Shown one piece after another: positions 1 through 37,541 of a stretch of DNA of 37,541 bases. The first letter of the stretch is position 1; each line of letters starts with the position of its first letter. Both the position numbers and the translations under genes were made by a program. Source of the DNA: Candidatus Rokuibacteriota bacterium (GTDB lineage Bacteria; Methylomirabilota; Methylomirabilia; Rokubacteriales; CSP1-6); the NCBI GenBank assembly GCA_003220435.1, contig QHSL01000010.1, positions 1 through 37,541 of the forward strand. The letters are read 5' to 3'. The notes under the pieces are model-generated. The model worked only from the letters and a program-made list of their open reading frames with translations, was not told the DNA's origin and ran no database searches.

Positions 1-228
1 ATTCAGCTCACGGTCTTCAAGATCGCGAAACTGAACAATCGCCGCGCCCAGACCCAGCTCACCGATCAGCGCCATGGCGTATGTCCAGACGCCCGCCAGC
101 GCCATCAGCCCGTAATCCGCGGGGTTCAGGAGTCGCGCGACCAGGAGCGCGGACAGCAACGAGGCGACCTGCACCACCCCCCGCGACCACACGACCCAGA
201 AGAGCGACCGGGCGACCCGATCCTTCAT
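1..228 (-). CDS. Wzx-type polysaccharide/lipid-linked oligosaccharide flippase, N-terminal fragment (runs off left edge)
   Basis: Only the first 76 codons are present; the frame stays open to base 1. The ATG at 228 lies 22 bp after the stop of the preceding GNAT gene, so it is the next gene of the minus-strand train. The protein starts MKDRVARSLFWVVWSRG, followed by a hydrophobic stretch, then ARLLNPADYGLMAL and a second hydrophobic stretch ending GELGLGAAIVQ. This N-terminal pattern (amphipathic start, 'ARLLxPxDYG' between the first two membrane helices, 'GLGxAIVQ') is typical of PST/MATE-like oligosaccharide flippases that move undecaprenyl-linked repeat units across the inner membrane. Inference: it exports the product assembled by the enzymes upstream. 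The call rests on the N-terminus only. Confidence 0.8.
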   Translation of the reverse strand, partial: MKDRVARSLFWVVWSRGVVQVASLLSALLVARLLNPADYGLMALAGVWTYAMALIGELGLGAAIVQFRDLEDRELN

Positions 229-250
229 CGGCAATGGACGCGACCCATCG

Positions 251-1342
251 TCACCGGGCTGCCCACCATTCCCCCTCCAGCCGCGTCAGAAACGCATCCC
301 CTCGATGGAGGGGCTCGAGCAATTCACGCCGTCTCGAATGCACCAGGGCCCACGAGCCAGCCCCCACATGCATGAGGCAGCGCTCGGCCAACAACGTCTC
401 GATCGATCCGGGGTCGAGCCGGCCGGAGACCGCGATGGCGCCTTGTCGCCAGGCGTCATGGAACAGATGCCTGACCACCCCACTCAGCGAACCCTTCTTG
501 GCCCCGAGCTGCACGACCTCGCTCATGCCGGCGGGCTTGAGATAGTAGAGGTACCAGCCGAGCGCTTGATCTGCGGCATCGCGCACCAGGACCTTCCGAA
601 ACTGCCCGCGGCCCTTCTTTTCGGCCAGGATCCCGAAGAGCCACTTCAGTGACTTCTCGTCGTACTCCGGCCGGAGCGCGCTGTCGCGCGAGGCGGCGGA
701 CACACACGCGAGGCATTCACTCTCGCGCAGCTCTTCCGCCGATGCGACTGGCCACGTGGGACGCGACGGCGGCGGCGCCAGCCGGGCGAGGAGCCGGTCG
801 GCCGCGAAACAAAAGGGCGTCAAGGCCATCGCCGCGATCGACCTCACTCCGTGCTGCTTCAAGAAGGACAGCGCGTATCGGCCCGGTCGAAGCGGGCGTG
901 TCCAGCGGACACTGTGGGGGAGCGAAGTGGTGCCGCCCAGTCTCTCCCAGATCGTTCGTGCCGAATCACTGCCCTCGGTGATGGACATCTCTTGCGGGCC
1001 GGAGAAGAACTCCTTGAGGAGCTGCAACCCGGCGCGCCCGCGTGCCCCCGGATGAACCATGAATTGAGAGGAGATCGCGACCTTCAGTGGCGCACCGTCT
1101 CTCACCATCGGCCGCGGGATCACGCCCAAAAACCCCCGAATCCGTCCGTCACCATCCTCGTACACCAGGCTGGGCAGCGCGGGATCGCGCCAGGGGTTGT
1201 TGAGGAACACCGCGGCGAAATGACTCAGGTATGAGTCGAGCCGCCAGGGGACGGCGGACTCGCTCGACCCGAACACCGTGCGGTTCAGCTCGGCCACCTG
1301 TTCCAGGTCGGTGTCCTTCACGAACGGCCGCACGCCGCTCAT
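251..1342 (-). CDS. GNAT-fold acyltransferase-like protein, 363 aa (paralogue A)
   Basis: 363 aa from ATG at 1342. The N-terminal ~115 residues resemble a GNAT domain: an opening 'VRPFVKDTDLEQVAELNRTVFG' type helix (quoted to 20: VRPFVKDTDLEQVAELNRTV), then PSLVYEDGDGRIRGFLGV and a VHP.ARGRAGLQLLKEF helix like an acyl-CoA-binding turn. A C-terminal half contains GWYLYYLKPAG.SEVVQ and ends HRGDAFLTRLEGEWW. Family knowledge: such proteins transfer acyl groups from acyl-CoA or acyl-ACP to amines. Its closest relative in the window is the 363-aa protein at 4708-5799 (same length, same PSLVYED, RPLRP.RYALS and HRGDAF.TRLEGEWW blocks). It lies between a gene relict (7 bp upstream) and the flippase. 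Substrate unknown; a role in N-acylating a sugar or amino acid is inferred. Confidence 0.75.
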   Translation of the reverse strand: MSGVRPFVKDTDLEQVAELNRTVFGSSESAVPWRLDSYLSHFAAVFLNNPWRDPALPSLVYEDGDGRIRGFLGVIPRPMVRDGAPLKVAISSQFMVHPGARGRAGLQLLKEFFSGPQEMSITEGSDSARTIWERLGGTTSLPHSVRWTRPLRPGRYALSFLKQHGVRSIAAMALTPFCFAADRLLARLAPPPSRPTWPVASAEELRESECLACVSAASRDSALRPEYDEKSLKWLFGILAEKKGRGQFRKVLVRDAADQALGWYLYYLKPAGMSEVVQLGAKKGSLSGVVRHLFHDAWRQGAIAVSGRLDPGSIETLLAERCLMHVGAGSWALVHSRRRELLEPLHRGDAFLTRLEGEWWAAR

Positions 1343-1349
1343 GCCGCGC

Positions 1350-1443
1350 TCAGCTCACCTTGCCATCGAAACGCGCGTGCATCACGCCGGCGATGCCGCC
1401 GTCAGCCGCGTATCGCGTCAGAAAAGCACCCCCTCGATATGCT
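1350..1443 (-). pseudogene. Relict 3' end of a third GNAT-type paralogue
   Basis: Between the methyltransferase stop (1444) and the GNAT start (1342), one frame reads YRGGAFLTRYAADGGIAGVM then HARFDGKVS and a TGA at 1350-1352. The first part matches the C-terminal signature of both 363-aa GNAT-type proteins (HRGDAFLTRLEGEWW). At DNA level a 26-nt stretch differs from the paralogue at 251-1342 at about three positions by hand count (TATCGAGGGGGTGCTTTTCT against CATCGAGGGGATGCGTTTCT, then CGACGCG-type sequence in both). There is no start codon, and the remainder of the gene is replaced by the methyltransferase. I read this as the tail of a deleted or recombined copy. The alternative is that the tail of the downstream copy was duplicated. 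Confidence 0.55.
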
Positions 1444-2199
1444 CTATCGTGCGAGGACCAACAGTCGCCACTTTCCCATCACACGTGCCGCCAGATCTCT
1501 GTGGATCGAGAACAGGATCCGACTCGGCCAGCCGAGGATCCCTCTCGCGGTGAAGCCGAGCAGCTTTCTGGCCAGTCTTCGGGGGTTATTCTTGTTTTCA
1601 TCCCAGACGAATCGCAGAGAATTGGCCTGCCACGTGTACACGTAGTCGATGACCTCGTAACCGACGTCCTTCAGCATCTGAATTGCGACGTCCTTCGTGA
1701 AGTAGTGGACGTGTCCGTAGGCGTCTCGAAACTCGATCAGCTGGCCGAGCAGGACGGTTCGCACCGATATATCCAGCGGGATTTGGATTATTTTGTATTC
1801 GCTCCTCGGCCGTATCTCTCTCAGGAAGCTGAAATAATCCTCCAGATGTTCGAGCACGTCCATGACCAGAATGAGATCGAAGTGCGCGCCTTCCTCCTGT
1901 CGAATGTCCGCCAGTTTGAAATGAAGTCTTTCGTTCGCCCGACGTTGAGCAAGCTCAAAGGCCTGCGGAGAGATCTCATACCCCCAACACGTGCATCCTT
2001 CGTCCATTCCATCCTGTACCAGCCGCAGCATCTCTCCAGCCCCGCACCCCACATCGCAGATCGTCTTCGGGGCAATCCCATTCTTCGCCATCATGCGAAG
2101 AACGTACTTTGCCTTCCACGGGGATTCGTCGGTATGCCACAGCGGGTTCTTCTCGAGGTACACGCCACCCGTGTAGAGTTCTTGGGGCATGCCCGCCAT
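1444..2199 (-). CDS. Class I SAM-dependent methyltransferase
   Basis: About 251 aa from ATG at 2199; a GTG at 2202 directly follows the upstream TAG and an ATG at 2190 is also possible. SAM-binding motif I is seen as ICDVGCGAGEMLRL, motif II as WGYEISPQAFELAQ, and the post-II/III region as FDLILVMDVLEHLEDY, followed by a YGHVHYFTKD segment. This is the Methyltransf_11/23-type layout found in many glycan and natural-product clusters. It probably methylates a small hydroxyl, amine or carboxyl acceptor, but the acceptor cannot be read from sequence. Start-to-stop contact with the FAD oxidoreductase suggests co-translation. Its base composition looks less GC-rich than its neighbours, a possible sign of separate acquisition. 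Confidence 0.85.
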   Translation of the reverse strand: MAGMPQELYTGGVYLEKNPLWHTDESPWKAKYVLRMMAKNGIAPKTICDVGCGAGEMLRLVQDGMDEGCTCWGYEISPQAFELAQRRANERLHFKLADIRQEEGAHFDLILVMDVLEHLEDYFSFLREIRPRSEYKIIQIPLDISVRTVLLGQLIEFRDAYGHVHYFTKDVAIQMLKDVGYEVIDYVYTWQANSLRFVWDENKNNPRRLARKLLGFTARGILGWPSRILFSIHRDLAARVMGKWRLLVLAR

Positions 2200-2202
2200 C
2201 AC

Positions 2203-3423
2203 CTAGCGTTCGATCCTTCTTCGCGCCACCGAGCCCGCGACGCGCCGTGCCGTCGCCCTACACCCCGCGACAAAGCGGTACAGGGGGCCGAAGGCGCGCA
2301 CCGCGGTCAGCCCGACAAAGTACAACCCCGACACGCTGCTCTCGAACCAGGGACTCAGGATTGGAACACTCATATCGGTTTCGATTGCCGCCCGCAGCGA
2401 GGGGTGGATCATCCTCAGCTTGTTGATATCGACCTGGTATCCAGTCGCCAGAATCACGTGGTCGGCTCTCACCTTCCCGCCGTCAGAGATGGTCACGTCG
2501 ACCTTCCCGCCGACCGTCTCCATCTTCACGACCGTCTGGCCTTCGTGCCTGGTCGCCTTGCCGATCACCCGATCCCTCAACCAGTCGGAGGCCGCGGCGC
2601 TGTAATAATTGCGAATGGCCTTGTCTTTGCGATGTTGAGCGAAGCGGTAGAAGAGATAGGGCGCATTCTCCAGAATCCAGTATTTCCAGCCAGGGGCGAT
2701 GCTCGCGTTCGGAGCCAGGATCTGTTCGAACATGCCACGCTCGCTCGCTCGATCGGGAGCCAGCCAGACAATTGGCCGACGCGACACGACGTGGACGGTG
2801 GCCCCAGCCTCGTGCAGGAGCGCGCTGAACTCTATCGCGCTCTGTCCGCCCCCGATGACGACAAGCTGCTGTCCCTCGAAGCGGCTGAAGTCATTGTGAT
2901 CACATGAATGCGAGACCAGTCCAGCAGGCAGACGGTACCTCTCCGGCCGATCGGCATAGTCATAGAGGCCGGTCGCCATGACGACTGCCGCACTCTGTAT
3001 CTTGCGCCCGTCCTCTAACGTCAGCTGAAAGTGATCGTTTTGACGCGCGATCGAGGACACGTAGGTGGCATCGACGTTCGGCACCGCACGTTCCTGGAAC
3101 CAGAGGCCATAGTCGATGAAGGCCTCGATCGGAACGGGGTAACATTTCTCATATCTCGACTCCCTGAAGAAGCGCGCAAACCCAAACTGTCGACGCGGAT
3201 CGGAGAGGTTGGTGGCCCACCAGTGGGAACGCAAAAGCATGCCGTTGGGCATGTGATCACGCCACAGTTCCAACGTCTTGCCGAAGACGGCGACCGCCAG
3301 TCCGCGCTCGAGCAGATGGGCCGCCGTCGAGAGACCGTACGGTCCCGCGCCGACAACCACCGCGTCATATCGCGGCGCAGATGTGGACCGCTGGGAGACG
3401 TGCATTCCCGGTAGAGCACTCAC
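2203..3423 (-). CDS. FAD/NAD(P)-dependent monooxygenase-like oxidoreductase
   Basis: 406 aa. The start is GTG at 3423, overlapping the upstream TGA as GTGA (4-bp overlap), so translation is probably coupled; an internal ATG lies at codon 7. The FAD-binding dinucleotide motif is VVVGAGPYGLS (residues ~23-32). A second Rossmann motif for NAD(P)H is VVIGGGQSAIE (~188-198), and the C-terminal ATGY flavin motif is ILATGYQVD. The arrangement matches the flavin-containing monooxygenase / N-hydroxylase superfamily (FMO, BVMO, ornithine N5-hydroxylase relatives). Likely reaction: NAD(P)H-dependent oxygenation of N, S or a carbonyl on the pathway intermediate. Together with the LLM monooxygenase at 16092 this gives the locus two flavin oxygenases. 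Confidence 0.85.
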   Translation of the reverse strand: MSALPGMHVSQRSTSAPRYDAVVVGAGPYGLSTAAHLLERGLAVAVFGKTLELWRDHMPNGMLLRSHWWATNLSDPRRQFGFARFFRESRYEKCYPVPIEAFIDYGLWFQERAVPNVDATYVSSIARQNDHFQLTLEDGRKIQSAAVVMATGLYDYADRPERYRLPAGLVSHSCDHNDFSRFEGQQLVVIGGGQSAIEFSALLHEAGATVHVVSRRPIVWLAPDRASERGMFEQILAPNASIAPGWKYWILENAPYLFYRFAQHRKDKAIRNYYSAAASDWLRDRVIGKATRHEGQTVVKMETVGGKVDVTISDGGKVRADHVILATGYQVDINKLRMIHPSLRAAIETDMSVPILSPWFESSVSGLYFVGLTAVRAFGPLYRFVAGCRATARRVAGSVARRRIER

Positions 3424-4640
3424 GAGAAGATGTTCCTCGAACGGGACAGTGTTTCCCGAATGACTTTCCCCGCCAAGCTACGCGTGAAATGGGAAGCTGC
3501 TTTGACGGCAGGCAGAGGGTCTCTCCAATCGACATAGTCGTACCGCATCAGTCTGAAACACGAGAGACCAAAGGCCAGGACCGCCTGTACGGGTGGCGCG
3601 ACTCCGGGCCTGCCTCGCTGCTGGAGCGCAGCGATCGTCGTCATGATGTCTCCCCTGAGATCTCGCATCCAGCCCCCAATGCGATAGTCTTCGACCTTAT
3701 CGATGGACCCTCCGGTCGCCCACTGATACAGCAGATAGGGAAAATCGACCCCGCATCGTACGGCGATCTCAACTGATGCGGAGAGCCGCGGGTTGATCTC
3801 CATCAGGTACGGTACATGGTTACTGTCACGCCGGAACTCGACTTCTGAGTAGCCCTCGAGGTCCAGTTCCCGCACAAGCGATTCGGCCTGAGCGCCTATG
3901 TCAGGCGGAACGACAATGCTCTGGCGTAATACCGAATTCCCGCCCAGCGGCGGTTCTGTTCGCTTTGCCCACTGCGCGAAGCGCGCATACATGTTGCCGT
4001 GGGCATACAGAAAACTTACCGCCTCGCGCCTCCCCGAGAGCAGTTGCTGGAACAGTGTGACTCCGCCCCAGCGCGTTAGCTCGGCGACGACCCGACGGGC
4101 TTCATCGGGACTCGCAACGACCCGGGGGACGACGCGCGTTCCCCCTTGTCCATGCCATAACCACGACTCGCAAGGTTTGACGACGGCCGGTAACCCTATT
4201 TCCTTCACCGCCATCGGAACCGCGTCGACCGTGCGAACGACGAGAGCGCGAGGTACGTTGATCCCCAGTCGCTTCGCCACGGCCAAGGTCCGCTCTTTAT
4301 TGACCGCAATGGTCAGCGCCCGTTCGTTCGCCAGGGCAATGCGTACTCGTTGTTCCACGCGAGCGCGATGCTGGCGAAGCAGGGCGATCGTGCCATCATG
4401 CGAGGGGATGAGCACTCGCGCACCTGTACGCTCCAGCAACGGCTCCAGGAAGCCGAGGTAGGCGCCTGTCGTGTCGACAGCAGGGCACAGAAATCCTCGC
4501 TGACACCAGCGCGACGAAAACGCTGGCGTCTCGCTCGAGGTCTCCAATGCCGCCACAGATAACGCCCGCCGACCGAGTGAGCGCACGGTGACAAGCGACT
4601 GCCTCAAACCTGCGTCAAGTACCAGTGCGTCGAATGCCAT
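3420..4640 (-). CDS. ATP-grasp carboxylate-amine/thiol ligase
   Basis: 406 aa. The open frame extends far upstream without protein-like sequence, so I place the start at ATG 4640, which has GGAGAG about ten bases before it. ATP-grasp signatures: lysine in PAVVKPCESWLWHGQGG (K155), the GYSEVEFRRD strand (~263-271), and the Mg-ATP motif LMEINPRLSAS (E281, N283, R285). The N-terminal ~115 residues are a preATP-grasp Rossmann-like domain with the fold of carbamoyl-phosphate-synthase-like ligases (IPSHDGTIALL). Members activate a carboxylate as acyl phosphate and couple it to an amine or other nucleophile. Inference: it joins an amino acid or other acid to the product. It follows the GNAT gene by 67 bp and overlaps the FAD oxidoreductase. 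Confidence 0.85.
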   Translation of the reverse strand: MAFDALVLDAGLRQSLVTVRSLGRRALSVAALETSSETPAFSSRWCQRGFLCPAVDTTGAYLGFLEPLLERTGARVLIPSHDGTIALLRQHRARVEQRVRIALANERALTIAVNKERTLAVAKRLGINVPRALVVRTVDAVPMAVKEIGLPAVVKPCESWLWHGQGGTRVVPRVVASPDEARRVVAELTRWGGVTLFQQLLSGRREAVSFLYAHGNMYARFAQWAKRTEPPLGGNSVLRQSIVVPPDIGAQAESLVRELDLEGYSEVEFRRDSNHVPYLMEINPRLSASVEIAVRCGVDFPYLLYQWATGGSIDKVEDYRIGGWMRDLRGDIMTTIAALQQRGRPGVAPPVQAVLAFGLSCFRLMRYDYVDWRDPLPAVKAASHFTRSLAGKVIRETLSRSRNIFS

Positions 4641-4707
4641 TCGGACCGGACTCTCCACGATCAGCCCGACCCCACCGCGGCGGGGCCAGGTGAACGATGA
4701 GCTGGAC

Positions 4708-5799
4708 TCAAGTGAGGATGAAGCCGACCCACCACTCGCCCTCCAGTCGCGTGATGAAGGCGTCTCCCCGGTGGATGGCCTGGAGCAGGTCCCCTCGCCG
4801 GGAGTGAACCAACAACCCCGGGCCGCCGTCGTGGCGGAAGAGGCAGCCCGCGCGCGTGAGGGCGGGAAAGGCCGCGGGGTCGAGCTGACCGGTGAGCGCC
4901 GTGGCGCCCCCGCGCCACGCGTGGGCGAAGAGGTGGTCGAGGACCGCACCGGCGCAAGCAGCCGAAGCACCCACCTGCACGACCTCGCTCGTCCCGGCCG
5001 GGTTGAGGTAGTAGAAATACCAGCCGGCGACCTCTCCGGAGGGTCGGCGAACAACGACCTTCTGGAAGGCGCCGGCTCCCGGCTTGCTGGCCATCAGATC
5101 GAGCAGCCACTTCGCAGAGTTGCGATCGTAGTGCGGTCGCAGCGACCGGTCGCGCACCACGTCGTCGAGGCTCTCGACGAACGTGTCGACGTCGAGCTCC
5201 TCCCCGGCAAGATCCGACGGCGGGATGCGGAACGGGTTGGTCCGGACGCGCGCGGCCAGCGTGTCCAGGGCACGACAGAAGGGCGCGAGCGCGGACACCG
5301 GCAGCGCTGACAGCCCGCCGCGTCTCAGGGACGACAACGCATATCGCGCCGGACGGAGGGGGCGCAGCCAGCGCACGCCGTAGAACGGCGAGGGCACGCC
5401 CCCGATCGCCTCGAAGATCCGGCGCGACACGTGCGCGCCCTGGGCGAGAACGAGATCCTGGGGGCCCGACAGGAACGCCTTCACGAGCTCGACGCTGACC
5501 GGGGCCGCGCGGCGTCCCGGCTCGATCATGACGGTGTGGCTGACGACGGCGCGGACCGGCTCACCCGCGATCGACATCGGGCGCGGCATGACACCGATGC
5601 AACCCACGACCCGCCCGTGCTCGTCTTCGTACACGAGCGAGGGCAGCGCCTCGTCCCGCCACGGATGGTCCCACAAGACTGCGTGGAGCGTATCTTCGAG
5701 CCAGCCCGGCGGGGCTGTGGACGCCGATCCGAAGACCCGTCGGTAGAGGTCGGCGATCTGCACGATGTCGGCTTGGGCCAGTGGCCGAACGCGTCCCAT
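4708..5799 (-). CDS. GNAT-fold acyltransferase-like protein, 363 aa (paralogue B)
   Basis: 363 aa from ATG at 5799, five bases after the stop of the Wzy/ligase-like gene. It is clearly homologous along its whole length to the protein at 251-1342: both share the PW..PALPSLVYEDE/D.GR opening region, the IEPGRR/VHPGAR segment where a GNAT pantetheine-binding loop would sit, RPLRPARYALS in the centre, GWYFYYLNPAGTSEVVQ, and HRGDAFITRLEGEWW at the end. The GNAT assignment rests on this general pattern, not on a strong motif. Duplicate acyltransferases in one operon usually act on different acceptors or with different donors; here the two carrier proteins and two ligases could supply two donors. 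That pairing is inference. Confidence 0.75.
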   Translation of the reverse strand: MGRVRPLAQADIVQIADLYRRVFGSASTAPPGWLEDTLHAVLWDHPWRDEALPSLVYEDEHGRVVGCIGVMPRPMSIAGEPVRAVVSHTVMIEPGRRAAPVSVELVKAFLSGPQDLVLAQGAHVSRRIFEAIGGVPSPFYGVRWLRPLRPARYALSSLRRGGLSALPVSALAPFCRALDTLAARVRTNPFRIPPSDLAGEELDVDTFVESLDDVVRDRSLRPHYDRNSAKWLLDLMASKPGAGAFQKVVVRRPSGEVAGWYFYYLNPAGTSEVVQVGASAACAGAVLDHLFAHAWRGGATALTGQLDPAAFPALTRAGCLFRHDGGPGLLVHSRRGDLLQAIHRGDAFITRLEGEWWVGFILT

Positions 5800-5804
5800 C
5801 GTGG

Positions 5805-7109
5805 TCAGGCAGCCTTCAGGTGCTTGTCATCGCCGATGACCCTCACCGCCACGGCCATCCCGGCCACGTAATAGAAGTACATGTGGTAGCCGACCGGGTG
5901 GAAGAGCGCCCCGACCGAGAAAGCGACGAGGCTCACCTGGACCGCTTCCGCGAGACAGAAGAGCTCGCGCAGAGCGGGCACTCCCACAACGCGCCGCTGG
6001 ACCCGGCGGACGGACTTGACGCACTCCACCAAGAGGAGCCCGAACAGCAAGAGTCCGGGGAGCCCGAGCTCGACCGCGTACTCGAGGTACACATTGTGCA
6101 CCGCCGTCCAGTAGCCTTGACGCGTCTGGTAGAGGGCGAGCGCGTTCATGCCGACGCCGGCACCGGTGACCGGGTTGTCGAGCACGAGGCGCACGGCATC
6201 GCCCGCATCGTTCCACCGCAGCTTGGCCGAGCCGGTCGGATCGGCATCGATGTGGGTGATGTTGCTAATCCGGTCGAGATAGCCGGCCGGAAGGAATGGC
6301 AGACAGGCGAGCACGGCGAGCACCGCCAGGCATGCCCAGATACGCTCCGGCCGCCGGCCGACCTTCCAGACGTAGACGGCAAAGACGGTCGCGAGGGTCA
6401 CGAAACCCCCGCGCGAGAACGTGACGATGACGGCGGCGACATCGGCAGCGACCACGGCGAGCAGGAGGTTGCGGATCGGCCGCCGCTTGGCGGTCAACGC
6501 CAGCGCTACGCTCAAGGGGATGAGCAGGTTGAGCATCAGAGCCAGGTCGTTGGGGTTACCGGTGAGCGGAGCTTGGTAGCCGAGAATGCGTTTCACGGGC
6601 GGCCCACCAGGAAGGAAGGCCCCGTCGAGGAAGTTATCCATCGCCGTCAGCGCCAGGGGAACCGACATCAGGGTGAGCGCCCACGCGAGCTGGTGGAGCC
6701 TCCTCAGCGTCGACACCGTGTTGGCCAGGAGCCAGAAGATCGCCAGTGATCTCAAATAGAAGCCGAGGAACTCGACGCTTCCTCCCGGCCAGACGGACAG
6801 GGGCACCGTGCCCACCGCCCACGCCAGCAGGCCGGCGGCGATCCCTATCTCGCGGGTGAGGACCGTGAGCGGCTCACGGCGCATGACCCGGTCGACGAGG
6901 TGGCCGATCAGAGCCGTGGCGCCTGTCACCAGCGCCAAGCGGAGGGGGACGAGCACCGGGAACTGCTCCTGGGGAGCCACCAGCAGGATGAAGGAGAAGG
7001 CCGTCAGCGCCCAGAAGGGAACGGCGCTCCGCTCGGCCTCGGGCTCGATCGCGATGGCCGGAGGGCCGGTGTCGAGATCAGGGCGCCACCATGGGCGGCT
7101 CACTGACAT
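5805..7109 (-). CDS. O-antigen ligase / Wzy-type polymerase-like membrane protein
   Basis: 434 aa from ATG at 7109, which overlaps the upstream ACP stop by one base (TGATG). It has about ten to twelve hydrophobic segments. The Wzy_C/WaaL family signature is plain: SRGGFVTL (~residue 200) at the end of a membrane helix, a long periplasmic loop, then AVHNVYLEYAVELGLPGLLL. The conserved Arg and His (R of SRGG, H of HNVYLE) are the positions needed for glycan ligation or polymerisation in this family. It acts on undecaprenyl-linked glycan in the inner membrane, facing the periplasm. With the flippase at the far end of the operon it indicates a Wzx/Wzy-type export route. Ligase and polymerase cannot be told apart by sequence alone. 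Confidence 0.85.
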   Translation of the reverse strand: MSVSRPWWRPDLDTGPPAIAIEPEAERSAVPFWALTAFSFILLVAPQEQFPVLVPLRLALVTGATALIGHLVDRVMRREPLTVLTREIGIAAGLLAWAVGTVPLSVWPGGSVEFLGFYLRSLAIFWLLANTVSTLRRLHQLAWALTLMSVPLALTAMDNFLDGAFLPGGPPVKRILGYQAPLTGNPNDLALMLNLLIPLSVALALTAKRRPIRNLLLAVVAADVAAVIVTFSRGGFVTLATVFAVYVWKVGRRPERIWACLAVLAVLACLPFLPAGYLDRISNITHIDADPTGSAKLRWNDAGDAVRLVLDNPVTGAGVGMNALALYQTRQGYWTAVHNVYLEYAVELGLPGLLLFGLLLVECVKSVRRVQRRVVGVPALRELFCLAEAVQVSLVAFSVGALFHPVGYHMYFYYVAGMAVAVRVIGDDKHLKAA

Positions 7110-7408
7110 CAGCGTGTGGCCATCGAAGAGCCGCCGCCGCGGCCGGGCTGGGCGGAGCTGGAGGCAACGACCTTGCTGATGCCGTTGATGGTCGTAAAGT
7201 CCTCGCTCATGAGGACGTCCTCGTCGACCTGGACGTCGAACGTGGATTCGGCGAACGTGACCAGTTGCACAAACCCGACCGAATCCACAAAGCCGCACTC
7301 GAAGAGGTGCGCGTCCCGCGTGAACATCGGGTCGTTGTCTGCGACCTGAAACTCTGTACGAATGAACCGTTCGATCGCCTCGGCAATACTAGTGGGCGAG
7401 AAAGCCAT
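7109..7408 (-). CDS. Acyl/peptidyl carrier protein (ACP 2)
   Basis: 99 aa, start ATG at 7408, 20 bp inside the 3' end of the asparagine-synthase-like gene. The attachment motif FVDSVGFVQLV places the phosphopantetheine serine at S43; helix I is IAEAIERFIRTEF and the helix II-III region is FDVQVDEDVLMSEDFTTING. The C-terminus carries a ~15-residue Ser/Gly/Arg-rich tail. Carrier proteins of this kind, found next to AMP-forming ligases, hold an acyl or aminoacyl thioester. Its position directly after ligase, aminotransferase and amidotransferase suggests it carries the substrate of those enzymes. Confidence 0.88.
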   Translation of the reverse strand: MAFSPTSIAEAIERFIRTEFQVADNDPMFTRDAHLFECGFVDSVGFVQLVTFAESTFDVQVDEDVLMSEDFTTINGISKVVASSSAQPGRGGGSSMATR

Positions 7409-8771
7409 CCGTGCCGACCCTCGTTGGAAACATGGAGAGTGAACGATAGACGCCCCCATGGATGAACGTGCTGAGAAAGGCGTCGTTGTCGATACCGAAG
7501 GCCTGCCGGAACGTCAGCCGCAACCAGTCGGCGTCGCAGCCGGACTCCAGCAGAACCGGGAGAATGCCGGTAATGTCGCGGGACGTCCCGATCTGCGCTC
7601 GCACCTTGGTTCGGGCGAATATCCAGTCGGGCAGCAGATCGCCGGCGATGGCCCGGGCCAGGTTCTGCTTCGAGTCCTCGTGCGAGACAAGGCGGATCGG
7701 CAGTTCCAGCAACACATCGGCGAGCAGGCCGTAGGGCTGGATAATGTCGAGCCCGTGTCGCCCGAAGACTCCGACCTCGCGATCGCCGGCATTGAGACCA
7801 CGGATCAATGCCCGCCGCAGAGCTCCTTGATCGACCTTGGGCAACGAGTAGTACTCTCGCCCCCGATAGACGACGGGGGAATAGTCGGCGACGAACTCAT
7901 TCATCAAGTCGCCGGTCAGAACCAGTGCCGGGGTGTCATCCCCTGCTCGCGCCAGATCGTCCGCCATGGCGCGACCCAGCAGCTCGTTGACGATGGCGCA
8001 GTGGACGTTGAAGTCGCGCCAGTCCTGCCCGTAGACGAGGGCGTCGTGGACCGCGTCCAGCACGTCACGCCTGGAGGCGGTCACCAGGCGTACCGGAATG
8101 TTCAGGTCCCGCGCTAACCGACGCGCGCTGGTCGCGTCTTCGCTGACCTCGTCGCCATTCTGGCTGAAACAGTAGGTATACGCCGTGAGGTCGCGAAAAT
8201 GCCGGGTGGCCAGCGCCGCGATCAGACCGCTGTCCTGGCCACCCGACAGGCACAGAAGGATCCTTCGGGAGTGGAACTGATTCGCCAGCCTGGCAAACCA
8301 CGCTTCCAAGTGCCCCCGGATCGCGGCGGCCTCCTTGTCCAGGGAGCAATCCCCACGGGCGTCGCCGGTCTGCGCCGTGAAGTACCGAGACGACGCAAAG
8401 GTCCGACGGTGGAGGTCGATCTCCACACGGTGACCGGCCGGGACCGAGTAGATGACCTCACACGGAACGCCTCGTCTGACGAGGTCGATGAGGTAGTTGG
8501 CGATGGAGACCCGCCCGGAGTGGTGGACCGCGAAGAAGAGCTTGTTGATGCCCAGGGGATCGCGCACGAGCGTGACTCGGTTGTCGGCGACCTCCGCCAG
8601 AGCGAACTGCCCGCGCAGGAGCTTCAGCGGCAGGACCCCTGCCGGTCCAGGCTCGAGCTGCAAGGACGGCCGAAAGGCGTCGCCCGCCCAATAGAAGTTC
8701 CGGATCCGCAGCGAGGACTCGAGGCCGAGGCCCTCCATCGTCCACGCGGATCCGGTCTGCCCACGGATCAT
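7389..8771 (-). CDS. Asparagine synthase-like amidotransferase / beta-lactam-synthetase-like enzyme, no glutaminase cysteine
   Basis: 460 aa. The start is ATG at 8771, overlapping the aminotransferase stop as ATGA; a second ATG lies 11 codons in. The C-terminal synthetase domain has the ATP-pyrophosphatase loop CLSGGQDSGLIAAL (SGGxDS at 176-181). The N-terminal part retains late pieces of the class II glutaminase fold (VTLVRDPLGINKLFF, VPAGHRVEIDL), but the protein does not begin with Met-Cys and no catalytic N-terminal cysteine is present. Known relatives without the cysteine (beta-lactam synthetase, carbapenam synthetase) adenylate a carboxylate and form an amide without glutamine. Inference: this enzyme forms an amide bond on the carrier-bound or free intermediate rather than releasing ammonia from glutamine. 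Confidence 0.8.
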   Translation of the reverse strand: MIRGQTGSAWTMEGLGLESSLRIRNFYWAGDAFRPSLQLEPGPAGVLPLKLLRGQFALAEVADNRVTLVRDPLGINKLFFAVHHSGRVSIANYLIDLVRRGVPCEVIYSVPAGHRVEIDLHRRTFASSRYFTAQTGDARGDCSLDKEAAAIRGHLEAWFARLANQFHSRRILLCLSGGQDSGLIAALATRHFRDLTAYTYCFSQNGDEVSEDATSARRLARDLNIPVRLVTASRRDVLDAVHDALVYGQDWRDFNVHCAIVNELLGRAMADDLARAGDDTPALVLTGDLMNEFVADYSPVVYRGREYYSLPKVDQGALRRALIRGLNAGDREVGVFGRHGLDIIQPYGLLADVLLELPIRLVSHEDSKQNLARAIAGDLLPDWIFARTKVRAQIGTSRDITGILPVLLESGCDADWLRLTFRQAFGIDNDAFLSTFIHGGVYRSLSMFPTRVGTDGFLAH

Positions 8772-9958
8772 GCGTTGAGGACCTCTCGTTCCCTTACGGC
8801 TAACGCCCGCTCGAAGACCGGCAAGGCCGCGAGCAATGATTCCGATCGCGCTGTAACCGACACCCGAAAATATCCTTGCTCGTGAAAGAGCGCGGAGGGG
8901 AGGACCAGCACCCCGTGCGCGGCGAGCCGTTCGGCAAATTTGACATCGTCCGCGATGGGCGCCTTCACGTACACGAAAAACGTCGCGCCGGCATCGCATA
9001 CCTCGTAGCCGAATGCCTTCAGCTTGCCGCGCACCGCCTCCTGGCGGTCGGCGATCACCGCCAGAGGTGGCCGATAGTCCAGGAGCCGGCAGACCGCCCG
9101 CTGCATCAGGGTTGTGGGCGTGCAAAATCCCGTGACCCTCGTGCAGCGCTCCAGCTGGCGTCTCAGCGCCTCCCGCTCCGGCATCCGAGGCGAGACGGCC
9201 ACGTAGCCGATGCGTTGCCCCTGCAGGAAGAGCGCCTTGCCGAACGAGTAGACGGTGAGGCTGCGATCGTAGCTCGACAGAGGGCTGTGGAACTCCTGCA
9301 GACTCCAGATCAAGTGTCGATGAACCTCGTCACTGATCAGGTAAACGGGCGCGCCGAACAGCTTCTCCGCCGAGGTGAGCAGCGCCGCCAGCTCCTGGAT
9401 CTCTTCGCGCGAGTACACGACGCCGGTCGGGCAGCCGGGGTGACTGAACACGATGCCCCGGGTCCGGTTGTTCACGGCCCGGCCGATGGCCGACAGATCG
9501 AAGTGCTTGTCATCCCGGCTCCCCACGAAGCGGATCGAAACGCCGAGATTCCGGAGGTAGAGCGGGTAGTCGAGCCAGCACGGCGTCACGACGATGACCT
9601 CATCCGCTGGCCCGAACAGGGTTCGGAAGGCGACGTTGAGCGCGGCCATCGCCCCCGGGGTCATGATGACGTCGCCGAACGTGAACGGCAGGCCGTATTC
9701 CTGGCTCAGCTTCGAAGCGATCAGCCGTCGCGTCATGGTCCGGCCGCCGAACGGCGTGTACTGGAAGCCGAGCTCCTTCTCTTCGTCGATGGCCAGCCGC
9801 AACGCGCGCCGGACCTCGTCGTCGGGCCCATCGGCGGGATTCGCGTAGGAGAGATCGATGAGACCCCGGCCGAATCGACGCCGTGTCGCAGCGCACACTT
9901 CGTCGAATCGCTCCTGAGGCCCGAGCAGGGCCTCAAGATCGCTGATGGTGTTCTTCAT
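8768..9958 (-). CDS. PLP-dependent class I/II aminotransferase
   Basis: 396 aa from ATG at 9958 (a GTG at 9964 is also in frame); the 5' end overlaps the ligase gene by 26 bp. Fold-type I landmarks are in order: GFQYTPFGGRTMTRRLIA, HPGCPTGVVYS (the family's NP.NPTG site with changed residues), SDEVHRHL with the pyridine-binding Asp210, and the Schiff-base lysine in SFGKALFLQGQRIGY (K241). The family transfers an amino group from an amino acid to a keto acid or aldehyde. The His-Pro-Gly-Cys replacement of the usual Asn-Pro region suggests a non-standard substrate. Context points to production or removal of an amino group on the compound activated by the adjacent ligase. Confidence 0.88.
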   Translation of the reverse strand: MKNTISDLEALLGPQERFDEVCAATRRRFGRGLIDLSYANPADGPDDEVRRALRLAIDEEKELGFQYTPFGGRTMTRRLIASKLSQEYGLPFTFGDVIMTPGAMAALNVAFRTLFGPADEVIVVTPCWLDYPLYLRNLGVSIRFVGSRDDKHFDLSAIGRAVNNRTRGIVFSHPGCPTGVVYSREEIQELAALLTSAEKLFGAPVYLISDEVHRHLIWSLQEFHSPLSSYDRSLTVYSFGKALFLQGQRIGYVAVSPRMPEREALRRQLERCTRVTGFCTPTTLMQRAVCRLLDYRPPLAVIADRQEAVRGKLKAFGYEVCDAGATFFVYVKAPIADDVKFAERLAAHGVLVLPSALFHEQGYFRVSVTARSESLLAALPVFERALAVREREVLNA

Positions 9959-11465
9959 AGGCACGCTTGATCCGGACCCGATCGGGCTTGCCCGAGGTCG
10001 TCTGGGGAAATGCCTCGAGCCGCCAGATGTCTCGGGGCCTCAGATATTGCGGCATTTCACGCTTACAGAACTCGGCCAGCCGCTCCTCCGAAAAGGTGGC
10101 GGGGTCCTTCGGCGCTACCGCGATCACGATGTCCTGCTCGACCTCGTTCACGCTGACCGCGAAGGCCACCACGTTCGCGACCAGATCCGACTCGAACACC
10201 CAGTGCTCGACCTCGTCGGGGCTCACGCGAAACCCCTGGGCCTTGATCAGCTGGTCCCGGCGACCGACGAAGTAGAGATAGCCCTCGGCATCCCGCTTGA
10301 CCAGATCCCCCGAAAAGACCACCGTTTCGACGCGACCTCCTCCAGCCGCCGGCAGCGGGTGCGGTCGGAACGCTTTGGCCGTGCTCTCCGGGTCGCGCCA
10401 GTAGCCCATCGCCACGGTCGCCCCGCGGTGAACGAGCTCACCGGTCTCGCCCGCGCCGCAGAGTCGCCCCTCGTCATTCACCACGAGGATCTCGACGTTC
10501 GGGATCGCCTTGCCCATCGAGGTCGGTCGCCCGTCCACCTGGTCTGGCGGCAGGTAGGTCGATCGGAAGGCCTCCGTCAAGCCGTACATGAGGTAGACGC
10601 TCACGTGGGGATGCGTGCCGCGGATCCGGCGCACCACGGGTTCCGGCAGCCGGCCCCCGGTGTTCGTGATGTAACGCAGATGGGGAAACGCAAGACGGGT
10701 GAAGGGCGAGCGGTCCTCCGTCAGCTGGAGCCAGAGCGTGGGAACTCCCGCCATTCCCGTGACTTTCTCCCGGCGAAGCGTGTTGCAAACGTCTGGCGGG
10801 AACGTCGAGCGTTGGATCACGAGGGTCCCTCCCACCAGGAGGGCCCCGAGCAGTTGATTGAGGCCGTAGTCAAAGCTGAACGGGAGCAGGCTGATCAGGA
10901 CGTCCCGCTCTGAAAGCCCGAGATAATCCGCCACGATCTGGGCGCCCGCGACGAGGTTGGCGTGACTGACCATCACGCCCTTCGGGAGCCCGGTGGACCC
11001 CGAGGTGTAGATGATCAGCGCCAGATCGGCGCCGATCGTGGATGGGGGCGAGCCCACGGTGGCCAGAGCTTTGGTTTCGTCCACGCAAATGATCCGGGCC
11101 CTGTCGATCGCGGGATCCGGGACGTACAGCATTTGCCGGCTGTCGGTGAGGAGCAGAGACGCCTGGCTGTGCTCCAGGATGTAGTTCACCTGCCGGGGGC
11201 GCAGCGCCTCGTTGACGATGACCGCGACGCCGCCGGCAAAGTATGTTGCGAAGAGCGCGATCACAGCCTCGACGGACCGGCGCAAGAAGATCGCGACGCG
11301 GTCACCCCGGGTCAACCCCGCCTCTTGCAACAGACTCGCGTACCCGAGCGACTGCTCGAGGAGCTCGGCGTAGGTCATGCGCCGTTGGCCGTCGACGACA
11401 GCCGGCTTTTCCGCCACGCTGCCGCCGTGGTGTCGTTTCAGGATGTCAGCGACGGTGTACACCAT
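9933..11465 (-). CDS. AMP-forming acyl-CoA/acyl-carrier ligase (ANL superfamily)
   Basis: 510 aa from ATG at 11465. Core motifs: P-loop LIIYTSGSTGLPKGVM (~150-165), LPFSFDYGLNQLLGA, YGLTEAFRSTYLP, VFSGDLVKRDAEGYLYFVGR with the hinge aspartate region, and the C-terminal lysine in TTSGKPDRVRIK. Length is complete for the ANL family. The FSFDYGLNQL segment recalls the acyl-CoA ligases linked to exosortase/EPS loci, but this is memory of a family pattern, not a search result. Role: adenylate an acid and load it on CoA or on carrier protein 2. It precedes the aminotransferase and amidotransferase and overlaps the former. Confidence 0.85.
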   Translation of the reverse strand: MVYTVADILKRHHGGSVAEKPAVVDGQRRMTYAELLEQSLGYASLLQEAGLTRGDRVAIFLRRSVEAVIALFATYFAGGVAVIVNEALRPRQVNYILEHSQASLLLTDSRQMLYVPDPAIDRARIICVDETKALATVGSPPSTIGADLALIIYTSGSTGLPKGVMVSHANLVAGAQIVADYLGLSERDVLISLLPFSFDYGLNQLLGALLVGGTLVIQRSTFPPDVCNTLRREKVTGMAGVPTLWLQLTEDRSPFTRLAFPHLRYITNTGGRLPEPVVRRIRGTHPHVSVYLMYGLTEAFRSTYLPPDQVDGRPTSMGKAIPNVEILVVNDEGRLCGAGETGELVHRGATVAMGYWRDPESTAKAFRPHPLPAAGGGRVETVVFSGDLVKRDAEGYLYFVGRRDQLIKAQGFRVSPDEVEHWVFESDLVANVVAFAVSVNEVEQDIVIAVAPKDPATFSEERLAEFCKREMPQYLRPRDIWRLEAFPQTTSGKPDRVRIKRAYEEHHQRS

Positions 11466-11498
11466 TCGTTCGGTTCGGTTGGTCTCGGTCTTCGACAG

Positions 11499-12716
11499 CT
11501 AGCGATGCGCGGATTGGATGTCGACGGAGGCCAGCTGCGCCAGCACGGGACTGGGAGAAAATCGAGGACCGTGCTGCCGCGCCCAGCTCGCCAACTGCCC
11601 GACGATCTTGTCGCTGCCGACACGACGGGCGTACTCCAGCGGTCCACCCTGCGGCTGCGGCCACCCAAGGCCCAGGACCGCACCGAGATTTGCATCCTCG
11701 GGCGAGGAAACAATTCCCTCGGCGAGGCAGTGACCGATCTCGTTGATCATCTGCCAGATGGGACGGGTGGAGACCTCCGTCGGGCCGGAAATCCCGTTCG
11801 GGCTCGATCCGATCAAGGGGTAGACCCGGGCGTCGACCGCGCGGCCTTCAGGGTCGAGGTAGAAGCCCTTCGCTCCGTCGCGGTGGCTGCGCCCATAGCC
11901 CAGATGACCCGCGTCCAGGACCGGCCACAGGCGTTGGATAGATTCGACGCGTTCCCCGAGATGTTCGGAGATCGAGTCATACACGCCCCGGAGGATCTCG
12001 ATCCCGACCGCGTCCATCAGGCGAAACGGGCCCATGGGCCAGCCGAAGGCGCGCATCGCGCCGTCCACCGCCTCGATGGAGGCCCCCTCGCTCACCAGGG
12101 CGATCGCCTCGTTGAGGTACACCAGCAGGACCCTCGTCGTGAAGAAGCCGGGCCTGTCTCGCACGAGGAGCGGCACCTTGCCCTGCCAGGACGCCATCGC
12201 GAGCGTCCGTTGCAGCGCGCGCGCGCTCGTCACCTCGGAGGGGGCGATCTCGACGAGCCGATAGCGGTGGGCGGGCCAGAAGTAGTGGGTGCCGATGACG
12301 CGGTCGGGCCGGCGGGCGGCCGCGGCAATCCGCGTGATCGGGATCGACGACGTATTGCTGGTGATGAGGCAATCGGGCGAGACGAACCGTTCGATGGCGG
12401 CGAGCACCTCTTGTTTCGTCCGGACGTCTTCGGCTACAGACTCGACGACACATTCCACCCCGTCAAGGTCCGCGTAGCTTGGGGTGAGATGAATGTTGTG
12501 CAATCGGGCTTCGGCCTCGGCCGCGCAGATGCGCCCGCGCTCGACATCCGACGTATAACTGAGCGAAAGCATATCCGCGGCACGCCGGACACCTCCCGGG
12601 CGCGGTGCGACGACGACGACCGTGGCATCGAGATCCGAGAGCAGCCGCGCGATGCCCGATCCGACGGTGCCGGCCCCGACGACTCCAAACCGGCGGGCAT
12701 GGCCCCTATCGGTCAT
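11499..12716 (-). CDS. 3-hydroxyacyl-CoA dehydrogenase family protein
   Basis: 405 aa from ATG at 12716, overlapping the ketoacyl synthase stop by 11 bp. The NAD-binding motif is FGVVGAGTVGSGIARLL (~9-25). Catalytic-region motifs are SNTSSIPIT, GTHYFWPAHRYRLVEI (the family's GMHFFNPVH with the active His) and RDRPGFFTTRVL before the C-terminal helical domains (AIDGAMRAFGWPMGP-type segment, NEIGHCLAEGIV). Family members oxidise or reduce the 3-hydroxy/3-oxo position of acyl thioesters. Here it probably reduces the beta-keto product of the KAS III next door, giving a 3-hydroxyacyl group; direction is inferred. It has two 3HCDH C-terminal repeats, as in full-length FadB-type or PaaH-type enzymes. 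Confidence 0.9.
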   Translation of the reverse strand: MTDRGHARRFGVVGAGTVGSGIARLLSDLDATVVVVAPRPGGVRRAADMLSLSYTSDVERGRICAAEAEARLHNIHLTPSYADLDGVECVVESVAEDVRTKQEVLAAIERFVSPDCLITSNTSSIPITRIAAAARRPDRVIGTHYFWPAHRYRLVEIAPSEVTSARALQRTLAMASWQGKVPLLVRDRPGFFTTRVLLVYLNEAIALVSEGASIEAVDGAMRAFGWPMGPFRLMDAVGIEILRGVYDSISEHLGERVESIQRLWPVLDAGHLGYGRSHRDGAKGFYLDPEGRAVDARVYPLIGSSPNGISGPTEVSTRPIWQMINEIGHCLAEGIVSSPEDANLGAVLGLGWPQPQGGPLEYARRVGSDKIVGQLASWARQHGPRFSPSPVLAQLASVDIQSAHR

Positions 12717-13737
12717 GCCACCCGTTTCCCTTGTAGTCGTACCACCGGTACGTCACGGCACCCCAGGCCATGCCCGCCCCGACGGTGGGCATGACGAGCC
12801 AGTCACCGTCGCGGAACTTTCCTTGCTCCAGCGCGACCGGAATCGAGGCGGCAGCGATGTTGCCGGTGTGCGGGTACGTCATGACGAACTTTTCGATGTC
12901 GAGGCCGAGGCGCTGAGCGATAGCGCGCAAGATGCCGGCCGATGCCTGGTGGGGGACCACCCACGCGATGTCGTCGAGCGTCAGGCCCGAGCGCTTCAGC
13001 GCCTCCGACGTACAGAATGCGGCGCGATCAACCGCCCAGGTATTGATCTCGGCGAACATGAGGTGCAGGTAGTGGAGACCTTGATCGAGCATCTCCTGAT
13101 CGAACGGCCTCTTGCCGCCGCCGCCCGGGACACGGACATAGTGGCCCAGGTGCCCGTCCGATCCGGTGACGAAGGCTCGAACGCCGTAACCCGTGTCCGT
13201 TGGCTGACGGTGAAGCACCACGGCGCCGGCGCCGTCACCGAACACCGTGAGCGGCATGAATTTCCGGGGATCACACAGCCGGGACAGCGTGTCGGCGCAA
13301 ACCACGAGAGCGGTTTCATAGCGGTGCGCGTCGAGAAGGCCGCAGGCGACGAGCAGGCTGTCCAGGAATCCGGTGCAGGCGGAGTCGAGCTGGATGACCT
13401 TGGCCGTCGCGCCAAGATTCGTTTGCACCATCATCGCGGCTTGCGGCAGGCGGCAATCGTTGGTGATGGTGGCCATGACGATGACGTCGACGTCTCCGGG
13501 GTCCAGTCCCGCATCGCCGAGGGCCCGTCGGGCCGCCACCGTCGCCATGTCCGACGTGCACTCATCGGGGCGAGCCCAGTGACGTGACACGGCGCCATGC
13601 CGGGACCGCGCCCACTCGTCGAGGCTCACACCTCCCACCCGGGCACGGTCGTAGTCCACGTCCATCGCTTCGAGATCATCGTTGGTCACGATGCGCTCGG
13701 GCAGATAGCTTCCGATGCCCACAATGATGTTGCTCAT
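12706..13737 (-). CDS. Beta-ketoacyl synthase III (FabH-like)
   Basis: 343 aa from ATG at 13737, with a strong Shine-Dalgarno (AGAAGGAG, eight bases upstream) that fixes the start. Thiolase-fold catalytic triad: Cys121 in LDSACTGFLDSL, His263 in VPHQASAGIL, Asn293 in HTGNIAAASIPVAL. KAS III enzymes condense an acyl-CoA starter with malonyl-ACP; some relatives instead transfer acyl groups to other acceptors. Adjacent ACP 1 (3 bp upstream) and the 3-hydroxyacyl-CoA dehydrogenase (overlapping) make a dedicated short-chain acyl-building set. This is a second, pathway-specific copy rather than the housekeeping fabH, since no fab genes surround it. Confidence 0.93.
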   Translation of the reverse strand: MSNIIVGIGSYLPERIVTNDDLEAMDVDYDRARVGGVSLDEWARSRHGAVSRHWARPDECTSDMATVAARRALGDAGLDPGDVDVIVMATITNDCRLPQAAMMVQTNLGATAKVIQLDSACTGFLDSLLVACGLLDAHRYETALVVCADTLSRLCDPRKFMPLTVFGDGAGAVVLHRQPTDTGYGVRAFVTGSDGHLGHYVRVPGGGGKRPFDQEMLDQGLHYLHLMFAEINTWAVDRAAFCTSEALKRSGLTLDDIAWVVPHQASAGILRAIAQRLGLDIEKFVMTYPHTGNIAAASIPVALEQGKFRDGDWLVMPTVGAGMAWGAVTYRWYDYKGNGWHDR

Positions 13738-13740
13738 GCG

Positions 13741-14013
13741 TCAGCTCCTTCTCTCGGCGAGCTGCGTGGCACCACTGCCATTCAGGAGGAAGGCGGCGAT
13801 TCGTTCGACGGATCTGAAGTTGTCGATCTCCACCTGGTCGAGCGTGATCTTGACCCCGAACTCCTTCTCCAGGTAAAAGACCAGCTCCACGAAACCCAGC
13901 GAGTCCAGCACGCCGGTTTCCAACAGGTCCGTCTCCGGCGACGGGATCTCGAGGTGAAGACTTTTCAGGAACCAGTCGGCGATTCGTCGCTGGACAGCAC
14001 CCGGGTCGGACAT
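13741..14013 (-). CDS. Acyl carrier protein (ACP 1)
   Basis: 90 aa, ATG at 14013. Phosphopantetheine site LDSLGFVELVFYLEKEFG with Ser38; helix I RRIADWFLKSL, helix III NFRSVERIAAFL. It is a standard type II ACP and, unlike ACP 2, has no long tail. It lies between the GNAT gene (stop 14016) and the KAS III gene, so it is the likely partner of the KAS III and the source of acyl groups for the adjacent GNAT. A holo-ACP synthase is not in the window. Confidence 0.93.
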   Translation of the reverse strand: MSDPGAVQRRIADWFLKSLHLEIPSPETDLLETGVLDSLGFVELVFYLEKEFGVKITLDQVEIDNFRSVERIAAFLLNGSGATQLAERRS

Positions 14014-14015
14014 TC

Positions 14016-14528
14016 TCAGATTTCCTTGTGCTCGGACGCGAGGAGATCGAGCCACAGGCGGTCGTACGCACGGCCGTCGATGTAGTGACACTGGCGTTGC
14101 CGGCCGATGATCTTGAAGTTGAGACGCAGCGCGATTCCGACCGAGGGATTGGGGGGCTGCGTGTCGACGGCCCAGCTATTCACCGCATGGAGGCCGAGAT
14201 CGCGAAAGATCAGCGTGAGCATCTGGGCTGCCGCCCGGGTAGAGTACCCCCGGCCCCGAAAGCTCTTGTCGCCGGCGACGAACCAGAACCGCCCCGTCTT
14301 GAAGGTGCGATTCACAGAGTCGAGGCCCGCGACTCCGATCGGGGTGCCGTCATCGGAGGTCCACACGCGTAGGAAGTTCGTGTCGCGCTGGGTCATGATC
14401 TTGAGCCACTCCGGGCTGACGATCTGCTTGCCGTCGCCGAAGTCCAGCCACTGGTAGTTCTCTTTTTGGGCCAGCCAGCCCGCGACCAGATGCAGGAGCT
14501 CAGGACTGTCGATTGGCTTCAGCTGCAT
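14016..14528 (-). CDS. RimJ/RimL-like GNAT N-acyltransferase
   Basis: 170 aa from ATG at 14528, overlapping the adenylation gene by 29 bp. Residues ~65-85 (PIGVAGLDSVNRTFKTGRFWF) form strand 4. The acyl-CoA pyrophosphate-binding turn is seen at DKSFRGRGYSTRAAAQMLTL. A conserved asparagine region (HAVNSWAVDTQPPNPSVGIA) and a RLNFKIIGRQRQCHYIDGR tail follow. This pattern fits RimJ/RimL or PseH/FlmH-like N-acyltransferases, which acylate amino-sugars or protein N-termini. Position between the adenylation enzyme and ACP 1 suggests acylation of the amino group of the activated amino acid or an amino-sugar, with ACP or CoA as donor. Confidence 0.85.
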   Translation of the reverse strand: MQLKPIDSPELLHLVAGWLAQKENYQWLDFGDGKQIVSPEWLKIMTQRDTNFLRVWTSDDGTPIGVAGLDSVNRTFKTGRFWFVAGDKSFRGRGYSTRAAAQMLTLIFRDLGLHAVNSWAVDTQPPNPSVGIALRLNFKIIGRQRQCHYIDGRAYDRLWLDLLASEHKEI

Positions 14529-16119
14529 GGGCTTCGAACGCCTCCGTGAGCCGGCGCCGGTCGGTCTTGCCATTGGCGTTTTGGGGGAAGCTGTCGAACG
14601 CCATCCACCGCGTTGGCAGCATGTACGGCGGCAGCGCCCGGCTCAGCTCGCTCCGGAGGGCCGCCGGAGTCACCGGCGCGCCCGGCGCCGGGACATAGGC
14701 ACAGCAGATGGCGGTGCCTTCGAAGCCATCCGTCGTGATGGCGACGACGGCGCATTCTCGCAAACCGCCGGCCGCGTTGAGCGCCGCCTCGATTTCGCCG
14801 AGCTCGATCCGATAGCCCCGACTCTTGATCTGAGAGTCGGTGCGCCCGTGGAAGTGGACGAAGCCGTCGTGGTCGATCCTGGCAAGGTCGCCGGTCTTGT
14901 AGACGCGTCCCGATCCGCCCGCGCGGTACGGGTGCGGCCGGAACGCGTCCGCGGTCTTCGCGGGGTCTCTCCAGTACCCGGGGCTCAGCCCCACGCCGCC
15001 GATATACAGCTCCCCGATCTCGCCGGGGGCGACCGACTCCATCCGCTCGTCGAGCACGAGAAGCTCTTCGCCGTCACAGGCGAGGCCGATCGGGATCGGC
15101 GCCTGGGGATCGTCCGGGCATCGGGGAACCGTATAGTAGCTGCTCGCGATGGTCGTCTCGGTTGGGCCGTAGAGGTTCGTGAATCTCACGTGGGGCAGGC
15201 GCTCCATCCAGTACATCAGCGCCGGCGTGGGCAGGACCTCGCCACACCAGAGGACACGCCTCAGGGCCGGGAAGTCGTCGAACTTGACGACATCGAACTT
15301 CGCCATGTAGTTCAGGGCGGCGGGCACCGAGAACCATTGCGTCAGCTCCGCCGTCCGGATGAGCTCGGCGAGCTTGTTCGGGAGAAGGTTGAGCTCGGAG
15401 GGCACGAGGTGCAGCTGCCCGCCCACCGCGAAGGTCCCGAAGATATCGAAGATGGACAAGTCGAAATTGAGCGGAGGATGCCCCGACACGCGGTCGGACG
15501 AGTCCATTCCAAAGTACGTCGTCGCCCACTCGACGAACTTGATCACGTTGGCGTGCGTGATGACGACGCCTTTGGGAGTGCCCGTCGACCCGGAGGTAAA
15601 GAGGATATGCGCCGGGTCATCCCTCGTATTGTCGTGGTCCAGGCGACCGGCGGAATACCCCTGAAGGTCGTCCGCCGTGAAGTCGACCTGATCGGTGTTC
15701 GCCGCGCTCCAGGGCCCGGCGTCCATCCATCCGACAGATATCGGGGCTCGCAACTGGTGGTCGGCCAGGACGTCGCGCAGCAGGCACGCCGTCGGCGTCG
15801 CCGCCAGGATCCATCGGTTTTCACAGGACGCGAGGATTTTCGCGAGCCGGCTCGGAGGACTGGCGGAATCGAGGGGTACGTAGGTACAGTCCGCCTTGTA
15901 GATTCCGAGCACGCTCACAATGGCGGCCGGCGATTTCGGTACCAGCAGGGCGACCCGGTCGCCGCGATTGCACCCGCGGTCCCGGAGGAGTCTCGCGAGC
16001 TGGTTCGACCGTGCCTCCAGCTCCGCGTACGTCACGGTCTCGTCGACTCCGACGACGGCGACGCTCTCGGCGCGTCGGGCTGCCTGTGCGCTTACCCAGT
16101 CTTGGAGTAGCTCGGGCAC
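14500..16119 (-). CDS. Stand-alone amino-acid adenylation enzyme (NRPS A-domain type)
   Basis: 539 aa. No ATG precedes the conserved start of the domain; GTG at 16119 (VPELLQDWVSAQA), 28 bp inside the end of the monooxygenase gene, is the best start. NRPS core motifs are ordered: A2 YKADCTYVPLD, A3 ILFTSGSTGTPKGV (~172-185), A4 PLNFDLSIFDIFG, A5 NLYGPTETTI, A7 YKTGDLARIDHDGFVHFHGR, A8 KSRGYRIELGEIEAAL, A10 FPQNANGKTDRR with the catalytic lysine. The aspartate of the A4 FDxS motif, which binds the substrate alpha-amino group, is kept, so an alpha-amino acid is the likely substrate. It lacks condensation, carrier and thioesterase domains, so it must load a separate carrier such as ACP 1 or ACP 2. 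Confidence 0.92.
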   Translation of the reverse strand: MPELLQDWVSAQAARRAESVAVVGVDETVTYAELEARSNQLARLLRDRGCNRGDRVALLVPKSPAAIVSVLGIYKADCTYVPLDSASPPSRLAKILASCENRWILAATPTACLLRDVLADHQLRAPISVGWMDAGPWSAANTDQVDFTADDLQGYSAGRLDHDNTRDDPAHILFTSGSTGTPKGVVITHANVIKFVEWATTYFGMDSSDRVSGHPPLNFDLSIFDIFGTFAVGGQLHLVPSELNLLPNKLAELIRTAELTQWFSVPAALNYMAKFDVVKFDDFPALRRVLWCGEVLPTPALMYWMERLPHVRFTNLYGPTETTIASSYYTVPRCPDDPQAPIPIGLACDGEELLVLDERMESVAPGEIGELYIGGVGLSPGYWRDPAKTADAFRPHPYRAGGSGRVYKTGDLARIDHDGFVHFHGRTDSQIKSRGYRIELGEIEAALNAAGGLRECAVVAITTDGFEGTAICCAYVPAPGAPVTPAALRSELSRALPPYMLPTRWMAFDSFPQNANGKTDRRRLTEAFEAHAAEANRQS

Positions 16120-17162
16120 TTCGAAACCTCGAGAGCTCGCTGAAACGTGAGCATCGTGTGGTCCAGGTCCTCCGCGGCCGCGGGAACGTCCAGGATGAAC
16201 GTCCGGTAACCGACGTCGAGGTAGCCCGACAATTCTTCCGCGACCCGGTCGTAGCTCCCCACCAGGTAGGGACACATGGTCTTGTAGTTCTGGAAGGGCA
16301 CGAGCCAGTACGGCCCCTGCCCGTCTCCGTTCCCCATGTCCGACAGCTGCTTGTGCCAGACGGAGTCCGAGACCTTCATGGCCAGCTGATGGACGAGCTG
16401 ACCCTTGCGGTCCTCGGGGAAGCGCGCCCGGGCCACGCCCCAGGCCTCCTCGTCGCGCTCGCGACTGATGATGCCCACGCGAATCCCGCGCGCGAGCACG
16501 CCAGCATGGCTGCGACCCTGATAGTCCCGCGCCGGCTTCGGGTATTCGATGGCCGTCGCGCCGATGGCCCGAGCCGCCGTCAGGCCCGCCTCCGACGAGC
16601 TCGAGACGAAGATGCCGGGTAGGAGGTCCCTGTCCAGGGGCGGCGACAATTTCAGATTGACCGCCTTGTAGAATTCGCCGTCAGCGCTCACCGGCGAGCC
16701 GCCGGCCAGCAGCCGCGTGATGATCGTCGTGTACTCGGTGAGCCGTTCGTACCGTCGATCGTGCGGCGTCGTATCGTTCAGCGCGGTCAAATCGTTCTTG
16801 AAGCCGCCCGCCACCATGTTGAGGTATATCCGTCGCCCGTAGAGATACGCAAAGGTTGTGATCATCTTGGCGACCGTGTAGGGGTGCATGTACACCGGCT
16901 GCACGGCGACCAGCGGGCACAGAGACTTCGTGTTCTGGATGATCACGTGCGAGACCAGCCAGGCGTCGACCTGCGAGTTGTCGGAATAGACTAGAATCCC
17001 GCGGCAGCCGGCGCGCTCGCTCCACCGGGCGACCTCGGCGACATGCTGGCCGTGCACGTCTCCCGCGGCGCCGCTCGAGGGCGGGCAGGTGGAAAAAACC
17101 TCGATCCCGTCATGTGCGCCGTTCATCGGATGGGCTTCGCCCCCTTCGGTTCGTGGCTTCAT
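16092..17162 (-). CDS. Luciferase-like (LLM) FMN-dependent monooxygenase
   Basis: 356 aa from ATG at 17162; an ATG at 17126 (MNGAHDGIEVFSTCPPS) fits the family's usual N-terminus and is an alternative. The TIM-barrel LLM pattern includes WSERAGCRGILVYSDNSQVD, VAVQPVYMHPYTVAKMI, GRRIYLNMVAGGFKNDL, RYERLTEYTTIITRLL and GIFVSSSSEAG (phosphate-binding strand). These match SsuD-like flavin oxygenases, some of which occur inside NRPS/PKS clusters. It uses reduced FMN from a separate reductase, not seen here. As the first gene of the tight train, followed by an overlapping adenylation gene, it is probably a tailoring oxygenase for the product. Confidence 0.88.
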   Translation of the reverse strand: MKPRTEGGEAHPMNGAHDGIEVFSTCPPSSGAAGDVHGQHVAEVARWSERAGCRGILVYSDNSQVDAWLVSHVIIQNTKSLCPLVAVQPVYMHPYTVAKMITTFAYLYGRRIYLNMVAGGFKNDLTALNDTTPHDRRYERLTEYTTIITRLLAGGSPVSADGEFYKAVNLKLSPPLDRDLLPGIFVSSSSEAGLTAARAIGATAIEYPKPARDYQGRSHAGVLARGIRVGIISRERDEEAWGVARARFPEDRKGQLVHQLAMKVSDSVWHKQLSDMGNGDGQGPYWLVPFQNYKTMCPYLVGSYDRVAEELSGYLDVGYRTFILDVPAAAEDLDHTMLTFQRALEVSKCPSYSKTG

Positions 17163-17378
17163 TAGACTTCGCGGCCGGGGTCCGCCGGACGGAAGCGTCC
17201 GACCGCCTCGTTCACCGTGACGCTCGTCGTGAAATGGGCGTTAGAGCTGGTGTCACCGTACCGTCGCCCGGTACGCCTCTCAACCCAGGGAAGTCCCAGG
17301 TAGGGATGCGAAAGTTACCTGAGCGAACCGTCGGGTTTTCCTAGGGGAAGGGGCGAGGGGCCCGGCCGAGATCGTCCG
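17163..17378 (-). promoter_or_regulatory. 216-bp gap before the biosynthetic train, with two inverted repeats
   Basis: This is the only large gap between the GumC-like gene and the biosynthetic genes. Two perfect 6-bp inverted repeats lie in it: CAGGTA/TACCTG (17297-17302, 17316-17321; 13-nt loop) and CGTACC/GGTACG (17257-17262, 17270-17275; 7-nt loop), plus a GGGAAGTCCC palindrome at ~17288-17297. No T-tract follows either hairpin, so a terminator is unlikely. The gap may hold a promoter or a structured leader for the train; no clear -35/-10 pair was recognised. Confidence 0.35.
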
Positions 17379-18926
17379 TCACGATGGGCCCCTCCAGAGG
17401 ATCCGGACGAGCTGCTCATTGCCCGCGGCGAAGTGGTGAGCGGCCGCCACCAGGAGGCCGAGAGCGAACAGGGCCACCAGCGCCCCAAGGCCGAAGCGCA
17501 GGCGCCGCCGTACGAGATCGGCAGGGGTGACGGTGCGCGGAATGCTTACCAGCACCGGCACCTGCGTGAAGGCTCGCAACTCGGCGGTCGTGCGGAAGAC
17601 CGCCTGGCTTCGTTCGACCACTGCCGTGACGACCGCGGACGCCGCAACCGCGAGCAGCATGCTGATGACGATCAGGCGCAGCCTGTGCGGGCCGACCGGC
17701 TGGGTAGGCGCCCCGGCGGGGTCGAGGACCCGGAACCGCTCGCCCTTCTCGTGCTCCATGCTGCCGATGAGTTGTGCCTCGTCGGAACGCTTCAGCAGTG
17801 AGTTGTAGTGCTCCCTCGTGGCGGTGTAGCTTCGCGAAAGCTCCTGAAGCTCCTGCTCCCTCCGAGGCGCATTCTCGATCCTGGCCTGGATGACGGCGAC
17901 CTGGCGCCGCATGCGTTCCTCCTCGGCCCGGAGCGCCTTGAGCTGCGCATCGAACTCGCCCAAGGCATCGCTCTCCCGCACCACCGTGGGGCCGGGCCGA
18001 TCCGCCGCGTCAGGGGCCGGCCCGTCCTCCGCCAGCGCGGTCTCGAGCTCGGCGATCTCGCGCTTCGCTCTGACCACGTCGGGGTAGTTGTCGTTGAAGC
18101 GGCTGCGTAGCTCCCTCAGCTCCTGCTTCAGCTTGGCGAGCTCGGCGATACGCGGGTCTTTTACGGCGGGGAGGCGCGACCCCGACTCGGCGAGCTCCTT
18201 GGCGACCGCCGCGCGTCGCTCCATGGCCTTGATCTGGCTCTCGGAGTTGACGCGGAGCTCCGTGTGGAGGCGCTCAAGCGTCGCCAGGTTCACGGGCACC
18301 TGCTCCGGGAGCTCGCCGGCGTAGCGCCGCTTGAACTCGCCGATACGCCGCTCCTGCCCTTCCAGGCGCGGCTCCACCTCCGCGAGTTGGGCCCGCAAGA
18401 ACTCGGCGGTGCCTTTGGCCCGCAGCTCGCGCATCTTCGCATTCCGATCGACGTGGAAGCTGGCCAGGGAGTTCGCCACCTTGGCTACCGTCTCGGGATC
18501 CGTTCCGCGGTAGCTCACTGCGAAGGCGACCGTGGCGCCCCGTGCCCACCCCCCCGTCGGATCGGTGGCTCTCACCTCGATCTCTATGTCACGCCGCAAC
18601 TGATCGACGGCTGCTGACAGCGAGGTCCGTGCGGCCGTATCGAGCTTGAAGTATTGGACCACCGAGGTGAGCACCGCGCCGCTCAGCATCTCTTGCTTGA
18701 TGGTCTGGAGTCTGGTCTCGGTCTCCTCGCCGACGGCGGCGGCTTTCACGAACGACTCGGCCACCTGCCCTCGGTCTACGAGCAAGGTGGCCGTGGCCCG
18801 ATAGATATTCGGCAGGGACCGCACGAGCGCGACCGCCGGGAGGAAGACCGTGGCGAAGGTCAAGATCGCCAACCACTTCCGCCGGCGCCAGACCTGAAGG
18901 ACCAAGGTCAGGGTGGAACTCTCCAT
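17379..18926 (-). CDS. GumC/Wzz-like polysaccharide chain-length / export protein
   Basis: 515 aa from ATG at 18926. An N-terminal Wzz domain carries a membrane helix (WLAILTFATVFLPAVALV, ~18-35) and the YRATATLLVDRGQ strand; a long coiled-coil region spans ~165-380 (SQIKAMERRAAVAKELAESG, ELRELRSRFNDNYPDVVRAK, LKALRAEEERMRRQVAV). A proline-rich turn before a second helix (LDPAGAPTQPVGPHRLRLIV) is the family signature, and a final helix lies at ~485-502. No Walker A motif follows, so it lacks the tyrosine-kinase half of Wzc. This is the PCP-2/GumC/EpsB layout, including the subfamily in PEP-CTERM/EPS loci. It spans the inner membrane and sets polymer length. Its presence argues that the locus makes a polymer. 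Confidence 0.9.
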   Translation of the reverse strand: MESSTLTLVLQVWRRRKWLAILTFATVFLPAVALVRSLPNIYRATATLLVDRGQVAESFVKAAAVGEETETRLQTIKQEMLSGAVLTSVVQYFKLDTAARTSLSAAVDQLRRDIEIEVRATDPTGGWARGATVAFAVSYRGTDPETVAKVANSLASFHVDRNAKMRELRAKGTAEFLRAQLAEVEPRLEGQERRIGEFKRRYAGELPEQVPVNLATLERLHTELRVNSESQIKAMERRAAVAKELAESGSRLPAVKDPRIAELAKLKQELRELRSRFNDNYPDVVRAKREIAELETALAEDGPAPDAADRPGPTVVRESDALGEFDAQLKALRAEEERMRRQVAVIQARIENAPRREQELQELSRSYTATREHYNSLLKRSDEAQLIGSMEHEKGERFRVLDPAGAPTQPVGPHRLRLIVISMLLAVAASAVVTAVVERSQAVFRTTAELRAFTQVPVLVSIPRTVTPADLVRRRLRFGLGALVALFALGLLVAAAHHFAAGNEQLVRILWRGPS

Positions 18927-18967
18927 GCTTACCCTGGCCGAATGTAGGGTTAAGGAGGGGGCGTCAG

Positions 18968-19120
18968 CTATCCGGGAAACGTCCGAGGGAAACCGCGGGA
19001 AAACCCTGAGGGCACACCCTGAGTGCCCGAGTTCCTCGTGAGGGCTTTCCCGCGGTATTGAGTCAGGAGATCCCTCACTAAGAGAAGTATCTCATCGGCT
19101 TCCTCCTGGTTTTTACTCAC
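18968..19120 (-). CDS. Putative 50-aa small protein or leader peptide upstream of the GumC-like gene
   Basis: GTG at 19120 (AGGGA five bases upstream) to TAG at 18968-18970. It begins MSKNQEEADEILLLVRDLLT and ends GFSRGFPRTFPG; the second half overlaps a large hairpin. The first 21 codons align without gaps to a small open frame upstream of the histidine kinase (24480-24704): SK....(D/E)(S/A)(E/D)EIL..(L/V)RDL..Q. Most changed positions are conservative and several codon differences are synonymous (CTC/CTT, CAG/CAA), which favours coding. The gene downstream starts 41 bp later. No known family recognised. Confidence 0.4.
   Translation of the reverse strand: MSKNQEEADEILLLVRDLLTQYRGKALTRNSGTQGVPSGFSRGFPRTFPG
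18992..19056 (-). promoter_or_regulatory. Nested hairpin in the leader of the GumC-like gene
   Basis: Arms 18992-19007 (ACCGCGGGAAAACCCT) and 19041-19056 (AGGGCTTTCCCGCGGT) form a 16-bp stem. Its single non-Watson-Crick position is a G-U pair only if read from the minus strand, i.e. in the transcript of the GumC-like gene. The 33-nt loop holds a second stem GGGCAC/GTGCCC (19010-19015, 19023-19028). No U-tract follows on either strand, so it is not a standard terminator. It sits 66-130 nt before the ATG. Roles such as protein- or ligand-controlled leader, or transcript-stability element, are inferred. Confidence 0.5.
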
Positions 19121-19173
19121 CCGTCCCTGGTGGATGAGCGAGCGGGCGGGATGCGTACGACGGAGATTCCGAG

Positions 19174-19191
19174 AACGGCCTCAACGGCCTA
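19174..19191. repeat. Tandem AACGGCCT direct repeat in the divergent intergenic region
   Basis: AACGGCCT occurs at 19174-19181 and again at 19183-19190, giving a 9-bp period, and runs straight into TATATG. It lies between the minus-strand GumC-like leader and the plus-strand beta-helix genes. It might be an operator or promoter element. Apart from this, the hairpin and the small frame, I see nothing clear in the 404-bp gap 18927-19330. Confidence 0.25.
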
Positions 19192-19330
19192 TATGTTTCC
19201 TACGCCCGCCCGGTCCGGGGCAGACACGCGTGCCCAGGCGTTTCCGTACCGCCCGATCCCATCGGCTCAGCAAGGCATCGCTCGCGCGGTTTGGCTTCGA
19301 CGTCATCTCGAGCTGCAAAGGAGGAATGTC

Positions 19331-20083
19331 ATGCGCACCGCCTGGTACCTCATCGTCGTCCTGGTCCTCGGGCTCGCCCTGACGCTCAGCACCGTCTCGA
19401 CCCGGGCCGAGACCACCAATTGCGTCCCGATCACCGTCGTCCCAGTCGCGATCACGGTTCAGGGCATCTACTGCTTCACCCAGCATCTGGGCACCGGCAT
19501 CACGACCGGCGCCGCGATCGAGATCCAAACCAACAACGTCATCCTCGATCTCAATGGCTTCAAGCTCGGTGGCCTGGCCGCCGGCCCCGGTACGCAGGCG
19601 ATTGGGATCTCTGCCGACAACCGGCAGAACATCACGATCAAGAACGGCACTGTGCGCGGCTTTTATGAGGGGATCCGCCTAAACGACAGCAGCGGCGCGT
19701 CCCTGGGGCACGTCGTCGAGAACATCCGCGCCGACCAAAATACGCATGCTGGGATAGAGGTAAACGGGCGCGGCAATCTCATCCGCAACAACCAGGTGGT
19801 CGCAACGGGTGGCAGCACCTTCACCCTTCAGGCCCTGGGCATCCTCGTGTCCGGGACCGGGACCCGTGTGCTCAACAACGACGTGATCGACACCTACTCG
19901 TCGGACCCCTCGCAGGCCGAGGGAATCTATCTCATCGCGTCCAACGCGCTGGTCGTGAACAACCGGATCACCAACGCCAGCGTGGGGATTCATTTCGTGG
20001 GCTCCGGGAAGTACCGGGACAACCTGACGACCGGCGTCTCGACGCCGTTCATGGGCGGCACTAACGCCTCCAACAACAACTAG
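19331..20083 (+). CDS. Secreted right-handed parallel beta-helix protein (copy 1)
   Basis: 250 aa. The start is ATG at 19331, set by the strong site AAAGGAGG seven to eight bases upstream. Signal peptide MRTAWYLIVVLVLGLALTLS..TRA with likely cleavage before ETTNC. The mature part has repeating short beta-strand turns typical of NosD/pectate-lyase-like helices: NNVILDLNGFKL, NITIKNGTVRGF, GIEVNGRGNLIRNNQVV, GILVSGTGTRVLNNDVID, GIYLIASNALVVNNRIT, GKYRDNLTTG. It ends in NASNNN. Two cysteines (TNC near the N-terminus and YCF ~14 residues later) may pair. Location: periplasm or outside. Such proteins bind or cut polysaccharides, but no catalytic residues are evident. It is followed 11 bp later by a paralogue. 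Confidence 0.88.
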   Translation: MRTAWYLIVVLVLGLALTLSTVSTRAETTNCVPITVVPVAITVQGIYCFTQHLGTGITTGAAIEIQTNNVILDLNGFKLGGLAAGPGTQAIGISADNRQNITIKNGTVRGFYEGIRLNDSSGASLGHVVENIRADQNTHAGIEVNGRGNLIRNNQVVATGGSTFTLQALGILVSGTGTRVLNNDVIDTYSSDPSQAEGIYLIASNALVVNNRITNASVGIHFVGSGKYRDNLTTGVSTPFMGGTNASNNN

Positions 20084-20094
20084 AGGAGGTCCCA

Positions 20095-20874
20095 ATGCGT
20101 GCCACTATGCTCGTTCTCACCCGGTCGTTCGTGGCGTTGCTGCTGTTGGGGCTGGCTATTGGCCCCTGGCGGGCCCAAGCCGAGACCGTGAATTGCACCC
20201 CGATCACGGCGGTGCCCTTTACAATTCCAGCCGCGGGCACCTGGTGCCTCGCCCAGGACTTGAACACGACCCTCGCCTCGGGGAATGCCATCACCATCGC
20301 CGCCAACAACGTCGTCCTCGATCTGAATGGGCATCGGCTCGCTAATGTCGGCGCCGGCCCCGGGACGGAGGCTTCTGGCGTCTACGCCTTCCAGCGAACG
20401 GATATCACCGTCAGGAACGGCACGGTCCGCGGGTTCAAGTTCGGGATAAGGCTGGACGACTCCTCTCCCTACACCACCTCCCAGGCCCACGTCATCGAAG
20501 ACCTCCGGGCCGACCAGAACACCTGGATCGGGATCTGGGTTGCGGGGCGCGAAAACATCATCCGCAACAGCCAGGTGATGACCACCGGAGGGGCGACCGC
20601 ATCTGAGAGTGCGGTCGGCATCGTCGTGTTTGGCTCCGATACCCAGGTCCTCGACAACGATATCATCGACACGTTTGGGAGGAACACAGGGTACGGGTTC
20701 GGGATCGAGTTTTATGCTGCCTCGAACTGCATGGCGGTGAGCAACCGGATCACCCACTCGGGGGGATTTGGGATTGACTACGCCTACAGCAGCACCGGCA
20801 GATATCGGGACAACCTCACCAGTGGCACGACCTACCCCTTCACCGGCGGCACCGACGCCGGCAACAATAACTGA
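20095..20874 (+). CDS. Secreted right-handed parallel beta-helix protein (copy 2)
   Basis: 259 aa from ATG at 20095, with AGAGGAGG upstream. Signal peptide ends near GPWRAQA, before ETVNCTPIT. It parallels copy 1 block for block: NNVVLDLNGHRL, DITVRNGTVRGF, GIRLDDSSP, IEDLRADQNTWIGI, NIIRNSQVMTTGG, VLDNDIIDTF, RYRDNLTSGTTYPFTGGTDA, GNNN at the end. The pair clearly arose by tandem duplication and is co-transcribed. The N-terminal cysteine pair is kept. The strong ribosome-binding sites suggest high expression. Function unknown; a role in binding or shaping the exported polysaccharide is a guess from neighbourhood. Confidence 0.88.
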   Translation: MRATMLVLTRSFVALLLLGLAIGPWRAQAETVNCTPITAVPFTIPAAGTWCLAQDLNTTLASGNAITIAANNVVLDLNGHRLANVGAGPGTEASGVYAFQRTDITVRNGTVRGFKFGIRLDDSSPYTTSQAHVIEDLRADQNTWIGIWVAGRENIIRNSQVMTTGGATASESAVGIVVFGSDTQVLDNDIIDTFGRNTGYGFGIEFYAASNCMAVSNRITHSGGFGIDYAYSSTGRYRDNLTSGTTYPFTGGTDAGNNN

Positions 20875-20990
20875 GTCGCGTCGGCGCCAACGCGTATGGC
20901 ATCTTCGTTGGCTCTGGGGTGGCGAGCATCATCGAGAGGAACCGAGTGGGGCAACCGGATCGGCGACGCAGGGTTCCTCTGCTCGCGGCA
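20871..20990 (+). pseudogene. Relict of a third beta-helix gene (5' flank of the MNT/HEPN pair)
   Basis: Just past the stop of copy 2, one frame reads SRVGANAYGIFVGSGVASII then ERNRVG, and after a one-frame shift GNRIGDAGFL. This is parallel-beta-helix turn sequence like GILVSGTGTRVLNN and NRITHSGGFG in the intact copies. There is no start codon and the reading frame is broken. The remaining 205 bp up to 21195 hold no gene I can recognise; I see only GC-rich sequence there. Confidence 0.55.
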
Positions 20991-21195
20991 TCACGTCACG
21001 CCAGCGAGTCCACAGCGGGTCGCCTCCAGCGGCCGCCGCATCGGCCGCTCGCACTCTCCCATGGCCGCACTGGTCGCCTGCGTCAGTTGTTGTTCGCTTG
21101 CCGCGCTCCGCGAGGTCCGGCGTTCCTGACCGCGCTTCCCTGGGTCAGATCTGCAGCAGTCGCGCTCAGTCGGGCCATGCGAGAATGTCGTCGCC

Positions 21196-21528
21196 ATGAG
21201 TCGGGCCATCATCCAGGATCTCGACACCCTCAAGCAGCGCCTCGCGCCACACCTCAGGCGCGCACGCAAGGCCGTCGTCTTCGGCTCGGTCGCTCGCGGC
21301 GAGGCCGACGAGTGGAGCGACCTCGATCTCGTGATCATCGCCGACTCCACGCGCCCGTTCCTCGAGCGCTACCGCGACTTCGAGGGGATCTACGAGGTCT
21401 GGCGGCGGCTCGATCTCCTGATCTACACGCCCGAGGAGTTCGAGCAGATGCGCGCGGAACGACGGGCCTTCATCGAGCACATCCTTCAGGAAGGCGTGAT
21501 CGTGCATGAAGCCCCAGCCGAGGGCTGA
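21196..21528 (+). CDS. mntA: MNT-type minimal nucleotidyltransferase (antitoxin of an MNT/HEPN pair)
   Basis: 110 aa from ATG at 21196. The nucleotidyltransferase motif GSx(9)DxD is complete: VFGSVARGEADEWSDLDLVI, with G30-S31 and the metal-binding D42 and D44. A third acidic position is likely in RRLDLLIYTPEEF. Family knowledge: MntA enzymes of MNT/HEPN systems transfer AMP to the partner HEPN toxin and so silence it. The gene overlaps the HEPN gene by 23 bp, so the two are translationally coupled. The gene symbol is by family, not by proven orthology. Confidence 0.85.
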   Translation: MSRAIIQDLDTLKQRLAPHLRRARKAVVFGSVARGEADEWSDLDLVIIADSTRPFLERYRDFEGIYEVWRRLDLLIYTPEEFEQMRAERRAFIEHILQEGVIVHEAPAEG

Positions 21529-21907
21529 AGCTGAGCGGTGGCTCGCGCAGGCACGAAGCGAGCTCGCCTTTGCCCGTGTCGGTCTTCGCGAGGGCTTCTA
21601 CGCCCAGGCGTGCTTCCACTGCCAGCAATCCGGCGAGATGGCGCTAAAGGCTCTGCACTATCTTGCCGGCGCACGTTTCGTACCGGGGCACTCGCTCGTG
21701 GAGTTGCTGGCGCCCCTGGTAGAGAAGCACCCGTCCCTGGCAACGCTCCGTGCGGCGGCCGCGCGCCTTGACCAGCTCTACATCCCGACACGCTATCCGA
21801 ACGGCCTGCCAGGCGGGGTTCCTGCCGAGGTGTTCTCCGAGCCGCAGACGCGGGAGGCGATCGCGGAAGCAGCGCGGTTCGTCGACCAGGCGGGCGCGCT
21901 AGTCTAG
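21506..21907 (+). CDS. hepT: HEPN-domain protein (putative toxin of an MNT/HEPN pair)
   Basis: 133 aa, ATG at 21506 inside the MNT gene. All-helical HEPN pattern: AERWLAQARSELAFARVGL, FYAQACFHCQQSGEMALKAL (helix 2 with the characteristic C-x-Q-Q-x-x-E-x-x-L-K-A run), GHSLVELL, then LDQLYIPTRYPNGLPGG. The usual RNase motif R-x4-6-H would be expected after R95, but no histidine follows within that span, as in other members of the PF05168-like group. It may therefore be a non-canonical HEPN. It lies between two beta-helix relicts. The symbol is a family label only. Confidence 0.82.
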   Translation: MKPQPRAEAERWLAQARSELAFARVGLREGFYAQACFHCQQSGEMALKALHYLAGARFVPGHSLVELLAPLVEKHPSLATLRAAAARLDQLYIPTRYPNGLPGGVPAEVFSEPQTREAIAEAARFVDQAGALV

Positions 21908-21923
21908 TCGAATACTCGTCCAG

Positions 21924-21978
21924 AGCCCGCGGCAATCTGATCCGCAATGACCAGGTCGTCGCGACCGGAGGCGACTAC
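21924..21978 (+). pseudogene. Relict of a beta-helix gene (3' flank of the MNT/HEPN pair)
   Basis: After the HEPN stop, a short frame reads SRGNLIRNDQVVATGGDYY. It matches GRGNLIRNNQVVATGGSTF in beta-helix copy 1, and the DNA is similar too (CGCGGCAATCTGATCCGCAA against CGCGGCAATCTCATCCGCAA). It has no start and is soon cut by the end of the response-regulator gene on the other strand. It shows that beta-helix copies once extended beyond the MNT/HEPN module. Confidence 0.6.
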
Positions 21979-21981
21979 TAT

Positions 21982-22007
21982 TTATTAGGAAGAGTTATTA
22001 GGAAGAG
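21982..22007. repeat. Perfect 13-bp tandem duplication at the response-regulator 3' end
   Basis: TTATTAGGAAGAG occurs twice without spacer (21982-21994, 21995-22007). It straddles the stop codon of the minus-strand response-regulator gene. With one copy the protein would end ..GALPNK; with two it ends ..GALPNNSS, so the duplication changes the last residues only. Confidence 0.9.
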
Positions 22008-22842
22008 CCCCGCCCGTGAGCCAGTCGGCATCCACATACAGACGATCTGAAGGTGGGGAAGCACTTTTTGTGAACTCCCGCATCGCGGCGTCTTCCTCCC
22101 GCAGCAGATGTGGGTTCATCCACCCTCTGGTGATCGCTTCGTAGCAGAGCCGCGTCCTACTTTCGAGCAGCGTGGGAACCCCTTGGGGCGCTTCGCGCCG
22201 AGCCGGGATCTTCATCTTGAGATACAGGCCACTGATAATTCGCTCGATGCTTTGTCGTGACGCGCCGATGCGCCATCCGATTCCTTCATTCGTCACCCCG
22301 AGACATATATAGACGAGGATCGTAAATTCCACGTCACTCAGCTCCCGTAAGGGCGAAGTCTTCAACCGCCTGGCCAGGATATCCGTGGCCGACAACTCGT
22401 AGACGAAGACTTGCTCCACGGTGTTTTGCGCAAGGCGCTTCGGCACCGCCCCTTTGTCCAGGAATCCCCAGACCGCCGGCCGCGGTCTCTCCTCGCTGAC
22501 AAGCTGCTCAACCTGATGGAGGTAGCCTGGCTCCCCGGCGTGGGCCGTGCGGAACAGGATGCGGGTCCGAAGGTGCCTGTCTTTCGCCCTCGCCGCGAGT
22601 ACCCTTCTTGCGACCACCACGCCGGAGATCCGCTGAGCACCGAAGTCAAGATCCAGGATGATGTTTTCTATTCTCTCTTCACTCGCGATCCGGACTGCGT
22701 CCTCTGGAGTGACGGCGCTGAGCAATTGGGCTGACGGCCAGCGCTCGTGAATCCAAGCGCTCATCTGCGCGATGGCGTCCGGCGAGTCATCAGCGATGAG
22801 AATCCTCAGGCCTTCCTCGACTTCATGATCCTGTTGCGTCAT
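21985..22842 (-). CDS. Response regulator, REC plus LuxR/NarL-type helix-turn-helix
   Basis: 285 aa from ATG at 22842, six bases after the histidine kinase stop. The receiver domain has the acidic pair D18-D19 (RILIADDSPD), the likely phospho-acceptor D64 (NIILDLDFG), T99 (LFRTAHAG) and K130 (GFLDKGA). The output domain at ~165-215 reads LSDVEFTILVYICLGVTNEG then IGASRQSIERIISGLYLKMKI, a recognisable but divergent LuxR-type DNA-binding domain (the usual 'T..E.EVL..I..G..N..IA..L' pattern). A ~65-residue C-terminal tail follows, longer than normal. It is paired with the adjacent kinase. Targets unknown; the leader similarity between its own operon and the GumC-like operon suggests both respond to one signal. 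Confidence 0.85.
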   Translation of the reverse strand: MTQQDHEVEEGLRILIADDSPDAIAQMSAWIHERWPSAQLLSAVTPEDAVRIASEERIENIILDLDFGAQRISGVVVARRVLAARAKDRHLRTRILFRTAHAGEPGYLHQVEQLVSEERPRPAVWGFLDKGAVPKRLAQNTVEQVFVYELSATDILARRLKTSPLRELSDVEFTILVYICLGVTNEGIGWRIGASRQSIERIISGLYLKMKIPARREAPQGVPTLLESRTRLCYEAITRGWMNPHLLREEDAAMREFTKSASPPSDRLYVDADWLTGGALPNNSS

Positions 22843-22848
22843 CGCGCG

Positions 22849-24483
22849 TTACCTGTGATCTGACGATCCGGTCGACGTTGCCGTAGTCCCTATCCCGTTG
22901 ATGACTGCGTCCGTCATCGGGCTAGGCCGCCGCAAGCGAATGACGACGGTCGTCCCGCCCTCGGGAGAGGTCCGTTCGTTTTCTACTTCCGCACCAATCT
23001 CCTCCGCCCGCCGGCGCATGAGCGCCATGCCGACGTTCTCGACGAACGGGCCCCCGTCACCGACGCCGTTGTCCCATATCGCGATCTCGACGACTCTCCG
23101 CTGAGGCGAGCGGACCGTGACGCCGATCCGGCTGGCTCGCGAATGCTTTCGGACGTTGATGATAGCCTCAGACAGGATCCGATACAGCAACACAAAATGC
23201 GAACCGTCCCTCAAGCTTTGCCGGATGGTTTCGTCCGTGATCTCCGTGGGACAATCAATCTTCACGGTGCATTGGCCCACGCGGCGCTGCAGATGCGCGC
23301 CGGCATACTCGAGCCGCCGGCGCACCACTGGCAAGAGTCCTTCCGTTTCGAGATCCTGGGGGTAGAGATCGTTCATGACCCGCCGTACATCGGCGACCAG
23401 GTCGTCGAGGCGCCGTTTGGCCTCGCCGTAATCCTGTTCGTCGATGGCCGTCGCTAAATACGCGCAGAGCGTATTGAGAATTTCATGATGGAGCTCCTCT
23501 CCTACGCGCACCGCCTGCTTTTCAAGCTGATCGAGTAATTGTCGGCGCCGGTCTTCGAGTTTGTACCCTGAGACAACGGCAGCCAGCACCATGGCGGTCA
23601 AAGCAATGATGATCGTGAATGACTGGACTAACAGCAGCGACTCGTTGGGCGTTTCTCTCGAAAAAGGCCCGGAGCCGTTGAGAGTGCCCGCTATGGCGAT
23701 CAGGGAAAGCAGCCCGATACTCGTCACCGTCACGAGCTGGCCGAAACGAAATGCCGCCCAGATAAGGACCGGCATACACAAAAGGGCTACTGGATAGTTC
23801 CGAGCTCCGATGGGCAGCGCATTCCAGAATGCAACATATCCAACCACGAGCAGCGTGAACAGTAAGAGGGTGGCCTCCAATAGGATCTTCAGGCTCGATA
23901 CAGTACGTGGCCTCACCGGCCAGAGGACCAGCAGTGGGGCAACGATGAGACTGCCTCCGGCATCACCGAGCCACCAGGTCCACCAGATGTATCCATAATT
24001 GCTCCAGTCGGCGTATCCGCCCAGCGAGAGGCTGGTAACCCCTAGGGTCGCGCTCACCAACGGACTCGCCATTCCGGCGAGAACCACGAACTTGAAAATA
24101 TTCTCCGGCCGATCGAAAACGTTGCGGCCACCGGCAAATCTATTCACCAGATAGGCGCCGCACAGTCCTTCGAGAGTGTTGCCCGTAGCAATCCCACCAG
24201 ATGTTCCAAAGGATCCCGCCGTTGTGATATTCACCAAGAACGCACCCAGGAAGATGCCGGGCCAGACACGGTAGCCCAGTATCAAAAGAGCGGCCAGGGT
24301 GATCCCCGTGGGCGGCCACACTGCGGTGGCGCTTGGGTGGACGAAGGCCAGCGTTAGGGCGAGTTTGCCCGTCACGAAGTAAACAGCAGCTACGAGGACA
24401 ATCAGCACGGCCATCTCGTTGAGCCTGGACCGTCTTGCGGTTTCAGGATCGGATTCAGTTTCTTGTGTCGCCTCTTCTCTCAT
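22849..24483 (-). CDS. MASE1-type membrane sensor histidine kinase (NarL/HisKA_3 class)
   Basis: 544 aa from ATG at 24483. About eight membrane helices fill residues 24-305, with MASE1-like features (FVHPSATAVWPPTGITLAAL, GYRVWPGIFLGAFLVN, TGNTLEGLCGAYLV, WWTWWLGDAGGSLIVAPLL). A short coiled linker leads to the dimerisation/phosphorylation helix VGEELHHEILNTL (His332/333). The ATPase domain has the N-box EAIINVRKHSRA, G1 IWDNGVGDGG and G2 GMALMRRRAEEIGAEV with GGTTVVIRL. The kinase core is the two-helix class that partners LuxR-type regulators. MASE1 sensors detect unknown membrane or periplasmic cues. A C-terminal ~25-residue tail lacks known motifs. Confidence 0.9.
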   Translation of the reverse strand: MREEATQETESDPETARRSRLNEMAVLIVLVAAVYFVTGKLALTLAFVHPSATAVWPPTGITLAALLILGYRVWPGIFLGAFLVNITTAGSFGTSGGIATGNTLEGLCGAYLVNRFAGGRNVFDRPENIFKFVVLAGMASPLVSATLGVTSLSLGGYADWSNYGYIWWTWWLGDAGGSLIVAPLLVLWPVRPRTVSSLKILLEATLLLFTLLVVGYVAFWNALPIGARNYPVALLCMPVLIWAAFRFGQLVTVTSIGLLSLIAIAGTLNGSGPFSRETPNESLLLVQSFTIIIALTAMVLAAVVSGYKLEDRRRQLLDQLEKQAVRVGEELHHEILNTLCAYLATAIDEQDYGEAKRRLDDLVADVRRVMNDLYPQDLETEGLLPVVRRRLEYAGAHLQRRVGQCTVKIDCPTEITDETIRQSLRDGSHFVLLYRILSEAIINVRKHSRASRIGVTVRSPQRRVVEIAIWDNGVGDGGPFVENVGMALMRRRAEEIGAEVENERTSPEGGTTVVIRLRRPSPMTDAVINGIGTTATSTGSSDHR

Positions 24484-24704
24484 AGAATTCGACTCGTGTC
24501 AGACCACCGCGCCGTCGATCGTCCCAAAGGCCAGGAGGGCTTCCCTCCGCAGCTTGGACACTCCGCCAACGAAATGGCCTGCGGAGGTAAATCCCTCAAG
24601 ACGTGGAGTATCTCCTCGGAGTCGGCGCGCCTTTTACTTAGCTCCTCGTTCGCGGCGATGAACTGAGCGGGGAGGGAGCCAGCGTGCAGCTTCGCGAGGC
24701 GCAC
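24480..24704 (-). CDS. Putative 74-aa small protein upstream of the histidine kinase
   Basis: A frame from GTG at 24704 to TGA at 24480-24482 overlaps the kinase ATG as ATGA, typical of coupled genes. It contains NEELSKRRADSEEILHVLRD, homologous to the start of the small frame before the GumC-like gene, then AECPSCGGKPSW with a single CxxC. The true start is uncertain: the frame is open further upstream but looks non-coding there, and no good ribosome-binding site is visible. With the 263 bp to the secreted-protein gene, it fills the 484-bp gap 24484-24967, where I see no other gene. It could be a small regulator or a leader peptide. Confidence 0.4.
   Translation of the reverse strand: MRLAKLHAGSLPAQFIAANEELSKRRADSEEILHVLRDLPPQAISLAECPSCGGKPSWPLGRSTARWSDTSRIL
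24544..24587 (-). promoter_or_regulatory. Nested hairpin in the leader of the histidine kinase operon
   Basis: Perfect 9-bp arms CCTCCGCAG (24544-24552) and CTGCGGAGG (24579-24587) enclose a 26-nt loop. An inner stem GCCA/TGGC lies at 24565-24568 and 24575-24578. On the minus strand it follows the conserved ~49-nt block (24591-24639), the same order as in the GumC-like leader. No U-tract. It may be a regulatory RNA element or chance within a coding frame. Confidence 0.4.
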
Positions 24705-24967
24705 CGGCCGGGGCACTTTCCCTGGGCGAGGTGCGTCCTGGTGACTCGCGGGCCGCCCTAACAAGCGGTCCTCGCTTCTCCTCACTCCGCAATCCGAGAG
24801 CGAGCGTATGTCACGGGCGGAGCAGCATGGCCCGGTCCTGCGAAGAGAAGGAGGGATAACTGGTCCGGATCCCGGTGAAGCAGTCGTCAGAGCAATCAGG
24901 CGAAGCATGCGCGTCCGAGCGGATACCCGCCGACTCGGCGTCAACAATGAGACTCCGGAGGTGCAAA

Positions 24968-26731
24968 GTGGATCGAAGCAGACGACGTGTGTGGTTGGTA
25001 ATCGTTGCGCTCGGGCTCGTCTTCGGCTGGTCTTTCGGGGCCGATGCGCAGGTGACGGTGGTGGATCCCGGGACTGGCAGATCGGTCCAGGCCACTCTCG
25101 GAGCGGTGGTGAATTTGGCCGGCCTGCCCGTGGCAGGCCCCGACTCGGTGACGACCTTCTCCCTTCGCCCCCAGAACGGGATGAGTGACGCAGATTGGAA
25201 CAACCGCGCAAGCCTCGTGCTGCAAAGGAGTGGCTCCCCGAGCGGTGTTCCGCCCACGGTCAGCCCCCAGGGGGGCGCTCCTGCGCAGCCAGCCGCAGGG
25301 GCTCTGACGCCGGGAGCGTTCAAGAATTTCGCCGGACTGGGCGAAGCGGGCCTGACGCCCTCCGACATGGGGCTCGCGGTGAACGACGCCTTCGTCGTCC
25401 AGATGGTCAACAGCCGCATCACGGTGATGGACAAGTCCGGCAACACCCAACCCGGCTTCCCGAAGAGCCTCCAGACTTTCTTCGGCGCCGGGTCCCTCGT
25501 CTTTGACCCCCGGGCCCTTTATGACTGGGCCAACACCCGCTGGATCCTGATCGCTATCAACGAAGACTTCGCTAACAGCAAAGGATTCCTCCAGCTGGCG
25601 GTCAGCCAGACCAGTGACCCGAGAGGACTCTACAATATCTACCAGTTCCAGGTGGGCCCCACGGGGCAGTGCCCCGACTTCCCGACCCTGGGTCAGAGCA
25701 AGGCCGGGATCATCGTCGGCTTCAATGTCTTTGGCTGTAGCCCCGCAGGCTTCGGTGGCTTCGTAAACAGTCACGTCTTCCTCATCTCGAAGGCGCAGGT
25801 CTACGCAGGTGCAGCCACCACGGTCTGGGATCAGTTCGGGTTCAACGTCGGCGGAACGGCCTTCGACACGCTCCAGCCCGCCAACATCTTCGATCCGGCG
25901 GACCGCCCCAGGGCTGCGTTCGTGGTGAACTCTTTAAACATCAACTTCGGCGGCGGCCAGTGCTTCGGCGGCTGCGGCGGGCTGGTCGTCTGGTCGATCT
26001 CGAACCTGTTCGGGTTCCAGAGCGGGGGCCCGGCTCCCGTCTTCGCGGGGATCAGCCTGGCCACGACCTTCACCTACTTTCTATCGTTCGGGGCCCACCA
26101 GCCAGGGTCCGCCTTCTCCATCGACGCAGGAGACACGCGCATCAGCGGCACGGTGCCTTACAAGTCAGGGTCGCTCTGGGCCTCCAACACGACGGGGTGT
26201 ATCCCCTCTTGCGGCGCGACCAACGAGCAGTCGACCTTCATCTGGTGGCAGATCGACCCGATCCTCGACGATAACGGCGGGGGATGCACCGGCGCCTTCA
26301 CGAACCTCTGCCCGAAGATCACCGACGCCCGTATCCTGCAGCAGGACTGCTATTTCTGTGGCGGCAGGGGGGACGCGGGCTCTAATTATTACGCGTCGTT
26401 CGGGCCAGACAGCGAGCGCGATGTCACGGTGGTCTTCAACTACTCGGACCTGAGTGTTAATCCCGGCACCGCGTTCGTCTCGCGGCGCGTCACCCAGGCC
26501 ACGAACACGCTGCACGACGGGGGGATCTTCCTGGCACAGCAGAACGTCTTCTACGGCCAGGTCCGCTGGGGAGACTACACCGCCGCCGCGCCTGACCTGA
26601 GCGGCCCGTTCGGAATCAACACCGGCGACGGCGGTCGCAAGGTCTGGTTCAGCGGCATGTTCGTCGACGGCGCCGGGAACTGGGCCACCCAGATCGGGGC
26701 CAACAAGTTCGTGAACGTGTCCGACCCGTAA
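24968..26731 (+). CDS. Secreted protein of unknown family with five cysteine pairs
   Basis: 587 aa from GTG at 24968, chosen because GGAGG (24957-24961) stands six bases before it; an in-frame ATG at 24947 lacks such a site. Signal peptide: VDRSRRRVWLVIVALGLVFG then a cut near GADAQ. The mature part has a low-complexity Pro/Gly/Ala linker (~PPTVSPQGGAPAQPAAG), then a ~450-residue domain with repeated FG/GF and aromatic motifs (SLVFDPRALYDWANTRW, FSIDAGDTRISG, YYASFGPDSERDVTVVFNYS). Ten cysteines fall in close pairs (QC..FGC, QCFGGC, GCIPSC, GCTGAFTNLC, DCYFC), suggesting disulphides in an exported protein. The tail NVSDP shows no PEP-CTERM signal. Possibly a beta-propeller-like surface protein. 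It is a single-gene unit closed by a terminator. Confidence 0.75.
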   Translation: MDRSRRRVWLVIVALGLVFGWSFGADAQVTVVDPGTGRSVQATLGAVVNLAGLPVAGPDSVTTFSLRPQNGMSDADWNNRASLVLQRSGSPSGVPPTVSPQGGAPAQPAAGALTPGAFKNFAGLGEAGLTPSDMGLAVNDAFVVQMVNSRITVMDKSGNTQPGFPKSLQTFFGAGSLVFDPRALYDWANTRWILIAINEDFANSKGFLQLAVSQTSDPRGLYNIYQFQVGPTGQCPDFPTLGQSKAGIIVGFNVFGCSPAGFGGFVNSHVFLISKAQVYAGAATTVWDQFGFNVGGTAFDTLQPANIFDPADRPRAAFVVNSLNINFGGGQCFGGCGGLVVWSISNLFGFQSGGPAPVFAGISLATTFTYFLSFGAHQPGSAFSIDAGDTRISGTVPYKSGSLWASNTTGCIPSCGATNEQSTFIWWQIDPILDDNGGGCTGAFTNLCPKITDARILQQDCYFCGGRGDAGSNYYASFGPDSERDVTVVFNYSDLSVNPGTAFVSRRVTQATNTLHDGGIFLAQQNVFYGQVRWGDYTAAAPDLSGPFGINTGDGGRKVWFSGMFVDGAGNWATQIGANKFVNVSDP

Positions 26732-26760
26732 GGCCCAGCGACCTAACGGTCGCCCAGGAG

Positions 26761-26800
26761 AGGCCCACCGGGGCTCGGAGGCTCCGGTGGGCCTTTTCTT
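26761..26800 (+). terminator. Rho-independent terminator after the secreted-protein gene
   Basis: GGCCCACCGG (26762-26771) pairs with CCGGTGGGCC (26784-26793), a perfect 10-bp GC-rich stem with a 12-nt loop, followed by TTTTCTT (26794-26800). It starts 30 bp after the stop of the plus-strand gene and lies before the convergent glycosyltransferase gene, so it insulates the two units. Confidence 0.92.
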
Positions 26801-26911
26801 ACGTACGGTCGAGCGCCTCCTGGACCCGCGCACGCTGTTCGCGTTCTCGATTCGTGGGTGGCCTCCGCGCGCCGCTGGGCGCGCGACAACGCTGCCGGTA
26901 GCTGGCCCGCG

Positions 26912-27679
26912 TCACCGCAGATGACGCAGAACCCGGCGAAAAAAGTCGGTGATCTCGCCCGCCGGCTTCGCCATCCAATCGGTGTCCCGGTCGAAGCGGT
27001 GACGCTGCGCGCGCTCGACAAACGACTCGACGGAAGCGACCAGCGTGTCCCGGGTCATCCCGTGCGCCAGGCTCTGTTCCAGCGCCACCGTCGAAGCCGG
27101 GTGCTTGATCGTCGCGCTCAGGGCGAGCTTGAGGTGGGCCGGGCAAAAGCCCGGCGATTGGAATGCGGCGTTCGCGTGCCCATGCTGGAAGAACCGGTCC
27201 AGCGAAAACCCCACTTCGCGTATCGCTCTGCGGGTCACCGCATAGTTGTTGGTGAAACAGAACCCGTCCGCATCGGAACGGACCGCGACGCCCCCGTCGT
27301 AGCGGATCGACCACCAGGTCAACCCGTCCACCTCATCGGCATGAGGCAGCAGGTGCCCGGCCACATCGGGACGGAACCAGTCGTCGTCGTCGACGAACAG
27401 GAACACGCTCGCCTGACCACCCGCCGGCAACGGCCCGGCGTAGATCTCCGCCCCGCGCACCAAACGTAGGTTCCGCAGACACAACTCTTTGAGGAAGCTT
27501 CTCGTCTCGAAAAAGGAGACCAAGAAAGTGGCGTTCCACAGCTCGATGTTCCCCCGCGTAAAGCCGGGCGGGCGGCCGATCAGCCGATCGAACGCGTCGG
27601 TCTGCGCGAGAAAAGTATCGTCGAGGCGTCCCCAGTCGGGGCTTTGCCGTAAGATGATGGCAACCGGAGCGGGATCCAT
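26912..27679 (-). CDS. Putative GT-A-fold glycosyltransferase
   Basis: 255 aa from ATG at 27679. The protein carries VFLFVDDDDWFRPDVAGHLL (~93-112), an acidic run in a strand-loop context like the metal/UDP-sugar-binding DxD of GT-A enzymes, and an aromatic LTWWSIRYDGG afterwards. The N-terminus reads APVAIILRQSPDWGRLDDTF. No other motif was recognised, so the call rests on the DDDD motif and on the neighbourhood of glycan genes. The C-terminal region (VERAQRHRFDRDTDWMA) is helical. It probably acts in the cytoplasm on a sugar acceptor. It is the last gene of a minus-strand group. Confidence 0.5.
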   Translation of the reverse strand: MDPAPVAIILRQSPDWGRLDDTFLAQTDAFDRLIGRPPGFTRGNIELWNATFLVSFFETRSFLKELCLRNLRLVRGAEIYAGPLPAGGQASVFLFVDDDDWFRPDVAGHLLPHADEVDGLTWWSIRYDGGVAVRSDADGFCFTNNYAVTRRAIREVGFSLDRFFQHGHANAAFQSPGFCPAHLKLALSATIKHPASTVALEQSLAHGMTRDTLVASVESFVERAQRHRFDRDTDWMAKPAGEITDFFRRVLRHLR

Positions 27680-27744
27680 TTACGTGTGACCCCAGACGAC
27701 CTCGCCTCGCCGGCGACTGTCTGCAAATCGTACTCGACGGACAA

Positions 27745-29274
27745 TCAAAGCGTGTAATACGCCCCGGCGACAGCAATCAGCGTCATTGCAATCGACAGCA
27801 CAAAGGCCGCGACAAACAGCTTCGGGCCGAGCGACGGTGAGCCTTCGCCGCGGGCGAGCAACACCATCAACGTAGGAAGGAGGGGAACGAAATAGCGGCC
27901 CTGTACACCGGAAATCCTGGAAGCTCCGACCGGAGTGGCGACCAGAAACATCGCGGCCTGGACGAGCAGGCATGCGGCGAGGATCGAACACATGGCAACG
28001 GTAACGGCGGCTGCTCTCGGTCGATTGCCCGGCCGCTTCGAGGCCCACAGGCCGATCAGCAGAAGCGCGACGCTCAACGTGACGTGCCAGACAGAAAGCG
28101 GCCGATCGAGCCATCCCAGAATGCCAACCGAGCGCAGGATCAAAGTGCCGTTTACGATCCAGTCGTCCAAAAACATTTGCGCCGCTAGAATCGGATGCGC
28201 GGCCAACTGAAAGAGTTGGCGTTTGAGATCGAGATCAAGGTCGGTTCGTATCGGCACTGTTACGTGTCGAATCATCGCGAGCCAAACCACCGTTGGCACC
28301 AACGATAGGGCAATCGCACTTGCGCGCTTGACAGCACTTGCGCGACGCTCCAGCGCAAGCAGCAAGAGCAACGGCGCATATGCGAGCTTGGCGCAAATGA
28401 TCGCGCCCAGTACGACCTTCGCTGCCCAGCGTCGCCAACCGCCCGGTTCCATGCGCGCGAGACACAGGACCGCAAAGGCAGCGGCAGCGGCGTTCACGGT
28501 CGCATCGAGCGAAAGCGTTGCGGTCAAGAACACCACCATTGGAACGGCGGCGAAGGCGAGGATCGCGCGAGACAAACCAGGCGCGGCCCACATCGCGAGG
28601 GCGAAAAGCGACATGGCCGCTGCGGCATTGAACAGTCGCGCCGAATAGAACTGAAGGAGTACCCTCTTCGTGAAAACGCGGGCCACCAGGATGCCGGCGA
28701 CCTCGGGCAAATAGATGTAGGGCGGATAGCCGAGGGTGTGCGGAAAGCGGAAATAGACCTTATCGCTTTCCGAAACCTCTATGGACAGTGCCGCGAGAAT
28801 TGTTGCCGGCGTCGTTCGCCGGTCCGTATGAAACCGCAGACGCACTGCGTCGCTTGCAAAAAGCAGATCATCGATTGCTCGCGGAAGCATTCCCCCGAGT
28901 TGGGAGTGCAACTCCTGCACGGATTTTCCTTGCTCCCCGCCTGGCGGAGGCCGATAGGACATGAGCTCGCCCTGGGCGAGCTGGTAAGCGCGGAAGTAAT
29001 GCCGCTGTTCGTCTGGCGCCTGGAACGGCGGAATGAGAAACACCAGAATGACGACGGCGCAGACAAGCACCGCCATCGGGCTCGCCACGCGTGAAACCGT
29101 CGATACGCTGCGGTCACGGTCACGTCCAGCTTGCGCGCCACTCCCTTCTTCGATATTCCGCGGCGAAATCACTGGACCATCGTGGGGCGCCGCGCGCCCA
29201 ACGCGGCAAAGCCCCACTGACTCGCGCGAGTAGTGGCCATCCGTCGACATCGCATCCTCGCACATGCTGCCCAT
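27745..29274 (-). CDS. DUF2142-type polytopic membrane protein (putative glycan/lipid transferase)
   Basis: 509 aa from ATG at 29274 (a TTG lies just before; the ATG at codon 68, start of the first membrane helix, is another option). The sequence after the first helix, IPPFQAPDEQRHYFRAYQLA, and the late GVQGRYFVPLLPTLMVLL are the recognisable marks of DUF2142 proteins. About ten hydrophobic segments follow. The region FSARLFNAAAAMSLFALAMW and the R-x-F-H motif are typical of GT-C-like membrane proteins. Members are found in surface polysaccharide clusters and are thought to be glycosyltransferases or polymerases using lipid-linked sugars; function unproven. It is followed 15-20 bp downstream of a methyltransferase gene. 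Confidence 0.8.
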   Translation of the reverse strand: MGSMCEDAMSTDGHYSRESVGLCRVGRAAPHDGPVISPRNIEEGSGAQAGRDRDRSVSTVSRVASPMAVLVCAVVILVFLIPPFQAPDEQRHYFRAYQLAQGELMSYRPPPGGEQGKSVQELHSQLGGMLPRAIDDLLFASDAVRLRFHTDRRTTPATILAALSIEVSESDKVYFRFPHTLGYPPYIYLPEVAGILVARVFTKRVLLQFYSARLFNAAAAMSLFALAMWAAPGLSRAILAFAAVPMVVFLTATLSLDATVNAAAAAFAVLCLARMEPGGWRRWAAKVVLGAIICAKLAYAPLLLLLALERRASAVKRASAIALSLVPTVVWLAMIRHVTVPIRTDLDLDLKRQLFQLAAHPILAAQMFLDDWIVNGTLILRSVGILGWLDRPLSVWHVTLSVALLLIGLWASKRPGNRPRAAAVTVAMCSILAACLLVQAAMFLVATPVGASRISGVQGRYFVPLLPTLMVLLARGEGSPSLGPKLFVAAFVLSIAMTLIAVAGAYYTL

Positions 29275-29292
29275 CAACTTATTTCAGGAGAG

Positions 29293-30000
29293 TCATAGGG
29301 CGGCACGGCAACGTTCCAAATCAGGATCGCGCGCTTCGAGATAGGCGTAAAGGCTGAGTTGGTGCGCGGGCAGAGGAAAGCGCGTAATTCGGACATTACG
29401 GAAGAAATGGCGTGTCAACCCGATAATTTCGGGCGCTCTATTGACGTGCTCATGCTTCACAATGACTCCGTAATCCAGCCGATTGCGAAGCCAATAGGTG
29501 ATGCCAGTCGTACAGCGCCAGCCTAGCCACCAAAGGAAGCCCCCTTCGCTCGGGATACCTGCTTGGAAGACGCCATCGGCCCGTAACAGGAGACCCGAAC
29601 GGGCTAACTCACGCGGTAGATCTGTCAAATGCTCGAGCACCGCAACCGAAATGATGCGGACGTAGCTCGGCTCGGCTGGGATTTCGGCTTGATTGGCAAA
29701 GACGCGTCGCACCTTCGGGAGACAAGGGCTATCAGCGAAGAGTTCACGGAATGGCTCGACGATATCGTAATCAGCGATTGTTGATTCGAACCTCAGGTGG
29801 TTCAGGGTCCCGGCGCCAATCTCAAGGACCGGCGAACCCGGGATCCCGGCGACCTTGCGGTGCATCCACCCCTCGACGCGTTTGGCGAGATGCTCGATCG
29901 AGGCGGCACCGTCGCGGTTGAGTTTGTATTCGGCGGCAAAGATGCGCTCGTGAGCTGGCGTTAGCGGAGGCCGCACTCGCGGATAGGTCTCAAAGAGCAT
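29293..30000 (-). CDS. Class I SAM-dependent methyltransferase
   Basis: 235 aa from ATG at 30000. Motif I is VLEIGAGTLNHLRFE; the acidic residue after strand 2 lies in DYDIVEPFRELF; motif III/IV is VRIISVAVLEHLTDLPRELA. The remainder (GGFLWWLGWRCTTGITYWL, VKHEHVNRAPEIIGL) is aromatic, as in methyltransferases acting on glycan or lipid acceptors. It lies between a GT2 gene and the DUF2142 gene in one minus-strand group (gaps 42 and about 18 bp). Substrate unknown. GC content appears lower than the left half of the window. Confidence 0.85.
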   Translation of the reverse strand: MLFETYPRVRPPLTPAHERIFAAEYKLNRDGAASIEHLAKRVEGWMHRKVAGIPGSPVLEIGAGTLNHLRFESTIADYDIVEPFRELFADSPCLPKVRRVFANQAEIPAEPSYVRIISVAVLEHLTDLPRELARSGLLLRADGVFQAGIPSEGGFLWWLGWRCTTGITYWLRNRLDYGVIVKHEHVNRAPEIIGLTRHFFRNVRITRFPLPAHQLSLYAYLEARDPDLERCRAAL

Positions 30001-30042
30001 TTTTCACCAGTGGCGGGTGATGGCGTGGCGCGCCGTGCCGGC

Positions 30043-30996
30043 TCAAGCTCTTCCCTTGGGTTGATAGAGCATATCCAGCACCAGCGCTGTCAGGAGCCAC
30101 TGGACGCCCAAGATGATCGGCAATGCCGCCAGGATGATTGTGCCCGCGGTGGCGGGCGTACCCGTGGCAATCGAGAGCCACCATCGATAGGCCCCGAAAA
30201 TAGTGCCGAAAAGGATGCAAGGTATGCCACAGAGCACGCATGCCGTCAGGGCATTGAAGTCCTGAAGGACATAGCGCCAGATGAAGCGTCTGGCCAGCCC
30301 CTTCAGGAGCAGGAAAGGAAAAGTCCCCAGAACGTTGCTTAGTCTCAAGGAGCTCTCCTCGTCTCCGTACCGCGCCGGCATTGGCACGTCCTCGACGACG
30401 GCCCCAAGGATGTTCAGCTCGATCAGCATGCTCGTCTCGAAGAAGAAGCCCCGCGCCAGCCTGGCGAAGTTCAATTGCTTCAGGACGACGCTGCGGATCG
30501 CGGTGTAGCCGTTCATCGGGTCGAGGATCGACCAGTAGCCCGAGACGAGCTTGACGAAGAACGACAGCAAGCTGTTGCCCAGCAGTCGGGCTCTCGGCAT
30601 TCGCGCCAGCGCCGCGATGTCCCAGAAGCGGTTCCCCTTGGCGTAGTCGGCGCGGCCCGCCACGACCCGCTCGAGCAGGGATGGCAGGTACTCCGGCGAC
30701 ATCTGCCCGTCGGCGTCCATCTTCACGCAAATGTCGGCGTCGCGTGCCATGGCTTCCCGATAGCCGCTGATGACGGCGGCGCCAACCCCCTGGTTCCGGT
30801 CGTGGGCGACGAGGACGAGCCGGGCGTCTCGCAGCCGCTCCAGCACGCCACGGGTCCCGTCAGTGGAGGCGTCGTCGACGACGACGATCGTGCGTACGGA
30901 CGGCGGGACGGAAGAAATGACGCGCGCGATGTGCGGTTCCTCGTTGAAGCAGGGGATGATGACCACGATGCAGGGCGCCAACTCAGTGGCCTTCAT
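30043..30996 (-). CDS. Family 2 glycosyltransferase with C-terminal membrane segments (DPM1/GtrB-like)
   Basis: 317 aa. ATG at 30996 is preferred because AGGGA stands just before it and the family start (CIVVIIPCFNEEPHIARVI) follows. GT2 motifs: VVVDDASTDGTRG (nucleotide binding), CVKMDADGQMSPEYL (DxD metal site), GNRFWD and DPMNGYTAIRSVVLKQL. Two to three membrane helices lie at ~245-310. This layout matches dolichol/undecaprenyl-phosphate sugar synthases, which make a polyprenyl-phosphate-linked sugar on the inner membrane for later transfer. Its gene starts the minus-strand group and diverges from the methyltransferase at 31126, separated by 129 bp. Confidence 0.88.
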   Translation of the reverse strand: MKATELAPCIVVIIPCFNEEPHIARVISSVPPSVRTIVVVDDASTDGTRGVLERLRDARLVLVAHDRNQGVGAAVISGYREAMARDADICVKMDADGQMSPEYLPSLLERVVAGRADYAKGNRFWDIAALARMPRARLLGNSLLSFFVKLVSGYWSILDPMNGYTAIRSVVLKQLNFARLARGFFFETSMLIELNILGAVVEDVPMPARYGDEESSLRLSNVLGTFPFLLLKGLARRFIWRYVLQDFNALTACVLCGIPCILFGTIFGAYRWWLSIATGTPATAGTIILAALPIILGVQWLLTALVLDMLYQPKGRA

Positions 30997-31125
30997 TTTT
31001 TCCCTGGTGAGGCGGTCGATCTGTCCGCGGATCAGGTTGACCCGACAGCCGCCGGTAGTCGTCCGATGACCCAACCGCGTTGACTCCGGACAGCGATGCT
31101 AGACTGACCCGGAGAGTCAAATTTC

Positions 31126-31821
31126 ATGGACCTGGCAACTGAGGGAAATCAGAACTTTCGCGCGTACAAGGCCCAGTATGTGACTGCCGTCCGCAAGGTT
31201 CTCTACTGTGGCGGCTCGGAGGCTCTTTCGGAAGCCGCCTTCCCCGCCTACGCCCACGAGAACCCGTGGATGAACTTCTTGTTCTGGGAGCGCCTACGTC
31301 GGGTGATGCGGGAGATCGAACGGACCCGTCACGGACGCGTTCTGGACTTTGGATGCGGCGGCGGCGCAATGCTCCCTTTCCTCGCGAGGCACGCGGCGAG
31401 AGTGACCGCCGCGGACATCAATCTCGGACCCCTGCATCAGATCAACCGCACCTTGCCCCTGCCGGCCAATGTCGAGACGTACGACCTGAAGCAACACACG
31501 CTCGATGAGCTTCCAAGGGGAGGCTTCGATCTCGTCCTCGCCCTCGACGTGCTCGAACACGTCCAGGAGCTCGAACCGACCGTCGCGGCTCTCGCCGCAC
31601 GGCTCGCGGATGGAGGCAAGTTCATCGTCTCGGGTCCCACCGAGAACTGGGCATATAGGACCGGACGCCGGCTCGCCGGCCGGGAATTCACGGGCCACTA
31701 CCACACCACGGACATCTACCAGATCAAGGGGGCGATGGCGAAGGTGTGCCGCGTGAGTACCGTGGCCACTTTGTTCTACCCGATCGCGCTCTTCAAGATC
31801 TATAGCGGCACGCGGAAATAA
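31126..31821 (+). CDS. Class I SAM-dependent methyltransferase (plus strand)
   Basis: 231 aa from ATG at 31126, with GGAGAG ten bases upstream. SAM-binding motif VLDFGCGGGAMLPFL (residues ~70-85), acidic strand-2 end TAADINLGPL, and LVLALDVLEHVQELEPTVA. The middle contains GHYHTTDIYQIKGAMAKV. It is the only plus-strand gene in region C and is transcribed alone, divergent from the GT2 gene and convergent with a sulfotransferase. Likely a small-molecule or glycan methyltransferase; substrate unknown. Confidence 0.85.
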   Translation: MDLATEGNQNFRAYKAQYVTAVRKVLYCGGSEALSEAAFPAYAHENPWMNFLFWERLRRVMREIERTRHGRVLDFGCGGGAMLPFLARHAARVTAADINLGPLHQINRTLPLPANVETYDLKQHTLDELPRGGFDLVLALDVLEHVQELEPTVAALAARLADGGKFIVSGPTENWAYRTGRRLAGREFTGHYHTTDIYQIKGAMAKVCRVSTVATLFYPIALFKIYSGTRK

Positions 31822-31935
31822 TGACAGCCTTCCCCACCGATTCGGCTCGAACCCGACCACGTGGAAGTCTCGCTTCTTCAACATGACCAACCCGTAGCCG
31901 GCTCGGCCGCGGAGGCCCGGCTCAGCCAGAAGCGA

Positions 31936-31958
31936 GGGGCCGCCTATCGGGCGGCCCC
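31936..31958. terminator. Hairpin between convergent methyltransferase and sulfotransferase genes
   Basis: GGGGCCGCC (31936-31944) and GGCGGCCCC (31950-31958) form a perfect 9-bp stem with a 5-nt loop, between the plus-strand methyltransferase stop and the minus-strand sulfotransferase stop. No clear T-tract on either strand, so termination may be weak or factor-dependent. Otherwise the 145-bp gap holds nothing clear. Confidence 0.5.
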
Positions 31959-31966
31959 GTCCTGTA

Positions 31967-32728
31967 CTACTCGGGCTCGCACTCTGCCGCGTAGCCGAAT
32001 CGTGCCAGGGCCTCGGCGGCAACCCAATGAAGGGTTGTCAGCGTCTCCGCGTCGTGAGCACGCCACCGGCCGAGGGACGGCGGAACCGTCACCTCCTGCC
32101 GAGCGATCTCAGCCGCGTTGCCCTGGAGCTCGAAGAACTCCAGGACTCGCCGGATCGTGAGGACGGGATCGGCGCACAGGTCCTCGAAGCGGACTCGCAG
32201 ATACCGGCCGGCGAGGCGGCGCTCGCCGTAATCCGCGGTCAAGAGGTTGACCCGGCTCCAGAGCGCGGCCGAGCGTACCGGTTGAGGCCATGCCGCCTCC
32301 GCCGGCCGCAGGAGCGTCTGGCCGTGCATTGTGAGTTGGTTCTGGTTGGGGGAATACGCCATGTCCCGGCCGTCGCGCACCACGTGGAGGAGCCGGATGG
32401 CGGGGAACCGCTCGTGAAGGAACGGCAGGAGGTAGATGCAACGCGGCTCCTTCCAGCCCCACGGGCGGGGCGCCCCGGCCAGGGGCGCCAGGTGGCGCGC
32501 GAGCACGGCGTCCAGGTCGCGGCCCATATCGGCCCCGACGGGAGGAGGCAGCGAACGCGCCCGCGACTCCGCGAAGGTGTTGATCCAGCGGTCGGAGTAG
32601 GCGCCGAGCTCCACCGCGTCCTCGGAGACGTTGAGGTTTGTCCCGATGAAGAGCCCGCCGCGCCGCACGATCCGCGCGAACACGCGGGTGCCCGAGCCGC
32701 CCGTCGCCCCGATGAGGCACGGGCCCAA
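31967..32728 (-). CDS. Sulfotransferase family protein
   Basis: 253 aa as drawn, from TTG at 32728; the frame is open back to the stop of the upstream gene and has no ATG/GTG, so the start is uncertain by ~15 codons. The PAPS 5'-phosphosulfate loop is CLIGATGGSGTRVFARIV (~4-21), the 3'-phosphate site is VVRDGRDMAYSPN, and a GWKEPRCIYLLPFL block follows the family pattern. The C-terminal VRFEDLCADPVLTIRRVLEF is also typical. Function: transfer of sulfate from PAPS to a carbohydrate or lipid. It follows another sulfotransferase by 49 bp. Sulfated surface glycans are the likely product. Confidence 0.85.
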   Translation of the reverse strand: MGPCLIGATGGSGTRVFARIVRRGGLFIGTNLNVSEDAVELGAYSDRWINTFAESRARSLPPPVGADMGRDLDAVLARHLAPLAGAPRPWGWKEPRCIYLLPFLHERFPAIRLLHVVRDGRDMAYSPNQNQLTMHGQTLLRPAEAAWPQPVRSAALWSRVNLLTADYGERRLAGRYLRVRFEDLCADPVLTIRRVLEFFELQGNAAEIARQEVTVPPSLGRWRAHDAETLTTLHWVAAEALARFGYAAECEPE

Positions 32729-32777
32729 CTGGACGAGAGGCGCGACCTGCCGTGTCGTGCTATCCCTGTCAGTACCA

Positions 32778-34250
32778 CTAATCGGAGGGCGCCCTCCAGA
32801 TGCTCCGGTAGATCCGCCCGATCACCTCGTGGGCGCGCGCTCCCAGGAACAGTCGTACGCCCAACCCCAGACAGCCGGCCCGCGTCCCTATCGCCCGTAG
32901 GTGGCCCTCGAGGACTGCACGCTGCTCCTCGATCGCATTCATCCCCACCTCGGCCGCATTCGCCCTGGCCTGGGCCGCCTCGAGATCCACCAGCAGTCGG
33001 TCCCGCAGCTCGTGCACCTGGCGGATCTCTGCCTCCCTGACGTCGAGGCTCGTGCGGGCAGCCGCCAGCTCCGCCGAGAGCCGGTCCCGCAGCTCGCACA
33101 CCTGGGTCAGCTCCGCCTCCCCGAGGGCGAGGCTCGCGCGGGCAGCCGCCAGCTCCGTCGAGAGTTGGTCCCGCAGCTCGCGCCCCTGGTGCAGCTCCGC
33201 CTCCCTGGCGTCGAGGCCGGAGCGGGTAGTCGCTAGCTCCGCCGAGAGCCCGGCGCACGCCTGCCGCGCCGCCTCGACCTCGGCCTCCTTGTCGGCCAGC
33301 TCCCGAGCGTGGCGCTCCAGCTCGCTACTGGTTTCCTTCTCGCTCTCGGCCAGCGCAGCGCGGTGCCGATCGAGCTCCGTCTGCGCGGTGACCGCGTAGA
33401 GCCCCAGCCTGTCCACGCAGTCGCGAAGCACGGCCTCCGACACGGACCGGCCGCCAACGCCGTCTCGGTCCAGCTCGGCGTAGAGGCGCAGGGTGACGTA
33501 GAGCGACTTCGCCGAAAATGGGAGGGTCCCGTCATCCGTGGCGTCGATGACCGATGTCCGGTGGTGCTGCAGCTCCTCTTCGACGAACTCTCGAACGGCG
33601 CTCTGCGTGGCGTCCGATTCTGCCAGGTCGTGCGCGTCAACGAACCGGGCCAGGCGTCGCAGCTCGGCCTGCCGGTTCCACATCACGTCCTCGTAGAAGA
33701 CGAGCATCCGCGGCTGGCCGGCCGTATGGGCCAGCGCGGAGGCCATGTAGGTGAGCCAGAGCCCGGCGCTCTTCTCCGCAGAGAATCCGTCCCGCCGCTG
33801 GAGGGAGTGAGCCACATCCACGGGATTCCTCAGGCACACCACGTACCGCGTCGGCGGCGACAGGCGCTGCCAGAACGGCAGCGTCAGGCAAGTTCGCGGG
33901 TCCTTCCAGCCCCAGCACTCTGCCGCCGCGAAGTCCTCGTTAATCACGGCCCGAGCCCTCTGCCTCAGGTCCGCCAGCTCCGGAGCGCTCTCCCAGCCGG
34001 GAAAGAACGTCGGCGGCTCATGCCAGCTTCCGCCGAGCCGCGCGAGGATCGCGTCGTTCAGGTCCGTGATGAGCTGGTGCTCCCAGAAGCCCCGGGGATT
34101 GTTGTCCTCTTGCGGCTTCATCAGGCGCTCGTCCGGTCCCAGGTAGACCCCGAGCAGGTTGAGCATCCTCGTGATGAGCGACGTCCCGCTTCGATGCATG
34201 CCGAGCACGCACACCAGCCGAGGATTCGCTGCGGGAGAAAGCTGGGACAC
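32778..34250 (-). CDS. Sulfotransferase with C-terminal coiled-coil repeat domain
   Basis: 490 aa from GTG at 34250. The N-terminal ~210 residues form a sulfotransferase: VCVLGMHRSGTSLITRML (PAPS loop, ~13-30), a GWKDPRTCLTLPFW segment (~114-127), VVCLRNPVDVAHSLQRR (3'-phosphate site, ~137-153) and VFYEDVMWNRQAELRRL. From ~290 the protein becomes a long Glu/Ala/Arg/Leu-rich coiled coil with four 28-residue repeats (338-449; consensus ELAAARxSLxxREAEL.Q..E then LRDRLS), then a hydrophobic/basic tail (LGLGVRLFLGARAHEVIGRI) like the tails of GT-linked coiled-coil proteins. The coiled coil may tether the enzyme to a membrane complex or measure chain length. It is unusual for a sulfotransferase. 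Confidence 0.88.
   Translation of the reverse strand: MSQLSPAANPRLVCVLGMHRSGTSLITRMLNLLGVYLGPDERLMKPQEDNNPRGFWEHQLITDLNDAILARLGGSWHEPPTFFPGWESAPELADLRQRARAVINEDFAAAECWGWKDPRTCLTLPFWQRLSPPTRYVVCLRNPVDVAHSLQRRDGFSAEKSAGLWLTYMASALAHTAGQPRMLVFYEDVMWNRQAELRRLARFVDAHDLAESDATQSAVREFVEEELQHHRTSVIDATDDGTLPFSAKSLYVTLRLYAELDRDGVGGRSVSEAVLRDCVDRLGLYAVTAQTELDRHRAALAESEKETSSELERHARELADKEAEVEAARQACAGLSAELATTRSGLDAREAELHQGRELRDQLSTELAAARASLALGEAELTQVCELRDRLSAELAAARTSLDVREAEIRQVHELRDRLLVDLEAAQARANAAEVGMNAIEEQRAVLEGHLRAIGTRAGCLGLGVRLFLGARAHEVIGRIYRSIWRAPSD
32904..33239 (-). repeat. Four 84-bp tandem repeats encoding 28-aa coiled-coil units
   Basis: The units encode residues 338-365, 366-393, 394-421 and 422-449 of the sulfotransferase. 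The first three are very alike (ELRDQLS/ELRDRLS/ELRDRLL endings); the fourth has diverged (EEQRAVLEG). The exact 28-residue period (four heptads) points to growth by unequal exchange. Confidence 0.85.
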
Positions 34251-34252
34251 GG

Positions 34253-34399
34253 TTACCGGCCCCGCGTTGCCGCGCCGACTCTGAGCAAGCCGGACTTCTC
34301 CAGGAGCTCCATCAGCGCCATGCGTGTCCTGTCGTCATCGTCACCAGTTGGGTCGTACGCCCGCTGGGCGGGATCATTTCTGCACGGGGACGTAGTCAA
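34253..34399 (-). CDS. Possible 48-aa small ORF between the GT2 and sulfotransferase genes
   Basis: A frame reading NDPAQRAYDPTGDDDDRTRM then ALMELLEKSGLLRVGAATRG ends at TAA 34253-34255, two bases before the sulfotransferase GTG. The sequence is protein-like, and the stop-start contact resembles a coupled gene. However, the only long start is TTG at 34399, inside the end of the GT2 gene, and no ribosome-binding site is seen. It may be a real small gene, a relict tail, or chance. Confidence 0.25.
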   Translation of the reverse strand: MTTSPCRNDPAQRAYDPTGDDDDRTRMALMELLEKSGLLRVGAATRGR

Positions 34400-35627
34400 G
34401 CGCGCGAGCCAGCTCGTTCGCTCGCGTCTGGCTTTCCGCCAGCTTCTTCGCGTCCGAAGATTTGCTCACCACGCTCAGGACGCTGACGAAAAAGCTCGAG
34501 AAGATGGTCTGCACGCTGAGGGCGATGAACGTCGAGGCCGGGATCAGGTAGCGCATCGTCTGCGCGTAATCGAGCGGGCCGAAGTCCACTCGCCACCATT
34601 GATACAACGCCCGGAAGAGCAGCGCCAATCCACCTCCCAGCCCCGCCAGGGCTAAGAGCAGCCCGCGCTCAAGGGTCAGCAGTCGATACAGCCGCTGGTA
34701 CAGCTCGTCCTGGGGCAACCAGCCCGACGCAATGGCCAGGGTTTTGGTAAAGATCGAGAAAACCAGCGCCTGGAAACCGCAGATGATCGCGAGGCTGCCG
34801 ACCAGGGCCGTGTGGGAGCTGACGGTGACGCCCGGCACGATCTCGACCATCAGCAACCCCAGGACGCCGGCGATCAGCCCGCCCAGCATCAGTGCCAGGC
34901 CTGGAATCAGGAAAAGCCAGCGCGGGCTGAAGAGCAGGTAGAGGCGCAGCGTGCGCCATCCGTCGCGGAAGGTCTTCAGGTGCGGCGCGTGCGCCTTGCG
35001 CCCATCGGGGTGCAGGGTGATGGGGACTTCGGCGATCCGCCCCCAGAACAGGTGGGCGCGGATGATCATCTCCGTCGCGAATTCCATGCCGGTGCAATGC
35101 TGGCGGAGGCTCTGGTAGAAGCTCTTGGTGAAGCCGCGCATGCCGCAGTAGACGTCGTGGATCCTGGCGCCGAACCACTTGCGCACCAGGAACGTGAGCA
35201 TGGGGTTGCCGATCACCCGGTGCAGCCAGGGCATCGCGCCGGGCATCACCCGCCCGCCACCCGCCGGCAGCCGGCAGCCCTGCACCAGGTCGAACCCTTG
35301 CCGCAGCTTCTCGATGAACTTCGGGGCCTCGCCGAAGTCATAGCTGTCGTCGGCGTCGCCCATGATGACGTAGCGCCCGCGCGCCGCGGCGATGCCGGCC
35401 ATCAAGGCGTTGCCGTAGCCGCGCGCCGCCACGTTGACCACGCGCGCGCCGAGACACTCGGCGATCTGCTGGGAGCCGTCGCTGCTGCCGTTGTCGGCGA
35501 CGACGATCTCGCCGGAGACGCCGGCGCGCTCCAGCGCGTCCCCGGCCTTCCGGATGCACGTCGCCAGCGTGTCGGCCTCGTTCAGACACGGGATCACGAT
35601 AGAGACCTCGACGTGTTCGTCTTGCAT
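34374..35627 (-). CDS. Family 2 glycosyltransferase with membrane tail (polyprenyl-phosphate sugar synthase-like)
   Basis: 417 aa from ATG at 35627, with GAGGT eight bases upstream. GT2 core: VSIVIPCLNEADTLATCI, EIVVADNGSSDGSQQIA, ARGYGNALMAGIAAARG, VIMGDADDSYDFGEAP (DxD), GAMPWLHRVIGNPMLTFLV, CGMRGFTKSFYQSL and EVPITLHPDGRKA. This order is typical of the DPM1/GtrB/ArnC-like subgroup. The tail has two membrane helices at ~245-305 and two more at ~325-385 (LLLALAGLGGGLALLF, LIPASTFIALSVQTIFSSFF). It would load a sugar onto undecaprenyl phosphate at the inner membrane. It is downstream of two methyltransferase genes in the same orientation. Confidence 0.88.
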   Translation of the reverse strand: MQDEHVEVSIVIPCLNEADTLATCIRKAGDALERAGVSGEIVVADNGSSDGSQQIAECLGARVVNVAARGYGNALMAGIAAARGRYVIMGDADDSYDFGEAPKFIEKLRQGFDLVQGCRLPAGGGRVMPGAMPWLHRVIGNPMLTFLVRKWFGARIHDVYCGMRGFTKSFYQSLRQHCTGMEFATEMIIRAHLFWGRIAEVPITLHPDGRKAHAPHLKTFRDGWRTLRLYLLFSPRWLFLIPGLALMLGGLIAGVLGLLMVEIVPGVTVSSHTALVGSLAIICGFQALVFSIFTKTLAIASGWLPQDELYQRLYRLLTLERGLLLALAGLGGGLALLFRALYQWWRVDFGPLDYAQTMRYLIPASTFIALSVQTIFSSFFVSVLSVVSKSSDAKKLAESQTRANELARALDYVPVQK

Positions 35628-35681
35628 GATTGCTACCTCGGGATTGAGTTCGGACGGAGCCAGCAGCCCTTACGGGCTCGA

Positions 35682-36359
35682 CTACTTCTGCGCTTGTCTC
35701 CGGGGGCGGCCCACGAGCATCAGCTTGCCCAGCCGGAACCGGAGCATGGCGATGTCAAACGAGCGCCGGATCTCTCTCAGGATGAGGTCGGGTTGCGCAA
35801 GCCATTGCTCGTACGTCTCTCGCTCGTGCTCGATCATGGTCGCCAGGGCCCACATCTTGCGCGACAGCAGCTGCGCCGGTCGCAGCGCGCAGACGAAGTG
35901 GACGAACGAGAGGAACGGCGTGAGCCACGGCTCGACGACCACCAGTCGACCGTCCCGGCGCAGGACGCGCCGCGCCTCGGCCAGCACCCGCGCCAGATCG
36001 TCCGGCAGCTCGTGCAGATGATGCAGCCCGCCTTGCACGATTACGATGTCGTTGCTCTCGTCCTCGTAAGGGAGCACGCGGCAATCGCCGACCGCGCAAT
36101 CGGCGCCGCCCGAGTACTGAGCCACCAGGGTGGGCGAAAGGTCTAAGCCGGCGAGGTGACGGAAGCCCAGTCGCTCGAGCGCCCGCAGGCCGTTGCCGCG
36201 CCCGCAAAACAGCTCGACGACCTGCGCCTGGCGCGGCCAGGCGTCGGCGCCGAGCGCCAGCAGGCGTGCGGTGAACTTGGCGATCTCCTCTTCGGGGGTC
36301 TCGAACTGCGAGTAGGCGTGCTCCCAAGCCGAAAGATTGTCAGACGTCACACTTTCCAT
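35682..36359 (-). CDS. Class I SAM-dependent methyltransferase
   Basis: 225 aa from ATG at 36359; a GTG at 36368 is in frame. It overlaps the upstream methyltransferase gene by 20 bp. Motif I appears as VVELFCGRGNGLRALERLG, where the common DxGxGxG is ELFCGRGNG; the next acidic site is LAGLDLSPTLV, and motif III/IV is DIVIVQGGLHHLHELPDDLA. The C-terminus contains basic/hydrophobic segments (LSFVHFVCALRPAQLLSRKM). The HHLHEL turn is typical of Methyltransf_11 enzymes in glycan clusters. Substrate unknown. Confidence 0.85.
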   Translation of the reverse strand: MESVTSDNLSAWEHAYSQFETPEEEIAKFTARLLALGADAWPRQAQVVELFCGRGNGLRALERLGFRHLAGLDLSPTLVAQYSGGADCAVGDCRVLPYEDESNDIVIVQGGLHHLHELPDDLARVLAEARRVLRRDGRLVVVEPWLTPFLSFVHFVCALRPAQLLSRKMWALATMIEHERETYEQWLAQPDLILREIRRSFDIAMLRFRLGKLMLVGRPRRQAQK

Positions 36360-36972
36360 CGGCCTCACCCTTGCCGGTCAAGCCCAGCCGCGCCACGAAG
36401 TGCAGCGACCTGCCGAAGACCCAGTCGGCGAACCAGGGGTACAGCCCCAGTTCGGTCTGCCAGCGCTGCACGGCCAGGCCGAGGTCGGCAAAGGCCCGGC
36501 TCCATTCCCGCTGCGTCCAATACACGCAGGGCAGCGCGACGCCGTAGCGGGCGTTGCCGAGGTAATCCATGAACTTCAGTCGCTCGGCCGCCAGCCAGCC
36601 GTCGCGCAAGTGGTCCTTGATGAGGATGCACTGTCTGGCCACGCGGCGCGCTTCGCCCAGCAGCACGGCCGGGTCGTCGGTGTGATGCAAGACGTCGATC
36701 ATCATCACCGCGTCGAAGCTCTCATCGTCGTAAGGAATGCGGCGGCCGTCGAACAGGGTGACCGGGACGTGGGTATGCGCCCGCGGCAACACATCGATGC
36801 CTTTCGCGACCAGGCCGGGGCGTGATTGAACGATCCTCGAGAGCACCAACCCATCCCCGCTCCCGACGTCCAGCACGGACGTGGCCGCCGCGGGGAGGTA
36901 ACTGTCGATCCATCCCCGGAGGATTTTTACGCGGCGCTGATGGACCAATCTGGAGTGCGCCTGTCCTACCAT
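36340..36972 (-). CDS. Class I SAM-dependent methyltransferase
   Basis: 210 aa from ATG at 36972, seven bases inside the previous gene. Motif I is SVLDVGSGDGLVLSRIV (~33-49), the strand-2 end is KGIDVLPRAHTHVPVTLFDG, and motif III/IV is FDAVMMIDVLHHTDDPAVLL. A conserved C-terminal part reads LIKDHLRDGWLAAERLKFMD and SLHFVARLGL. The enzyme resembles methyltransferases found next to GT2 and membrane-protein genes in exopolysaccharide loci. It forms an overlapping pair with the next methyltransferase, so two sequential or alternative methylations are likely. Confidence 0.87.
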   Translation of the reverse strand: MVGQAHSRLVHQRRVKILRGWIDSYLPAAATSVLDVGSGDGLVLSRIVQSRPGLVAKGIDVLPRAHTHVPVTLFDGRRIPYDDESFDAVMMIDVLHHTDDPAVLLGEARRVARQCILIKDHLRDGWLAAERLKFMDYLGNARYGVALPCVYWTQREWSRAFADLGLAVQRWQTELGLYPWFADWVFGRSLHFVARLGLTGKGEADGKCDV

Positions 36973-37541
36973 CGTTGCAGCTCGACCCTCTCGACCTGCC
37001 GGACGCCGAGCCGACGGCGCAAGGCAACCCCGTAGCGGCGAAGCACGGCATACGGAGTGATCAGGCAGAAGAGCATCAACAGCGGGTAGACCGGGGCGAG
37101 GTAGTAATAATTGATGGCACTGAAACTCGTCGCCTCGAGCAGGGCGATCAAGGCGATGCGCGCCACCACCGCGATCAAGGTGGCCAGCGCGACGACACAC
37201 AGCGGGCGAAGGCCGGCCGAGCGCAGCCCCGCCCAGAGCAGTGGGGCCAGCGCGGCCAGGGCGCCCAACGCTAGCCCGCCGAAGACCGTGCGATAAGCCG
37301 CCATCAGCCCCGACAGCGTGCGAAGGCGGAATGACGGGAGCGGAGCGGACTGGGCGTTAGGGAGCTTTCCCCCGGAGATCGATTCGATATACATGCGCAC
37401 CCGCTCCGCCTGCCCGGTTGTCTTCCCACTGGCGATATTGACCGTGGCCCCCGGCCCTTGTCGATCCTTCAGAATCAGTACCGGATCGGCGTCGGAATCG
37501 ATCTTGACCGAGAACCTCGCGTTGTCGGCGTGAGGGGAATA
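36966..37541 (-). CDS. Membrane protein, C-terminal fragment (runs off right edge)
   Basis: The minus-strand frame is open to base 37541 (191 codons plus stop at 36966). The visible part begins with a ~75-residue extracytoplasmic beta-rich stretch (NARFSVKIDSDADPVLILKD, GPGATVNIASGK), then three membrane helices (~GGLALGALAALAPLLWAGL, LCVVALATLIAVVARIALIA, YYYLAPVYPLLMLFCLITPY) and a basic tail. An ATG at 37400 could be misread as a start, but the coding-like sequence continues upstream of it. The layout, large outer loop then helices at the C-terminus, resembles GT-C or related polytopic glycan enzymes. Family not identified. Confidence 0.6.
   Translation of the reverse strand, partial: YSPHADNARFSVKIDSDADPVLILKDRQGPGATVNIASGKTTGQAERVRMYIESISGGKLPNAQSAPLPSFRLRTLSGLMAAYRTVFGGLALGALAALAPLLWAGLRSAGLRPLCVVALATLIAVVARIALIALLEATSFSAINYYYLAPVYPLLMLFCLITPYAVLRRYGVALRRRLGVRQVERVELQRW

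Follow-up and report, generated by a model that had tools for sequence, protein, structure and literature searches.

What might be built where adenylating enzymes and carrier proteins are encoded in one gene train with the proteins that export and polymerise a surface glycan, and is the product one unit or several? The question is raised by contig QHSL01000010.1 of a Candidatus Rokuibacteriota MAG (GCA_003220435.1), analysed here over positions 1-37,541 of its forward strand (37,541 nucleotides, hereafter the window). Our answer, held with moderate confidence, is that this Rokubacteria MAG carries a Wzx/Wzy-dependent exopolysaccharide locus furnished with two independent carrier-protein decoration modules.

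Gene content of the locus

Positions 1-17162 hold 17 genes, all on the minus strand, and the ORF listing, the start/SD listing and the Pfam/NCBIfam scans agree with the inventory of overlapping or closely spaced genes given in the original prediction. They are listed below in train order, from the LLM to the flippase, followed by a Wzz gene that lies outside the train as first described.

16092..17162, minus: module 1 LLM (SsuD-like) flavin monooxygenase, start at 17162 or 17126 (Bac_luciferase 4.2e-30)
14500..16119, minus: module 1 stand-alone A-domain, code DLFSLCLIAK (AMP-binding 2e-83; TIGR01733 394 bits, above 317.4)
14016..14528, minus: module 1 GNAT N-acyltransferase (Acetyltransf_1/3 above cut-off; 89% identity in G003)
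13741..14013, minus: module 1 ACP1, acyl/peptidyl carrier protein (PP-binding 3.6e-9 on the longer reading 13741-14091)
12706..13737, minus: KAS III, FabH-like (PRK09352 260.8, above 249; ACP_syn_III_C 3.1e-26)
11499..12716, minus: 3-hydroxyacyl-CoA dehydrogenase, FadJ C-half-like (3HCDH_N 2.1e-45; NCBIfam)
9933..11465, minus: module 2 AMP ligase, XrtA-associated type (TIGR03098 557.9, below the cut-off of 592.35)
8768..9958, minus: module 2 class I/II aminotransferase (Aminotran_1_2 1.9e-40)
7389..8771, minus: module 2 AsnB-like ATP-dependent amide synthetase without N-terminal Cys (Asn_synthase 4.5e-15)
7109..7408, minus: module 2 ACP2 carrier protein, start at 7408 or 7459 (PP-binding 7.8e-6)
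5805..7109, minus: Wzy/O-antigen-ligase-type membrane protein (Wzy_C 1.1e-20, 74.4 bits, above 31.7; TIGR03097 122.6 against 188.1)
4708..5799, minus: tandem-GNAT acyltransferase GN2, probable (weak Acetyltransf_9; 47% to GN3)
3420..4640, minus: ATP-grasp ligase (ATPgrasp_Ter 5.5e-11 on the longer reading 3420-5054; 73% identity in L024)
2203..3423, minus: FAD-dependent oxidoreductase/monooxygenase (Pyr_redox_3 2.7e-26; 78% over the 132 residues present in L024)
1444..2202, minus: SAM methyltransferase (Methyltransf_23 2.3e-17)
251..1342, minus: tandem-GNAT acyltransferase GN3, probable (59% in G003; top Foldseek matches GNATs, low TM)
1..234, minus: Wzx-type flippase cut by the contig end (78-aa fragment; Polysacc_synt 34.2 bits, above 28.2; 72% to the G003 flippase)
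17379..18926, minus: Wzz chain-length determinant (TIGR03007 260.1 against 278.85; 44% in G003)

Junctions within the train are overlaps of 28, 29, 11, 26, 4, 20, 1 and 4 bp, with ATGA, GTGA and TGATG among them, or gaps of 0-33 bp, the exceptions being GN2-ATP-grasp (67 bp) and methyltransferase-GN3 (101 bp). The ATP-grasp ORF is overlapped by another ORF, and its placement was taken from the ORF and start listings together with the Pfam scan. While the gene content stands, the edges of the train do not: the boundary at 17162 is not clear-cut, because 252 bp separate the LLM start at 17126 from the Wzz gene (17379-18926), which lies upstream on the same strand, and the flippase, present as its first 76-78 codons, is cut off together with anything beyond it, since base 1 is the end of the 37541-base contig. 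Promoter and terminator scans of the window gave signal at background, and Rfam and tRNA scans gave no match.

A familiar glycan chassis

Carrier-protein chemistry does lie inside a Wzx/Wzy glycan locus, as originally predicted from the sequence: PP-binding, Wzy_C and Polysacc_synt matches occur in the same train, with the Wzy-type protein inside the overlapping genes, the flippase at their end and Wzz upstream. A Pfam scan found no glycosyltransferase inside the train, and no initiating sugar transferase is present among the scanned window proteins. The latter absence, first read as a property of the system, is a trait of this contig, for the syntenic locus of G003, a Rokubacteria MAG of the same genus, encodes such an enzyme above cut-off (TIGR03025 305.2 against 295.55). 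Its presence there supports reading the window locus as a Wzx/Wzy-dependent exopolysaccharide locus of a soil bacterium, a type of cluster that is already familiar.

In G003 the ten genes from the LLM to ACP2 keep the same order and strand with one insertion and 52-89% identity, a conservation that makes the arrangement more than chance. The G003 locus also has a complete flippase gene, a UpxY/RfaH-type antiterminator, an ATPase, a tyrosine kinase, GT4-type proteins, a deacetylase and an amidotransferase. More widely, EPS genes stand on one or both sides of module 1 in G003 and in the loci L024, L025, L048 and L049.

Module 1: a conserved trio

Module 1 (LLM, A-domain and ACP1) is intact in 10 of the 12 loci compared, which come from MAGs with four phylum-level labels. 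The LLM and the A-domain are each found in 11 of the 12 and occur together in 10, where the LLM always directly precedes the A-domain (10/10). The comparison drew on a contig scan with the GNAT alignment, chosen as marker because KAS III matches outside G003 were taken as housekeeping FabH; it gave nine loci, of which L024, L025, L030 and L031 entered, L023 is the G003 contig, and L026-L029, which showed no LLM or A-domain in the stretches examined, were left out. L031, with a truncated A-domain, and L048, where the contig ends after the LLM, fall outside the count of ten full-length A-domains and outside the correlations. Over those ten loci the pairwise identities of LLM, A-domain and ACP1 correlate with r of 0.75, 0.56 and 0.53 (Mantel p 0.0045, 0.0070 and 0.0085).

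The specificity code DLFSLCLIAK is found in all ten full-length A-domains, varying only between F and Y and between I and V, and alignment to DltA places the S, C and A code positions in common. The attachment site of ACP1 reads D/N-S-L/M in 11 of 11 proteins, the window's own included. The best PDB sequence match of the LLM is alkanesulfonate monooxygenase, and its score against the model of that enzyme, SsuD (TIGR03565), is 98, below the cut-off of 518.2. A flavin reductase follows ACP1 in L025, the one module-1 locus of the 12 with a member of that reductase family. As called, the LLM of L050 has 851 aa and is probably an over-long ORF.

Module 1 also occurs in other settings. Its scanned neighbours in L051 are HpaB, a molybdopterin oxidase and a methionine-synthase-like protein, with no EPS genes recognised, and in L030 and L050, most of whose neighbours lay outside the scan, nothing homologous to the other loci's EPS genes was found. 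On plasmids, LLM relatives with 42-49% identity are within about 6 kb of AMP-binding/NRPS genes in four of the five regions examined, from 10 records; the gene table of the fifth (Priestia, LLM relative of 30% identity) contains no AMP-binding gene. The best plasmid matches of the A-domain and the GNAT reach 41% (E<=1e-80) and 33% (E<=1e-15), and KAS III had none at 1e-60.

Acyltransferases and possible caps

The module-1 GNAT is present in 7 of the 12 loci, a count biased by the use of the GNAT itself as scan marker. Among eight loci found by the LLM in the phylum, three have the GNAT, two a formyltransferase and two neither, while a contig end truncates the eighth. In the stretches examined of L026-L029 the GNAT turns up with neither A-domain nor LLM (in L027 at 210 bp from the contig end), accompanied by UDP-sugar dehydrogenase and GT4 genes (L026, L028, L029) or by a flavin reductase; for that reason its substrate may be a sugar instead of the aminoacyl carrier.

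The larger proteins GN2 and GN3 both score below the Pfam gathering score, and their profile found no significant match among PDB sequences. In a fold search from a weak model (pLDDT 57.6, TMq ~0.3) several of the top GNAT matches were tandem, which points to a GNAT fold, probably a tandem one.

Module 2 and the KAS III pair

Module 2 comprises the AMP ligase, the aminotransferase, the AsnB-like protein without glutaminase Cys, ACP2 and a tandem GNAT. The aminotransferase and AsnB-like genes appear in 2 of the 12 module-1 stretches, where a gene missing from a stretch is not thereby missing from the genome, since in a third genome, G018, module 2 (L065) lay about 17 kb from module 1 (L049) on the same contig. 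There its genes stand together, with identities of 66% for the ligase, 64% for the aminotransferase, 55% for the AsnB-like protein, 52% for ACP2 and 49% for GN3; ACP2 is likewise 52% identical in G003.

Aligned, the window and G003 AsnB-like proteins keep the SGGxDS pyrophosphatase loop (SGGQDS/SGGLDS), and neither has the N-terminal Cys2, the glutaminase nucleophile. Among PDB sequences, a search at E<=0.001 matched only the AsnB-related carbapenam synthetase CarA, and that weakly (E 8.9e-5, 132 residues); CarA, too, is not known to have a glutaminase. A structure model of the AsnB-like protein (pLDDT 43.9) was unusable for fold search.

Between the two modules lie KAS III and the dehydrogenase, placed after ACP1 in the two species in which they were found, the window's and its nearest relative G003 (dehydrogenase in 2 of 12 loci). 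KAS III is 81% identical in G003, every other match being 35-41% and taken as housekeeping FabH, and at E<=1e-70 two of the 57 family genomes contain it. In its sequence Cys, His and Asn motifs are readable, presumably with their usual roles in this family.

A proposed pathway

The sequences establish which genes are present, in what order and how well conserved, that they fall into two modules, and which motifs they encode; from this we infer substrates, reaction order, transfer steps and the identity of the acceptor as follows. In module 1 the A-domain, with its DltA-like pocket, would charge ACP1 with a small amino acid, and the LLM, supplied with FMNH2 by a flavin reductase, would oxidise the carrier-bound aminoacyl thioester, whose amine might be capped by the GNAT or, in two other loci, by a formyltransferase-type protein. 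In module 2 the XrtA-type ligase would charge ACP2 with an acid, which the aminotransferase and the AsnB-like synthetase would convert on the carrier into an amide-containing unit; in the window species and one relative, KAS III and the dehydrogenase would add or make a 3-hydroxyacyl part. GN2 and GN3, as tandem GNATs, would then transfer the groups to an amino sugar of the lipid-linked repeat, after which Wzx would flip the repeat and Wzy/Wzz would polymerise it.

Hydroxamate siderophores receive their N-acyl caps from GNATs or formyltransferases, and a more specific idea is conceivable, if doubtful: that LLM, stand-alone A-domain and ACP form a portable cassette outside NRPS lines, which would oxidise one fixed small amino acid on its carrier (by N- or alpha-hydroxylation) and, with interchangeable N-acyl caps set by a GNAT at some loci and a formyltransferase at others, yield an oxidised aminoacyl, possibly hydroxamate-like, exopolysaccharide decoration. 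The GNATs of L026-L029, found without A-domain or LLM, are the reason why we did not adopt it as the main reading.

Known systems and alternative readings

XrtA (exosortase A)-type EPS loci, some of which have been connected with flocculation in Aquincola and Zoogloea (PMC9850573), resemble ours by similarity of Wzz, ATPase, tyrosine kinase, EpsB_2-type sugar transferase, amidotransferase, and ACP with a TIGR03098-type ligase. An ordinary XrtA/PEP-CTERM locus that has drifted below model cut-offs, its chemistry not new, would account for the seven XrtA-associated models that score well in the window (TIGR03098, 03007, 03097) and G003 (03015, 03018, 03013, 03108), and for exosortases (PF09721) elsewhere in the window's genome, G000 (contigs C47, C54), and in G003 (C53, C23, C134), with PEP-CTERM proteins also elsewhere in the former. 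Drift seems common in the family, moreover, for the better-scoring locus of G017, whose ligase exceeds the TIGR03098 cut-off (635.8) and precedes a TIGR03099-like decarboxylase (447.5 against 478.45, below) and, some 5 kb on, an exosortase above the TIGR02602 cut-off, falls below the XrtA-specific cut-offs for both decarboxylase and exosortase and is not a canonical XrtA locus. Yet all seven models (7/7) stay below cut-off in the window and G003, and neither the window contig nor G003 contig C146 encodes an exosortase (PF09721), these being short contigs on which a more distant gene could be missed. Where G017 has its decarboxylase, the window has the aminotransferase (Aminotran_1_2) and AsnB-like genes, and it has LLM, A-domain and ACP1 besides, as well as KAS III and the dehydrogenase, additions shared with G003. 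We therefore regard drift as quite improbable.

A small-molecule, NRPS-like cluster in or beside an exopolysaccharide locus, releasing a free metabolite instead of a glycan decoration, is unlikely, if less so. It agrees with the natural-product-like surroundings of the plasmid LLM relatives (halogenase, P450, acyl-CoA dehydrogenase or PPTase genes) and with module 1 in L030, L050 and L051, but not with a Wzy inside the overlapping train and a flippase closing it, the EPS genes on one or both sides of module 1 in five loci, or the homologue (43%) of the EPS-type amidotransferase that follows the module-2 tandem GNAT in L065. The locus shares an A-domain (TIGR01733 above cut-off) and a PP-binding carrier with NRPS systems and, as first noted, has no condensation domain or thioesterase among the train's Pfam matches. 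Very unlikely is the scheme of the original prediction, in which all train genes make one amino-acyl/3-hydroxyacyl unit across two carriers: tight packing and the position of KAS III and the dehydrogenase after ACP1 speak for it, whereas modules 1 and 2 occur apart, KAS III was found in two of the 57 genomes of the family at E<=1e-70, and four of seven LLM-positive genomes (G002, G010, G032, G067) gave no TIGR03098 ligase match at E<=1e-90, with at most 21 candidates scored per genome.

Other known systems bear comparison. The Dlt system (DltA/DltC) also pairs a stand-alone A-domain with a small carrier and has similar specificity residues, but the window A-domain lies below the DltA equivalog cut-off (TIGR01734 293.6 against 559.85) and the train's Pfam results include no MBOAT (DltB) gene. 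MupA is reported to hydroxylate a thioester bound to an ACP, working together with an FMN reductase (PMC10952193); in such trans-acting hydroxylases, too, an FMNH2-dependent LLM is thought to act on a carrier-bound thioester, whereas the window LLM is SsuD-like, with a presumed aminoacyl in place of a polyketide substrate and no KS0 bimodule. Flagellin glycosylation islands with ACP, LuxE/LuxC, CaiC and FabG likewise place carrier-protein acyl chemistry inside a glycan locus, with other enzymes and for flagellin instead of EPS, and A-domain and LLM do not figure in the portions of their description used here (PMC4875605, PMC7874193).

The system was first thought probably undescribed as a whole, a reading that is not supported: its chassis resembles XrtA-type loci, and the two reports just cited already place ACP-based genes in glycan islands. 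Within the literature searched, only the trio of LLM, A-domain and ACP and the composition of module 2 appear undescribed. For the trio in polysaccharide loci, no publication was found by title or abstract among the matches listed.

Implications

Because the A-domain code is nearly invariant, two or three purified proteins would be enough to put the key prediction to a direct test. If the proposed pathway is right, genome mining keyed on condensation domains could overlook such modules, and carrier chemistry, with its adenylation and on-carrier oxidation, would be a modular route to surface-polysaccharide diversity in uncultured soil bacteria.

The gene train and its closest relative

The window covers an entire contig of 37,541 bases from a genome of 5.4 Mb. 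The ORF listing, the start/SD listing and the Pfam/NCBIfam scans bear out the seventeen genes of the original prediction, in the same order and on the minus strand, with overlaps or short gaps at most junctions. A Wzz gene lies upstream of the train on the same strand, and the flippase is interrupted at base 1.

The closest match was found in G003, a Rokubacteria MAG of the same genus, whose syntenic locus (L021 and L022) reads, in order:

UpxY/RfaH-type antiterminator, Wzz, XrtA-type ATPase, tyrosine kinase, initiating sugar transferase, small ORF, Wzy
LLM monooxygenase, A-domain, GNAT, ACP1, KAS III, dehydrogenase, tandem GNAT
AMP ligase, aminotransferase, AsnB-like, ACP2, tandem GNAT, NAD-epimerase, flippase
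amidotransferase, GT4-type protein, deacetylase, GT4, two unlabelled ORFs, heparinase

Parts that the original prediction lacked, among them an initiating sugar transferase (TIGR03025 305.2, above the cut-off of 295.55), are present in this relative. Its XrtA-type ATPase and tyrosine kinase both fall below their cut-offs, as does the amidotransferase (TIGR03108 665.2 vs 816.9). By its gene content, this is an exopolysaccharide (EPS) locus. Three proteins of the window, the ATP-grasp, the FAD oxidoreductase and the methyltransferase, had no match at 1e-5 within the G003 stretch; in L024, from a MAG labelled Nitrospirae, the ATP-grasp is 73% identical and the FAD oxidoreductase 78% identical over the 132 residues present there.

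A first module with a conserved A-domain

Twelve loci were compared for the LLM, A-domain, GNAT and ACP1 module: the window and G003, four of the nine that a GNAT scan had yielded, and six more from an LLM search. This search (95 phylum genomes, limit 1e-50, scoring no more than 21 candidates in each) gave eight matches in seven genomes, the weakest at E 7.1e-122, with none between that value and the limit. The LLM, A-domain and ACP1-like genes each occur in 11 of the 12 loci, the GNAT in seven and the tandem GNAT in six, and the A-domain directly follows the LLM in all ten loci with both. Hosts are MAGs labelled Rokubacteria, Nitrospirae, Terrabacteria group ANGP1 and Gemmatimonadetes (labels that can be wrong), the remainder being genomes of the window's phylum.

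The A-domain code DLFSLCLIAK is found in all ten full-length proteins, F/Y and I/V being the sole changes. Six of its ten positions can be aligned with DltA structures; the other positions follow the general A-domain code, and the whole would denote a small amino acid (D-Ala in DltA). The LLM protein is nearest to SsuD in the PDB, yet scores far below the SsuD cut-off, and in L025, one of the GNAT-scan loci, a flavin reductase follows ACP1. LLM relatives occur on ten plasmid records; among five regions inspected, those of Rhizobium, Gemmobacter, Tritonibacter and Streptomyces have AMP-binding or NRPS genes at a distance of ~6 kb or less from it, and that of Priestia (30% identity) does not.

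Several loci showed further arrangements:

L051 (G003:C47:40000-59999), where LLM/A-domain/ACP occurs a second time in the genome of L021/L022, together with a formyltransferase-type gene; the scanned neighbours included no recognised EPS genes
L031, 1337-6995, where A-domain/GNAT/ACP1 are followed by a haem-oxygenase-like protein, another ACP-like protein (identified by eye), a short AMP-binding protein, an SDR, a Cys/Met PLP enzyme and a homoserine O-succinyltransferase
L054 (Rhizobium plasmid pMK-3), with a single run near conjugation genes that comprises a decarboxylase, an acyl-CoA ligase, a carrier, an AMP-binding protein, a P450, a PPTase and the LLM
L027 798-2538 and L028 10588-12328 (MAGs labelled Acidobacteria and Betaproteobacteria): proteins 99-100% identical, which is recent transfer or mis-binning

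A second, separable module

The AMP ligase, aminotransferase, AsnB-like and ACP2 genes are contiguous and in this order in the window, G003 and G018, followed by the tandem GNAT in the latter two and by Wzy and then the tandem GNAT GN2 in the window. In G018, the two modules stand ~17 kb apart on one contig (L049, L065), and the genes between them include GT4, heparinase and further EPS genes. Of the seven genomes positive for LLM, four (G002, G010, G032, G067) lack a TIGR03098 match at 1e-90 among the candidates scored.

The window ligase resembles this family of XrtA-associated ligases (557.9 vs a cut-off of 592.35). G017, from the same family of organisms, has a ligase over the cut-off (635.8), then a TIGR03099-like decarboxylase (447.5 vs 478.45) and, ~5 kb on, an exosortase that passes the general model and fails the XrtA one. 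Compared with G017, the PLP enzyme of the window is therefore of another kind, and an amide synthetase is present in addition. Since the AsnB-like protein (start 8771) lacks the N-terminal Cys, retains SGGxDS and has CarA as its sole PDB match, it probably couples an acid to an amine rather than to glutamine-derived ammonia.

KAS III and dehydrogenase

A KAS III orthologue (81%) was found only in G003, so that the window's genome and G003 are the 2 among 57 family genomes with this gene at E <= 1e-70; the dehydrogenase occurs in 2 of the 12 loci, as searched in the fetched loci. The Cys, His and Asn motifs of KAS III are readable, and presumably have their usual role. Together, the two enzymes could yield a 3-hydroxybutyryl-type group. 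Such groups occur in viosamine-type decorations, on which no direct paper was among the literature matches listed.

Remainder of the window

19130-20874 (+), two neighbouring NosD/beta-helix repeat proteins, on the strand opposite to the train
21130-21528 (+), nucleotidyltransferase-domain protein with weak likeness to MntA/HalB
21985-24483 (-), MASE1 sensor histidine kinase and response-regulator-like gene
24875-26731 (+), ORF of 618 aa, GC3 coding-like, with no Pfam match
26912-37541 (-), another train along one strand, with DUF2142 and two genes each for GT2, sulfotransferase and methyltransferase: probably a further glycan cluster, its glycan possibly sulfated

A proposed decorated exopolysaccharide

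Three results speak most strongly against the detailed scheme: a GNAT that occurs without an A-domain in the L026-L029 stretches, module 1 in places where EPS genes went unrecognised (L030, L050, L051), and weak structure models. The proposal of an undescribed system does not hold for the XrtA-type EPS chassis (PMC9850573) or for ACP-borne decorations in glycan loci (PMC4875605, PMC7874193), both already known; it may hold for the trio of LLM, A-domain and ACP and for the ligase, aminotransferase, AsnB-like and ACP2 group, neither of which was found among the matches listed in a limited test of the open-access literature. Gene content, order and motifs, the direct basis of the scheme, point to a Wzx/Wzy exopolysaccharide locus that would carry two independent carrier-protein decoration modules.

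Follow-up and report, generated by a model that had tools for sequence, protein, structure and literature searches.

The window analysed here, a 37,541-nucleotide stretch of a contig of Candidatus Rokuibacteriota bacterium, carries on its minus strand a gene for an AsnB-family synthetase of 449 amino acids (7389..8738; PF00733, 57.6 bits), here called AsnBx, whose start was set by its homologs. The gene lies between those for a stand-alone acyl/peptidyl carrier protein (7109..7408, minus strand; PF00550, 4.9e-06) and a class I/II PLP aminotransferase (8768..9964, minus strand; PF00155, 1.9e-40), beyond which stands an acyl/aminoacyl-AMP ligase (9933..11465, minus strand) that resembles TIGR03098 with 557.9 bits, under the cut-off of 592. 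The initial annotation had remarked on the neighbouring aminotransferase and carrier; Pfam confirms both, and the tie between the genes holds across loci. Relatives of AsnBx are rare. The protein is present in three of the 95 genomes of the window's phylum, at the window itself and at two loci referred to as L008 and L009, on one Kitasatospora plasmid (43.8% identity over 96% of the length), and in one SAR11 single-cell genome (29% identical). Outside the phylum the search comprised one single-sequence pattern scan of genome contigs, 385 genomes from the class of the SAR11 genome and 397 from its family, and plasmids and phages; the genomes of that class and family yielded no further AsnBx. 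Since the SAR11 protein, used as the query against plasmids, retrieved the Kitasatospora copy as its sole match, the five members belong together.

AsnBx is always found with a small carrier protein, and mostly in surface-sugar gene clusters, at the five loci. The order AMP ligase, aminotransferase, AsnBx, carrier is kept in four of them (window, L008, L009 and Kitasatospora), that is, in two genera of the family to which the window belongs and on a plasmid of an actinobacterium. An ortholog of the aminotransferase (63-64% identity) occurs in exactly the three of 95 genomes with AsnBx; after these, the best matches fall to 33-35%. TIGR03098 is the best NCBIfam match for the ligases of all four cassettes (462-558 bits against the cut-off of 592), and their FSFD motif aligns with amino-acid adenylation domains, which suggests an amino-acid substrate. 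The phosphopantetheine serine of the window's carrier lies in the sequence FVDS (7280-7282), and the DS motif is kept at all five loci.

The fifth locus, in SAR11 (L007, 7871-13206), has as direct neighbours a GNAT-family gene, AsnBx, an ordinary AsnB of the glutamine-dependent kind, a carrier and a DUF2334/deacetylase. The rest of this possibly incomplete genome yielded no ortholog of the ligase or of the aminotransferase; it does contain an unrelated AMP ligase. An AsnBx with a carrier and without the orthologous ligase and aminotransferase is the main puzzle of the data set and counts against the reading that we prefer below. It would fit an enzyme that adenylates an acid and hands it to the carrier thiol, giving a thioester rather than an amide, and other N-type ATP pyrophosphatases, such as LarE, do take sulfur nucleophiles (review PMC6594144). 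Such carrier loading by AsnBx appears very improbable, as a ligase is already present in four of the five cassettes, and the SAR11 genome, perhaps incomplete, has its own AMP ligase.

The AsnBx reading frame is a real gene on the minus strand. About 80 invariant columns are common to the five homologs, which come from distant groups, the third codon position is the most diverged in every pair, and GC3 is like that of the neighbouring genes; the homologs, the invariant residues and the codon-position divergence rule out a chance reading frame or a pseudogene. A phage or defence gene was likewise rejected, with no relatives in phages or viral contigs and no PADLOC match. The frame as first annotated began at an ATG at 8771, which is preceded by a plausible ribosome-binding sequence (GAGAGG) and would give 460 amino acids up to the same stop at 7389. 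As the predicted start, the ATG at 8738 is better matched to the homologs, with 8771 as a possible alternative; neither yields Met-Cys, and the region upstream of 8771 is aminotransferase coding sequence in a different frame. The L008 ortholog has an in-frame stop 11 codons ahead of its start, MLESLLRVRN, and the L009 and Kitasatospora copies begin at the equivalent residue. The question raised in the initial annotation, whether an upstream cysteine had been missed, is thus answered in the negative, because the stop and the equivalent starts leave no room for a cysteine-bearing N-terminus.

The synthetase loop of the ATP-pyrophosphatase domain had been described as intact, and indeed the PP-loop SGGQDS occupies residues 165-170 (8229..8246, minus strand) in the translation and in the homolog alignment, and is invariant across the five homologs save for its variable fourth position. 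The N-terminal catalytic cysteine is absent from all five members, and so are the glutaminase blocks of the RHRGP and NGExYN types according to motif searches, whose patterns are simple, some ordinary AsnBs also failing the RHRGP pattern. The start of the PP-loop falls at residue 147-165 in the five members, whereas it falls at 228-267 in ordinary AsnB proteins and at 248 in a CarA ortholog. The N-terminal domain is about 65-120 residues shorter than that of AsnB, and what survives is its second half (GQFALAEV..RDPLGINKLFFA..). The earlier observations that the protein does not begin with Met-Cys and that the first glutaminase blocks are shortened were therefore correct and can be extended: the motif survey and the homologs indicate that the glutaminase function is lost, and about the first half of the N-terminal domain is gone. 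An ordinary AsnB was ruled out by these motifs together with the score against the AsnB equivalog model TIGR01536 (54.7 bits, cut-off 267.1). Judged by its sequence, AsnBx is a distinct branch of the AsnB family without the portion that draws nitrogen out of glutamine.

We then compared the active-site residues with those of AsnB, CarA and beta-lactam synthetase. Beta-lactam synthetase has its catalytic Tyr in the motif GYGxD, together with a partner Glu and a Mg-binding Asp. The segment GDLMNEFVADY of AsnBx (residues 276-286; 7881..7913, minus strand) aligns with the GEGSDE-type motif of AsnB (GEGSDELTQGY in the human protein), GYGADIPLGGM of beta-lactam synthetase and GYGSDLLFGGI of CarA. 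Its Asp277, an Asp in all members, occupies the position of the Glu of AsnB and the Tyr of beta-lactam synthetase, an acidic residue being a feature also of many AsnBs. Asn280, again the same in all members, takes the place of the Mg-binding Asp of the AsnB motif GxGxDE, while Glu281 and Tyr286, invariant in the five members, align with the AsnB-type Glu-Tyr pair. Near the position of the beta-lactam synthetase Glu, where the alignment is gapped, AsnBx has the acidic segment DREVG (D319-E321). The catalytic Lys378 of the RxK motif (7605..7607, minus strand) is invariant in all five members and aligned with the Lys of AsnB, CarA and beta-lactam synthetase. In PesC, an enzyme resembling AsnB, the Y368F variant is inactive and E363A is impaired, the pair being needed for carboxylate activation (PMC13060819), and by its five-residue spacing this pair would map onto Glu281 and Tyr286 of AsnBx. 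Finally, Arg241 replaces in the alignment the Asp of the AsnB motif ETYD, an aspartate-holding residue, so that a substrate other than aspartate is expected.

These residues bear on two of the possible roles. The Asn280 found in every member in place of the Mg ligand, together with the reduced N-terminal domain, would suit a protein that is no longer an active synthetase but a scaffold for the carrier or the ligase; this has a very slim chance indeed, given that the PP-loop, Lys378, Glu281 and Tyr286 are invariant in five deeply diverged members. An enzyme that makes a primary amide from a carrier-bound or free acid, with ammonia taken free or from another protein, is unlikely but a serious candidate. 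The motif GDxxNE...Y, with its acidic residue and Glu-Tyr pair, is nearer to AsnB than to the lactam-forming enzymes, PesC can use ammonia as well as glutamine (PMC13060819), and in SAR11 an ordinary AsnB adjoins AsnBx. On the other hand, the scan of the cassette proteins recognised none that would be a glutaminase in its own right, and the ammonia reading is further opposed by the replacement of the aspartate-holding residue.

The initial annotation had compared the loss of the glutaminase with that in beta-lactam and carbapenam synthetases, which would make AsnBx a candidate for intramolecular ring closure, forming a lactam from an amino acid or a carrier-bound amino acyl group. In a Foldseek search, the AsnBx structure model, built from four sequences without the Kitasatospora plasmid homolog (pLDDT 66.8, pTM 0.75), indeed matched beta-lactam synthetase first (1mc1, E 6.5e-16) and shared its PP-loop fold, but human ASNS (3.5e-15) and CarA (2e-13) followed with E-values that, for this model, are too near one another to decide family membership. 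CarA was the top match of a single-sequence PDB search. In synthetase-domain trees the five members form one clade with 100/100 support, on a stem of about two changes per column. This clade is not nested among ordinary AsnBs; neither do the trees join it with the beta-lactam and carbapenam synthetases, and in the AU test a union with these has p 0.50 and one with human-type AsnB p 0.33. Kinship with the beta-lactam synthetases thus has the top structural rank in its favour and the tree topology against it, with a joint clade not rejected. Ring closure could also draw on the lost Cys1 and on an amine provided by the aminotransferase. We nevertheless consider it quite unlikely, since Asp277 stands where GYGxD has its Tyr, the Glu-Tyr pair of amidating enzymes is retained, and no clavam or carbapenem genes were found nearby among the proteins scanned. 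Furthermore, the claim of an identical loss does not hold: beta-lactam and carbapenam synthetases keep a full-length, dead N-terminal domain, whereas that of AsnBx is halved and not just inactive, and the Asp277 and Glu-Tyr residues oppose the claim as well. The genome from which the window comes encodes a further AsnB-like protein (L023, G000:C9:91989-93125), which sits on a long tree branch; its motif, GYGGDEW, has a Tyr as in beta-lactam synthetase, and a search of its open frame found no MCGI start.

The surroundings of the cassette are those of a polysaccharide locus. An O-antigen ligase/Wzy-like protein (5805..7109, minus strand; PF04932, TIGR03097-like) is encoded next to the carrier, and the window also holds Wzz-like, glycosyltransferase and sulfotransferase genes. 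Two neighbouring sulfotransferase-family proteins (31967-34250, minus strand) suggest a sulfated product. A methyltransferase, a FAD-dependent oxidoreductase and an ATP-grasp protein (ATPgrasp_Ter), encoded downstream of the cassette (1444-4661, minus strand), are possible further tailoring enzymes, and a sensor histidine kinase of the MASE1 type, encoded together with a response-regulator-like protein (21985-24483, minus strand), is a possible regulator of the locus. Upstream of the cassette lies a second carrier module (11499-17162, minus strand) with genes for a luciferase-like monooxygenase, an adenylation domain, a GNAT, a carrier, a FabH-like synthase and a 3-hydroxyacyl-CoA dehydrogenase; the same order recurs in L009 (34-5760, 69-88% identity) and does not stand beside the L008 cassette. 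We take the adenylation domain, carrier and luciferase-like monooxygenase of this module to resemble butirosin side-chain genes.

Candidates for an acyltransferase and for an enzyme that prepares its acceptor are found in the same regions. A tandem-GNAT protein (4708..5799, minus strand; Acetyltransf_9, sub-threshold), which we propose as the acyltransferase from carrier to amino sugar, has orthologs in L008 and L009, where it adjoins the carrier; in the window it is nearby. A low-confidence model of this protein retrieved N-myristoyltransferases and a tandem GNAT with Foldseek, and its profile weakly matches an aminoglycoside N-acetyltransferase. The GNAT-family gene adjoining AsnBx in SAR11 showed weak kinship to a tandem-GNAT profile built without that sequence. 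The window encodes a second, paralogous tandem-GNAT protein (251..1342, minus strand), and there are likewise two paralogs in the L009 region (5783-6844 and 11164-12249) and one in that of L008; two copies possibly correspond to two acceptor positions on the polysaccharide. A polysaccharide deacetylase gene stands ahead of the ligase gene on the Kitasatospora plasmid and behind the carrier gene in SAR11; at the three cassettes from the window's phylum, none was observed alongside. On visual inspection the Kitasatospora deacetylase protein seemed to have a GNAT-like C-terminal half, for which neither a profile comparison nor a PDB search returned anything, and this half plays no part in the argument.

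Among known systems, the beta-lactam synthetases (1jgt/1mc1) and CarA (1q15) are, like AsnBx, AsnB-family PP-loop enzymes without the glutaminase cysteine, and differ from it in having a full-length N-terminal domain and the GYGxD Tyr, and no Glu-Tyr pair. The beta-lactam and carbapenam synthetase pathways are not known to be carrier-bound. AsnB (1ct9; human ASNS, 8sue) shares with AsnBx the PP-loop, the catalytic Lys, the Glu-Tyr pair and the second half of the N-terminal domain, whereas AsnBx has no Cys1, RHRGP or NGExYN, and has Asn for the Mg-binding Asp and Arg for the ETYD Asp. On this sequence comparison we classify AsnBx within the AsnB family, as a novel variant, and not as a beta-lactam synthetase.

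With respect to gene context, the closest parallel is with the sets of an exosortase-A-associated ligase (TIGR03098), a type III PLP decarboxylase and a carrier, which share with the AsnBx cassettes a related ligase, a stand-alone carrier, a PLP enzyme and a polysaccharide setting. Ligases on rhizobial plasmids are 43-45% identical to the cassette ligase, and in polysaccharide loci on plasmids of rhizobia, Aureimonas and Paracoccus a related ligase is accompanied by a type III PLP decarboxylase and a carrier, the Sinorhizobium meliloti locus also including a deacetylase. Where those sets have the decarboxylase, the AsnBx cassettes have a class I/II aminotransferase and AsnBx, and we infer that the cassette is a variant in which these two replace the decarboxylase. 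No literature on a ligase, carrier and deacetylase route in exopolysaccharides was found. In butirosin synthesis the side chain is transferred to an amino sugar, and no AsnB-family enzyme is known in its BtrI/BtrK pathway. BtrK, a decarboxylase with the fold of the type III PLP enzymes, acts on carrier-bound glutamate (PMC7857480). That route resembles the AsnBx cassette as a functional analogy, with no orthology claimed, in that an amino acid is remodelled on a stand-alone carrier.

Taken together, our preferred reading, to which we give a little less than an even chance, is that AsnBx is an amide synthetase of AsnB type, without glutaminase, that belongs to a carrier-protein cassette in a locus for surface polysaccharide. 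The AMP ligase would charge the small carrier with an amino acid or an acid resembling one, and the aminotransferase would set or move the amino group on this acid before or after loading. As expected from its family, the PP-loop domain of AsnBx would adenylate a carboxylate and couple it to an amine, giving an amide on the carrier-bound group; because the glutaminase is lost, the amine would come from a donor other than glutamine. The tandem-GNAT enzyme would then move the finished acyl group onto an amino sugar of the polysaccharide, which the deacetylase, where present, would have freed for acyl transfer. It is the gene neighbourhood that favours action on a carrier-bound group, and AsnBx probably links an acid with an amine as a step in building a chemical decoration of the polysaccharide. 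This reading draws on the loss of the glutaminase with an intact PP-loop, the fixed gene order, the co-occurring aminotransferase, the conserved carrier Ser, the FSFD ligase, the GNAT neighbours and deacetylases, the rhizobial ligase-carrier-decarboxylase sets, BtrK and the kept Glu-Tyr pair. Asn280 in place of the Mg-binding Asp, and the cassettes of the window's phylum with no deacetylase seen beside them, weigh against it. In a bolder form, which we regard as somewhat doubtful, AsnBx would represent a new functional class, a half-domain synthetase whose direct substrate is a stand-alone carrier. It would either make an amide of the acyl group tethered there or load the carrier, and would so build a novel amide-linked decoration of surface polysaccharides from a cassette spread among distant phyla.

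Few AsnB-family enzymes without a glutaminase are known, and the best-studied ones are antibiotic makers. If our reading is right, a separate loss of the glutaminase, tied to carrier and polysaccharide genes, would widen the chemistry of the AsnB family. It would also suggest that the ligase, carrier and PLP-enzyme sets of polysaccharide loci are exchangeable units for building side chains, and would point to an undescribed acyl decoration of bacterial surface sugars.
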